The translations under genes were made by a program, and so were the position numbers. Of a stretch of DNA of 64,000 nucleotides, positions 1 through 64,000 are shown piece by piece (positions within the stretch are counted from its first letter, which is position 1; every line of letters starts with the position of its first letter). The stretch is from Climacium dendroides. Lineage: Eukaryota; Streptophyta; Bryopsida; Hypnales; Climaciaceae. Location: contig OX467088.1 of the NCBI GenBank assembly GCA_950106755.1, forward strand, positions 16,042,001-16,106,000. Direction: 5' to 3'. The notes under the pieces were generated by a model. It ran no database searches, was not told where the DNA came from, and saw only the letters and a program-made list of their open reading frames with translations.

Positions 1-1068
1 CAAAAGAATGGGTGCGCAAAAGACTTTGTACAAAAAGTATATTTTGCTTTGCATCACAAAGTTTAAACTCTCTACGATTTGTCAACAGTTATTGTGTGGT
101 TATCATTGTTTCATGGGTTCACACATTAATTACAATTACAAGTAATGCATTACAACAATGCAATAACGATGCGAAGTAATGCATTGTAATGATGCGATAA
201 ATTGTAATTAATGTGCAAATCCATAAAATAATGATAATCACATGATAACTGTTAACAAACCGTAGGGTCTAAACTTTGTGAGGTGAGGCTCATGTTCACC
301 TTGTTTGCCGTGTTTTTTGTTTTCTTCTCTATCAAAGTTGATGTTTTGAACTTCATTTTGCATTTTGCACAACTTGCACATTCTATGCCTTAATCCTATG
401 ATCGGCATCAACTGCGCATACTTATTTCTTAAATCTTGTTGTGCATTCTCCACTCTTGTTCCTCAAACAAAAGAAAAGGGGTGTCACACCTTCTTCACCC
501 AGAACTCCTCACCATTGGCTCCTATTTTTTCTTGCCAACTTCTCATTCTTTAGGGAGGTTTGCTTCATTAAAAAGGTGCAACTATCCCTATTGTCAAGAG
601 CTATATATTTTCTATTAATGTAGATTATTAGAGGAAGTTTGAATATGACCATCAATATGATCCTAAAGTATTATTAATATGGACATAACAACACTAGATG
701 GGCCAATGTAGTTTGGATTACCAAGTGTCAATTTTTGAGTGCTAATTGGAGGTTTAACCCATAAAGGACCAAACTATGTTTTTTTGGCAGCATAGTGATT
801 TTGGGCAATTCACTACAAATGGAACTTTTATTTATTTTTCTTTGAAATTTTCATACAACATGTGTCCAAAGAGTAGCTCCAAGGCCTAATAATTTTCATA
901 ACTTTTGACTACGTGGTTGGGAAATTATTGTATGATATGAAGTTTTCATTGATGCTCATGCATGCAGCTAAAAAAATTCTTTAAAAATCACTTTTTAAAA
1001 AATAAAAAGTTTAAATTGGTTCTCTAGATTTATACATACCTAAAATTCTTTGAATCGTTCCATTTTGA
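1..1068. other. AT-rich intergenic sequence, no gene seen
   Basis: No convincing coding sequence is visible; the open frames are short and AT-driven. At 140-200 there are short imperfect repeats of an 'aatgcattacaa' type word. A TTAA followed by CCCATAAAGGACC occurs at 754-770, resembling the ends of the TTAA-flanked repeats described elsewhere in this window. Confidence 0.6.
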
Positions 1069-1072
1069 TTAA

Positions 1073-1952
1073 TCCCTAAAGGACTGTTTGTCCCCTTTGG
1101 GTTCAGATAGGTTCCTATTGTCTCAATTTGTAGTGAATGTTTTTGAGATTTTTTGAGGTTGTGGAGTTTGCCAATAGCTTTGTAAATATATAATTTTGTT
1201 TCAATCAGTGCCTAGGAGAAAAAGTTATGGCACAATAAGCCAAAAACAAAAGTCAATGGGCAGCACAAAAAAATAAAAAAAAGTCTAAATTAAGAAAAAA
1301 AATCTTAAAATCTTATATTTTTGTCTACATTTGAAGCTTTGATTCATTCCATTTGGACTAGTTATGAGAAAATTATGGACAATCTTAGTTTTTCGGGCAA
1401 TCTAAGCATCTTCTTGAAAAAATAACTTATAGAATTCATTTGTGAATGCAATTTTTACAATTTTCCAAAAAAAAATTTAGACAAGGTTAGGCTTTCTTTC
1501 TAAAATAATCTCACCGTTGGGATTATCATATGTCAATTCCATCTTAAAGCTATTAATGATTTATTTTTTCCTTTGATCTTTTTAACCTACTTCTATTTAA
1601 CAATTTTTTTAAGAGTGAAAATTGTGTTCTTTTTTCTTAAAAAAATTCTTAGATTTTCAACTCAACTATTCAACATAAAAACTTAGAAAATCAAAATTAA
1701 TAGTGCAAAAGATTTTAGTTAAAAAGATTCAAAGCCAAAAAATCTAGTCAAACAAGTTGCAAAAAAACTTGTTTTCTTCACTTTGGATGCAAATATCTTG
1801 CAACCTATGCGTGTTCTCAAACTAGTTAAATACAAGATCCTACGGTTGGATTTTGAAAAAACATATTTTTTGGTTTTCTTAGGTGAATGCAATAGAAGTG
1901 GTAGTTCTAAGTGGTTTTTGACAAAAAAACAACAACCTCGGGGCTATAGGGG
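1073..1952 (+). repeat. AT-rich TTAA-bounded repeat (family R4), copy 1
   Basis: The segment is bounded by TTAA at 1069-1072 and 1953-1956. Its ends read TCCCTAAAGGACTG on the left and, in reverse complement, CCCCTATAGCCCCG on the right, so they are loosely inverted. Its inner part (about 1190-1870) recurs inverted at about 2660-3310, and its right end recurs in direct orientation at about 2290-2571. No coding capacity is seen. I infer an old non-autonomous transposon with TTAA target preference. The pairing of the two ends is tentative. Confidence 0.4.
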
Positions 1953-2659
1953 TTAATGAGATGAAAGTTATGAGTAGTTTTAGTTTGCAAGTAGTTATAG
2001 AATCCCTAATCTAAAATGAACTTTAAAGCCCTTTATTTAACTCAACTTTGAACATTTTTTGGAAAAAATAAAATCATAGAATGTAGATTGTTTATTAAAA
2101 CATTACAACCATAGAGATTAGCATTTATTAGGTCTATAACTAAATTCTTATCAATTTAGTATTTTGAATCATTTTCCACTTCTTTCTACTTACTATTTTT
2201 TCTTATATGTTGTCCAATTCCAAATGATCTAAAATTTTTCAAGCATGAAGACAACTTGCCTTGAAGAATGAATCCAAAGAAGCACCACCATTTTGAACAT
2301 TTTTTCATAAAAATGTGACCTCATGAAGTACAGCTATCCATTTTTTTGCATGGCCCAAAAAATGATTTTCATCACTTCAAACATTAATATCTTGCAATCT
2401 ACACATTGGAAATTTCTGAAATTTTTCCCACATCTTCTCAAACCAACATGCTACAAGATTCTACAACTATGTGTGTCCAAAAATGTTTTATTTTTTAGAA
2501 TTTGGTACTTGTACTATAAATGGTAGTTTTGGAATGATTTTGGTGAAAGCATTGTAAAAAACCTTTAGGGGTTAATTTCCAAAGAACTAAAGCCTTTTTT
2601 TGTCAAAGAATACTCAAGACAACTATTTCTATTGCAAAATACAAAACTTTTAATTCTTT

Positions 2660-3310
2660 TTGCAAATCTAATTGTAGGATCTTGCACTAAAGAAGTATAA
2701 GATTGTGTAGGAGAAATTTTATAAACTTTGACCATATAGATTGCAAGATACATATATGCGTTTGAAGTCAAAAGAAATAATTTTTTTCATCTTACCATGA
2801 TAGATTTTTTGGCTTTGAATTTAAAAATTGTATATGTTGAAGAATTGATTTGAAAGTATATGGAGGAGGGAATCACTTTATTTCCATTCCTAAAATAAAT
2901 TTGAACATGGAAGTAGGTACAAGATAGAAATAAAAATTAAATCATCAATAGTTTTAAGACAAAATTGAATTATTCCAACTCCAATGGTGAGATTGTTCTA
3001 ACAAACAAAGTAAACTTTGTAGAATGTTTTTTTAATAGTAAAAATTGAATTAAAAAATGAATCATATAAGTTAGTTTTTTGAAGAAGATGCTTGAATTGT
3101 CCCCAAAACAAGACTCTGCATAACTTTCTCATCACCACTCCATATAGGATGAACCAAAGTGTTCCACACAGACAATAGTATTTCCTATAATAAACAAAAT
3201 TTTATAAAATTTTATATTGAATTTTTGTGATTTTTTTGTGCTATTTGGCAAATTGTTTTTTAAGCTTGAAGTGGCATAATTTTTGCTCTTAGGCATCAAT
3301 GAAATAAAAA
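2660..3310 (-). repeat. Inverted relative of repeat R4
   Basis: Read on the minus strand, this stretch matches about 1190-1870. Shared words include TTCAAAGCCAAAAAATCTA, a block containing AATCTCACC, and a block reading CAAGCATCTTCTT. Divergence is substantial. With 1190-1870 it forms a long inverted repeat separated by about 0.8 kb. No gene is seen. Confidence 0.5.
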
Positions 3311-3898
3311 TTATTTTTAAAGAAAGTCAATTTTTTTTCTATTTTTGAAGAGAGTTTTAAGAAATCATGCTAAAAATTGAGATCACAGGAACTTGTTTGA
3401 AGGGACACTTGATCCTTTAGAAACTAAAATATTGAATATAAGCATGCTTTTCTAAACTCCTAATTTGGCTATGTCAATATTGTGACAACCACTGTGGCTA
3501 TTGTTTACTTAGTCTTTCTCCCAATGCATTAGAACTAGAATTTAATGTATTAGAGGAAGTTAATTGTGGCATTTGACCACATACTACATTCATTTGTTCT
3601 TTTGAGGGCATAAAAAAAAAAAAAAAAATTGTCATGGACATTCATCTTTGGGGTATGGCTAAGGTGGACCAATAAGGTGCATGATTTCTCATGTGGTCAA
3701 AAGTACAAGTCTCTTAGGTAAAAGCATGGACCACCCATGGTATAGAATGGGTCATTTATAGTGGGCCCAGGGTGCCTATGGTCAAGGGTACTAAAAGGGC
3801 CACTTTACACTACATTGAAGAAGTGCACCGGTCAAGAATTGTAAGAAAATGGAACAATATAATTGGAGCAAATCTTATTCTTCACTGAATTGGGTTTA

Positions 3899-4294
3899 AA
3901 GCATCTCCACTTGTCTTGCAAAATGGATGGCTTCTTAAGAATGGTTTGCAAAAGTGCCCCACCCGTCTTGCAAAACGAATGACTTCTTAAGAGGGAGGGC
4001 TTGTAAGCCGGGGGAGGCTTGCATATTGGGGCCATTTTGCAAGCCACCCACCAGCTTGCAAAACAACAAAGGACAAGAAGTGGTCCCTCCTCCCGAAACC
4101 TCTCACCCAATAATAAAAACTTTTAATATTGTCAAAATTGAAAATGACCACTACAAATATAATTTAACCACATATAACTTCATTAGTTGGCCTCCACACC
4201 TGCAACCAATGAGGCTCATTGTTGCCCCCGGCCTACAAAATGGAAGGCTTGGCATTTTGCTAGCCACATTTTTGCAAGACGGGTAGGCATGCTC
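3899..4294. mobile_element. Candidate short TIR element
   Basis: The left end reads AGCATCTCCACTTGTCTTGC. The right end in reverse complement reads GAGCATGCCTACCCGTCTTG, so CRTCTTGCAAAA-type inverted ends are visible. A second GTCTTGCAAAA block lies just inside the left end at 3966. The interior is GC-richer than its surroundings and has no credible protein. The target duplication is not clear, so the superfamily is not assigned. Confidence 0.4.
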
Positions 4295-4652
4295 TTATAC
4301 CACAATCAAGATTTGTCCATTGAAGAACTTAAAGAAACGATGAAAAAATGATATGGATGCCTACGTGGCAACACTTTTTGTAAGGAGATTCCTCCAAAGG
4401 TTAAGTTTCTTGGGCAACCTCAAACCCCTTAACAAAAAACTTGGCCTCTAAGAACTCCAACTTCGTGAAAATATTATTAATTTGTGACAAATTTGGTAGT
4501 GTGGTGCAACCATTCATCATTACTCTATAGTTGTTTTAGAGACTACTGAAGCCCAACTACACTTCAAACCACTGAAATTTTGAGTTTAAATATTAATTTT
4601 GATGTAGGGATGGTTTAGATTGGGGGTGCTCTATATTTTGACAGAGATCTAG

Positions 4653-4972
4653 CTACAATAGAACTCCTTTAAGTACACCCTCCATAAATCAATAAATCTC
4701 CATAAAGTAATAGGTCCAAGTGATCTCAACTTTTGGAATAAAATAAGTGGTTGCACTTAATGAGAGCATGCCAAGCAATAAGTAGTGGACCTCATTTTGT
4801 CAAAAAAAAAGAAAATATTCTTGTGAATAAGCTTCATGACTTGAAGATGTGGCACGTGTACCACAAGGGCAACTTCTTACGTTGTGCAGATCCTCTCTAA
4901 TGCCTTGAACTTCTTTGAACTAATTCTGTCGGGTGGTCCCAGATTGGTTGAATTAGAGGAGTTCTACTATAA
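4653..4972. mobile_element. Short MITE with about 20-bp TIRs
   Basis: The left end reads CTACAATAGAACTCCTTTAA. The right end in reverse complement reads TTATAGTAGAACTCCTCTAA, giving a nearly perfect inverted pair about 320 bp apart. No coding sequence lies inside. This fits a miniature inverted-repeat element; the superfamily cannot be decided because the duplicated target is not obvious. Confidence 0.55.
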
Positions 4973-5689
4973 TAAAACTACTCAGTTTGCATTTTGCAAT
5001 GCATCATTCTCAGTCTTAGGTTTAGTAAGATTCAATTGAAACTTCTCAATTTGCAACTCAATTTACCATATTTTTTATTTTAGGAATTTGTGAAGACAAA
5101 TTCATGTTGAAGTTTTGTTCCAATATAAAAATCTAATTTTGAAAATGAATGTTTATGATTTTTCTAATCAAGATTTTGTAAAAGTGTATCCATTAGAAAC
5201 CTTAATTTTGTAGGTGTTGACAACTTTTAAAAATAAGCTTCAAATACATTAGATCTTGGAGGGGAAATCACATTAGAAATTCATTTTAAAAAGTTATAGA
5301 TTAGATTTTGAAAAGCTAAAAATTGATCATGGTTACATATGTGAATTCTTTAACTTCGTATTTTTTTGGTGATCCCCATTTTAGATTTGACATGTATAAA
5401 AAGAATTCAAAGACTTCAAATTAACTTTAGAATTTTTGACCCCCTCGTGATCAAACATTGTAATCTTTCAATCCATAGTAATATTGTTGTGTTTTCTTTT
5501 TCCGTGTGATCTTTAATATGTCTAATTTTAATTTTCATGGTTAAACTTTTTTTAAATTGATAAAACTTACCAAAATGTTGTCATTGTATTCAATTTAAAG
5601 CAAATTTCAAGAAGCGCATAAAAGGCCATGGGCATTTAGAGGCAAAGGTAAGTAAGCTAAAAACACCCAAAAATTTCAAAATATAGTAA

Positions 5690-6010
5690 ACATAGTTGGA
5701 GGCATTTTTTTCAAGAAAAAACAATTATGTAGTATTAGCAATTGAAAACTATAAATTTTGTTCTTCATTGGACATTGGATGAAGGAAAAACAAGCCCCTT
5801 AATTGTAGCCATCAAAATGCAATTTGGTAAACTAAAATTGATCCCTATGTATTTAAATGATTTCCAAAATTCAATACTAATTGTGTTGATATGAACATTT
5901 TACTACACAAACTGGACAAGCAGAGGCATTTTTTCCAACAATTTTAATGAAGTTGGGCACCGGATGCAAAAGTTGTATCTCTTCTTTGTAAGTTTTTGGG
6001 TTACAATGAA
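5690..6010 (+). repeat. Diverged partial copy of repeat R1
   Basis: The order of phrases matches the right half of R1: an 'attggatgaagg...caagcccc' block, 'gtagccatcaaa', then 'tccaacaattttaatgaa' and 'ggatgcaaaagttgta'. It is shorter and more diverged than the copies near 9.1/15.4 kb, 45.1 kb and 52.2 kb. No coding role is seen. Confidence 0.45.
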
Positions 6011-8652
6011 CTTTGATATGTCCATGGAGACCATTAGGGGTTATGATTCTATTGTGGTTGGCCAAAAGTCTCTTGTAAAGTTCACTGGTGGACTTTAACA
6101 TGTGAAGTTGGCCGAAAGACTTCTCTAGTTGGTGTTTATACTACAGTTGTCAAGATTTCTTAAAACATTAATTTATTGTCTTTCCATCTTGTCCAATATT
6201 CCACCAGTTGCCTCAAATAACCATGTCTTGGCCAAGACTTCTTGATCGACTAGTGCACTTCTCCACCATAGTGTAAAGTAGCCCTAAGTACTACTTGTCT
6301 TCTAATTTTTGACCTACCTACTTGGATTTATCATCCATTGGGTTTCTTGCCATTCATTTGAGAAGACAAGCATTTGCTTTATGCACACTTAATCATTTCT
6401 TTCACTTTCACTTTCTACTTGTTTGGTTCATTGTGTTGATTTTTGAAGTCAATCTAGGTTTTTGGTTGTAGATTTAGATTAGGTTTTTTATCCCTATGCA
6501 ATAGATAATGCATCCATATATCAGAGTAGTGTACTAGAGTTTGCCCTTAAGGAAAAAGCATTGAAGGATGATTGCAAAGGCTTTGAAGTCTTCCCTCTTA
6601 GTCATATCTACCCAAGTAAGAGAGGTCAATGTTACCTTCCACTAGAAGAAATTTGCGTTGTCAATGACAATAGACAAAATTACAACATGTTTGTGCAAAC
6701 ACAAATATATCAATTTGTAAGTGGTAGGATTGTGGTGGATGTTGTAGGAAATGTGACAATGTGTGAATGTAAGTGGAAAAACAACTTAATGTTAGAGCTA
6801 AAAACTATGTTGTGAAAGACATCTAGAAAAAGGTAATTATGTCTATAGAGATGGCCTAGAAATTATGAGAATGCTACATCAGCAAGTATTTACAATTTAA
6901 TTACAGATAAATTTGTAGCAGTTACTTGGGGTTGAGGTAATACATTGACCAATGTGGAAAAAATTAGGGAAGGACAACTACATAGCATCATTTGCAAAAA
7001 AAGGTGAACATGACATAAAAGTAATGTAGTATCCACTAGTGCTACCTTAGCATGCCATGTCACCATACTTTACATTGTCTAAGAATTTTAATACTATTTT
7101 CTGAGACGTCAACTAAGATATCCAAATGTTTTCTAAGACATCAATTGAGACAACATTGTGTTCATCTTGATGCTCATATCTAAAATTTTACTTTTGATAC
7201 CATTTTTACATTTTACATATTCCACATAGTTTGCCTTAAATTCTAACATCCCACTTGTATAAAGACCTCGTCTTTTCATCTCTACATACTAACAATAAGT
7301 GACTTTTGAAGCAAGATGACATAGTTGTCAAATATGGTGTATTGTATATGGCAAATTATATATAGTTGTGAGCTCCCAATTTGTTAGTTGAGACTTGTAG
7401 TTGTTATTTAGGTGTGTTACATGTCAATAAGGTATTTGGTTCAAAATACAATATTATACCTTAACTAATCCAAAATCCCACATGTGAATAGGCTAGAAAT
7501 CTTGAAGTTGTAGAAATTGTAAATATTGAGTGAATAGTACCCAAATTGCCTAACCTACCATGCATATGACTCATTGTGGCTAAAATGGTCCTTAGAAACT
7601 CCAATGAGATCCCTAAAAGACAATTCCCAAAGATAGATTTTAATTTTCAAGCTATTCTAAAAAATAGTAGGAATCCCAATTATAAGCCTTCAAGTGATAT
7701 AAATTCAAGATAGACTAATGGAGGAAATCTATGATCAAAGTATATGATGATGTAGAGTTGAAACCATGTGAGAAACTTAATGGCATAATTGGTTTGCCAA
7801 GATTTCTTTCTGTATGAAAGATTCTCTATTCACCAATAAGTAAAGGATATAGTGAAATTTTATTCTCCTTCTTTAAATGTGAAAAGTAGAAATATGAACT
7901 TATACAACTTTTGTGGAATTCCATGAGAGGTTCCATAAGAAGTTTTAGAATTTTTTGACTTGTAGAAAATCATTTTATAGATGATTAATTGCTCAAATCA
8001 ACAATAAAAAATTCCTAGAAATTACCTAGGTTATAATACAATTTCACTAAAAATTAGTATAGATTTTTTATGCTAATAATACACTCCAATAAGTTTTATA
8101 ACATTGTCACATCTAGATGTACTTGAAGTAGGCAACCAACAAGATTCTTCAAGACCGGTAAAATTGAAGATGATTCGTAGAGTTGACCAACGTTATGGGA
8201 GCATACAAAATGAGAATGAGGTCAAATAGGAGGCTTTTCTTACTCCTTTGTATCTTTCAAAGAGTCTAGGCTAGTAATTTTCTTCAAAAAAGGTGAACTC
8301 CAAAAGTTGAGTTTTTATCCTTTTCAATTTTAAATTGATGTTAGTTTTTTATGATTTTTGTGCAAAGAAAAATAGGGAGAAGAATTCCACTTTGTAAAAA
8401 ATGGCCATTCAGAGCCAATGGCACAATACATTTGTGATTTGGAATCTTTCTCCAAAAATTAGAGTTTAATATCAATGTAAAATATTAAAAATCTAAAAAT
8501 TAGGATGAAAATCCTTGTTGATAGTTTACCACTAGAAAAATGAGAAGGGATGCTCTTGAAAAAGTACATAAGGTCATCCATATTCCTCTCAAAAACACCC
8601 CTTTGTAACCCTTGTTGATACTTTAACTTCATTTGGTCTATTTTAATGGATT
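6011..8652. other. AT-rich intergenic sequence, no recognisable gene
   Basis: The longest reading frame (6561-6815, + strand, 84 codons, starting MKDDCKGFEVF) has no domain I recognise and no flanking splice or promoter context that supports it. The rest is AT-rich sequence with many stops on both strands. I see no RNA gene. Confidence 0.5.
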
Positions 8653-8829
8653 CACTAGTAGAAGCCCGTGTTTAAGTTGACGGATTTTGTTCCACATCCA
8701 ATGTAACAAACTTGTTGTCTAATGTAACATGTTCATGTTCCATTGGTCATCATTGTTGACATAAAAACAAGGTTGTTACATTGGATGTGAAACAAAATCC
8801 ATCAACTTAAACACAAGCTCCTACTAGTG
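8653..8829. mobile_element. 177-bp CACTA-type MITE with ATT target duplication
   Basis: It starts CACTAGTAG and ends CTACTAGTG, the terminal signature of CACTA (CMC) elements. It is flanked on both sides by ATT (8650-8652 and 8830-8832), a 3-bp duplication as expected for that superfamily. The arms are long inverted repeats (GTGTTTAAGTTGAYGGATTT recurs inverted), so almost the whole unit can fold into one hairpin. It has no coding capacity. Confidence 0.8.
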
Positions 8830-9101
8830 ATTTTGGCCAATTCACTAAATGATTGTTGTAGAGTTTTTTTGCTCTATTGTTGTTGTTGTTTGATCCTTTA
8901 AAGTACATTGGGGTTCATTCAAAGCATGTCTCAACATGCAATTATTATTGTGATATTTGTACTAACTTCATGGTTTTGGAGTTGTTTTGTTGAAATTGTA
9001 CTAATCCTAAAGTTAGTCCCCTTTGTACCTTGGTAATGTTGCTTAAAGGTCCTTCTAGTATATTTTTGTAAGTTTCACACTACTTATTGGGAATTCCTCA
9101 A

Positions 9102-9731
9102 TCCCTAAAAGCCCAAAGCCTTTTTGGATTAATAAACATCTTTATTTTTGAAGTGTTATAGATCTAAATGTCACTAAGGTATAGAAATCTCAACGATACA
9201 TTCTTGTAGTATACATGTTGTAGATGACATAAATCAAATTTGAAAACATTTGGCCACATATATTGCAAGATTATAAGGTTTTAGTGTTGAAAAAGGATGT
9301 TGAAATTTTCCTAGCAACACATTTGGAGGTGAAATTTGATTTCAAAACCTACTCAAATTAAAAAACTTGAAACTACAAAGTGATTCAAAGCCAACATAGA
9401 AATACATTGGTGAAAAAATTATCATTCAAATGACTCATTGTATATGCAAAATGGCTTTGAAATGTCAAAAAATAGCAACAAAAGTTGCAAAAATACATGT
9501 GAGGCTGAACTTCCTTCTACTAATATACTTCTCAATCACTCATAACTTCTTGGATTGATATGAAATCTTAGCTACACAAACTAGCCTAGTATGCACAACT
9601 TTTTCAAAAAATATTATTGGAAATAGGTACTGTATGAAGAAGAAACAAACTGTCAAAGTTCATTGTAATCCAAAAATATCTGGATTTTGAACTTTGAATG
9701 GCTCCCAAACATTCAAAATAAAGTAGATTAA
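9102..9731 (+). repeat. Repeat R1 copy A, left part (split by piggyBac)
   Basis: This is the left two thirds of a roughly 960-bp repeat whose remainder continues at 15109-15444. Phrases such as 'agtgttatagatctaaatg' and 'ttggaggtgaaatt' recur in the same order at about 45.2 kb and 52.2 kb. Its left end reads TCAATCCCTAAAAGCCC, apparently a mutated TTAA followed by the C-rich terminus seen in copy B. No gene is present. Confidence 0.8.
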
Positions 9732-12700
9732 CCCCTGAATGACTGTTGGGCTCTACAACTACGGTATCGTATCCCATGTTTACGAAGACACCCGAATTTC
9801 AAGAACTACCTTTTTGAAGGGAAATCTAGATTCCAACCATTCTGATTGCCTTTGCATGATGTGCATGTATCGTGGAAATTTTTGCGAGGCTTTGGGTTCA
9901 TATGATGGTCCAAAACAGAGCAAACCGCATCCAAATGTATACGGCACAAGGCCCAAGAATCCAGTTGGTGCTTTTTGCAAAATTTTCACAACCACCGTTG
10001 AGCAATCACTCCGGTGGATGGCCAAGCATAGGTGTAATGCACCTGTAGAAAAATTCTACAGTAAAAAATTCCACAAGATTCGTGACTCTTAGATTTGTGC
10101 AACCGTATGTGGAGGGACCGGGTCACCTTGACTTCTATGGGGTCAAGCATTCCATATGACCTGTGTTGGCAACTGCCGTGCAAACTTGATTTTTGTATGC
10201 CACTTCACTGGATGGCCACGTTGGTGACTTGCATTGGGCTTTATCGTGGAAGTGGGAAGTCTCTGTCATCACACTTCCTGGCAATGAGACACAAGTAACT
10301 ACTTGGAAGCCACAACCCATCACAGTATGCATATCCAAAACAAATACACACAACAATTTGGGATCACACAATTCTGCAAAAGGTCCTCATTATCATTGAA
10401 AATCTGCCATTACATCAAGTCCAAAATGTCACAAACCATATCTGCAAGACATGTGGCACTCCAAACCAGCACAATGATCTACATGAATTCCCGGAGGTTC
10501 AACTGGTTCCTACAACCTCCGAAATAGCCATACACGGCCATTGACGGGATGAAACAGACCTATCAAAATGCAAATACAAAGTCCTATTGAAAATGGCGCT
10601 TGGAGAGAGACATCTACTATATCATCCTGCGCACTTTACAATACCAACACCTAACAATATAGCTACACAGACCAACCTCTCCTAATAACAACCTCCCTCT
10701 TGCTTACAAAACATGCTCTACACTAGAGAAGGAGGACAAACAACCTCCGCTTGGCCATTGGCCATTGGTGGGTCTTCACTACCACAAGGGATGTGCAAAT
10801 AACAAACTGACTTCAAGCAAAATAACTTTTGCCATGACCCTCTATGTCTTGCACAACTCTAGCTATAATTCGATACTGTCTCTCATCATATCAGAATGCA
10901 CGCAATCCTGCTTGCATGTTGGGATGGTATCCATGCTGGGTGTGGACAGCTGTAAAACATGCTCCTTTGCATACAAACATCCTACTGCAACCAGAACACA
11001 ATCGACGCATCTGTCGAGAACACACCACACACCGTTGACATATTACAGGGTGCCTGGTACTGAAGTGCAAACCTCTTGCGGCTAAATTACGTAAGGGCCC
11101 CTGAATGTGACCAACGGCCATTTAGGGCCGGATAAGATCCTCTACAACACTATAATGCCATAGAAGTCGGGATAAGATTGGGAGTCTTAAGGCCTGACGA
11201 TTACATGAATATAATATATAAGCATTTAACAATTGCAAATCTAATACAAACATCATGATGCGATGCCACTGCTTGTGTGAGTGAAGCTACGTGGTATACT
11301 CCTGGCGTTGTTGATCTACAAGATTGACACCTCACATCCCTGCCTGGTATTGCAAAAGAATCGGGGAAGTTGGAAAGTTAACCCACTCACGCCCCATTCA
11401 ACGTCCTGCATAAGAGTCCTCGCCAATAGGGTCACAAACTATAGATAAGAGGAAGTTAGGTTTGGAGTCCATCCAGCAAATGGCTGAGATCTTCCAGCTC
11501 TAGTGCATCTTTACCACTAAATGGACGCACTCAAGTAATTCCATGTTGGAGAAGCCCGCCAAGCTTGCTAGAAACCCCTTGTCTTCCTGCAGGTTCTTGT
11601 AGCCTAAAAGCCACGCCTCATAAGCTCCACAAAGAGTTGAGGAGATGTGAAAAAATTGTTGGTAATTATCACGTGGCCATGCCCTTCAAGGCCTGCAATG
11701 GCCGTGAGAATTGCAACCTCACCAACTGAGTCACCTTCATTGTGTGCCTCGTCAACACCAAGGTAAACTATAATATTTGAGACATATCTACATAAACTAG
11801 TACATTGAGCTACAAATCATTATAGTACAATCAATGAACAACATGACAATACAAATGGAAATGCAAAACAAAATTACTTGCAAAAGAGCTTGTCCATTAT
11901 TCATACTTGCTCTCAGAATTAGCCAGTGCCCATACCTTGACACCAAACTTGATGGGTTTTAGACTTTATGTATTGTCATATGTTGCAAAAGCAGCCCTTA
12001 TATGGGATCATGATCTCGTCAATTGTGAGTACCCTCTCATTGTTGTAAAGACCTTGAGACCGTGAGGCAAAACTTCATAGAACCAACGAACTTTCGCAAG
12101 TTTATCATATGCCGGATTCGAACAGTCATTCACTAGCTCTTGGTTATTCACTAGGTGCAAACAACGGATGATTGCCTCAAATTGGGTGCATGTCATTGCC
12201 TCAAATATGAGGGGGCAGTTGTAAAATGGCTTGCAATTCCAGTAACATTGAACATGGGGGAACTCCTTCAACTCCATGAGCATCAAAATCCCGAACCATG
12301 TCAAGAGTTCCTACAAATCTATTGGTGTCCAATTTGCACGCCCATTTGTGAGTGCCGGGTTGATCTTTAAGGGCTGTCCCACATACCTACAAATTCCATA
12401 GTAGCATACATCAATGGTCATAAGTACTTTCAATCAATTATCCCACAACAATGGCATTTGACAGGATACTTGGCAAAGAAGACCAGAGATATTAACAATA
12501 AAGAACTCAAGAAAAAATCTCAAACAACATAGTTGTAACTAACAACAATGTGGACTGAATGAAGAGTCCAAGAAGTGCATGCATGAATTGGGAAAAAAAA
12601 GGCATACCTATTCGTCTCCTCCACAATACGTTCGAGAATGGCTACCAGGCAATACCGTAGGAAATAATTGGTCGGGCGCCCTTCAACCGCAGACGTAGGC

Positions 12701-15108
12701 CCTAGAATAGGGCCCAAGAAGTTATCTATCCTTTGCAGTAAAGTGATAGCCTGCTCTTGCCATTGATCATCAGCAAAGATCTCTTCAAAAGGCCAATTCA
12801 AAGTGTCTTCTCCAAAATCATATAGTCTGAGCTCATGAAAAGGGTGTTTTGTAAACTAAAGACCATTTTTGCCTTCACTATTTTCAGTGACCGCCTCTTC
12901 CTTGAAAAAATCCACGTAATCTCCCACCCAATTAGGGTCATCATCCGATTCTTGTGCAGCATGTGGCTCTAATGGCCCTGGAAGATCTCTTGCAATATTG
13001 TGATTGGTGCCAAAAAGCACTCGTTGTGTATCACCAAATGGCTTGTCGTCACTCAACTTCGTGTCACTCACACGAACCAACCTCTCTCCAATGCCCCCGC
13101 CAAAATCCACAAGGAACATAGGCATTCCAATAATGTGATGGCAAAATCGGGAAGTCACAACTGTATGAACTCTGTCAGGATTGTAGAGAACTTGGGTCAA
13201 GGTCCAATATTGCAAGGAGAACACGTTCAACGTTTGCGAGAGTAGGCCGTCGTACAAGACAGGGTGTTCACTCTATGAGAATATGGGGTCAAAAACAAGA
13301 ATTGTAGGCGGACTGGCTCCTGGTGTGAATAGACGGGATACTTTGAGCGGTACAAATGTTGCATCCCTTACTACGCAATGCCGCTTTGACTTTTGCGGTG
13401 TGAATTCCTCATATGGGAAGGATTCCTCGGTCCCCCTTGTGTTCTGTATACCACAGTCCCCATCAAATTCATCCATAATTGCCGCAGTCACCAATGCCCT
13501 TTGAGGTTGCAAGGAAATTGGACTTCGCGCCTCCAACTCTATTTGAGGTGGTTGCCATCCCTCAAATGCCACCAGCGTGCGTTTCCTTGCCACGCTAACT
13601 GAGTTGGGCCGCCTCCCAGGTCAACGTGGTTTATGAGAGTACGAACTTCTACGCACCCTCGTTCGATGTCCTTGCAAAGTATCATGTGTGGCTTGATCCT
13701 CCAACCGCCTCGTCACCTCGCCTTCTCCTCTTCGGTTGTGGCTCAGTTTTCCATGAAGCGTCTCCAGCAGTTGCTTCCGATTCAGGACTTGATTTGGAAG
13801 ATCTCGGGACATGGGTGATGGCTACGGAGTTGGCCCAAGGTGGAATACAAACATTCCCAATGCTTTACCATTGATGGGGCTCATCCGCTCCCAAATGTAG
13901 CAAGCGGAGCTCGGATTCCGCGGTGGCATGACAAGGATGTCTTGGCTGCCAAAGGAGGGTCCATCTTTGATTGTAGGCACGAGATTCAGCGTTGGAAGCA
14001 ATGCTTGATTCGGTAGCCACGGGACTTGCAGGTTCTCGGGACTAATGTAACATTTGGGTGGCGTAACTTAACATTCAGCAATTGCAGCTCTACTTCCTTC
14101 TCTGAGTCACTTGCGGTCGTTGCATTGTTTACTTTTGCCTCCTCTGCTTGACGCTACACCACCTGCTTGCGTGCCTCCGACCGCAATCTTGCCATCCTGC
14201 ACAATTCGCAGCTTCAGAAATAGGGTTTCTCTAATGATGTGATTCACATCAAATCTAAAGCCTTCTGGGCCCTTCTCTTCTCACTACATTGTCTAGTGGA
14301 GGATGTGCTGGACGTGCTGACGAAATAGGAAGCGCAACCACAAATATTCTGGAGTGTGTGGCTTTCTATGAGTACAGGGAGGTAGAGGAATGCCTTGCAT
14401 CCACTGAATGTCAAGTAGTGCTAGAATTCAAGATTCTTGCCGTGAACTTGCACCATGCAATTGTACCCAATGCCGCAAAACCTGAGCCTCTTCTTGTAAG
14501 TGCGGCGGTGCGCTCGACAGTAGCATTGTTGCAACAACAATGGTACGTGTATTTCCTCTACTACGCACCTCACACTTTTGAAACTACCTTCCACAATTTG
14601 AAATGAACAATGGTTTGCACACGACACCACTACCCCAAGATCCATCCTCAAAAGTCATGATGACATCGTATGAATTGATACTGCCACGACGCGAAGTGAT
14701 GACATTGGCACCGTGCAATCCCCTTTGTGACACCCAAATTTGACTCATTCTTAGTGGAGGTGCACCTCCATCCTCACCGAATTCGAGGGTGCGATCTCCC
14801 ACATAAACCCCAACTCTCCCACCTGTTGTGACCACTGCAAACAACCACGTCGACAAAATGGCAATCCGTGCCTTCCCCGGGTACAATGCCATACATACTA
14901 TTCGTTGTTTTGTAGCCCTGATCACGTATTCCTTCGATCAGTTGTCATGCTTTTGAGTATTACAATGCATAGCACATCACGTTCTATGCTCTACGACTTT
15001 GGCTTTAACTTTGTTTCACAGTCAAAACCCTAAATCCAGTGCTCGGGTGTTCAAATATATGAAAATACCAAAGCTACAGCCACAAAGGGCTTTTGTGACA
15101 TTCAAGGG
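9732..15108 (-). mobile_element. piggyBac element (5.4 kb) with TTAA target duplication
   Basis: TTAA flanks the unit at 9728-9731 and 15109-15112. The ends are inverted: CCCCTGAATGAC on the left and CCCTTGAATGTC in reverse complement on the right. The unit is clearly GC-richer than the flanks. It interrupts repeat R1, whose copy near 52.85 kb reads straight through the same TTAA, so an empty-site relative exists in this window. It encodes a decayed piggyBac transposase on the minus strand. The 9732-10890 part lies downstream of that gene; a 117-codon plus-strand frame there (9739-10092) is unrecognised. At 5.4 kb it is longer than the classic insect element of about 2.5 kb, partly because of introns. 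Confidence 0.92.
10891..14195 (-). pseudogene. piggyBac transposase (DDE_Tnp_1_7), decayed
   Basis: This would be the cut-and-paste transposase that excises and inserts the element at TTAA. The likely start is the MARLRSEARK methionine at 14195. An acidic N-terminal region follows (SDDDPNWVGDYVDFFKEE near 12.9 kb), then PTNYFLRYCLVAILERIVEE and TNRY near 12.6 kb. An intron (about 12605 to 12390) leads to the core: WTPIDL, FEAIIRCLHLVNN and YDKLAKVRWFYEVL (12.3-12.05 kb). The first catalytic Asp is in TIDEIMIPYKG (about 12.0 kb). The second site reads IITNNFFTSPQLF (about 11.67 kb), with Asn where the family has Asp. The third lies in WMDSKPNF (about 11.47 kb). A C-terminal cysteine cluster (CQRCVVC...RLCSGC...CKGACF..VH) ends at 10891. 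Several in-frame stops and frameshifts show that this copy is dead. Family identity is very secure; individual exon ends are not. Confidence 0.88.
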
Positions 15109-15444
15109 TTAACATATAAATTCTAACACAATAACCAAATTGCAAAGAAAACATAACTCAAAAAACTTTATTGAAAATGAACATTGGATGGAGAAACAAG
15201 CCCCCAAAGTTGTAGCCATCAAATGTAGTTTGATGAAATCAAATTAAACCTTTGAAGTTCGATTGGCTTACAAAAAATTAGTACATCTTGAATTGATCTG
15301 AAAATTTTAAGACACAAACTAAAAGAGAGAGTGAAAATTTTCCAACAAGGTTTATTGAATTTGAACATTATACACAAAAGTTACAATACTTTGCATTGGA
15401 CTTAAGCTATGTTAGGATACTTTTGGTCCCCTAGTGTTTAGGGG
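15109..15444 (+). repeat. Repeat R1 copy A, right part
   Basis: This continues the R1 copy that was split by piggyBac. It resumes at the duplicated TTAA and follows the same order as 52.86-53.2 kb ('accaaattgcaa', 'attgaaaatgaacattggat', 'caagcccccaaagttgt'). It ends 'ggtcccctag...ttagggg' followed by TTAA (15445-15448). Confidence 0.8.
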
Positions 15445-15448
15445 TTAA

Positions 15449-16894
15449 GCGTGAAATCCCCAAGAATTGTGTTTTGATTGTATTAACTTGTTTTGTATTG
15501 ATTTGTTTGTATGACTTGTGCCTTATTCAAAACTTGTAAATTAGCATCAAAAACTAGTTTTATGTTTTAAATCTCAATTTAGGAGCCCCAAAATATATCC
15601 AATGATATGAAAATTAAGTTTCAATTACCAACCAATATAGGAAAAAAAAACAATCAAAATTCCAAAATCACACTTTAGAACCACCCTAACTAGTAGACTA
15701 TATTGTTTAAATTCTCTTTTTATAGGTCTAGCCAACTAAAATCATCCATGTGGCAAGTTCAGTTAGCAGTGGCAACTAGTCATTGCAAGGGTCCAACCAA
15801 CTAGTAGTGCCACATAGTAGCCTAATTAGTAGCCAACAATCCAATCAACATAAGGGGGTTGGCTAGTAAAGAACAACCATGTGGTAGGGTCTTCAAAGAG
15901 GTTTGTTAATGCAATGTGTTAGGAATGTTGTTCCATTCTGTTCTAGATTGAATTGGACTAGTCTACTCTAGTTTTGGATTCATTTTGAACTATTAGGATT
16001 CATGACCATATATATATATAACCTTAAATTGAAGTTAAAAAACTAATTAGGGGAGGAAGAAGTATAGACTAAATTAGTAGAAGAATAAGAGAAGACTAAA
16101 TACAATAAAAAATTTGCACAAGTTTCCAATGGCTATAATTAAAACATTAGAAAAGAATAAAGGCTAAATTAAAAGTAAGAAAACTTGGATTGTTAATTGA
16201 TTGCAACTAAGAAAAATAAGAAGTCAAATGCATAAAAACTCAAACTAGCCATAAAGAGGAAGGATGGAGAAGTTATGTACTTGCTAATGAAGGAGTCTTG
16301 AAAATGAAAGAGTGAGGTGATTATTTTAGATGTTGGAAGTTTAGCAATAGGAAGGGATTAGGTGGAAATCCAAGAAATTTACTTAACTATTAGAATTTTA
16401 GATTAGACATTTGTTGACTTTGGATAGAAAGATAAGAATATTGCATTATTGTCATTCAATTAGAGGAAGTATAGATGTTTCAAAAAACATAAAATACATT
16501 AAAAAATGGACTTAAAACGAATAAGATATAAGTGGATGAAGTTTAGGAGTTAGAATGGATGAAGAATAATGAAACTCATCCAAAACAAAGAAGAGTGAAA
16601 ACTTAAGGTGTATTAAGAATCTAGAGTATGAAAGTGAAATTAAAAGTTGATTTCAAATTGTAAGTTGAATAAAATTAGTAGATAAAATTTAAAGTACCAA
16701 TTGGCAATCAACTTCATCCATGCATAACTTCTATTAGGAAAATCCAAACTTCAAGTATTGTAGCATTTCAAAGAATTGAATTAAAGTTCTACAAAAGAGA
16801 AGTTTTAAAACCTAAAAATTGTAAACTAATCAAAGTAATTCAGCATCCTTGGAAAAAGATAGATGTCAAATTGAAATCTGTAGAAGATAGCCAA
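15449..16894. other. AT-rich intergenic sequence, no gene seen
   Basis: Both strands are dense in stops and no domain is recognisable. A short (TA)n tract lies near 16010. I see no structured RNA or element ends between R1 and the CACTA element. Confidence 0.6.
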
Positions 16895-18704
16895 CACTAC
16901 GAGAAAATGAATGTTTTATGACTGCCAAATATGACTGCAGTGAGTCACAAAATAAAAAATGTGACTCAAGCAAAAATCACTATAGATGGTCGGGATATGA
17001 CTAGGATGAATTATGGCTAAGTCATTCACTTTCAATCATATGATTGGTGAGTCATATTTGTAGTCATATGGATTTGAAAGTATAATAAACCATTTTTAGA
17101 CGTATTTTGCCAATATGGCATATATGTTGACCACCCTTGGAGGCTTGACTTTCTCATAAGCTGCCTCGGCAAAAAAAAAATCCTATGTGGCATGTAACTG
17201 TGCCCAGTCATATCTTAGCTGACGTGGAATGTGACTGTGGTAAGTTATATTTTAAGTGATATGGACTACAGAGAGTTATATTTTAAATAATATGGAATAT
17301 AACTGTGGTGAGTCATATTTTGAATCATATTTTAAATGATATGGAGTATGACTATGGTGATTCATATTTCAAGTCATATTTTAAGTGATATGGAGTATAA
17401 TTGTTGTGAGTCATATCTTAAGTGATATGGAGTATAATTGTTGTGAATCATATCTTAAGTGATATGGAGTATAACTGTTGTGAGTCATATTTTGGTTGAT
17501 GCAGTATATGACTATCGGGAGTCATATTTTGGTTGATGAAGTATATGACTATCGTGAGTCATTTTTTTGTTCAAGTTAGTACTAAAAGATAGTAAGAAGT
17601 AAAAGCTAAGGTATAACAAGAGGCAACAAAAATTAAAACTAAAAATCAATAAGAAGTAAGAATAAGACAAGTGAAGATGTAATAAAAGATTAGCAACAAC
17701 TATAAAGCAACAACAAATTAACAACTATGAAACAACAACAAATTAACAACAAATAAGATGTAAGAAGCAACAATAGATTAGTAACAACTAAGAAACAACA
17801 ACTAAAACCTCAATAATTAAACAACAACTAAAACACAACAATACAACAATTAGAACTTCGAAAAGCAAAAGGAGGAAGAAACAAGAGTTAGAAAGCAACA
17901 ACACAACAACCAAAGCACAACAACACAACAATTAGTACTTTAAAAAACAAAAGGAAGAAGAAACAAGAGTTAGGAAGCAACAACAACACAACAATTAGTA
18001 CTTAAAAAAACGAAAAAATGAAGAAAAAACAAGAATTAGAAAGCAACAATACAACAACCAAAGTACAACAACACAACAATTAGAACTTTAAAAAATAAGA
18101 GAAGAAAGAAGAAGCAAGAGTTAGAAAGCAACAACTAAACAAAAACAACTAAAACACAACAACACAACAATTAGAGCTTCAAAAAACAAGAGGAGGAAGA
18201 AGAAACAAGAGTTAGAAAGCAAGAAGATGAAGTACATGAAGTGGCAGCTAGGGTTTCAAAACCCTAAAAAATGACGGCTAAGATTTCAAAATCCCCAAAA
18301 AACAATGGCTACAATTTTATAGTTTTGAGCAATAATTTATTTACATTTTTTTAGGTTGCCCAAACTTTTAGGAGGTTGCCTGGAAAAAAACTTCAAAAAA
18401 AATGTAAACTTACAAAAATGTGACTATAGAATACTGCATGTTGTCATATATGCAAAAATGTGATTGACAAATATGATTGGTATTTCCGAAATACGTTCCC
18501 TATGGTTTCCTAAAAAGTATTTTGCCGTTCATCATGCATATATACTATACACTCATGAAGTACAAAGACAAAATATGACTGGCAATCACATTTGCAGTCA
18601 TGCTTTTTCCCAACGTTGTGGGATCCAAAAATATAACTGCGAGCCGTTGCCAGTCATCCTCAATCATATTTTTGTAGTCATAAAACACTTAAATCCTAGT
18701 AGTG
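16895..18704. mobile_element. Non-autonomous CACTA element, 1.8 kb, CAA target duplication
   Basis: The left end reads CACTACGAGAAAATGA then TGTTTTATGACTGC. The right end in reverse complement reads CACTACTAGGATTTAA then GTGTTTTATGACTAC, an imperfect TIR of about 35 bp. CAA flanks both ends (16892-16894 and 18705-18707), the 3-bp duplication of the CACTA superfamily. The interior is two repeat blocks. About 17200-17560 holds roughly eight units of a 'gtgagtcatatttt...gatatggagtata' type, and 17820-18190 holds 'aacaacacaacaattag' type units. Sub-terminal repeats of this kind are normally transposase binding regions. No transposase is encoded. Confidence 0.85.
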
Positions 18705-18707
18705 CAA

Positions 18708-19189
18708 AGAAGAAAGTTAAGTTCAAAATTTCATAGGATAAGATTGTGAATTTCAAAGTTTTTATGAATTAGAAATTGAATGAAATTGTCTCTTATTTTT
18801 ACATTGCATGTCCCAATGCCATTACTGCATTACACCACAAAACAAAGCCCTTGCATTCCTTTGTACATAAAGCTTTCTATTTGTATCAAGAATGCAACCT
18901 CTCACACCGTAACAAATCCCTTTGTGCATAAAAAATATTGAATTTCAAAGTTTTTACAAATTATAATTTTTTTTCTCAAGATTTTGTACTCTAATTTCAA
19001 CAATTGCAAAAAAATTAATTAATCTCTCAAGATTATTTTTAAAATGCCAAAAATGATACTAAAAATAGTATTTTAAGTGGTATACAATTTGAGTTGATTT
19101 ACATCTTAAAAAGTAATGACTCATATTTAGCTTAATAACTCCTTAATATGGCTGGTTTGCTTGGCTTGATGACCATACATGGGCAATAG
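18708..19189. other. AT-rich intergenic sequence, no gene seen
   Basis: Short direct repeats ('aatttcaaagtttttayraatta' at 18747 and 18951) suggest local duplication. I see no coding or RNA gene. Confidence 0.55.
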
Positions 19190-19193
19190 TTAA

Positions 19194-19413
19194 CCCTTAA
19201 ACGTCGGGCTAGTGACCGTGGAAATCAGCCCTTTTGGAACCATGTGACATCATCTAGTTTTAAAAAATAAAAATATTCATTGGAAATCAAACTACTGTAG
19301 AAGATTTTCTCTTTCCACCCCTAATTCTAAGGATGAATAGTTGCATTTCTGTCCTACACAGGAGAATTCCTTGTCATTCATTGGAAAAAAACGGCCACCA
19401 CTGCATTTATGGG
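19194..19413. mobile_element. 220-bp TTAA-flanked MITE (family R2)
   Basis: TTAA flanks both sides (19190-19193 and 19414-19417). The left end reads CCCTTAAACGTCGGGCTAGT; the right end in reverse complement reads CCCATAAATGCAGTGGTGG, so they are inverted. A relative in the opposite orientation lies at about 51961-52167. TTAA duplication together with a CCC start is the piggyBac signature, so I infer a non-autonomous piggyBac-type MITE. Its TIRs differ from those of the 5.4 kb element here. Confidence 0.65.
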
Positions 19414-19848
19414 TTAAACAAGATTTTGATTTTGATTTAAAAAAAAAAAGAAGGTGATAGTTGACTTATAAACAAGCATTAACAACCTGGTAGTAACTAC
19501 ATGGTTGAGGCAAGTTAACTTCATGATGAAGATCCTACATATCTCAACCCTTGCTACTTAGATGGCTATAGATTAATACAGTGGCTCATAACGGACAATT
19601 GGTCAAATGAAGGCCCTGCCACCATCACTGTACAGTAAGGTCTACTTCATTTACGAATTCTAAGGTTTCAACAATGTTGCCTTGAAATTTCACAAACTTC
19701 AGATTGCCATATCATGTGCAAAAATGAACCAATTTCTGAACCAAAAGTTGCGTTGGAATTGTATGGAAGAGTACTTCAACATATAAAAAAATTATTTACA
19801 TTGAAAATCTGAGATCATACAACATTTACCATTTCTAGTCTACATTGT

Positions 19849-20860
19849 CTACCATCTAGTACTATCGCCTTTGGCCGCAATTGTAGCTTGAATTCGGTCC
19901 GGCATGCTTGCAATCAACGTTTGTAGTATCTCTAAAGAAACATAATCCTATATTGCTTGAATGGTTTGAATCATGTCTTCCTTGTTCTTCGGCTTTTGAT
20001 GGTGGTGTAAGAGATCTTTTACAATGTGCCACAGGTTTTCTATTGGGTTCAAATCGGGGGAGTTTGCAAGCCATTCTAACTTTTTCATACCATGAGCGCT
20101 CCGCCATATTGCCAGAGCTTTCCCGCGATGGATGGGAGCAACATCCTCCATGAGAGTAAGCTTATGAGGCTCATTGTGCATGAAATAGAATCGAGATAGT
20201 TCACCCTCATAGACATTGTTAACAAAATCTTTTGTAGTCCGCTCTTCTTGCGGCATAAAAATTAGACAACTCTTGTGATATCCAGTAAATCCCCCCTACA
20301 CCATCACTGAAGTCTTCCCTAATTTGAACGTAGGAGCAAGACATTGCAAGGAATAACACTCATGAGTTTTTCTCTAAACTCGAATGCGCTTGGAATTCTT
20401 TCCAAGCTCAAAATTTGATTCATCCGTCCAAATCACTCTTTTCCAATCATCCACTGTCCAATTGTGGTACTTCTTAGCAAAAGCCATCCTGTGATTCATA
20501 TGAGTATCATTGAGGTACGGCTTCTTTGGTGCTACACGATTTTGAAATCCTAATCTATGAATGTATCTCCGCATTGTATGTCGATGAACATGGAATTTTC
20601 CTGTGAGTGCTGCCAATGTCAACCGCTGATGAGAACGGATCATTTGACCAAGGTCTCTCATACTACGATCAGACAATTTTAGAGGTTGAGGTTTAGGTTT
20701 TAGAGTGCTCATTTGACCAAAAACTCTCCATTTCGTGAGAACAGTCAAAACTATGGAACGTGGTATTTTCAAGATTTTAGCTATTTGACTAGATTTCATG
20801 TCTCTCTCTCATGCCAACAATCCTAGCTTGTTCAACATCACTTAGTGTCCTTGTCTTCAT
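19849..20860 (-). pseudogene. Tc1-like DD34E transposase, decayed
   Basis: This would be a Tc1/mariner cut-and-paste transposase of about 337 codons, the normal size. The start is MKTRTLSDVEQARIVGM at 20860. A frameshift in a GA run joins it to the helix-turn-helix part (SSQIAKILKIPRSIVLTVL, then TLAALTGKFHVHRHTMRRYI). The catalytic residues are the Asp in IWTDESNFEL, the Asp in LMEDVAPIHRGKA and the Glu in NSPDLNPIENLW. I count 34 residues between the last two, giving DD34E. Three in-frame TAG codons are seen; two sit where the family has Trp (after KRIR and before GGFTGYHK). The protein ends DSTRW before a TAG at 19849. The element's TIRs and TA duplication were not found. Plant mariner-like elements are usually DD39D, so DD34E is notable. 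Confidence 0.88.
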
Positions 20861-21840
20861 GATAATCTGATGAGAAAATGATATGGAATGAGAAAAAATG
20901 TGAAATTTAGATGTGTAGAATTGACTTCAAATGGAGAGCAAAATTGAAGGCCAAAACTGACCTCAATTGTAATATCGGAGTTCAATTGTTGCAGTTGCAG
21001 ATGCTAGTGACCTAATCTTGCAGTGTGAAGCTCTAAGGAAGCGCTCAAATCGAGTGGAATTGACGGCAATTCAAGGCATGGACGCTAGTCGGGACCTTCA
21101 TAGCAGGGCAGAGACGGATTAGAAGAATTGCCAACAAATGCAAAGAAGAGTGATCAGAATTGAACCATAATGTTTGCCACTCTAAGAGGCGATCAAGTTG
21201 ATCAATGAGGTATAAGCCCTCTTCCTCCCAAAAGAAAAATGGACACCAATGTGAGAGTCACGGTGTGGAAGCTTGAGAGCGAATCAAATTGAAATGCGGA
21301 GACAAGGAGGCCGGGGATAGAGACGGATCGTAGGGCAATGGAATAAGACAATGTGGGAGACTGCCAGCAGCCATTGTTCATGGAATTAAAGGTGAGGAGC
21401 GACGGTAGGGTGGGCTACAGTTAAAGCATGGCACTGGCGAGTTTTTGGTGCACTCACAAAAAAAATTTAATTGTGCATGGAGTGTATTATTGGGGCGGAA
21501 ATCAATAGCTCCAGGTAGGGGACTATTGACCGCAACAAGGTGCGGGAATAGGACACGGGAGGCGGATGTTTGGGATGGGAGCTTGGGGCCAGAAATCGAA
21601 AAAACTGTGTAATCGCAAGGAACGGGAGACAAGAATTCGTAAATGAAGTGGACCTCATTATACAAATCATACATTCCAAATTTTAATTACTTATGCTTAA
21701 AAAATGATGGTAAAATTAAATTTGATCATTATTAAGCTAAGTGACTTTAAGAACTTGACTGGTTCTAAAAGATCAAGGGCACTTTGTATTAAAGGTGATT
21801 GCAAGAAACACTTGTACTATTTGTTGCATTTTTGGTTTTT
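20861..21840. other. Unassigned moderately GC-rich sequence between Tc1 and the large element
   Basis: From about 20960 to 21660 base composition is less AT-rich than the flanks and no domain is recognisable. The minus-strand frames at 21378-21679 show no family features. It could be the outer part of the Tc1-like unit or a further, unrecognised element. Confidence 0.4.
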
Positions 21841-21844
21841 GAGG

Positions 21845-23061
21845 GTCCTGTACTTCCAGTACTACAAGTACTGTGAGTACTACGAAAGGTGCGCAGGATG
21901 AATCATGGACCGTTGATTTGAATTCCGATCTACGGCTGCAAGTACACGTGGCAACAAACTTTCGAAAGACTGACATGGCGGGTGGAGGCTGTCAGATGCC
22001 TGTCATAATGTTGCCGTCGTAGACTTTACTCTCGCTTCACCTAATTGTGGTGCCAAAGTGGAGGTCGGTTGAGTTAGGACTCCACTTCCGCGTGCCGTTG
22101 AAGCGAACTCACGAAGCGCTACAAAGGTTGAGTTTTGCCACAACTTTGTCGGCGATGGCATGCGCACTTTCTTGCATCGTCGAACTGAGCTCCCATTTGC
22201 GACTACTGTTGTTGTTGTCGGTTTTTGGATTCAAGACAAATTGACTCGGGCAAATTCGGGCGTCGTTGGAGTTGCCAACTTCAGTGAAGTGCGCGCTTTG
22301 TAGTGCACGACAACGGCGTGGGTTCAGAAGGCGTGGGTTCAGAAGAGGTATGCCCTGCCGGCCCCTATCCTCTTCAATTTCATTCGACATTGGTTTAGAT
22401 GCGTCTTTGTGTGCATAGGCATGACGGATGTACTAGTGCACCCTTCGTGGTTTGTCACAGGGAAGCCCGAGCGAAGCTCATGCTACCGTCTTAGGTTTAG
22501 GGCTGAATTCTAGTACGACAGGGCTTGCCTCCTCTCAATAGGATGACGGTGTTCCTTCTTGTTCGCGATTCAATTCATATGCAGTGATGTAGTGCTGTTT
22601 TGATAATCGCTCTCAGTGAACGATGGCTTGCGGTGCTAGGATTTAGGGTTTAGGGTCTGTATGCTAGCTGTGAGTTTCTTCTCGTTGTCCTCAAGTCCTC
22701 CACCCACCGTTTCTAGATGTCTGGAATTTGTTCCTGTGCAGATTTCTTGGAGTAGCACATCGTAAAAGGAAAACGATGACTGCGCATACAACTACTGAAC
22801 GGGGTGCGTTGTTCTATAAGAATTCCCTTCTTATCATGGTACTTTATAATGCTTTGTATATTTTCTTATATCATGCTCGTTGTCCTTTCTTTCTTTTTGG
22901 TGGATTCTTCATGTTACTGGACTTGTACTACTCCTCTGTTTCTTACACATATGTCACTGGCTTCACCCTATCTTCAGCATTTGCATAGACAATGTAGACT
23001 TTGGTTTCTAATGTTCTGTTCTTGATGTTCATGGCTTCCTTACCTTGCATAGGACTCTGCA
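21845..23061 (+). promoter_or_regulatory. 5' region of the SET gene and left end of the outer element
   Basis: No protein domain is visible. The stretch opens with three AGTACT words within about 30 bases (21858-21884). Plus-strand frames at 22728-23025 are hydrophobic and look incidental. It probably contains the promoter and 5' leader of the gene starting at 23062; I cannot point to a TATA box with confidence. Confidence 0.35.
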
Positions 23062-26000
23062 ATGGCGAAGATGAAGACTACTCCCGCTGACGATGACGTA
23101 ACTGTTACCTATGAGAAGAAAGGCAAGAGAAAAGCTCCGTCGCAAGCACCTGCGCTCAGTCCAGCAAAGGGTAAAGCCACTACGGCAAGTGTATCTCCCG
23201 ATGGCGCCAGTAAAGTGAAGGACAAGGGGAAAGCACTCCCTTGAAAGCAGAAGGCCCTACAGGTTTCTTTCGACTACGACTCCGACGGCAACGGAGATGA
23301 AGACTCTGAACAGGAGAGTCCGGACGAAGAGCACCGGAGCCCACGCTCGAAGCGGAAGAAGGTTGCTTCCTCTGCAACGGCTTACGATGAAGTTGAATGC
23401 CGGAGACAACTCAATATGTTGAGCCAGCCCTCCCGGTGTCCTCCCACCACCATGTCCAAAGACATATTCTACACTTCCTGTAAATTGACAAGGGATGGGC
23501 TGAACCCTCACAGACTGCGCTTGGAAAAGGACGTCCCCAAGAGTGACGTGGAGGATATGTTCGGTGAAGAAAAAGGGCGAAATGGATTCCTCCTTGCGAA
23601 GAAACTGACGCCAACTCTTCAGACAAAAGTGGAGACTTTATACTGCCAAATCTACCAGAGGACACAATGCCCTACCCACATCGGCAAGGAAATGTCTATG
23701 GGCTCGACTTTGCAGACGAAAGGAAAGAACATTAATTGGGCAGGCTTCGCAGCTGAAACGAAAGTGAGGCAGCGGCAGTCGTATGCTAGACGTGTGAAGA
23801 CTTGGTTGACACGACTGGCTAAAGTGCAAAATAAGACATTCGAAGAGGCGGAGGTCATCTCCAAATACTTGGATGTTGTTGACGAAAAGAAGCCGCGCAT
23901 TCAATTGTTCCAGTCCTCTGAGGAGAAGACCGCAACTGTGACCACAGCCGAGCAATGCACTCCAGTACTACGTAGCATCTTTCTTACAGATGCACATAGG
24001 GCGGAAAGGTGCGTTTCCTTAGTCTTCCACGACTGTCCTACAAGTACTCTATGTATGTATTAGGAAGTTTCTGTGTGTGGCTCTTTCATTTCTTCTTCCG
24101 CGTGTTGCATAGTGCACTATGTTTGAGTACAACAATACTATGATCATTGTACATACCTTTCATTTCCAAGTACGTTCAGGCTAGCACATGTAGAACCTTT
24201 ATGCTGCTTTCTGGCACTTGCACCACTGCAACGTTGTCAAAAGTGAGCATTTGTGCCTTCATTCAGTACTACCAACTATGGCAAAAAAGTTGATGCAAAC
24301 GCTGTGTAGTCGGCGGACCTCGAGGACTCTGTATGAATACGTAGAGTACTACTTACTTATCCACCTTACCCGGCCAGCTATGCAATCTGCTTAGTGGTTT
24401 AGCGTAATACTTGCATGAGGGCTAACACATACTACCAGCCACGACTCTAACTCTAATAAGTACTTTCACTATCAAGAAGTTCTCGATGACGATATTTCAC
24501 AGTAGGTAGACCACTACCACATACTACTTTGTTGTTGGAAAAGCTTAGTGGTACTAGTACTATGCAAGGCAATTCCGTTATCCGCCACCTTCAGAAGTCC
24601 CTGTAGGTGCTTAGCTCAATGGCTTAGGAACGTGATGTTGGACTAGTACCAAGACTGAGTACTATTCTCCCAGCGGCTTCCTCTGACGTGGGCAATGTAC
24701 TCCATGCATTCACCTACACTCGTACACTGTACTAGAAGGACTAACAAAGCAGTGTCGTAGCCTTCGAAAATACTACTGTACAAGTTCAGTCCCTTCTGTG
24801 AGTACTAGGACTTTGTTGTGCATTGTTTTCTCTCTAGTTAGTAGTACGACATAGTCCTCCGCTTCAGGACTACAATTACGGTGAGTGACATAGTACTACT
24901 AAGTAGTACTACTATGTACTTCTTGGACCTTCATTACTAACATGAACCTATATTTTTTCAGACTTGTTGCGGTACAAGAGTTGGTGAATTCGTTGAATGA
25001 ATCACTCAATAAGTTCGAGGCCGACGCAGAAGACCTCCGAACAAAGGCCGACCTTGCAGCTGATCAACTTTGTGCGAGTGTCCTCGGAATTCAGCAAGTG
25101 CAGGAGACAATGAAAGAGATGGGAGAAGACAATGGATCGACCATTTTCAAGAGGTTATTGGAAGGGCATTCAAAGAAGTACGTGGAGTTGACCGCAGCAG
25201 AGGCTAGTTGCAAGACGGCTCTCAACAACGTCATTGAAAAGATTTTGGGTACCCAAACACGGCTGACAGCTTTAGAAGAACATTTGCAGGACTTGACGCG
25301 TGGAGGGGATGGAGTGCTACTCCACCCACATCCATTGGTGAATACCACAGAGGCTCTACCCGATGCTGTAATGGAAGACATCATGTTACAGCAGCCGCTT
25401 TGTGCTGCATGCCAAGAGCCTTTTCCTCATGGAGATGTCGTGCTTTGCAGTTGCAGGCACATGTATCACCCATGGTGTGCGGCACAATGGTTTAAAACAT
25501 CTTCTATGTGGCATGTGCGCTCACTCTCTTTGTGGAGTCGTGAATCCCAAGTGGCTAAGGAGCTGGGGTTTTCCCGTCAACTTCAGCAATACTGAAGTGC
25601 GTGGACATGACGTGGACGGCAACTCCATGAAGAAATTGCCCGCAACTAAAATACGTGGTCAACAAACTGGGGGGCCTTCAGCACTCGGTACGTGACATAC
25701 GTTTTCTTCTCAGTGGATACTTCAGTAACAACTTCTAGTGCTTTAGGGTTTATTGTAGGCCACGACGATGTTCCTCACTTCAAGGCTTTGGACTCGAAAT
25801 TCAATACTTAGATAGTGAAAGACGTACCTAATCTGAAGTTCTTGACATTACTACTTCTCCAAATTGTGATTCATGCATGTTGTGATCACAAACATAATAT
25901 GCTGCTCTTTGTAAAGGAATGCCGGGGCAACGTCTTGTCTATGAGTTTTTAGTATGCTTTGTCATGAAGACGTCCTACTTTCAGAAAGTCACTCAAAACA

Positions 26001-29000
26001 AGTACTGTGGTGTCAATGGGCAGGACTATGCTCCTTTGCAGTTGGTGCACCCAGCATGTCAGCCTCAGATAGCACATTCTCTAAAATCGTCTTGAAGGAA
26101 ACGAACTATGCTAGCCACGCAGTGGCAAAAGAGCAGGAAGACACATTGCCTGGTACTCCAACTGTAGTCATTTGTGAAGGCGGCGGTAGTTCTAATCCTT
26201 TTGATTCCAAGGGCTCTGCCGTCGAAGCTAACGTGAAGGTCGCCTATACAGACACTCCACAATCTGTGCCACCACTGCTTGAATCAACGACCAAAAAAGT
26301 AGATGCCGACTCAACTGACAAGAAGAGAGGAGCACAGCCACATCCTCGAAGCACCAAAGAACTCGTTTTGGAAAAGAGAGGGACACCACCTGCCCCTCTT
26401 GCAAATAATGCATCCGTTATGAAGAAGAAAGTCACACTTGTGGAACCTCGCACCAATGAGGTAGACGTTGTGGACGACTTCCTACAAAACTACAAGAAGA
26501 CTACAACACCACTTTCAGACCTTGACAAGCAGCTCATGGAGTTTGATGCGAAAGGAGAGGACTTTGATGACATCCTTCCGCAAGCGAGCCCAAGTTCTGC
26601 TACGCGTTCTATACCAGACAAGCCGCCAGAGGTACGTCATTGTGCTGGAGTCAACGGACTTCGTATTTGCTTTATTCCTTCGTACGCTGCATTACTATGT
26701 CTCCATTTTTCTGTTCAGGTGCTTCGAAGTGTGAGATTTCAAATGCATTGTGATGCCATAAATGCTCGACATTGTTGCAGACCGAGCGTGCAGAGTCTCA
26801 ACCGACTGCTACAGTTGAGGATCCCTGGGATATCACGATTCTAGATGCATCAGAGTCGAAGGAGAATTCCAGCAAGAAAGAAGTCCCTGCTGCGCCTATA
26901 CATAGCAACGCAGGGGTGCTCAGAGAAGAAGGGACTGAGCTAGCAGACTCCGTAGCCAGCCCAGTGAAACGTGGGACAAGACGACCCACGTGTGGTGTGT
27001 AACAGTACCCAGTGTCCGTTGTAGTGGAAGTGTTCCTCTTTCTAGTATTACAATATGTCCTTGTTCGTCTTACAAGTACTATTTGTGATTCCGCTTAGTA
27101 CATAGCGTACGCATGAATAGTACTTTAGTCCTCAACAATACACGACGATGATGTTGGCAGTTCTAATCTTTATACGCTTCAGTCCTCCACAGTACGCGAC
27201 AATGATGACATTAGTCCTAATCTTTGTACGCTTCACGAACGAAAAATAAAGTCCACATAAGGGTGCACGACGGTCTCTTACTTCATATGTAACTAATGAA
27301 TGCATACTGTTCTTCAATGTTTTGTATGATTGTATCAAGTAGAGGAGGCAGGTCTGCGTCAGCGAAGACACGGAATCCTCCGGAACCTAGCAGAAGACAG
27401 TTACGTTCGAAGACGTCTACGTCATCAGGAAGTCCTCCATCGGCAAGTGCTGCTGGAGCGTGTAGTCCGGATGAGGTGGGTAACTAGTGAACTTGCAACG
27501 CATACATCTCCAACTGAGGTCATACCACATGGAGAAGATGTGTAGGGAGAAACCCTTCCCTACTTCTGACAAATCTACTTCTACAGAAATGCTCCTTTTT
27601 TGGATAGGACTAACCTGTGCTGCCTGTAGTAAACGCCCGCAGGGGCCTAATGCCAGCAATACACGAGCCAAGCACAAATGTTGAAGAGGGGTGTTGCAAT
27701 GCCCTGTGCTATGAAGTTCTGAAATTTTCTATATTTCAGCTCATCACAATATGCAATATACTATTTATTGGGCCTACATATCTCTTGTATAATATGTTGC
27801 TATCCACAGGGTGCACGTTCAACATTTGTACGTGACTTGTCAGGAGGATTGGAAGCACCTCCTATTCTATTTCACGATACTAATGCACACAGTTGCAAAT
27901 TATCCATTCATAGTGGCTGCATTTACACACGCAAACCTGTTTTGCATGAGTCAGTGAATGTGGGTGCTCTAGCATCAACATGCTCTGCTCACATTTGTCC
28001 TTTTGTAGCTTCTGAGAGAAAATGCAGTGACATTGAAGGCGCCGTCTACTCCGAAGCCATTCTAGAGTCAACTTATATTGGAAACGATACTTTGAGTGAC
28101 CGATTTATGGCAGAGGTAAGTAGAGTACCACACTATGTACTCTTAGTGTACTTACGCATTTGCCTTATCCACAGTACTAACGTTTGGTGACCAAGGAAGT
28201 GCATGTTTGTTTGCAAAACGACATTTGGTTTGGGGCGTGGCCAAATGACTTGCATGGAGTGCATTTGCCACGGTAGTTCAGACGGTCGAGATCACTACGG
28301 AACGGAGGCCTCGTCCGCTGTGTAGAGCTTCCCTCTTGTCCGGAAAGTGAGGACGGAAAATGTGGCGACCATGTTCAAAGACTGTACATCCGGGAGTGCT
28401 ACGGTGTGTGTGGTTGTAAGCCTCCTTGTCATAATCGAGTTGTGCAAGGAGGCGTGCAGAAACAATTGGAGGTCGGTGGTGTTCCGGCAGCCGCGGCGTT
28501 TCCTCATGTTCTAGCTTTGGGTTCATTGCATGAAGCAATTTCTCTCCTGCCGTATTCTTCTCTGAATCACTTGACGTGGATGTTGCAGTTTCCAGTTATT
28601 GACAGCTTGGCAAACATTGCAGGTATTCCATGCAAGCAATACAAAAGGTTGGGGCATTCAGACGTTGGAGAGACTTCACCGGGGATGCTTCGTATTTGAA
28701 TACGGTGAGGAAATTGTAACCAATGCTAAGTTGTTGAGGCGGGGAACAGGGCAGCATTTTGCTCTAGCTTTGGATGCACATTGGCAGTCAGAGGTCTTTG
28801 AAGGAGATGACTCACTACTTTCCATTGACGCATCCAAATATATGAATGTCTCGCACTAGTTGAACCACATGTGATGTCCTCACTCTCTTCACAGTTCTGT
28901 AAAAGTTAGCTTTCCATGCTTTGAAAATGCCGAGTACATTCTCTGACGCGACGGTTGTAGAATTGATGTCTACGCGAGGGCAGATGCGGGGATACAAATC

Positions 29001-29328
29001 AGATGGACATCCCAGTTTTGATTGAACACAATGTTCCGACTTTATACCATATAAGTAAGCCAAAAGCGTCCTTGGGAGGAAGAAGTAGACATGGGGAGTG
29101 AATGACGGACTGCACTGCATATTGCATGAAGAAGAAGTGTTTCTCATTACTACTGAGGTCTCGCAGGTGGCTTTCTTTACAAATCGGAAAGTGCAGGCGG
29201 GAGAGGAACTCACATGGGATTATGGATGCAATTTTTATACTAAAAACGGTTTGAGGATGCCATTTCCATGCTCCTGTGGCAACAAGCACTGTAGAGGGGA
29301 AAGTGAACAACTTCGATTGCACACATAG
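23062..29328 (+). pseudogene. Coiled-coil / RING-like / SUVR-type SET histone methyltransferase, decayed
   Basis: The C-terminal part matches plant SUVR H3K9-type methyltransferases. A pre-SET region runs from DLSGGLEAPPILF (exon 27810-28115) through MTCMECICHGSSDG to RECYGVCGCKPPCHNRVVQ (to 28471). The SET exon 28623-28857 has NTKGWGIQTLERL, FEYGEEIVTNAKL and IDASKYMNVSH. An exon near 29003 has MDIPVLIEHNVPTLYH. The last exon, 29167-29328, has VAFFTNRKVQAGEELTWDYG and a post-SET CSCGNKHCRG. Upstream in the same direction lie exon 1 (23062-24008, starting MAKMKTTPADDD), exon 2 (24962-25687, helical then a CAACQEP...CSCRHMYHPWC...CGMC zinc finger), and Ser/Pro-rich exons (26042-26631, 26781-about 26995, 27340-27475). 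Exon 1 to exon 2 joins in phase. A TGA in exon 1, a frameshift after the zinc finger, another in pre-SET, and stops inside the SET NHxC motif make this copy non-functional. Whether it is one fused gene or two adjacent genes is not proven. Confidence 0.75.
24009..24961 (+). other. Intron 1 of the SET gene, dense in AGTACT palindromes
   Basis: The donor follows GGAAAG and the acceptor is TTTTTTCAG; the flanking codons join in frame (AER|LVAVQELV). By eye this 950-bp intron holds about ten AGTACT hexamers, for example two within 24890-24920, where about 0.2 would be expected by chance. No coding sequence is seen. Confidence 0.7.
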
Positions 29329-29932
29329 AGACCGATTGTACATAGCATTCCAGTACATTGTGAAGTGTCAGACATGTACTATAGGTCGCTAATTTAGTAA
29401 TAGTACTTAGTAGATGTACTATCTATAGTACTTTTAGAACTCTTGTGTAGTGCACACTATACTATGACAGTACACATTAGTACTATGTTAGTACCAATTT
29501 ATCGCTTATGTATTAAATGTAGTACATTTAGGACATTACCACACTACACATTGCTATACTTTACTTTTAATATTTCCTTACAAATACAAGTCAGTACTTT
29601 AGAGTACGCCTATGTCAGTCTCCGTGAAAGGAACATAGGTTTACTTCCTGTAAATATGTAGAGGTTATCAGAGAAGAAGGGCTACGAGTAGGTAGTCTAC
29701 CTATGAGTGTGCCAGATATTTCTATGAACCTACCGCTAAGATTTGAGGAAGACATTGCGTTCCCTATGTAGAGACGACAGTACGTGAAGGAGATAGTGTG
29801 TTTGCCAACGCAATTGGCAAGGAAGAAGACAAGAGAAAGAGAACATTGCTCTCATGTAAGGTACTGTGTTGTACATCATGCCATTTTTTGTAACTCAGAG
29901 ATTCATCTCTTCCAATGCAGTGTTGATAACGT
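29329..29932. other. Spacer between the two convergent genes of the outer element
   Basis: This lies between the SET-gene stop (29326-29328) and the end of the opposing minus-strand gene (29933). It is rich in AGTACT and TAGTAC words (29398-29600) and has no credible protein. It presumably contains both transcription-termination regions. Confidence 0.55.
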
Positions 29933-30045
29933 CTACTGTTTCTTCTGCCATGCTATATACAACTTCTCCGCCTTTCACTTTGTATTGTCTAGGGATCATT
30001 TGAAACTTGCAAGCAAGTACAGAATTAGCATCAAAGAAAGCCTCC

Positions 30046-30055
30046 CTTGAATTAC
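30046..30055. repeat. Left target-site duplication of the inner element (CTTGAATTAC)
   Basis: CTTGAATTAC here is repeated exactly at 39615-39624, immediately outside the other end of the inner element. Removing one copy and the insert restores a continuous reading frame of the minus-strand gene. A 10-bp duplication fits Mutator-like elements (9-11 bp) better than hAT (8 bp). Confidence 0.85.
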
Positions 30056-30225
30056 AAGGTTGCTAAAGTATGAGCAAGGAGCGATGAGCGTTGAGCAATG
30101 AGCAATGAGTGTTGAGCATTGAGAATGTTTTGAAAAATTTGTGGAAAACCTATAATTTTTTACCATAAGGGTTTTTGGTTTATGGTTTATTATAAAAGCA
30201 TAAAACTATAGATGCACTTAAAGAG

Positions 30226-30275
30226 GATGAATGGAGATGAATGGAGATGAATGGAGATGAATGGAGATGAACAGA
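30226..30275. repeat. 11-bp direct repeats near the inner-element left end
   Basis: Four to five copies of 'gaatggagatg' lie in a row about 170 bp inside the left terminus of the inner element. They may be sub-terminal transposase binding repeats or a simple minisatellite. Confidence 0.6.
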
Positions 30276-33200
30276 GTTGGATGAATTATTTTTTAGTTGA
30301 CTTTATTGAATGAAATACATTTGTTCATGACATTGGATGAAAATGAGTTTGGATGATTAATCAATGATTTGAACTATAAAATCATTTGTTTTAGATAAAT
30401 GTCATTTATCAAGTATTTTAAATCCAAGGTTTAAGTGGTTTTTTTTTAAGCTAAGGACCTATGCTTATATGGTATTCTAAAACCATTTTAGGGTGAAGAT
30501 ACCATTTCTAATTAAAATTCACAATTCTTTTCAAGCATTTGTAAAGTTCACCAAATTTATTTTTATGCTAACACCAACATTTACTATTTCTAATTACATG
30601 TTTTCATCAAAGAGAAGTACCATGTTGCTAATAGAAAGAAATAGATTCAATCCAAAAAAATTTCTACTAATTGACAATAGTAACCATTATCTCTTAAAGT
30701 AGATGCCCTTTTCACTACTACTTTAAAGATCACCAAAATGCAAAATAACTTAAGAATATGGTAAAGTGCAAGAATGTAGTGGCCTTTTTAGTCTCACTAC
30801 ATGACATTAGAAAATCAAGTAATAACAATAGTCTTTAGAACAAAATCAATTTAATCCAATGCTACATATGGGAGAAGAATGATCACTAGCTTCACTACTA
30901 TCACTATATGTAAGCCTTGGTGTCTCAACATTTGCTTCAAGGTCTAAAAACTTCTTGACAACAATATTGTATGAACGATATTTGCCAATAGAAATGGGTG
31001 ATGGAGCCTCTGCCATAGATGTCGCTAGAGTCTCGATGTATCATGACAAACTCTTTGGACTAGGAGAAGGCGAGAGCACCAAATGCTTGAGAAAATTGCC
31101 TCTACAAGATGCAATGATTAAATAATTAGAAACTTTGAATAAATTAAAAGACATTGCACAATAAAAGAAAATAAACACATGCCTAAAAGCATCAACAAGC
31201 TTACTTACAGCAACGTCTTTTTCGAGGCCTTATAGAAGGCTTGACAATGTCATCATCATCAGAATCATTCAACACTATAGGCAAAAGCCGCTTAGTTTAG
31301 ACGGTGGCAATAGAAGTAGGAAGGATGGTCAAAGGTTGAAGAAGACCTTCAAAAATCTCACTATCGCTCTCCAAGGCCACTAAATGACGTCCAATGTTGC
31401 AGCATGCATGGATAGAGGCCCCTGTTTATTGAATGCAATGTCATCAGTTGCATCAAATATATTACATACAATGTAAAAATTATATGGTTTCAATAATAAA
31501 AAGTAATGACTAATGAAAGGTACCTGTAGATGCAAAACAATCCAATACCACATCACCATGTTTTGAAGATGCCTCGATTAGTAGTTGTACAAATAGAGGA
31601 TCTTTCTCACGGGCACCTCTCTACAGAATTGTACCATTCATAAGCTAAGTCTGCAAGGAGGTATAGTTGTGGAGAAGGTCAACTTCTTCAAGGTTTGTAC
31701 CTGCATCACTAAGTTGTTGGTTTATAGTGATAGAAAATTTGGATTCCACCAATGTTTCCTCCCATTGTCTTCGTACAAATAAGAGGATCCTAAAGCGTTG
31801 TGACTGCAAGGGATAAACAAGTATGACAATTAGTATTTGACAAATACAATTTTACTAGTACTATACCAAAATGTGGTAAAAAGACCCACAGTCAAAATTC
31901 ATTGTAGTTTTTTTCCCCACAATGTTGTACATGCTGTTGACTATTGCTGCAATTTTTTTTTTCATTTTCTAACTCAATTTTTGGAATTTGATGACATGTA
32001 ATATACCATTGGAAAGGTATTATATGCTATGAAATTCCAAAAATTCAATTCAAAAATTGAAAAGGAAGGCTGCAGCTGTAGTTAACAGCATGTACAGCAT
32101 TGTGGAAAAAAGAACCGCAGTGAATTTTGACTGCGTTTCCTTCTTACCACACTTTGGTATGGTACAACTATAAGATAATAATCAAAATATTTATAAACTT
32201 GTAAAATGTAAATTTTTTCATATGAATGAAAAAAAAAGTTGATTATATACCTCAGCCTAAAATGAGGCCTTATAGGGCCAAGTCTCTAAGGTCATTGTGT
32301 TGAAACCGACGGTGGGGAATTTGAAACCCTCCCTAGAAGTCTCACTTGAATTCCACCACCTAAGCCAACGAATCTTGTGGTTTGGTTGAACTTGGCATGT
32401 AGAAATCCTTTGAAGTTTCTCCAAAGACATCTTAGGCTTCTTGTTGGCGTTGTAATGCAAGTTAATCTGAAATTTGAAAAGACATAAGTATAGTAAAAAT
32501 CAAGTCCAAAAATAATCATATAAATAAATAAAAAGCAAGTAGGCATAATAATATACCTCTTCTAGGAATCCAACGCCATTTTTTGGATTTGCAATGGCGG
32601 ATTGTTTATCAAACTCCGTTCAAAATCCTTTGATAGCTGCAGTGGTGGCTTGAGTCATGGCCTCATGAACTCCCTTCGGAGTTCATTCTTCCAACTGTGT
32701 CTTCTCATAGTAAGTTCGCACAGCCACATCTAAAACAATAGCAATATCTTGCTGCACATGAAAAACATGAACTTGAAATCAGTATAAAATAAATTTTACA
32801 AATCACAACAATTGAATGAAAAAGTATTACAAACAAAAGATACTCACCAGATGAAGGAATTGTATGAAGATGGGAGATGTCAATGAATACCAAGCACCTG
32901 GTAGCTTTGTGGCCTCACATTTCTTGTAATCTTCATCACTTAGAAGCCCCTTGAACTCTTCCAATTGCAAGTTGTCATAAGTACTCATTCTATGCAATTA
33001 TTGAACCAAGTTGCTTTTGACATGGGAATGCTCTGTAGATCTGCAAATATCAATGAAAATAGAATGTAAGATGAATGAATGTAAAAACATAGAATATTAC
33101 AATACAATTGAAGAAGCGATAAAATAAAATAAATATTGATTCAACAAACATTGGAACTCACCAATTGATATCATTCATAGCCTCCAATAGAATGCATGTA

Positions 33201-34029
33201 CGACCTTTGGACACCAATAACATATAATGAACAAGTAAATGCCACTTGCGATCATGACGATGCATTCTGTGGATGTAAGCATACCAAGCCGCCAATCTAT
33301 GATTACCATCCCATACAAAAAAATATGTGATTTGACAAGTGTGAGATGGTTGGTTGAGAACTCAACCAATACTCAAATTGGTCATTCTTGTGTATCCAGT
33401 GTTCATCCCACGTCTCTACAATCTCAAGTGTCACTAACTTGGAAGCTCCCTTGTCATTTGTTATTAACACATAAAGTACACAATCACCTTGTCAATATCC
33501 ATGAATAAACTCAGCCTCCAATCGTTTCACTTGACTTTGGAGGAGAGGACAGACCAACGGAAGCCCAATCATCCTGCAGAAAGGAATATCAAATCGAGAT
33601 CCTGAACCACCACCATTGAAGAGCGTGCTGTTGATGATTGCATTGGAGTCCAATTTCTGACCATTTCGCACATTCACTTCCACCTCATCTATCGTTTGCC
33701 CTTCAAAAACTTAATCAACACTTTGAATATCAATGGTGCTGTCAACCTACAATCAATAGAAAATTGAACTCAAGTTATAGTTAACATTAAGAAGTCATGG
33801 AAATGAAAACAAATATGACGACAACTATAATACAAAATCAATCATAGAATTTATCATACAAAAATAAATAGAAATGCATCTAACCTGAGGATTGCCGACC
33901 ACAAGCTAAGAATCATCATTGGTGACTAGCTCCAAGTGCTCCATTTGTGGAAGCCCTCCATCAATGTCCATAAAGCTCTGTTTTGAAGAAACAAGAATAA
34001 GTATTTTTTACATCTTTATTAAAAATCAG

Positions 34030-36120
34030 CCTAAGTAGTGACCATGTTAACGAGGTTACATTTTCAGCCCAAAGCAAGCATCAGGAAAATACATTTTGAA
34101 CCTCAGACTTAAGTTTAAATTCTCTAAGTGAGTGTTTAGAATACATTGGTAGAAGTGACCTTGTTAACAAGGTCTGTTTTGCCAATGTATTTCAATAGTG
34201 TAAAGAAAGAACAATGAAGGCTAAAGTGAAAACTGAACTATGTAAGTGATCTCTAAAAAATCCGAAGAAAGAAGCCTCATCAATGAGGCTACTTTTTCCA
34301 ATGTATTTCAGTAGTGAGAAGGTAAAGAAATGAAGCCTAAAGTGAAAACTGAATTCTCTTAGTAATCCCTTTAAACCCTGAAAAAATGACCTCGTTGACG
34401 AGGTCACATTTTGCAATCCATTTCAGCAGTCTCTTAGAGAAAACCGAAGCCTAAAATTAGAATTGAACTGTCTTTGTCATCTCTCTAAACCCTTCGAAAA
34501 GTGACCCTATTAACAAGGTCATATTTTGCAATCCATTTCAGCAATCTCTTAGAGAAAATGGAAGCCTAAAATGAAAACTAAACTATCTTTGTCACCTCTC
34601 TAAACCCTTGGAAAAGTGACCTCGTTAATGAGGTCATATTTTGCAATCCATTTCAGTAGTCTCTTAGAAAAAACTGAAGCCTAAAATGAAAATTAAACTA
34701 TCTTTAACACCTCTCTAAACCCTTGGAAAAGTGACCTCATTAATAAAGTCACATTTTGCAATCTATTTCAACAATCTCTTAGAGAAAACTAAAGCCTAAA
34801 ATGAAAACTAAACTATTTTTGTCACCTCTCTAAACCCTTGGAAAAGTGACCTCGTTGACGAGGTCACATTTTGCAATCTAATTCAGTTAACCTTATGAGA
34901 AAAGCAAAATCTGAATCCTAAACTGAAATTGTCTTAGTAATTTCAGAAATCTCGGAAAAGTGACCTCGTTGACGAGGTCACATTTTGCAACACTACTAGA
35001 AAATGGTGTTCAAGTCAACAAAAATTTAATAAGTTTTTGTTGACTGCGATACTATATTGACTGTTTTAACAATTTTTTTTTATTTGAACAAGCTAATAAA
35101 ATGGGCATTGAATTTTTGTTGCTTTAAATAGTACAACATCCACATCAACAAAAAAGTTAACACTTCTTTGTTAAGAAGACAATCTCTTATACACTAGTGA
35201 TGTAAGAGAGGTGATTTTGGTGACATAAGAGAAGAGAAGACAAGCTCTTTATAGAAATGGGGTGATAAAAGGTCAAAACAAACCATATGGGATACATGAA
35301 TCATTCATAGTCTTAATTCACATATCCCATATGGTTTGTTTTATCTCCTACCACCCCATTTCTATAAAGAGATTGTCTCCTTTAACCTTCTATCACCAAA
35401 GTCACCTCTCCTCTATCACTAAATACTTAGTCCTATGAAACTTGTCTCCTAAATTATTTGTAAATTCTAGCTTTCTTGTAATTAAATTGTAAAGTCTAAT
35501 TTTCTTCTAATTAAATTGTAAAGTCTAATTTTTGGTCATTTATATGTGTTATTTTTGGCCTACATGGCAGTTTGTACTGGGTTGGTTCTTGGCTTGGCAT
35601 GTGGCAGTTATTCATTGAGCAAATTTAAAAATGAATTAATATTATTATTTTTCTGATTTGGCCACCATAACAAAATGGACAATAGTTTTTTGTTAGGTAT
35701 TGTCCAAGACAACGCGACCACGGGTACAAACACCCTCAATACTTTTTTGTTAATTTTTTGTTGACATGGTCATTTTTTTTCTACTAGTGCAATCTAATTC
35801 AGCAAACCTTACGAGAGAAAGCAAAATCTGAATCCTAAACTGAAATTATCTTAGTGATTTCAGAAATCTCAAAAAAGTGACCTCGTTGACAAGGTCACAT
35901 TTTCCAATCTAATTCAACAACCTGTAGAAAGAATTTGAAATTATGCATCAAAATTAGAAATTGTCTTCGTAAGATTGTAAAGAACTTAAGAATGTGATCT
36001 CGTCAACGAGGTCACATTTCAAACCTTGAAATTGCAATCTTCTGAAAATCATACATCAAAACTGGAACCGTTTGAGTGATCTCTTAAATCCCTGAAAAAG
36101 TGACCTCGTCAACGAGGTCA
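34030..36120. repeat. Array of 12 palindromes, about 115-bp period (intron 1 of the methyltransferase-like gene)
   Basis: Each unit has a near-perfect palindrome of the form GACCTCGTTGACGAGGTC followed by 'acattttgcaatc'. I find copies starting near 34033, 34158, 34275, 34387, 34501, 34616, 34731, 34846, 34961, 35877, 35995 and 36101. Variants such as GACCTTGTTAACAAGGTC keep the dyad through paired changes. The last two carry the centre as GTCAAC rather than GTTGAC. A CACTA element splits the array at 34991-35789. Such conserved dyads could be binding sites or RNA hairpins. Confidence 0.85.
34991..35789. mobile_element. Non-autonomous CACTA element (0.8 kb) nested in the palindrome array
   Basis: It starts CACTACTAGAAAA and ends TTTTTCTACTAGTG, flanked by CAA (34988-34990 and 35790-35792). 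The array sequence 'ttttgcaatctaattcag' is restored when the insert and one CAA are removed. Inside, about 35225-35380 forms a long hairpin whose arms contain CTTTATAGAAATGGGGTG and AACAAACCATATGGGATA inverted. It has no coding sequence. Confidence 0.88.
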
Positions 36121-36657
36121 AGTTTACAACCTGAAAAAGGGGTGTTCAGAAATGGCACCTCTTGAGGATTTGTAGGAACTTGAACTTCCATCGCATTGCT
36201 GCCTTTAATGGTGTCGGAGACACTCTCCCGACTGTCGCCGCGTGCCTCTCCATCCTTACGTAGCATGCCACTCCGTAAGTTCATTTCGGAAGCAATCCTA
36301 AGCCAAAACACAGCAATGGAGAAGGAAGAGAACTACACCAAAGTAAGCCGAAGATCAGCCCATGGAATTGTTCTTTGGTTTCAAAAAGATGGTTTCAAGC
36401 AATGGAGAAGGAAGAGATGGGTAGATTTAGGCCAAGGGAATCTTTCTAATAAAATATGCGATTTCATAGATTTCTGGTCCAAATTTTTTGGAGCACATAG
36501 ATTATAACCTCAAAAGTAACCCCATTTTTTTTCAGATTTTTTGAAGTTACAAGGAATTTTACAAAAATCGGCAAAGTCTTCTACAAATATTTGGGCAAGA
36601 TTTGGCTGAAAAATCAGCCGATTCTGAAGATTTTAGAGAAGATTCCAAGATGCTGAA

Positions 36658-37430
36658 TTAGTTTTTAGGCCGTAGAACATTCAAAAATGCTTCATTTTTG
36701 CGTGCTATATACCATTGGAATCGTCTTCTCAAAATACACGAAATGAAGTTTGGTGTCAAATTCACCTTTAACAAAAAATATTCAACACATACAATTAACT
36801 CCTCACAGTCTAATGGCTCCAGTCCTACCAATGAATACATAAACTTACCAACTTTGCGCTGATCACTAGGGACATGTTCTTCTTTAGCATACTCGGTTGG
36901 CATACGTCCACTTTAGTTTCATCAATAGTGTCAAGCTTGGCAATATCCATTCCTTCACTATTTTGCGTCAAACTAAACTCGTGTTCAAAAGGTGCATTTT
37001 CAATCCCATCATTCTCATGCGACAAGGTCCGAACAATGCTACTAATTTCACCACCATTGGATTTCTGTAAGCGCCTAAACATCTTCCATCTTTCTAGCTT
37101 TTTTTTTGCTAGAGAAGTGAAGTCCTGCCTTACATTTCGTTCTATGAGAACCCTTCGGCATCCCTTCAACCAAAAAATCCAAGAAAGCGAACTAGACTTT
37201 CTCATTAGCAATACCGCAATCTCTCCGATATATAGCACTCTTCAAGTCTAATGAATGTATTCTCATCCAATTCATTATAACTTCTCCAAATAAAACATCT
37301 ACTAACCAGGATATAAATGGTCAATAAGATCATCCATTCTTCGCTCAACTGCTTCATAATCACTCTCACATTTGAATATACCACCACTACATTGGAAGAG
37401 GCCTCCATTTGGAGCCTTCTAATCACCCTT
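36658..37430 (-). pseudogene. Unrecognised minus-strand coding remnants in the inner element
   Basis: Two overlapping frames join across a probable 1-nt shift near 36905: one contains KLERWKMFRRLQKSNGGEI and ENAPFEHEF, the other EYAKEEHVPSDQRKVGKFMY and GLEPLDCEEL. A third (LFQCSGGIFKCESDYEAVER) lies upstream near 37.4 kb. I recognise no family. They could be 5' exons of the methyltransferase-like gene or a separate dead gene of the same element. Confidence 0.4.
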
Positions 37431-37550
37431 CAATGTAAAAGTGGCGCTATGTACAATTCATTATTCCAAAGATCGGGTATTGATAACTAAATTTAAAAAA
37501 CTCAATTGTTGGCCGTGCATTAAATTTTTAAATATGGAGCCCTAAATCCT

Positions 37551-38463
37551 TTTAAGCTAAGTGGGGTACTTGAAACAAACTACAACCCTACTTTGTGGCA
37601 CATTGCTAAATGCAAAAAGGAAGGAAAGACTTGTCATGGAGTTCAAGTTGGGATGAAGAAGAAATGTGGGGCCAAGATAAACAAGTCAAGTAAGAGTAGA
37701 ACAGCAGCACCTACCTACAACGGCCACATGACAGAATATGGAACCAAGGCCATCATCAACTTTGATTTTTGGTTTTGTGCAGATGACTTTATGCATTGTG
37801 CAGGAGGCTCTAAAATCAAGTGGGTTCATGACTGGCCTCCTTTGCCAAATGTATGGCCTATTGCATGTGGAACACATCTCACCAAATCAAAGATCCTTTC
37901 TCTGGAGGAAGCAGGATTTCAATTGCAAATTGAGGAACTAGACAAAGCAATGCTCTTATGCTCCATCTCTTTAATGAAGAGAGTACAGATGGAGGTGTAT
38001 CTTTCCTTCGTTCAAAACATCCAGATAGCAATTTTCAATCATCTGATGGTGATATGCACCTGATAAAGCGATTGGGTAGGACCATACAACGTAATCCTAA
38101 TGCACCGACAATTGACCACTGCAACAAATGGGAGACAACACTAAACCTAAAAGCTGTCATTCAATCCGTAGTCATTATTCCATATCTTGGCTATGGTAGA
38201 GTGATAACTCTACTGTCCGGCATCTTTCCCAACCAGAAGGTCTATTGAGTCACAATTTCAGACTTTCTTGCTTGTACCTGCGAAGACTTCATCACCATGA
38301 GTACAACTGCACTTGGTAGTAGGAAATCTTGGGTGAACTGCAAGCATTTATATTATGTCTTTAGGTTCATTTGCAAGGCAAATTCTGAAGACAATAAGTA
38401 CATACATGTACCAAGTTTGAGCTTTGATGAGGTGAAGCTACTTCTTGTAGGTAGCAATCTATA
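37551..38463 (+). pseudogene. SWIM-type zinc-finger protein of the inner element
   Basis: The frame reads NPTLWHIAKCKKEGKTCHG, then ADDFMHCAGGSKIKWVHDW and PNVWPIACGTHLTKS, shifts by one base near 37955, and continues HLFNEESTDGG to the C-terminus. Near the end it has ACTCEDFITM, then about 12 residues, then WVNCKHLYYVF. This is the CxC...CxH pattern of SWIM zinc fingers, as found in MULE transposases and FAR1-related plant proteins. It stops at LLVGSNL near 38463. A TGA just before VTISDFLACTC sits where Trp would fit. No DDE catalytic core is visible, so it is either an accessory protein or the C-terminal relic of a transposase. It lies divergently from the methyltransferase-like gene. Confidence 0.6.
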
Positions 38464-39500
38464 AGATGTATATTCATCTTATAGTACTAGGTTGAAAAAC
38501 TACTTTTGTTTAGAAGTGAATATAGAATGGCCCATTGAAGTAGTTGACATGTATGCTAAATCCTAATTAGTTTAAGGTGGAAATAGTTTGTAGCAGCTTA
38601 CAAACAACTGAAATGATTTGTAAAACCATAAACATAACAAAAATACATTTAAAAAAAGCTAAATTTAACCAAAAAAACATTGCAGGAAGAAATGTTACAA
38701 TTCTACAAATGAATCTTGAAAATGCTACTACATTCTAAGGAGAACTTATTATAATGAAACAACATTATACAATTGATTGTTACATATCTCTAAATGAACC
38801 TTCTAAGAGTTTCTTAAAGTAGCCTCACCCATAATTGTTACTTTACCTATAACCATCACTTCCTTACATCTTGGAAAATCTTGGGGAGTAGGAAGATGTA
38901 ATTGCAGGAATGTACCTCATCTAAAAATTTGACGTAAGTGGTGGTTTTAAGTCAATGTACAATCGGCTCTTTTAAAAATTCAAAACTTATTCATGTCCAA
39001 AAAATAAATTTAAAAATGCATTGAAATTCTTTTTCTCTTCTAAGTACAATTCAATAATTTTTTGGATGTCTATTAATCAACAATATATCCCAAACCCCTT
39101 ATTTTGACAATTATGGGTGCTTCTACTTTAGTTACAAAAAACACAACCAACCTCAGATTAGTTAACAAAGTTTTAAGATCAACAATGCAAACTTCAAAAA
39201 AATTGTAAATTATTATTTTAACAAGGAAAAAAGTTCATTTATTTTAAGACATATTACAAATATGTAAAGAAAATTTTGGGAGGATGGATGATGAATGGAT
39301 GACATGAATGAAGCTCATTCATTCATCAAATTTATGGTTGAAAAATCATCTACTTGTGGGAAATGCTAGTCTTCATTCATGCCCATTCATGCAACATTTG
39401 AATGTAAAATTCATTATTTTCAATAAAAAAAATTGCAATTTCTTGGATTTATTTTTTTATTTTTGGTTTCTGACATTTCTATATTTAGATCTGACAACCC
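38464..39500. other. AT-rich right sub-terminal region of the inner element, no gene seen
   Basis: The stretch is AT-rich with no recognisable protein. It holds scattered 'gaatgga'/'attcattc' words near 39290-39400 that resemble those near the left end. It leads into the GAGCAAY-type right terminal repeats at 39545-39614. Confidence 0.5.
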
Positions 39501-39544
39501 TATTTATTACTCTGACATGTCTATTTTTAGTAAAATTCTTCATA

Positions 39545-39614
39545 GTGAGCGCTCAAATCTAATTGCTCGTTGCTCGTTGCTCGTTGCTCCCCGCTCACAC
39601 TCTAACACCGTTGC
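39545..39614 (-). repeat. Right terminal inverted repeat of the inner element
   Basis: On the minus strand it reads GTTAGAGTGTGAGCGGGG followed by three GAGCAAC heptamers, mirroring the left end at 30056-30110. The outside flank is the duplicated CTTGAATTAC at 39615-39624. Confidence 0.8.
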
Positions 39615-41949
39615 CTTGAATTACGGAGGAATACATAGTTGCTGCTATCTTGGCATCCCCATTTTTGATAGTACTTTCCGGAAATGACAGAGTCTCCTGC
39701 TTCAAATTGCCCTCCCCAGACGCATTGAAAGTCCCCTTCGGCAATGTGCTTTGGCTGCTAACATTGTAAAACGTAGAAGGAGACACCTTCGTCATTGTCC
39801 TCCTCGGCTGGCACAGCAAAATTATCTCCAGGTTGCACTAGGTCCCCCATGCATTCACCATCTAGCTCGTAATCTCAGGTGTCCTCTTCATCCTCCTCAG
39901 CAAGTTGGACAACAGCGAAGGAGACATTTCGTGGCTGAATCTTTGTGATAGTCCACGGATCAACATATTTTTTCTTCTCACAGTGAATGAAGTTTCCCTC
40001 CACGCACGGGCCACAGAAGCACGAGAGATGTCTGAGGAACAATTTGGTTGGGTCATGCTTATCGGGGGCATAAATGGAGTGCAGTTTTGAAGAACCTAGA
40101 ATACGATCACAACTTTGAGTGTTCACACGGTCAACATCTTGCGCTCCGATGTGATGGAAATACCTGTATGACCTGCATCCACTTCCTCAGATGTTGTTAG
40201 CGCGTACACCAACGATATACACGATGAATTCTATCCCTTTGTGGTTTCTGCAAATGAGAGAGGATGCAGTACTATGAGTACTATGACAGACGTGGGACAC
40301 TATATAGTACCTCAAGAGTGATGTAGTACCAAGAAAAGGTACTAATTGCTGCTTTGACGAACCCGAGCATTGTCCCTGGTACTCATTTCATTACAATACC
40401 CAAGTATAGTGGTACATTCAAGAGAACCATACGTGGAATTTGGTAGGATGACAAATGACGCATACAGTGTGGAAAGAACCTTGTGTCACCACGTTGATTA
40501 GGAACCTGTTCGACCATAGTAGCATCTAGGAAGAGAACACAGTCTGCTGCATTCTGGAGTCGTCGGTGAGGATTCAGGAGCTGCTCATTCCGAAGAGCCC
40601 TTTTCACAACTGCTCCGACCCCATCCCATTCACCCTTTCCATGGCCTGTGCCATAGTAGTTCCAATGCATTGTACATCCGCCAGTGAAGGCCGGGTATCT
40701 GTGGCATTTTGTGACGACTCCGTCATGTTCATGAAAAAGTCGTCCACTTAAACAGAAAGCCATGCATTTCAAATGAGTGGCCGTTGCCATACCTAACAAC
40801 CGTCTACAGTGAAGCAGTCGAAGCACAGTACTACCTAGTACAATGTGTAATACAACAGGGTACACAGTAGTACAGCTGCAAGTATAATGGATGACTTCGA
40901 CCAAAGTGTAGAAGACAGTGACCTGGCAACGAAGTACATGGCCTTTGCACTTTTGAATTGCGCAACACAACCGTCACTGAATACATAATGAGTGTCTGGA
41001 GAAGATCCCTTCGACTGCATCCACCTCCAATGCAGGAGTAGGCAATGTTGGGTGAAAGCACTGTCATGCATCTTATCATCGGAGATGTAGTAGTGCGTCT
41101 CCCTGACCAACTGCATTTCCTCCTCCAAAGCACCCTCCGAAACCAGAACGGAGTACGTCACCTGAACTAAGATTGACACTTGGTCGGAATGGTAATACAT
41201 AGACTGGATCTCATTTTGGATTTCGAATGTGTAGTTCTCCGCAAAATCAATGTGCGTCAGAATTGCCCCAGTCTGCAAGGAAGCCTTCAGTATTTTTGCC
41301 TCGGTAGTTTGCCACTTTGCAATGAAATTGTGCCGTATAAAGTGTTGTACAATCGGCACAAAGAATTCAAGGAACTCACGGAATGAAGATGACATGTGAA
41401 CCTCCTTAATGCGATTCTTTGGTTGTCTATCCGCAGATCGGCTGACCACTTCGTACTGGAATTGCTTCCAGTGAATTGTCCATGTAGCATCTACCACCCT
41501 TTCTCGAGGATAGATGTTGAAGAATTTAGCGCTACAACGACTACAACATCCAAGCAAGCACTTCTTGTTATGGAATTCCTCATCCTCTAGCTTCGGACAT
41601 AGTAGACTTTCCCAAAGGACCGTCACACCAGCATATCGACTTCTGCCAACACTGCAAAGGCCTTCATCATCTCTATCGCACACAATGCAAGTGCAATTGT
41701 AGAGGAAAATTACATGTGCCCCTTTCTGGGGGTCTCGGAAGGCATTCAGAGCCTCCAACAAGTACAACACTTGGATGTGGTACCGGCAACAACAGACATT
41801 CCGGTCCTTGCACTTGATAACAAAGAAAGGGCGCAAGTAGATGAAGGAGTGCTGCTGGATGGAGCACTGTGGATGTGCTTCTATAAAGCGTGTGTACAAC
41901 TCCATCTGCAAGTACTCCAGTACAATAGTCAGAAAAAGTTTAGAGAACA

Positions 41950-43196
41950 TGCATATATATCAGAAGGAAAGCACACAGCAATGCACGTCTGATGTATGTT
42001 GACGTACTGCAGAAAATGAAGTGCATGTGAAGAGGTACTTGACGTACAAGTATATACAAGAATAAGTACAAATTAGTACTATACAGTATTAGAGGTCAGG
42101 GTGCTGTGAAGTGTGTGTGTCAGTAAATTCTTGAAGTACTCCTAAGTACTACAAAGAACACCATGTAGTACTGAAAGGACTGACCTCAGTACTAGGACTT
42201 TCTCTAACTGTGACCATAGCATGCCAGAGACTTCTTCAGAGAGTCGTCGAATATAGGCTTAGTACTGTATTAGACGTCGCACTAGTACCATGCGGATTGC
42301 AAGGGTGAAGCTGACGACAAAGGAGAACTACAATGCGGCATGCTAGTATAGACTCAGTGCTACAGACAATGTAACTGTACTCTACTGAATTTGCGTCATA
42401 CAAGGCATTACTCTCTCGGTGCTCACTAGTACGAAGTGAGGACTATGAAGTTCTATATTGGTCCAGATAGAACATAGTGGACTACAAGGAAGTTGTGGGG
42501 GACTTAAGCCCATGAGCGCTAGTGACACGCTAGTAATTTCAAAATGAGCCCAAGGTATAATCTCAGTGTAGCAGAGGACTGTACAGGAGGATCCGATAGA
42601 AGTAGGAGCTTGAAGTACTACAGAAGTATCCATGTAGTGTTCGTTGCTACTACATAGGTCTCATGTTTGCATGGGGAAGCACTAGCAACAAATGCATAGT
42701 ACAATGTCTGAAGCAATAGTGTTCTACCTGTCAGAGAAGAAGATTCTGAATATGTCATCTCAAAAGCAAAGACATACCACAAGTGTAGGGAGGGCGTAGT
42801 GGACATCCTATTGAGTACTATAGAGGCATATCTGTAAGCGTGGACGACAGGGCAGCAGAGGCCTTAGCCATGTCCACGTATTGCAATACATAGATCACTG
42901 CAATGTAGGCAGTTCACTACAATGTAAAATGCACTTCAAATGTGTGGAAAATGTGGACGTACTACAGCAGTACCCGAAGTCCTACAATGTGTTCAAGAAG
43001 GACTAATGGAATGCAATGCATTCCATCTGAAAATCCTTGTATATAATATGAATCGGAGTAGGACTCCTCCAGACATGCGAGAAGTCACTTCTAGTATTAT
43101 CATGACATAAGCAGCAGTCATGTGACGCAACAAAATTTTTTTTCAGGGAAGATAATACCAAACCGCTCTATTTTGCAAAGAAAAGACATCACGCAC
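41950..43196. other. Intronic or spacer DNA of the DFAENY gene, AGTACT-rich
   Basis: No additional exon was identified between exon 2 and exon 3, though small ones could be missed. The stretch carries many AGTACT words (for example 42074, two at 42135-42150, 42165, 42187, 42260, 42613 and 42815). Confidence 0.5.
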
Positions 43197-44175
43197 TTGC
43201 TAACAATGAACACGAATGGGCTCTGTTGGCTAGCAATGTCAGCTATACATGCTCCTACTCTGTTTACTATGTCGTATGAAGTGAAGACCTTTACTGCAGA
43301 GGAATCCTGAAAGCGTGCATGACTTTTCCAAAGAACCCTTCTCCTCAAGCAATGAAGGTTTGAACAAACAAAGATTGTACAAAAAAAATCGAAGCCATGA
43401 TTGGAAATTAGGGAGGCCGTACCTGACTCTCCATTAGAAGATGCGCTACATAAGTGTCGTATGCATTCCGTCCCAAGCGTTTGCGTCGCACATCCCGTCT
43501 CCCGGGACTCACTTGCGTCTCCTGTGTCCACCACTGCAAGACCAGTTGCTTGACCTCATAGCGGATTCCACCTTCCCTTGTCTTTCGAGTTGGAACTGCA
43601 AAACGTGAGGAAGTTTCTGTTGTAGCTGATCGTAGTCTCTCTACAGTAGCTACCAAATTCTCCTTTCTTGTACCGAGTATGCTATGGAACTTTGAGATGT
43701 CGGAATCTAATTCGCTCACCACTGCCTCCAAGATTGCCCTCTTGTGAGCCAGCATATTCGAAGAATGAGGAATTTTCATGGCCACCAAGTCCGACTTAAT
43801 ATTGAGCAGAATCTGTCGTTGGGACTTTGCTTCTTTAGGAGTAGGGTAATAACTAGGGAGGAGCGGTCGAATGGTACGACTACTAAAGACCTTTTCCAAA
43901 ACAACAGCTCTGAAATTGGAATCCCCAATACGCTGTAGCAATCGTGAAAGGGAATTCGTGAGGCGACTCGCACTCCTCCAAATACTAGTCCGGTGCCTTC
44001 TGCATCCCCATCGTAGATCTGGCGCAGAATTGGCTTCCACACTTGCCGCGACTGTGTCCTTGGCAATGATGCGTTGGTTGCGACTACGGCGTTGACGATC
44101 CCTCCATTGTTGTCGCTGATTCAGTACCGCAGCATCCTCCGCCCGCCGCCACGTTCGTGGCCCCGGCCGCGTCAT

Positions 44176-45129
44176 CCACTCATCTGCCGGAATACTTCAA
44201 AGGCGACATTGCAGTAGCCCCCGATCATAAAACGGGTTCTCATCACTCCTGCCCCTATCTTCTTCCCTGCATGAAGATGCAACATTGGATTTCTGTGTAC
44301 TACCTTCCAAACCCAACATCGTAGTTCTACTGCTCATTCCGTGCACTAAATTTCCCTGCAGGAACCGTCACTGTTCTTCTTCGGAACTCCGGAACAAGAG
44401 AAGCTGGCGGCATTCATCGTTCCTGATGCATAGACGCTAGAGAAGGCAATTTTGAAGTCTCCATAAAAGCAAACCGCAGGGGTGGATGAAGAGGTAGTTG
44501 GACAAGCAGTCCACGGTGGCAATGGCGTGGGCCCCCCCTAGGACTATGCAGTACTATTTGTCTACGTTGGAATACTACAGGGAGCCAGAACTTTAGAATA
44601 TTGCTAGAAAATGGCAGTTTTTTATTTCTATTTTTTATAATTATAGGAGGTCCTTAAAAAATTAATATAAAAAATGGCCATTTTTTCCAACTCCCTGAAG
44701 TCACTGGAAGTGCAAAAACCAATTCATAATATTAATTTCCATGAGTGGAAATTACCTACAAATGTAGCTCTGTTCTGGCCAATGTATAAGCCCATGAAAT
44801 GAGGCAATCACAAATCCCTCTCCTGGGAAGTTGTATTTCCATAACAAGAAGGAGCCCACGAAGTCTGACACCCTAACTCTTCAGAAAAGGTACTCAAAAG
44901 TACTAAAAACCCCTAAAACTATTTATGTGACATTTGCTTAAAATTCAAAAAGCCATCCGTAATCATTTTTGAAAATTTTCAAAAAATTCCAGTACATGAG
45001 TTGATGATGGAAGAGCACTCACCCCAAATTTCAAGTTGATCCCATCTTTTCTCCAATACTTATGGCATCAAACAACTTCCGCACGCAACGGGTGACGGAA
45101 AATAGTACAAGTGTTTCTTGCAATCACCC
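44176..45129. other. Upstream region of the DFAENY gene and right edge of the outer element
   Basis: 44176-44585 is GC-rich and presumably holds the promoter of the minus-strand gene. Beyond about 44590 the composition returns to AT-rich and no gene is seen. Confidence 0.45.
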
Positions 45130-45133
45130 TTAA

Positions 45134-46094
45134 CCCCTCACTGCCCAAGGCCTAACCATGTTAAAAAACAACCTTGCTTTTTGAGTGTTATAAGTCTAAA
45201 TGTGAGTAAGTTATAAAAATCTCAACCATACAATCTTGTAGTGTGAATCTTGTAGATGGTGTAAATCAAATTTGGGGTCATTTGACCGTATAGATTGAAA
45301 GATTATAATGTTTTAGTGTTGACAAAAGATGCTGAAATTTTCCTATAAACACATTTGGAGGTGAAATTCGATTTCTCAAATGAAAAAACTTTAAACTACA
45401 AAGTGATTTAAAATCAAAAGAAACACTTTGGTGGGAAAAAAATCATTCAATTGGCTCATCGCATTTGCAAAATTGTTTTGAAATGTCAAAAAACAGTGAT
45501 AAAAGTAGCCAAAAAAAAACACCTATGGCTAAATCTACCTCTACTAAAATGCTTCTCAGTCAATTATAACTTCTTAGATTGATATGAAATTTTCACCACA
45601 AGAACTAGACTAATATGCGCAACTTTTCCAAGAAAAATTATTGAAAACAAACCCTGTCTAAAGAAGTTATAAGCCACCAAAGTTCACTATAATGCAAAAA
45701 TGTCTGGATTTTGAACTTCAAATTGCTCCCAATCATTCGAAACAACTTGGATTGACATGAAAAATTTATCTTAATAAATAGAATTTATGGGGAAAAAAAC
45801 CCAACAAATTTTATTGAAAACTAACATTTGATGAAAACGATACAAGCCCCCGAAGTTGCAGCCATCTCATTGCAGTGTGGTGAACTCAAATTGAACCTGC
45901 GAACTTTGAATGGCTTTCAAAAACTCATTACATCTTGGATATATCTGAAAATTTTACCACAAAAAATAGACTATTATGCGCAATTTTCCCAACAAATTTT
46001 ATTTAATTTGGACATTGGATGCAAAAGTTACAGCACTTTGAAGTTGAGTGCTAGACTGTGTGAGGACACTTTTGGTCCCCTTGGGCGGTGAGGG
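45134..46094 (+). mobile_element. TTAA-flanked repeat R1, copy B (961 bp)
   Basis: TTAA flanks both ends (45130-45133 and 46095-46098). The left end reads CCCCTCACTGCCCAAGG; the right end in reverse complement reads CCCTCACCGCCCAAGGGG, a clear TIR of about 17 bp. The internal order matches copies A and C. It has no transposase. TTAA duplication with C-rich TIRs indicates a non-autonomous piggyBac-type element. Confidence 0.75.
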
Positions 46095-46098
46095 TTAA

Positions 46099-48120
46099 GG
46101 CAGTACCTGCGCTTAGCCTCTCTTCTTGCAATATTGATGTTATACTATGGAAATTCATTGTTGTGACATTGAGACTTTGCTAATTACAGCAATTGTTTTG
46201 CAAAGTTAGAGCTTGATTTCAAGCAAACATGGAACCTTCACAATGTATCAATTGCACTCATGTCTTGGCAAAAGTATCATGGATGTTGCTAGATAAGGGT
46301 TATGTTTATATTTTTTATTCATCTCTTTGTGAAAGCTATAGCATGCACTCATGAATTGTAGACACCTCGTGCACCTCACTAACAAATCATTGAGTTGTTT
46401 TGTTTTTGGGACGGGCACATGTAAGGTTCATGGCCTTGTGTAGTTGGATAATATGACAATTTTTCTGGCTATCCTTACATTCCATACTTTGTGGATTCTT
46501 TTTTAGAATTTGTGGACTATAAACTGATACCTTGTGTTGCACTAGTACTTCAAATATTAGTAGGTGCTTCCACAATTTGTGGACTTTGGAAAAATATATG
46601 TATCTTTATGCTAAAGCATTCAAAAAAATAGGAGGTATGATGTCTATATTTTGTGACTTACATGGAAAGTTGTTATGAATGATGGTATATGACTTGGTCC
46701 AAGGAGAAAAAGATAGAAGAGATCCTTCATAGTTAAAAGTCCTAAGAAATAAAATATGAGTCCTATCTCTATTTGGCTTAAACAAGAAAAAATAGGATAG
46801 GAGTTTTTTGTTCTACTTGTCTCAAAGGAAAAATAGGGCATGAGTCTTAATTCTATTTACCCCGTAAAAAAATAATATGAGTCTTAGCTCTACTTGTTGA
46901 AAAAAGTAGAATATGGAATACAACTCTAACTATCTCAAAGAGAAAATGTTCTCTAAAGTATGTGATGCTCATCTCTTCTTATTACTTAAAAAAAATAGTA
47001 AGAGTCTTAGCTCCTCTTGATTTAAAATATTTGTGTGTCAAATTCTACATAATTTTAATAGAGTGAGTATATGAAAATAAATTAAACATGGTGAGATAAG
47101 GAAAAAAAATAGTAGTAGCTACACTTCTAGACAAAAAAACTAGTAGATTGGAAGAAATAGAATGATACCCTATACTAGGGATGTACCAAAAAATAAACTT
47201 TTGTGGCAACAACACAAGGTACGTTAGTTAGTCATGAAAATTAGTCCATTAGATAAGTTTAATTTATATGAAAAATTAGGGTTTAAAGCTCTCTCTCTTC
47301 TAATTTCTTATGGAGTTTTTTTTAAGAGCTTGTGGCAAATACTAGTAGAAAAGGAAACAAAAGTACTAGAAGAAGATTGGAATTGAATTCCAGTTAAATG
47401 TGAGAACCATATGTCAAATAGGTTCTTCCAAAATTTTGGAATGCTTGTTGGGAATAAAGTAAGGTTGAAGCACCAACTATCAACTACGCCTAATATCCGA
47501 CCTATAGGGTGCACTATTTCCAACCTTAGGTTAGAATTCAAGCTTAGAATGAATTTTTTTTGTCTTTATAAAAGTTGGGACTAATAAAATTATGACACAT
47601 GTCCCAAAGTAGTGAGCAAGAAAGTAGCAAGTAGTTATTGAGTGATCAAAATTAGAAGACTTTAGACATTGGCTATTGGCCAACAATACTTTTTAGCTTC
47701 CAAAATTCATAGTAACTTCAATTTCGGGAATAAGACTTTGAATAATTTCAAATCCCTATATTTCCTATCTTCCTACATGGCAAAAATTTCCATCACTTCA
47801 CACTCCTCACCATCTGCTCCAAAATCACTTAAATGATCTACTACTGGTGCTTCTACCTTAGGTGTTGGAAGAAAGAGATGGATTGGAACTTCAAGGTTTT
47901 AGGGTATGAAAAGGGGTGATTAGAAAAATTAGTGTGGAATTTGGGGATTTGAATATGGGAAGATTAGGGTTTAGAAAAAGGCTCCAGTGGAATAGTAGCC
48001 TTTTGCAATGTACAAACAATGTACATTTTAGGAGGTGGACGATTTTAGAGCCGTATGCCATTTCAACTTCAAAATTTCATAACTAATTCCAGAAAGCTTC
48101 AAAACACATGAAACGTCTTG
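46099..48120. other. AT-rich intergenic sequence, no recognisable gene
   Basis: Short alternating 'gagtcttagctctactt' type blocks recur between 46740 and 47030, a weak degenerate tandem repeat. The minus-strand frame at 47308-47541 has no recognisable domain. No RNA gene is seen. Confidence 0.5.
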
Positions 48121-48900
48121 AGTTAGATGCCAATTCGACTTGTCTTTCAAGGAAAATTTCCTGAAAAATATTTCAAGAAGCTTCACCTCCCCCAAAATTC
48201 AGTTTCAGCTCTGAAATGGGCGATTTCTAGACCTACCTCAGTCGAAACCAGTCGATCGGAGCAAGGCCACACGGTTGGCAACTCTCTCTCTCTCTCTCTG
48301 GAGTTCCAGAAGCCGATCGAGGGAAATGAATTGAAGGCTGCAAGCTTCGCAACAAATTCAGCAAAAAGGAAGGACTAGAAGACCCGCACAAGATCTAGCT
48401 AGCGAGTTGGAGGCGAACCAGGAAGAGAAAAAAAACAACGACAGCGGAGATGATGTGAGCGCCGCGAGCGAACTTCGGCGACACACGGAACGAGACAGAC
48501 GCCAGCAGCACAGGACACGGCAAGCATTGATCAAAAGGTGGCGAGAGCTTCAGTTGGCAGAATCGATAGTGAGGGCAGCGCAAGAGGATGAAAAAGCATG
48601 CGGGAGTGGAGGGTGATCAGCTGGAGGCTGTTGCTGCAAAGAATGAGCAGCATCAATCAAAATCCCAAAGAACCAGCAAGAAGGATCAATCTGGAGACGC
48701 GGGGAGGAAACAACCCAAATCTTTGGAAAAAGACGAGCAAAACTGGGAGCATCTTCATCAGCTTTTTGGGTTTTTTTTTGCATTTAGTGTTGGGTGCTCC
48801 TTTCTCGCCGGAGACCAAAAATGGCTTTCTTTTTTATACTGAATTGGTCAGTTTTTTTCTACAAGACTCTGGCTTCATAGTAAATTTTTTCCGTTTAAGT
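48121..48900 (+). other. GC-richer island with unrecognised frames and a (TC)n tract
   Basis: Composition rises here and a (TC) microsatellite lies at about 48281-48300. The plus-strand frame 48407-48616 encodes a charged, helical 69-residue peptide (MEANQEEKKNNDSGDDV...), and another overlaps at 48588-48842. Neither shows a known domain. It may be the 5' end of a lost gene or the terminal region of an element. Confidence 0.35.
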
Positions 48901-49699
48901 TGATGACATTGGCTACTTTTGAATTTTGGGTGTCGAAGGAAGTGGCCTCAAGGAATTTAGGTTCATTGGAAATTAGGCTACTTAGTGTGCACTTTGGAAT
49001 TGCTTTAGGATACACTTTCTATATTCTTACAAATTTTGGAGAGATTTGAGCAACACAATGCGAACATCCATCACGGAAATGGCAACTTTATTCAAATGGA
49101 AGATGAAGCACATTTGCTACAAAATGAAATGTAGAGTTCTCTTTACTCTACAACTAGCACAACAGGACCTGCAAAACAAACACAATTACCACAATGCTTG
49201 GTTCAATGCTTGATTCAGTAAAATGCTACAAAGATGGACAAGAAGTCAACAACATTAGCACAATCTAAGCAACCCACATTAGTATAATCTAACTGCAAGC
49301 AATGACTAACTAGAAATGATAAAGTACCACATGAATCTCCATTGAACTTAATCACTGTCATCATCATGACCTGCAACCAACACAATTGTACACTTTAATG
49401 CCTAAGTTAGTAAATGAATGGAAGGGATACAACAAATGAAAGTAGATATGTTGACAACAAACTTTTTTGCTAGAAAATGAAGTACACTATGATGAGTCAA
49501 TGACAATCTATGAGTAAAAAAAACCCTGCAGTATACTACATAGACCAGCAACAATAGAAAAAACAAAAGGGCATCGATCAATCAATGTTAACTCCAAATT
49601 CAAATCACTTGAACCACTTGCACTCTCCATCTACAGAAAGCCAGAAACATAGCTACATAACATAATATCAACAAACAAATAAAAGTTGCATTCCATAAA

Positions 49700-51097
49700 C
49701 ACAAGATTGCAGTTTGAACATTCCTTCAACTTGCAACCAAAACTCATCTAACATTCAAAATCTATCACCTGCACACTCAAGTGACTCGGCTAATATGTTG
49801 CAACAACACAATGCAGCTTTGCACTTCTGCACTATGTCCTCCATCTACAATTGTTGGGTGTCATGCAGTCACTGCATAACGCTGCCACTCAATGGTCAGC
49901 ATCCATTGAAACAATCATCGTATGGAAAGTTCTTAGCATGAACACATTTTAACAATGTATGTCCACCACCATGCTACAGTACTGATCCAACCTATTCCAC
50001 AATCTTTAAAAAAAACAAAGGAGAGAACATGGGCCATGACAATTTAAGCAAATTTCATATACTCCCCAAAATTCTTACCAAATGATGAATTCGCATCTAA
50101 AGTCCTCCAAAGCTTAGTGAGTGGGTTTATTAGCTAATGGGTAGGGGCATTCAGTAGAGGTAACTCCATAGTAACGTCTACATTTGTAATCATCGTTATC
50201 TTGAATAAAGGCTGTTGCAACTCCAGAAAGAATTTGTCCAATAAGGTAGGGACAAACCTCTTCTATTCACCTTCATCAATCCACTTGGGCTCACCATAGG
50301 AATTCTTGATGATGTGCAAGTGCTTCCAAAAGCTAGCAGTGCAATCCCTTCGTAGCTAGTACTATGGGTACACAATGCCTAGCGCGTCCATCAAACCACG
50401 ATTGGAGAACTTGCTTTTCATCTTGTCCACCGCACCATGTGCATTATTCCATCCTTTATCAAGACAGCCTTGCTCCATAGCTCCTTTGCAGCCCACTTAC
50501 TATGAAACTTGCGGTGCAGGTTGGTTATAGTTTTTTTTAAGTTCTTAAATGTTGTTGAAGTGAATGATGTTGTAGCCTTTGAATGACTCTGCACTTGGTC
50601 CCAACACAAGATGGCGGCTCCACAAAAGCATCACCATAGAAATACAGCATCTCATCTCTGTTCAAATCTAGATTGACTTTAGAGTTATTGGACGCTCCTT
50701 CATCATTGGACACAGGGACAACAGCGGGGCAAGACAATAGAATTTTGATATCCACAGAGTATGAACCCCCAAATTCTTAATCTCGCGCACTTAAAGACCA
50801 TGTGCCAATGCCACCCACTTCACTCACTATATATTGCAGGGGACTTCAATTCTTTGAATTTCAATTGGAGGTGAAGTAATTGCACATTGTCTTTGTAGCT
50901 CTTACTCTCTTCCGTGCCTCTACTTCCAGCACCTGCTTTGTTGCTTGCACCTTTCACTTGGCCTTTCGTTTTGTAGCCTTCGCTTTTTGCTACAATTTGG
51001 CAAGTTTGCTTTTCTGCCTCTTCGCCAATAGCATTTTCTTTGTGAACTTTGCTGCGCTGGCAAAATCGATATCTACAAGCATAGAGGAGTTTGCCAT
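49700..51097 (-). pseudogene. Decayed minus-strand gene, possibly hAT-like
   Basis: A probable start (MANSSMLVDIDFASAAKF) lies at 51097, followed by a very Lys-rich stretch. The frame then continues, through stops and shifts, with NLDLNRDEMLYFYGDAF, GIVYPWYWLRRDCTASFW, KHLHIIKNSYGEPKW, NPLTKLWRTLDANSSFG and FGEYMKFA.IVMAHVL. The last blocks resemble the region before the C-terminal dimerisation domain of some plant hAT-like proteins, from memory of the pattern only. Many stops show it is dead. TIRs and an 8-bp duplication were not found. Confidence 0.4.
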
Positions 51098-51960
51098 CGG
51101 AAAAAGGAAATCCTAAATCCCAATCCAGCAATCCTAACCAAAACAAAATCCAAGTCAAATAGCAAGTCCAACAAAACAAAATCCAAATGCCAAAGCCAAA
51201 ATATACATGGAAGGATATTCCAAAACAACAAAAGATACTTCAAACATATTCCATTCAACTTAAATGCTCCAAGATTACCGAACCCTCTAAAGCGAGACAT
51301 AATTTTGAGAAATGTAGTTGCACCCACTACCTAGTGGAAATCAATTTGGCAACTAAACTATAACTCAATTGTGTACATCTTGCAAAGTGGTTGTGAATGT
51401 TGATCTTCAACATCGACAAAATTACGTAGATGACAACGATCCAAGCATCGGATGCTACAAAGAAATAACAGCCTAATTAGAAAGAACATGACATTGAGTT
51501 GAAAAGGTAGCTGCAAACCAAAAGAGAAGGACAGTTGCTGAGGTTTTGGATGAGCTCTAGAATTCATGTTATTACTAGTGTGCCCTGTGTTGTTGCCAAA
51601 GTCAAAATAAAAATAAAAGTAATTTTCTAATTTTTTAATTCCTAAAACATTCAAAAATCAATAACTTTCACACCATGAGTTGGAACACCATGAAACAAAG
51701 CCCGTGCACCCCTCCTCGCCAAAAACTTTCTGACGATACCAAGAATGTGACCAAGGGACATACAGTCTTGGAGATCTCAATGTAACAAACCAACCAACAA
51801 AAAAAAATACTATTTTAATGGATGGATGGGTTGCAAATTACGCATGTTTCTACTTGGTGTTAGGGGTGATGTTTGCAATGTGAATCCACTCCACAAGTAG
51901 GTCTAAATTCATTCCTAAGACCATCAATAACAACACTCTTTAACACCAAGTGAGAACATA

Positions 51961-52167
51961 CCCTAACCTAAAAATGATGGTGCATCTATTTTTTGACTAA
52001 TTAATGACTTGTGTGTAGGACAAAAGTGCAACTATTCATCCTTGGAATTTTGCATGAAAAGGAGAAGTCTTGTATAATAGTTTGAATTCCAATGAGTGCT
52101 TCTGGTCTTTTTTTAAACTAGTGTGTCAAAAGGGACAATTCCTAGAGTCACTAACCTGTACTTTAAT
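51961..52167 (-). mobile_element. Relative of the TTAA MITE R2 (opposite orientation)
   Basis: The plus strand here matches the minus strand of 19194-19413. Shared features are 'gtaggacaaaagtgcaacta' then 'ttcatcctt', 'tttgaattccaatga', 'aaactagtg' and 'agtcactaacc'. The ends are mutated (CTAACC and TTTAATGG), so the TTAA duplication is not intact. Confidence 0.6.
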
Positions 52168-52199
52168 GGCTAAGTAATCTTCAAATGGAGATTAAATTG

Positions 52200-53195
52200 A
52201 ATGGCTTAAAAGTGAGGCCTTTTGGGTTCAAAAACAACATGGCTTTAAAGTGTTATAGATCTAAATGTCACTAAGGTATAGAAATTTTAACCAAATATTC
52301 TTATAGTGTATGTATTGTAGATGATGTGAATCAAATTTGAAAACATTAATTTGGCCATTATAATGTTTTAGTATTGAAAAAGGATGTTGAAAAAGGATGT
52401 TGAAGTAGGTTTAGAAGCTGAATTTCACCTACAAAAAGTTTTCCTAGCAATACATTTGTAGGTGAAATTCAACTTCTAAACCTACTCAAATGAAAAACTT
52501 TAAACTATAAAATGATTCAAAGCCAACATAGAAACACATTATTGAAAGAAAATATCATTCAATTGATTCATTGTGTATGCAAAATGGTTCTGAAATGTCA
52601 AAAACTAGCAAGAAAAGTTGCAAAAACACATGTGAGGCTAAACCTCCTACTAAAATGCTTCTCAATCACTCATAACTTCTTGGATTGATATGAAATTTAG
52701 CCATACAAACTAGCCTAGTATATGCAACTTTTCCAAAAAATATTATTGGAAACAAGCACTGTATGAAGAAGAAACAAGCCACCAAAGTTCACTATAATCC
52801 AAAAATGTCAAAATTTAAACTTTGAATGGCTCCCAAACATTCAAAACAAATTAGATTAACATACAAATTCTACTGCAATGACCAAATTGCAAGGAAAATA
52901 TAACTCAACAAACTTTATTGAAAATGAACATTGGATGAAGGAGATACAAGCCCCCAAAGTTGTGGCCATCAAATGTAGTTTGGTTACTTAAATTGAACCT
53001 CTAAACTTTGATTGGCTTACAAAACATTAGAATATTTTGGAATGATTTGAAATTTTTTAAGACACAAACTAGAAGAAAGTGCAAAATTTCCAACAAGTTT
53101 TTATTGAATTTGAACATTGGATGCCAAAGTTTTAACACTTTGAATTGGACTTGAAACTAAATGAGGACACTATTGGTCCCCTGGGGTGTTTAGGA
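52200..53195 (+). repeat. Repeat R1, copy C (uninterrupted)
   Basis: This is collinear with copies A and B. Around 52853-52856 it reads 'tagattaacatacaaattc', the unoccupied version of the TTAA at which piggyBac sits in copy A. A small internal direct duplication ('aaaaaggatgttgaa') occurs at about 52375-52400. No gene is present. Confidence 0.8.
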
Positions 53196-53435
53196 GTGAA
53201 ATCCCGAACCCATGGAATTAGGAATGATGGATTGCCAATCATAGCTAGGCAATGCATGCAAATTGGGGGGATTTTCGTTGATTGAGGTGCACTAGAGTTG
53301 TTGGTCATGGCTCCATTAGGACCCACTGTGGTGGGCTAATGGTGATTTTTAGGAAAATTTTAGATGCGATAATGTGCTAGAATTGTTGGTCATGACTCAA
53401 ATAGGGTGCTACAAGGAAATGCTACCATTTTTTGT

Positions 53436-53575
53436 CAATTCAAACATTTTTTCTGTCATTTTTTTGTCAATTTGGAATTTCAAACATTTTTTCTATCAAT
53501 TTGGACATTTTTTTGTCAATTTAGACACTATCTATCAATTTGGACGTGTCAATTTGGACGTTGTTTTCTTGTAGT
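53436..53575. repeat. Short tandem repeat, about 20-bp unit
   Basis: Five to six imperfect copies of a 'tttttgtcaatttggac' unit. This is non-coding microsatellite-like sequence. Confidence 0.65.
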
Positions 53576-53629
53576 GGGCTCATAATTACTTCTATCTCTT
53601 GGTGCAGAATGGTCCAAAAGTTTTAATGG

Positions 53630-54690
53630 TTTAATGACAATTTTCAAACAAAAGTTGTAGAGAATGATTCATAGATTGTATCCATATGGTTAAATCATCT
53701 ACTACACTAACCAATTTATTTTTCAATAAAAATTGAAATCAAAATATAAATATCCCTTTTGAAATCAATGATTACTAATTGAATATTAAGAAATGTCACA
53801 AAAAAAACTTTTCAGTTCAAAATGTTAGGTTTTTAATTATGGTGTTGTTTTAAGATTTACTTTCACTTTTTTGTTTGAGTTGTTTTGAGTGATCATTTTT
53901 TGAACTTAGAACATTCGTTTTTGAGGTCAAACAAACTTATGTTTCTTAAACTATCGAATATTTATGAAGAATTTTAAAAAAGTCTATACCATACAAATGG
54001 AGAACTAATACAAGAATGTGCAAAAATTTAGATGGATGAAAAAAATCAAGTTTCTATGTGCTTGGAACATGTTTGCATCCATCCATTATTCAAAATTTGA
54101 ACATTTGGTCTCTTAGGGATTAAGGACCAAAAGGTAGCTGAAAATTCCTAAATATAAAGATTGAAGATTTATTAGGAAATCCAACTTAGAAGAGTAATTT
54201 AATGATGCCTTGTAAACAAAATTTGCAAAATATTACCCATGGATTATGTCCATATAATTCAATCTATTACTTGCTAGACTAACCAATATTTTTCTAATAA
54301 AATTGAAAATTCCTTCTAAATTGATTGTAGATTGAATTTTTGCAATTGATAAAAAAAATTCTTAAGTTCAATAGTTACTTTTTAATTATGGTAATTTTTT
54401 TTATGATTATTATCTTATTGATTTATTTAAGTCTTCTCTGAAAGGCCATTTTTTTAATTGAAAAAGTTATGTTTTGAGGTTAAATATACTTGTTGCCTTT
54501 GAACTACAAGATATTTACAAAGACAAGTTTTGAAAATCTATACTATATAAATGTAAAGAAACTAACGCAAAAATCTAAAAACATTAACTAAGATGAATGA
54601 AAAAGCAAAAATTGTACGTGCTTGGGACATGTTTGCATTCATCTATTGTTTGAATTTTGAATGTTTGTTCTTCTAGGGGTTAAAAGCAAT
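53630..54690 (+). repeat. Tandem duplication of an approximately 530-bp AT-rich unit
   Basis: 53640-54130 and 54190-54690 carry the same phrases in the same order: 'agactaaccaatatt'/'acactaaccaatttatt', 'tttttaattatggt', 'tttgaggt', and 'acatgtttgca' followed by a TTAA-containing end ('tagggattaagg' and 'taggggttaaaa'). Each copy ends in the C-rich/TTAA boundary seen in other repeats here. Non-coding. Confidence 0.6.
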
Positions 54691-55240
54691 GGGGGCCATC
54701 AATAATAAGAATTCATTTAGTAAAATAGTGACTTGTGGATATAAAAATAATAGCATTTTAAGATTTTCAAATAGTATTTTTAGTTTCTTCAATCAAATAT
54801 ACCAAATATAGAAGATTGTATTGAAGATAAATACAAAAGTATTACATTTTTATTTGGGTGAAGAAACTTGGGATTAAATTTTTTTTTTCATCCAATAATG
54901 TGAGACCCAAAATCTATTAAATAGGCAAAGTCTGTGGTTGTCAGATTTGGTGTATTGTGCTCTAATAAAATATAATTGGGCCTATCAAAAAGAAGTGGGA
55001 AAAAAATATCCTAGAATACTTAGGAGTCATGGTCTAATTTGGCCATATAGAATTTCAAGTGAACATCTCATCTATGTATGTAGATTATCTATACATAGAA
55101 AACAAGTAAAAATGGATTTTTTTTGGTCATTTTCCAAGTTTTTGATGCATTTTCATGCCTCATGCACAACTCACTATTGATCACAACTTTCTTGTCATCC
55201 CAAAATTGACAACTTCATTAGTCAAGGAACCTAAAAGGTT
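54691..55240. other. AT-rich intergenic sequence, no gene seen
   Basis: The 80-codon plus-strand frame at 54938-55180 lacks any recognisable domain. Nothing else is supportable. Confidence 0.5.
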
Positions 55241-55244
55241 AAAC

Positions 55245-56655
55245 TTTATTAGGGTAGCTGCTCAAACTTTCTCCTAGTAGCTGTTGTCAAACTTTCTCAA
55301 GGTAAAGTATGTGACCTATTTAAATTCCGAAAAGGGTCCATTAGTGCAAGATAGAGTGACACATTTTCATGAATAAAAGTGATTTGTTTTTATTAATTGC
55401 AATTTCTCCATGTGCAAGAACAGTGGATACCTTGATTGGAAATTTTTTAGTTGAAATATCACAAGAAAAAAACTAGAAAAATGTAGGAAAATATAGAGAA
55501 ATGTAAGAAATAATTTCTTAGTTTTTTGTGTTTTTTGTTTTGTGCACTACTATAATTAATTTTCACCTTTGTACTTTTTGGAAATAGATTTGCCTATAGA
55601 TCAAGAATAAGTCAAATTATAATTTGTACTTCCATAATTCATACGTACTAATTTCAAACTTGATGAAAAAATAACAAAATTATTTCTACTCCCCAACCAG
55701 AGAAAGTTACCCCCCTCTACACACACCATTAATAATTGTTCAATCAGACATATGCTAAAACATTTAATATTGTTAGAAATAGGTTGCCAATACGTTCCAT
55801 AGTTGCTCAAACTTCCTCAAGGTATATAGCTACTCAAACTTCTGTAAGGTAGTTGCTATCAAACTTCCTCAATGCAGCTCTTCAAACTTCCTCAATGTAT
55901 GTAGCTTCTATTAAACTTTCTTAGGATAGTTGCTCAAACTTCCTCAAGGTATGTAGCTTCTGTTAAACTCTCTTAGGATAGTTGCTCAAACTCCTTCAAG
56001 TGTAGCTCTTCAAACTTCCTCAAAATAGCCCCTCAAACTTCTTCAAAATAGCCCCTCAAACTTCCTCAACATAGCCCCTCAAATTTCCTCAAGGTACATA
56101 ATTGCTATCAAACTCCCTTAGGATAGTTGCTCAAACTTCCTCAAGATACGTAGCTTTTGTCAAACCCCTTAGGATAGTTGCTCAAACCTCCTCAAGGTAG
56201 CTCCTCAAACTTCTTCAACATAGCCCCTCAAATTTCCTCAAGGTACGTAATTGTTGTCAAACTCCCTTAGGATAGTTGTTCAAACTTCCTCAAGATACGT
56301 AGCTTTCGTCAAACTCCCTTAGAATAGTTGCTCAAACCTCCTCAAGGTAGCTCCTCAAACTTCCTCAACATAGCCCTTCAAACTTCCTCAACATAGCCCC
56401 TCAAACTTCCTCAACATAGCCCCTCAAACTTCCTCAACATAGCCCCTCAAACTTCCTCAACATAGCCCCTCAAACTTCCTCAACATAGCCCCTCAAATTT
56501 CCTCAAGGTAGCTCCTCAAACTTCCTCAACATAGCCCCTCAAACTTCCTCAAGGTAGCTCCTCAAACTTCCTCAACATAGCCCCTCAAACTTCCTCAAGG
56601 TAGCTCCTCAAACTTCCTCAGCATAGCTCCTCAAACTTCCTCCCAAGATACGTAC
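55245..56655. repeat. 23-bp satellite (CCTCAAACTTCCTCAACATAG type)
   Basis: The dense array runs from about 55800 to 56655, with an outlying block at 55245-55310 separated by about 490 bp of ordinary AT-rich DNA. The core unit is cctcaaacttcctcaacatag plus 'cc'. Variants alternate 'aaggtagct' and 'gatagttgct'. The most regular stretch is 56380-56600. No reading frame is maintained, so it is a satellite or minisatellite. Confidence 0.85.
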
Positions 56656-57385
56656 AGCAGCTGTTGTCAAACTTCCTCAGCGTAGCTGCTTTCTTCTTCT
56701 GTTGCCGCAAAGTCTCCTTCCCTTTCTGTCCAATACCGAGTAGAGTAGAATACAGTCCTGTACAGTACAGAGCCGAGCCCAAGTGCCCAGCCATCTGAAT
56801 CTGCCCCCAAGTGGCTCTGTCCCTCCCTCCCTGTAGGGCAGGTCCGGCAGTTTACCCCTTCAAGCACCCAAATATTCGCTGCACTGTTAACGGAGCTGAG
56901 CTGAGCTCCATATTCACAATGGAAATGCCGGGCTTGCAGAAGATACCGACTACATGGCTTCACAAAAACCGATACCGTGACACAGAATGACGACTGACGG
57001 CCACGAAATGGAGAATTACAGACACTGTCGTGGTCCTCTCTCCACTTGCTTTCTTCTCAAGCTAACCGAGAGCTGGATGGCATGAGGCAGCCGGACCTCC
57101 AGCTTCTGGACGGGGGCTGCGCGTTGGGCGTTGGAGCAGAGAAAGCTCTAACTGAGTGTGGTCTCCATTGGAAGCCTGGCCTGGACCGAGCTCCCTCGAA
57201 ATCTGTAGACTGAGTTTCCCGCTTTTGAAAGTGCATGAACCATGGCTCTAAATTTTAGTTTTGGTGACGCTGCTTTCCCTTCATTATTAAAACAAATCAG
57301 TGTGTACTTCAAGCCTAAAGTGCTAAAAAGTTTTAAGGTTAGAAGATGCAAATATGGATGCCACGTGCACTAGTGTAGCAAGTTT
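56656..57385. other. GC-rich island, no recognisable gene
   Basis: Composition rises sharply after the satellite. The 98-codon minus-strand frame (56667-56963) shows no known domain. It might be the edge of a lost gene or element. No RNA gene is seen. Confidence 0.4.
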
Positions 57386-57449
57386 TTAAAAAAAGGAACT
57401 TTTCTTTTCACTTTGAACAGTCACATCGAACAATCTGTACAGCACTTCA

Positions 57450-57770
57450 GCCAGTACGAGGAGGGAAATTTGTTGTGAGAAACTGAGCAAACAAGAGGAT
57501 GAGGAAGAATGTAGCAAAAACCAAAAAAACGAATTCTTTTTTCCCCAAGAATGAATATTTTTTTCAATGTGAATGTCAGGATTTTTCATTGGGACCCATT
57601 CCGGTCTCATCGACTCACCTATTGTGAGTTGACTTTGGCACTTCTCCCCAAGCAAGGAGGGAAGACTGGAAGAGAGATGAGTGGAAAAGAAGGTGGAAAC
57701 AACAAATCTTTCTCAAGATTGAACAACCAGTGCATCCAAGCATTGTCGAGAATAGGTGAGCCTCGAAAGC
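57450..57770 (+). repeat. Repeat R3, copy 1 (upstream of P450)
   Basis: About 300 bp here match 60166-60460: 'gagggaaatt', 'aggatgaggaagag/aatg', 'caagaatgaat', 'aatgtcaggatttttc', 'tgggaccca', 'gactcacctattgtg', 'gggaagag' and 'gtgcatccaagyattgtc'. One copy lies before the P450 gene and the other inside its first intron, in the same orientation. Confidence 0.75.
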
Positions 57771-58779
57771 GAAGAAACAGGCGGCTGTCTGAAATTATAG
57801 GTACTTCTACCACATGGACTTTGTCAAAGTTTTCTTGGAAATTCTTCCCGCACATTCTCAGACAACTCCTCTGCAAAATCCTGCAGTTGAACGTTTGTCG
57901 AAATCCTGAAACAGAATGTCAAATCACCTCGTGGTGGTGCTCCGTAACTTACTTCGTACTTTCTATTCGCCGTTGAAATAAAAGGTCCACGTGTGTCAAC
58001 AACGGAAAAAGAATTAAGCAAGAAAAAAGGGGAAAAAAAAAAAAAAAGCGGTGAATTCAGTTGATCCTTTCACAAGAAGTCGGATTCACTGGACAGCCAA
58101 GTCCACAAGGAGCCCTCTTATCTTTGAACTGATTTGAAGTCAATGGTGAGCCACGACCTCCGATCCGCATCTCACTCTCATCAAATTTGCGAACCAAAAT
58201 TCGACAAGTTGCGAACTCAAATCCGTTCTCACCTCGTCGATCTCAAGTTACATTCCATCGCGACAATGTCTCGGCGGAGTGTCCGAGACAGGTTGAAACT
58301 GGTCCGTGACTGGCGGCCAGATGGGCGGATCCGTCCCGCCGTGAGCGCTCAACAGTCACCAGTCTAAGTCTACTGTACTATACACGGAGATAATATCTTC
58401 GTGACTCCGACGGCTGGCTTGCATGAGTGCATGACCTCCTTTTTTCTGTTAACTTACTATCCCAGGCAAGCGAGAGATTCCGGGTTTTTTGTAGAGGTCA
58501 CGGATGTCTACAGTAGAAATTTGTCCAGTTAGAAACAGTAGTGTTGTCAGTGCCCTCACTACTGTGGCATGGCATGCACCCACTGAAGTGGAATCTCATG
58601 TAGAGACCAGTGGAATCTCTCATAGTGGGTCGGAACATTTGCACTCCTAGTCAGAGAGGAGAGGATGGAATGTTCTCTTGCAACTGGGCGCGCGCTGTGG
58701 AATTCGGTGATCGAGAGCACCGGAGAATAATCTACGCCGCCCCTAACCTAGCTCTGTCGGTTTTTCCTCCTTCTTGAAT
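57771..58779. other. P450 upstream region, no gene assigned
   Basis: Mixed composition. A plus-strand frame at 58134-58367 (ending SRRSVRDRLKLVRDW...) is unrecognised. It may contain distal promoter or an untranslated exon of the P450 gene, but nothing decides this. Confidence 0.4.
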
Positions 58780-59460
58780 CTTACGAACTTCGGTAGTCGT
58801 GGGAAAATATATTGATTTCGTTCTTGAATAGATCTAGAGTTGAGTTGGAGTATAAATTTGCAACAATATGCGACAGCAGCAGACTGTTCAGTGTTATTAG
58901 GGTATCGATTCCAGTCCAGCGTTCTGCAGGAGGTGTAGTTCTTACAGCTGCTCCCAAGCTGTTGTGCCTGTTCGCGTGGGATTTGTGAAACTGACTCACA
59001 AAGTGACAAACATCGCAATACCCACGGAATAGAGTCTTGATTTTGATTCTTGATTAGAGTCGAATTTGAATACATTTGCAACTGCAAGACCCAGTTTGTT
59101 GTCCACGGTTAGAGTGTCCATTGATTTCAGTGACTTCAGTGTAGGATACACTCCATCCTGCTGCAGGGGATGTGCGCAGTTCTAGCTTGCACCTGCTCTC
59201 GTTAAGATGCTGTCGGTGTGAAAGAAGAATCTCACAAGCATCACCACCCATAGACCATAGTAGATTATTTCCTTTGGACTGGAGTCGAATTGCATTGAGT
59301 ACGCACAATTGCAACAAGCCCCCACGCACCGTCTTATCCAACCTTAGGGTAACTATCGATTCCAGTGACTTCAATGTTATATATCCTCCACCCTGCTGTG
59401 AATTTTTGCACTTCCTTCCTAGATGCTGTGAAGTTTGATGTGGGATCCTGAGCTAACCGA
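58780..59460 (+). promoter_or_regulatory. Three diverged tandem repeats (about 230 bp) directly upstream of the P450 gene
   Basis: Units start near 58830, 59055 and 59280. Each begins with a gagtygaat-type block, then 'gcaacaa/gcaactgcaa', then 'ttagggtatcgattccagt' or a variant, then 'cctgctg'/'ctgcagga'. The last ends about 100 bp before the start codon at 59554. Position suggests promoter or 5' leader sequence; function is inferred from location only. Confidence 0.5.
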
Positions 59461-59553
59461 ATCTTAATTTCCCTCCAGCCCACGAATTCGATCGATTCGG
59501 AGCAGCTTGTGGGAAGTACTCCCCTGACTGAGAGGCCCGTCCCCGTCGTGATA

Positions 59554-62500
59554 ATGGATGTGGAGGTCTGGACCGCAGTGGCCCTCCTCATCCTGACTGT
59601 GGTCGCGTACCAGGTGGTGTGGAAGGCGCTTTGGGAGCCGCTCAGATTAGGTCGCATCATGGCCAAGCAGGGCGTCAAGGGACCACCCTTTCGGTTTCTG
59701 GTTGGCCAGCTTCCAGAGCAGAAAGTGTTCCTGGACTCGTTGCCGGAAGTCATTCCGATGGACAGCTATGCTACGTTGTCGCCCACCGTGACGCCGCAGT
59801 ACGCCCTCTACTTCCCCAAATTTCCAGGTGCTCCACCATTCCCTCTCATTTCCTGCAATTCACTTTGTGCTGGAGGAGACTACGTCCAGGTGCTGAGAAC
59901 TACTTCATGTTGCTGTGAACTCTGCGAGCTCTCTGTGAACTCTGTGAACTCTGCTGTGAACTCTGCTGTGAACTCTGCTGTGAACTCTGCTGTGAACTCT
60001 GCTGTGAACTCTGCTGTGAACTCTGCTGTGAACTCTGCGAGCTCTGTGTGAACTCTGTGAGCTCTGTGTGAACTCTGCGAGCTCTCTGCGAGCTCTCTGT
60101 GAGCTCTCTGTGAACTCTGTGAGCTGATTCAATGACTATGGTAGAAGTCCTATTTCTGATAACTTAGAGGGAAATTCGTCTCAATCTGTGCAAACATAAG
60201 GATGAGGAAGAGTGAAAAAAGAAAAAGAAAAACGAATTTTTTTTTCTCAAGAATGAATGTTTTTTTCAATGTAAATGTCAGGATTTTTCCTTGGGACCCA
60301 TGCTGATCTCATAGACTCACCTATTGTGGTTAGCTTTGGTACTCGTCCCCAAGGAAGAAGGGAAGAGAGATGAGTGAACAAGAAGTTACAAACAAGGAAT
60401 ATTTTTTTAACAAAGAATCTTTCTCAATGAATAGTGCATCCAAGTATTGTCTACAATTTAATGAAGGATTTTTTAAAATTATATTTTGGAGTATGAAAGC
60501 TTATTTTTAGAATTTAATTAAATATTTGGTACTAAAGTGTTGAATCTACTTTGTGCTAGATGAGGCAATTTCCTCTTCTTCACAATGCTTGAGATAAACC
60601 AATTTTCTCTACTTCTTTTTGTGCTAGGCAAGTTTTTTTTTCTAGATTCTCACAACTTCTTTTACTTCATTTTGTACTAGTCAAGTCAAGTTTTAGGTTA
60701 AAGGATTTCCTTTGCTTCATTTTGTGATAGATCAGTCTATAATTGATGATTTCTTATTGGAGGGATGTCCTTTTTGTGGGTGTACTTCTATCTTCTCCCA
60801 TCAGCCTCTACCTCTTCACTTATTTCTCCATTTTGAGGAATACAAGGAATAGGAGACATGACTTACAATTAGTGTTTTCAATAAGTTAATTGAAATTCAA
60901 TCCATAGTTATGTTGATGTTGGGTTTTTTCATTCCTACAATTTTGATTGATGATAATCATGGTTTCTTTTAGATGTTAAATGAACTTACGTTGGATGATT
61001 TTCAACAAGATGGGAATCAGAGTTATTCTTCTCTTCTTCAAATCTCTCATCTACTTTTCTATTATTGCATCTTGATGATTAGAAGACATGGTTTCTTTAA
61101 AGTTCTTTGATAGTACTTTCAAAGAAATTAGTTGAAGTCTCTTTTTTTTAGGAGTCAATAAGCATGGTTTCTTTCTTCTTCCATTCCTCCATCTCAGTAA
61201 ATGAGAGACATAGCCTCCTTTTTACAATTCACTTTGTGCTAGATGAACTCATGTAGAATGCTTTTCTACAAAGTAGGAGTTTGTTGTGCACTCTAATCTT
61301 TCCCCATTCATTTGCTGATTCCATCATATTGATGAATGGGAAAATTCATCAAGAACCAAAGACAAAGAATTGGAGATGAAGAAGTTTGTATATAGAATAT
61401 ACTAAAGCTTTTTGCTTAACTCTTCTTCTTTTATACCAAGAAAAGTATGAAATTTGATGAGTGCATTGAAATCTACTTTTAACTCATTCTACTTGTACAG
61501 GCGAGAAGCATTTCTTCTATTGGTGGGGGAATGTCACGCGCTTTGTGACGCGAGACCCAAATTTGGCGAAAGAAATATTTGTCAAGAACCATAATTCCTT
61601 GAAGTGGTCTCCATCTAAAAGTTATCTTGTCACCCAAATCTTTGGTAATGGGTTGATAGTTCTCGTAGGGCAGAAATGGACCATGGAGAGACAAGCAATC
61701 AATCCTTTTTTCCATCAAGACACACTCAAGGTGTGCCACCAACCATCAATTCAACTTCATGTAATTGTACTATTTAGATTTAGCATTGATTACATTCTTT
61801 TCAACCTCTAAAATCAGTTCAAATTATTAAAAAGTACTAAAGAAAAACAAATTCTTTGATACAACCTATGAAAGTTGAAGCATTTTTTACTTTAAGGATG
61901 TCTAATATCTATTGTGTGTAGTAGGTACTCCAATGACCTTTGTTTTAAGAAAATTGTAGTTTAATGTTCAAAATCTATTGGCATTTATTTAAAGGCGTTG
62001 ACAACACCTTCGTAGTGGTGGAGTTGTAGCATTGAATTCATGCAACGTACATCTTTATTAAACAAATGAGAATGTGCCCATAGCAAATGGTTAGAGGTAG
62101 AATATTCTACAATTGTTATTCTTAAGCTTGAGCAAATAGAGCTGAAAAAGCCATACATGTCATAGATACCAACATGAGTTAATATTGTTTATGTGATAGA
62201 GGTTTCTTGTACCTTGTTGTAGGACATGGTGGAAGCAATGGTGGAAGGAACTGGCACAGAAATTCATAAATGGGAGCAAATAGTAGCTCAAGCAGGAGGG
62301 ATTGCTGAAATTGATGTGGACCCAGATATTCATAGGATTTCAGGACGCATCCTATCATTGACGGCCTTTGGTGGTGACTTTGAGAAAGGGGAGCAAATAT
62401 ACAAGCTCCAAACTCAAATTGCCAAGGAGGTCTTCAAAGTGATGCGGGATGCAAAATCCATGTTCATTCCACTCTATAGGTACCAATTGCCATTTGATGT

Positions 62501-64000
62501 TTATCTAACTTTATTAAGCATGTCAAGAATATTTCCCACCATCAATAGTCAATGTAAAAGACCCTATTTGTGGCACAATTCAAAAGCCATCATACTTATA
62601 CCACTATACATCAATAGCTTACATTTCCAATTTTCAAATGTACTATATTGATTCATAGAGGCTACAAAGTAGCACAAATAGTTATATGGCATAAATAGCA
62701 TCTCTCACCTTTTATTTTCAGCAAATAGAGACTAACAAGTTACGTATGTTTTCAAATATATTGTTCACCAAAGATATCCCACTTGCATAGAATAATAATG
62801 GTACAAATACAAAAAAATTATAAATTTTAGTATTTTGTGAACTTGTCATGTAGATTTGGACTAGTTTTCACTCAAATATTGGTTAACACATTAAGAATCC
62901 AAGCTACACTTCTTTGGCTACTGCAGATTCTTAATAAAGCAGGTGCTGTACTTGTATTCGAAGCATAGGAATGTGCATAGTGTTGTCAGAACCTAACAGA
63001 TTCTAAATAGGTGGACTGGTGCACTAAAAAAATGCTCAAAATCAAGTGGATCACAGTACGTAGACCTAGAGTGTGGCTTTTCCATTGAAAATTTGATGCC
63101 AGTAGCTATTGAATGTCACGGTGAGCAATTTCTCTCAGTACAGTACATCCAATAAACCCAGATTGCTGATCTCCCACAATTAATTCAGTTTGAGGAAACC
63201 ATGAAACCCTTTTGAACAGGAAATTTCCTACGAAACAACACCGACACATCGACCAAATGATCGCGAAAGTCGACACTCTCCTGCGAGAAGTAATCGACAG
63301 TCGTTTGGAAGACGCCACTCGCAACGAAACAAGCTCGTACGGGAACGACCTTCTGGGGCTGATGCTGTCTGCTGCCAACGAGGGCTGGGAGAAAGACAGC
63401 CTGGAATTCAACCGCGCGTCTGTGTTCAACAACTGCAAGCTGTTCTACTTGGCAGGCCAAGACACAGTCGCCAACGCCACATGCTTCACGATGCTCATGT
63501 TGGCCTTGCATCCCGAATGGCAAGAGCGTGCTCGCAAGGAAGTTCTGGAGGTCATCGGCGACGAGGAACGTTTCAACGCTAGCGTGCTGTCTCGTCTCAA
63601 AGTGGTGGGGATGATCCTCAACGAGACCATGCGAACGTTTACACCTGGACCGACAATTACGAGATTGGTAGACGAGGATTTGCACCTAAAAAATCTGTTC
63701 ATTCCCAAGGGCATGACCGTCGAATTCGCAGCTGGAGTAGTGCACCTAGACAAGGAGTACTGGGGAGAGGACGCTGCGCAGTACAATCCCGGGAGGTTCG
63801 CGAATGGTGTTGCGGCCGCTTGCTCACATCCCCACGCGTTCAACCCGTTCGGCTTGGGGCCCAAGCTCTGCATCGGCAACAACTTCGCCGTGCTCGAAGC
63901 GAAGATCATCTTGGCTAGAGTGCTGCGCCGGTTTGAGCTCCGGCCGTCTCCCAATTACAAGCATTACCCTACGTTCGTCATCACGACAAGACCCAAGTTT
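59554..64000 (+). CDS. Cytochrome P450, CYP72 clan (3' end just outside window)
   Basis: A haem-thiolate monooxygenase, probably anchored in the ER by the N-terminal helix AVALLILTVVAYQVV. The exons join in frame: 59554-59827, 61501-61730, 62223-62479 and 63220 to the edge. Exon 1 has GPPFRFLVGQLPE, typical of CYP72-clan proteins. Exon 4 begins with the clan's KFPTKQHRHID region. It then has the I-helix LFYLAGQDTV (family: A/G-G-x-D/E-T), the ExxR helix motif ETMR and YNPGRF. The haem loop FGLGPKLCIGNNFA has Lys where FxxGxRxCxG usually has Arg. About 514 residues lie in the window, so only a few C-terminal residues are missing. ATG at 59554 is chosen because the anchor and proline-rich hinge follow it directly; an upstream in-frame extension uses GTG. 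No stops are seen, so it looks functional. CYP72-clan members act on hormones, fatty acids or terpenoids; the substrate cannot be told. Confidence 0.9.
59925..60125. repeat. 12-bp minisatellite at the start of P450 intron 1
   Basis: About eight copies of 'ctctgctgtgaa' are followed by 'ctctgtgagctctgtgtgaa' variants. It starts about 100 bp after the exon 1 donor. The open frames across it (a VNSA repeat on the plus strand, a VHSR repeat on the minus strand) are artefacts of a 12-bp period. Confidence 0.9.
60166..60460 (+). repeat. Repeat R3, copy 2 (inside P450 intron 1)
   Basis: Matches 57450-57770 as described there. Its presence on both sides of exon 1 suggests a local duplication or two insertions of one element. 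Confidence 0.75.
60461..61500 (+). other. Remainder of P450 intron 1, no gene seen
   Basis: AT-rich sequence with recurring 'ttcattttgtgctagatgaa' type phrases (60550-61240), a weak degenerate repeat. It ends at the acceptor TTGTACAG before exon 2. Confidence 0.6.

Follow-up and report, generated by a model that had tools for sequence, protein, structure and literature searches.

Does the SUVR-type histone methyltransferase gene that lies beside a transposase-like gene in the moss Climacium dendroides belong to the same mobile element, and what could a transposon gain from such an enzyme? In the stretch analysed here (the window, 64,000 nucleotides of contig OX467088.1), the interval 21793-45129 is a DNA transposon with many copies in the genome, and it carries a transposase gene together with a SET partner gene. 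We consider it probable (roughly 70%) that a Sola-like cut-and-paste lineage acquired and kept a SUVR-type SET together with an older RING partner, and that the combination serves self-directed chromatin control.

Ends and genes of the element

The window copy comprises the following features:

21789..21792, left target site duplication TTAA, 4 bp
21793..21822, plus strand, left terminal inverted repeat, 30 bp, 29/30 identical to the right one
23062..24006, plus strand, exon A, interrupted by one in-frame stop, no known domain
24963..25690, plus strand, exon B, encodes coiled coil plus RING finger, reading frame broken near 25518
26042..26997, plus strand, exons C and D (middle), no known domains, approximate boundaries set by eye
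27810..28115, plus strand, exon S1, no known domain
28202..28471, plus strand, exon S2, pre-SET, left boundary approximate
28623..28850, plus strand, exon S3, SET domain
29167..29328, plus strand, exon S4, SET/post-SET with ELTWDYG, CSCGNKHCRG and stop codon
29895..30044, minus strand, exon T4, segment on the left flank of the insertion, includes stop codon
30056..39613, another mobile element nested within exon T4, 9,558 bp, 11-bp duplication at 30045-30055 and 39614-39624
39614..40186, minus strand, exon T4, segment on the right flank of the insertion, with the duplication assigned to it
40473..40697, minus strand, exon T3, GHGKGEWDG with the third conserved D
40922..41914, minus strand, exon T2, cysteine-rich region, motifs DFAENY and SDGC
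43423..44196, minus strand, exon T1, N-terminal, upstream boundary approximate, by eye like the N-terminal part of P0061 and P0065
45100..45129, minus strand, right terminal inverted repeat, 30 bp
45130..45133, right target site duplication TTAA, 4 bp

The first-pass annotation had interpreted two GC-rich blocks as a single unit, and this was borne out: a minus-strand exon reads in frame across the insertion that separates them, and the terminal inverted repeats (TIRs) enclose both. The ends proposed at that stage (21841-44585) were too narrow, as the TIRs place them at 21793 and 45129, with TTAA outside each. The insertion had been put at 9.56 kb, in agreement with the length measured, and an 11-bp duplication lies on both sides. 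When its flanks were joined and the duplication counted once, YVFLRNS was followed directly by REAFFDANSVLACKFQMIPRQYKVKGG in a single frame, and the joined exon T4 reading agrees by eye with relatives such as P0034, as anticipated for one exon spanning the insertion. Without the insertion, the window copy is about 13.8 kb long.

A genome-wide search for the TIR, allowing up to three mismatches, yielded 322 forward and 337 reverse sites, and none in the reversed control. A 4-bp duplication was found at all eight insertions with both ends readable, its sequence being TTAA once and otherwise CCTA, AAGT, TAGT, TATA, TAGT, TAAT and AAAA. Measured elements (13.7 and 16.0 kb) have 30-bp TIRs, and 735-bp derivatives share their termini with the full element. 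Mobility, initially a supposition, is thus supported by the TIRs, by 4-bp duplications at varied sites and by numerous short derivatives. For E30, a search by consensus and by duplication gave best candidate ends at 934-17385 in the joined sequence (GGGTGAAAGTA.../TACA, 20/30 alike), which were excluded from the duplication count because shuffles match their grade: 12 shuffles gave four matches of equal grade, one better (22/30), and the common GGGTGA start is the sole point for this candidate.

The partner gene has a coiled-coil/RING/pre-SET/SET arrangement and is convergent with the transposase gene. Both convergent genes are present as initially described, and RING and SET exceed the Pfam cut-offs once read through the breaks: zf-RING_2 scored 28.8 bits on exon B read through the frame break (27.2 unmended; cut-off 27.3), and SET scored 32.3 bits on the joined, read-through SET exons (13.3 for the raw S3 frame alone; cut-off 22.4). 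The exon C frame gave no confident Pfam match, and exon A recurs, whole or partial, in 7 of 10 other copies and partially in family E29. The RING finger fits the cysteine/histidine pattern of RING E3 ligases, with C161, H163 and H166 of the RING-H2 pattern invariant and C144, C147, C169, C180 and C185 nearly so (alignment A2); in structure comparison, RING-domain matches were weak (E above 0.1). From their layout, RING and SET are assumed to be fused or co-transcribed.

The SUVR type proposed for the SET is likewise supported. The domain is SUV39/G9a-like, with pre-SET, SET and post-SET of the SUV39 type all present in the read-through exons, and its nearest counterpart in this genome is a WIYLD-bearing SUVR gene. 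An insert, LDAxWxSE...LxxDA, is common to the transposon SET and two host SUVR-like genes and absent from two other host genes, which we take to be SUVH-like. The gene pair on C2 is presumably SUVR, given one WIYLD match and the common insert. WIYLD, a domain of SUVR1/2/4, matched once in the genome, on the upstream side of a host SET exon (C2:11242938) and 4.6 kb from it, and the genome-wide scan detected none at transposon copies. Among 97 candidates from public proteins, the SET composite had only one relative, which is fungal.

Linkage, divergence and constraint

That the unit is a set of host genes brought together by chance or selection, as opposed to one element, is extremely improbable. 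Such a grouping would accord with the 18 of 45 SET loci and the 43 of 119 RING loci listed for which no transposase exon lies in convergent orientation up to 25 kb away; four of these 18 adjoin a RING, and some of the 43, with weak E values, probably represent RING genes of the host. Nevertheless, TIRs and target duplications enclose both genes in the window, in C1_16.6M and in E29 (and the SET gene in C1_36.0M), and linkage is far above chance and in one arrangement. Indeed, among at least 106 transposase loci listed, a RING exon was convergent downstream at 76 (0.38 expected) and a SET at 27 (0.14 expected), the latter including the doubtful match of C16, which lies 24 kb away, lacks a RING and was labelled unlinked in the SET tree. 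The transposase count and that of merged RING-exon loci (at least 119 in the genome) are lower bounds because only part of the first-look candidates was scored (110 of 193 and 150 of 336, respectively; 98 of 98 for SET).

Among the close transposase loci, window included, 15 of 16 have a convergent downstream SET, and all ten copies fetched from the 15 others have it in identical layout. The refuting test set beforehand was that other transposase copies never adjoin a SET gene; as the counts for close and for listed loci indicate, they do. Two divergent families also retain the layout, with SET in the same place at transposase identities of 57% and 45%, and this repetition across copies and families rules out a one-off host gene fragment.

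In the transposase tree, built from 28 of the at least 106 loci, the 14 SET loci form one clade (support 91/94, not starred) and most RING-only loci form a second. Three of the 28 have neither RING nor SET; two fall inside the RING-only clade and C34_34.7 stands apart, this locus being on a long branch, as are C37_27.88, C37_10.24 and C38_3.27. The sister clade thus has no detected SET, and the presence of RING without SET there suggests that the RING protein came first. No SET was found at L031 by profile or motif scan, or at L078 by eye among open reading frames; L032 has no SET within 16 kb because a nested insertion intervenes, past which SET and RING are found. The SET tree, for which four SET rows were dropped beforehand, is weak, also on whether transposon SETs form one group apart from host SUVRs: unlinked SETs fall among transposon SETs, the label needs five changes, and the outgroup does not occupy one side of a branch.

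Each of the 11 close copies checked contains stops, between 3 and 14 across its exons, and the window copy has stops or frame breaks in both genes. With all pairs among 11 copies pooled, the pairs being non-independent, pN/pS was 0.36-0.51 for the RING, pre-SET and SET exons, 0.65 for T1 and 0.71 for T3 (little constraint), and 1.06 for S1, where no constraint was seen. Most exons show constraint. Pack-type elements pick up gene fragments, and a SUVR fragment might similarly have been captured and hitchhike without a role, as the 11 broken copies, the unconstrained exon S1 and the sister clade without detected SET would allow. We regard such passive capture as quite unlikely, given the pN/pS of the RING, pre-SET and SET exons, the position of SET at transposase identities of 57% and 45%, its linkage at 27 loci, and the ELTWDY motif and post-SET cysteines largely kept in distant families.

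Transposase and affinities of the element

Public data yielded 71 relatives of the transposase-like protein. The protein had no match in Pfam (for exon T2, none at E up to 1) or, by sequence, in PDB (E up to 1), and the viral_contigs scan returned no relative. A Foldseek search with the predicted model reached a best E of 0.04, with RNase H-like folds among the top matches. In the alignment, D212 is invariant and D303 nearly so, and the third D (GHGKGxxDG) was seen by eye in 13 of the 14 rows reaching that far. The core is modelled as an integrase-like fold, which is common to many transposases, and the enzyme is likely of the DDD type. The rve family match pertinent to Ginger was absent (Pfam, E up to 1, exon T2), the integrase-like fold being that of many transposases. 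Kolobok and piggyBac were rejected because the duplication sequence varies: they need a TTAA-specific duplication, and TTAA was found here in one of eight.

The best filing, unproven and made by described features rather than by sequence comparison, is Sola-like. Bao and others reportedly defined Sola as a superfamily of DNA transposons in 2009. Sola elements are described with a 4-bp target duplication, TIRs of 11-1124 bp and sizes mostly of 2-9 kb, some over 15 kb, and occur in the moss Physcomitrella (PMC10741241); the 4-bp duplication found here agrees with this, TIR length and element size fall within the stated ranges, and the transposase is likely DDD-type, whereas a RING/SUVR-SET partner goes unmentioned in the accessible part of that source. 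A Harbinger transposase was rejected, as its duplication is 3 bp (PMC10741241, accessible part) and the one here 4 bp. In addition, no Harbinger family was among the Pfam matches of ten relatives (E up to 0.5).

SET and transposase also occur together in SETMAR of primates, which combines SET with a mariner transposase; however, this is a single domesticated fusion gene, whereas here a mobile family takes SET along. HarbingerS and SET-bearing MuDR transposons were reportedly described from Phytophthora by Kojima and Jurka in 2014. These oomycete DNA transposons carry SET histone methyltransferase genes, according to the accessible part of PMC12730594, as does the present element, but they belong to other transposase superfamilies and hosts, and here a SUVR-type SET occurs with RING and a 4-bp duplication. 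Fungal DNA transposons with a TET/JBP dioxygenase (same source) also carry an enzyme of an epigenetic mark, although its chemistry is DNA demethylation. The first-pass annotation knew of no plant family so described; none was found in the open-licence literature, a scope beyond which Repbase Reports and most subscription papers lie, and the accessible text of PMC13317346 mentions neither histone, SET domain nor Sola. SET-bearing DNA transposons as such are nevertheless known, from the oomycetes.

Two plant systems also offer comparisons. VANC of the Arabidopsis VANDAL elements causes loss of DNA methylation, and a short motif has accumulated at its targets (PMC5735166, accessible part). VANDAL and the present element are both plant DNA transposons that encode a partner protein (one that affects silencing, for VANC) and have a short motif in non-coding parts, but VANC leads to loss of DNA methylation, whereas the present element has a SET writer and AGTACT is only a putative binding motif. 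Arabidopsis SUVR4, with a SET of the SU(VAR)3-9 group, binds ubiquitin through WIYLD (PMC7218100, accessible part) and shares with our element this SET group and a link between ubiquitin and H3K9 methylation; in the transposon gene, by contrast, a RING is present and WIYLD gave no match.

Proposed chromatin control by the element

Ends, target duplications, layout, multi-copy spread, parallel divergence and constraint on most exons can be read from the sequence itself. Since the element contains a RING and SUVR-type SET gene, it may itself place marks on the chromatin of its copies. The transposase would cut and paste the element, and the SUVR-type SET would be fused to, or transcribed with, the older coiled-coil/RING partner. 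This partner could dimerise through its coiled coil, be recruited to element DNA, perhaps through a repeated AGTACT-type motif, and act on chromatin at the element's own copies, the RING transferring ubiquitin and the SET methylating H3K9. AGTACT is over-represented in non-coding parts of the element, a short motif piled up there as for VANC, in a ranking restricted to 6-mers that have no run of three, are counted at least 8 times and have an expectation of at least 0.3; the flanks have a mild excess likewise (15 versus 7.1 in dinucleotide shuffles), and L032, of the SET family, has 3 versus 1.1 in 2.5 kb, too few for use. That one protein both ubiquitinates and H3K9-methylates chromatin of the element's copies at an AGTACT address, with this code arising together with the SET, is doubtful.

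The most likely purpose would be persistence, through dosage limitation or a chromatin state favouring the element, and damage to host silencing at large is not the likely one. The partner might instead disturb host SUVR/RdDM, as a decoy or by ubiquitin-marking host factors, and so free the element, a counterpart of VANC in purpose. This is a real but lesser possibility, in keeping with the absence of WIYLD from the transposon gene while the only match lies near the host SET exon on C2, with the suggestion that RING came first, and with the short non-coding motif resembling that of VANC targets (PMC5735166, accessible part); a pure decoy, however, would not need the SET motifs that are largely kept. 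It is unlikely that the SET/RING protein directs insertion into heterochromatin by tethering the element to H3K9-methylated chromatin: the SET is of a suitable SUV39/G9a type, but the 4-bp sites vary. Self-marking, such targeting and manipulation of host silencing had all been suggested as possible functions in the first-pass annotation. Self-directed chromatin control is the reading that we prefer.

Silencing is commonly regarded as the adversary of transposons. If an H3K9-type methyltransferase of the element's own has been kept over deep divergence, writing a silencing mark can pay for a parasite. SET-bearing and RING-only sister clades within one genome would constitute a natural experiment on the benefit of the enzyme, and the element is a candidate for a naturally occurring tool that may unite ubiquitin transfer and H3K9 methylation with a short DNA address.

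Structure of the transposon and its partner gene

The first-pass annotation treated two GC-rich blocks as one unit, which was borne out: both belong to a single transposon bounded by terminal inverted repeats (TIRs) and a target duplication. A 34-base inverted repeat, 97% complementary, was found at 21789-21822 and 45100-45133 of the window, its outer 4 bases being the duplicated target TTAA and its inner 30 the TIR. A second mobile element of 9,558 bp (30056-39613), flanked by an 11-bp duplication, CCTTGAATTAC, is nested inside the transposon; without it and one duplication copy, the transposon measures 13,768 bp, and an uninterrupted copy on contig C1 is 13,731 bp end to end. The nested element contains a 115-bp tandem repeat array (34258-34947) and an ORF (37524-38063) that by eye resembles an ORF of the insertion inside another SET-family locus (L032); neither matches Pfam at E up to 0.01. 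Immediately left of the transposon lies a Tc1-like element (19629-21664) with 33-bp inverted ends, 88% alike, and matches to Pfam HTH_Tnp_Tc3_2 and DDE_3, each in a frame of its own. By eye, the open frame at 59452-60051 looks to us like the beginning of a cytochrome P450 of plants; Pfam gave nothing for it at E up to 0.01.

The transposase gene (exons T1-T4) faces a partner gene on the plus strand. No known domain was found in partner exon A; in exon B a coiled coil precedes a RING-H2 finger, whose Pfam score exceeds the cut-off after read-through and whose ligands are conserved in the alignment. The structure model of exon B predicts a RING-like part and two long helices, and it matches RING structures weakly. 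Next come middle exons that lack known domains, then pre-SET, SET and post-SET. By sequence, the solved structures nearest to this SET are SUV39H2 (2.5e-21) and EHMT2 (5.5e-20), SETD2 scoring 1.1e-11. Among the genome's SETs that have no transposon beside them, the nearest include a pair of genes on contig C2, 46% identical to the transposon SET, and the genome's only WIYLD match lies 4.6 kb upstream of the SET exon in one of them. An insert is common to the transposon SET and both C2 genes, and is absent from two genes presumed to be SUVH-like. The likeness to the C2 genes, the WIYLD beside one of them and the shared insert argue that the partner SET is of SUVR type. WIYLD was not found at the elements, which have a RING in its stead.

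Mobility, spread and divergent relatives

A matching 4-bp duplication was present at all eight insertions with both ends read. The 30-base end, allowing up to 3 mismatches, has 322 + 337 sites in the genome, and the reversed control none. Among the first 100 listed of these 659 ends, 25 adjacent facing pairs were found within 30 kb, 23 spanning 733-737 bp and two being long (13,731 and 12,274 bp, the latter without the RING exon). Four short elements that were fetched are 94-97% alike and end as the long elements do. Elements of about 735 bp (e.g., L079-L082) carry the 30-bp ends of the long ones and 4-bp duplications; we take them to be non-autonomous derivatives, mobilised by the window transposon's family or one near it.

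In the 412.6 Mb searched, 106 transposase loci were listed (111 rows, fragments merged). At the 16 with at least 83% identity, window included, the SET exon lies convergent and downstream in 15 and the RING exon in 14. Ten of the 15 non-window loci in this class were fetched with flanks: exons S1-S4, of which S2-S4 encode pre-SET to post-SET, occur in all ten, the RING exon and the right TIR in eight each, and both TIRs inside the fetched stretch in two. A convergent downstream RING lies within 25 kb of 76 of the 106 listed loci and a SET of 27 (0.38 and 0.14 expected under uniform placing), an arrangement that covers 76/79 RING neighbours and 27/28 SET neighbours.

Table. Listed transposase loci with SET, by transposase identity
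83% and over: 15/16
52-57%: 4/4
42-51%: 6/12
39-41%: 0/23
38% and under: 2/51 (in one, on contig C16, the SET is 24 kb off and doubtful)

E29, a divergent SET-bearing relative on contig C3 (transposase 57%), is complete, with 16.0 kb, TIR GGGTGAGTGCAAGAAAGACT and duplication TAGT; exons T1-T4 are followed on the opposite strand by SET, RING and part of exon A. In E30, on C1 (45%), T1-T4, SET and RING are ordered as in E29; where this element ends is uncertain, and some shuffles equal the best pair of candidate ends (beginning GGGTGA, duplication TACA). Locus L041 (G000:C3:556250-557150) holds a SET that barely differs from the E30 one; neither transposase nor RING was matched within 25 kb of it, and it may be a fragment or a candidate captured-back gene. 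At L031 (38%) and L078 (41%) a RING is present and SET was not found. These two, and most listed loci at or below 41% identity, make up a sister lineage with a like transposase and RING/coiled-coil gene and SET undetected; the L031 transposase frame is open over 654 aa.

Descent and constraint

In a transposase tree of 28 loci of the window's genome and two outgroup rows, the 14 SET loci group as a single clade (91/94, not starred; recovered in 95% of 200 bootstrap trees), and the 11 RING-only loci with two others form a clade at 100/99. In a quick tree of 59 rows that included public relatives, every SET locus falls inside one branch (SH-aLRT 96), which also contains 21 public rows whose neighbours were unseen. 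The SET tree has two groups parallel to both transposase-tree arms, each weakly supported (91/76 and 83/76). The second includes unlinked SETs, and on this tree the transposon SETs may or may not stand apart from host SUVRs as one group. Most simply, the pairing of transposase and RING would be old and SET a later gain of one lineage; SET may instead have been lost in the sister lineage.

Among 11 close copies, pN/pS values demonstrate constraint, at the sequence level, on most exons, not all: 0.50 for A, 0.46 for RING, 0.36 for pre-SET, 0.51 and 0.43 for the SET exons, 1.06 for S1, and, in the transposase, 0.36 for T2, 0.39 for T4, 0.71 for T3 and 0.65 for T1. Stops occur in all 11 copies, 3 to 14 each, and 67 of the 76 are a single C-to-T or G-to-A change from the codon of most other copies. 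This pattern would be expected if the copies were methylated, and is a weak sign of it, since only four codons yield stops by transition.

A candidate address motif and the proposed mode of action

The non-coding DNA of the element is strongly enriched for the palindrome AGTACT, and also for GTACTA. The element contains 36 copies of AGTACT (mean 4.4, maximum 9 in ten dinucleotide shuffles), 33 of them outside exons, which make up 45% of the element; the flanks (40.7 kb) show a milder excess, 15 versus 7.1 in shuffles. Against a stricter second-order expectation, counts were 36/11.1 in the element, 30/10.3 in E29 and 16/5.7 in E30, where it ranks second, third and third, respectively, among the 6-mers compared; 6 versus 3.0 and 4 versus 3.5 in two RING-only loci; 3 versus 2.4 in the nested insertion; and 5 versus 4.9 and 8 versus 5.2 in the flanks. 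VANC21, a VANDAL anti-silencing protein, binds a short motif whose copies have accumulated outside the coding parts (PMC5735166). AGTACT may be an address code, denser in SET-bearing than in RING-only loci, a lead only, from three versus two loci.

The element, whose ends, layout, spread and parallel gene descent are established here from sequence, is as a best guess a Sola member, on its 4-bp duplication rather than sequence likeness. The SUVR/WIYLD gene and the distribution described for Sola (PMC10741241) suggest that the host is a plant, perhaps a bryophyte. SET genes in DNA transposons are known, HarbingerS and MuDR of Phytophthora being described as carriers (PMC12730594); in the literature searched, no SET-bearing DNA transposon of plants or of Sola type was found. 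The transposase would mobilise the element, and the partner would act on chromatin at element DNA through RING and SET. SUVR4 links ubiquitin to H3K9 methylation via WIYLD (PMC7218100); the transposon partner has a RING, in the gene of the SET or beside it, so that one product could supply both ubiquitin and H3K9 methylation. Such action may limit, shield or steer the element.
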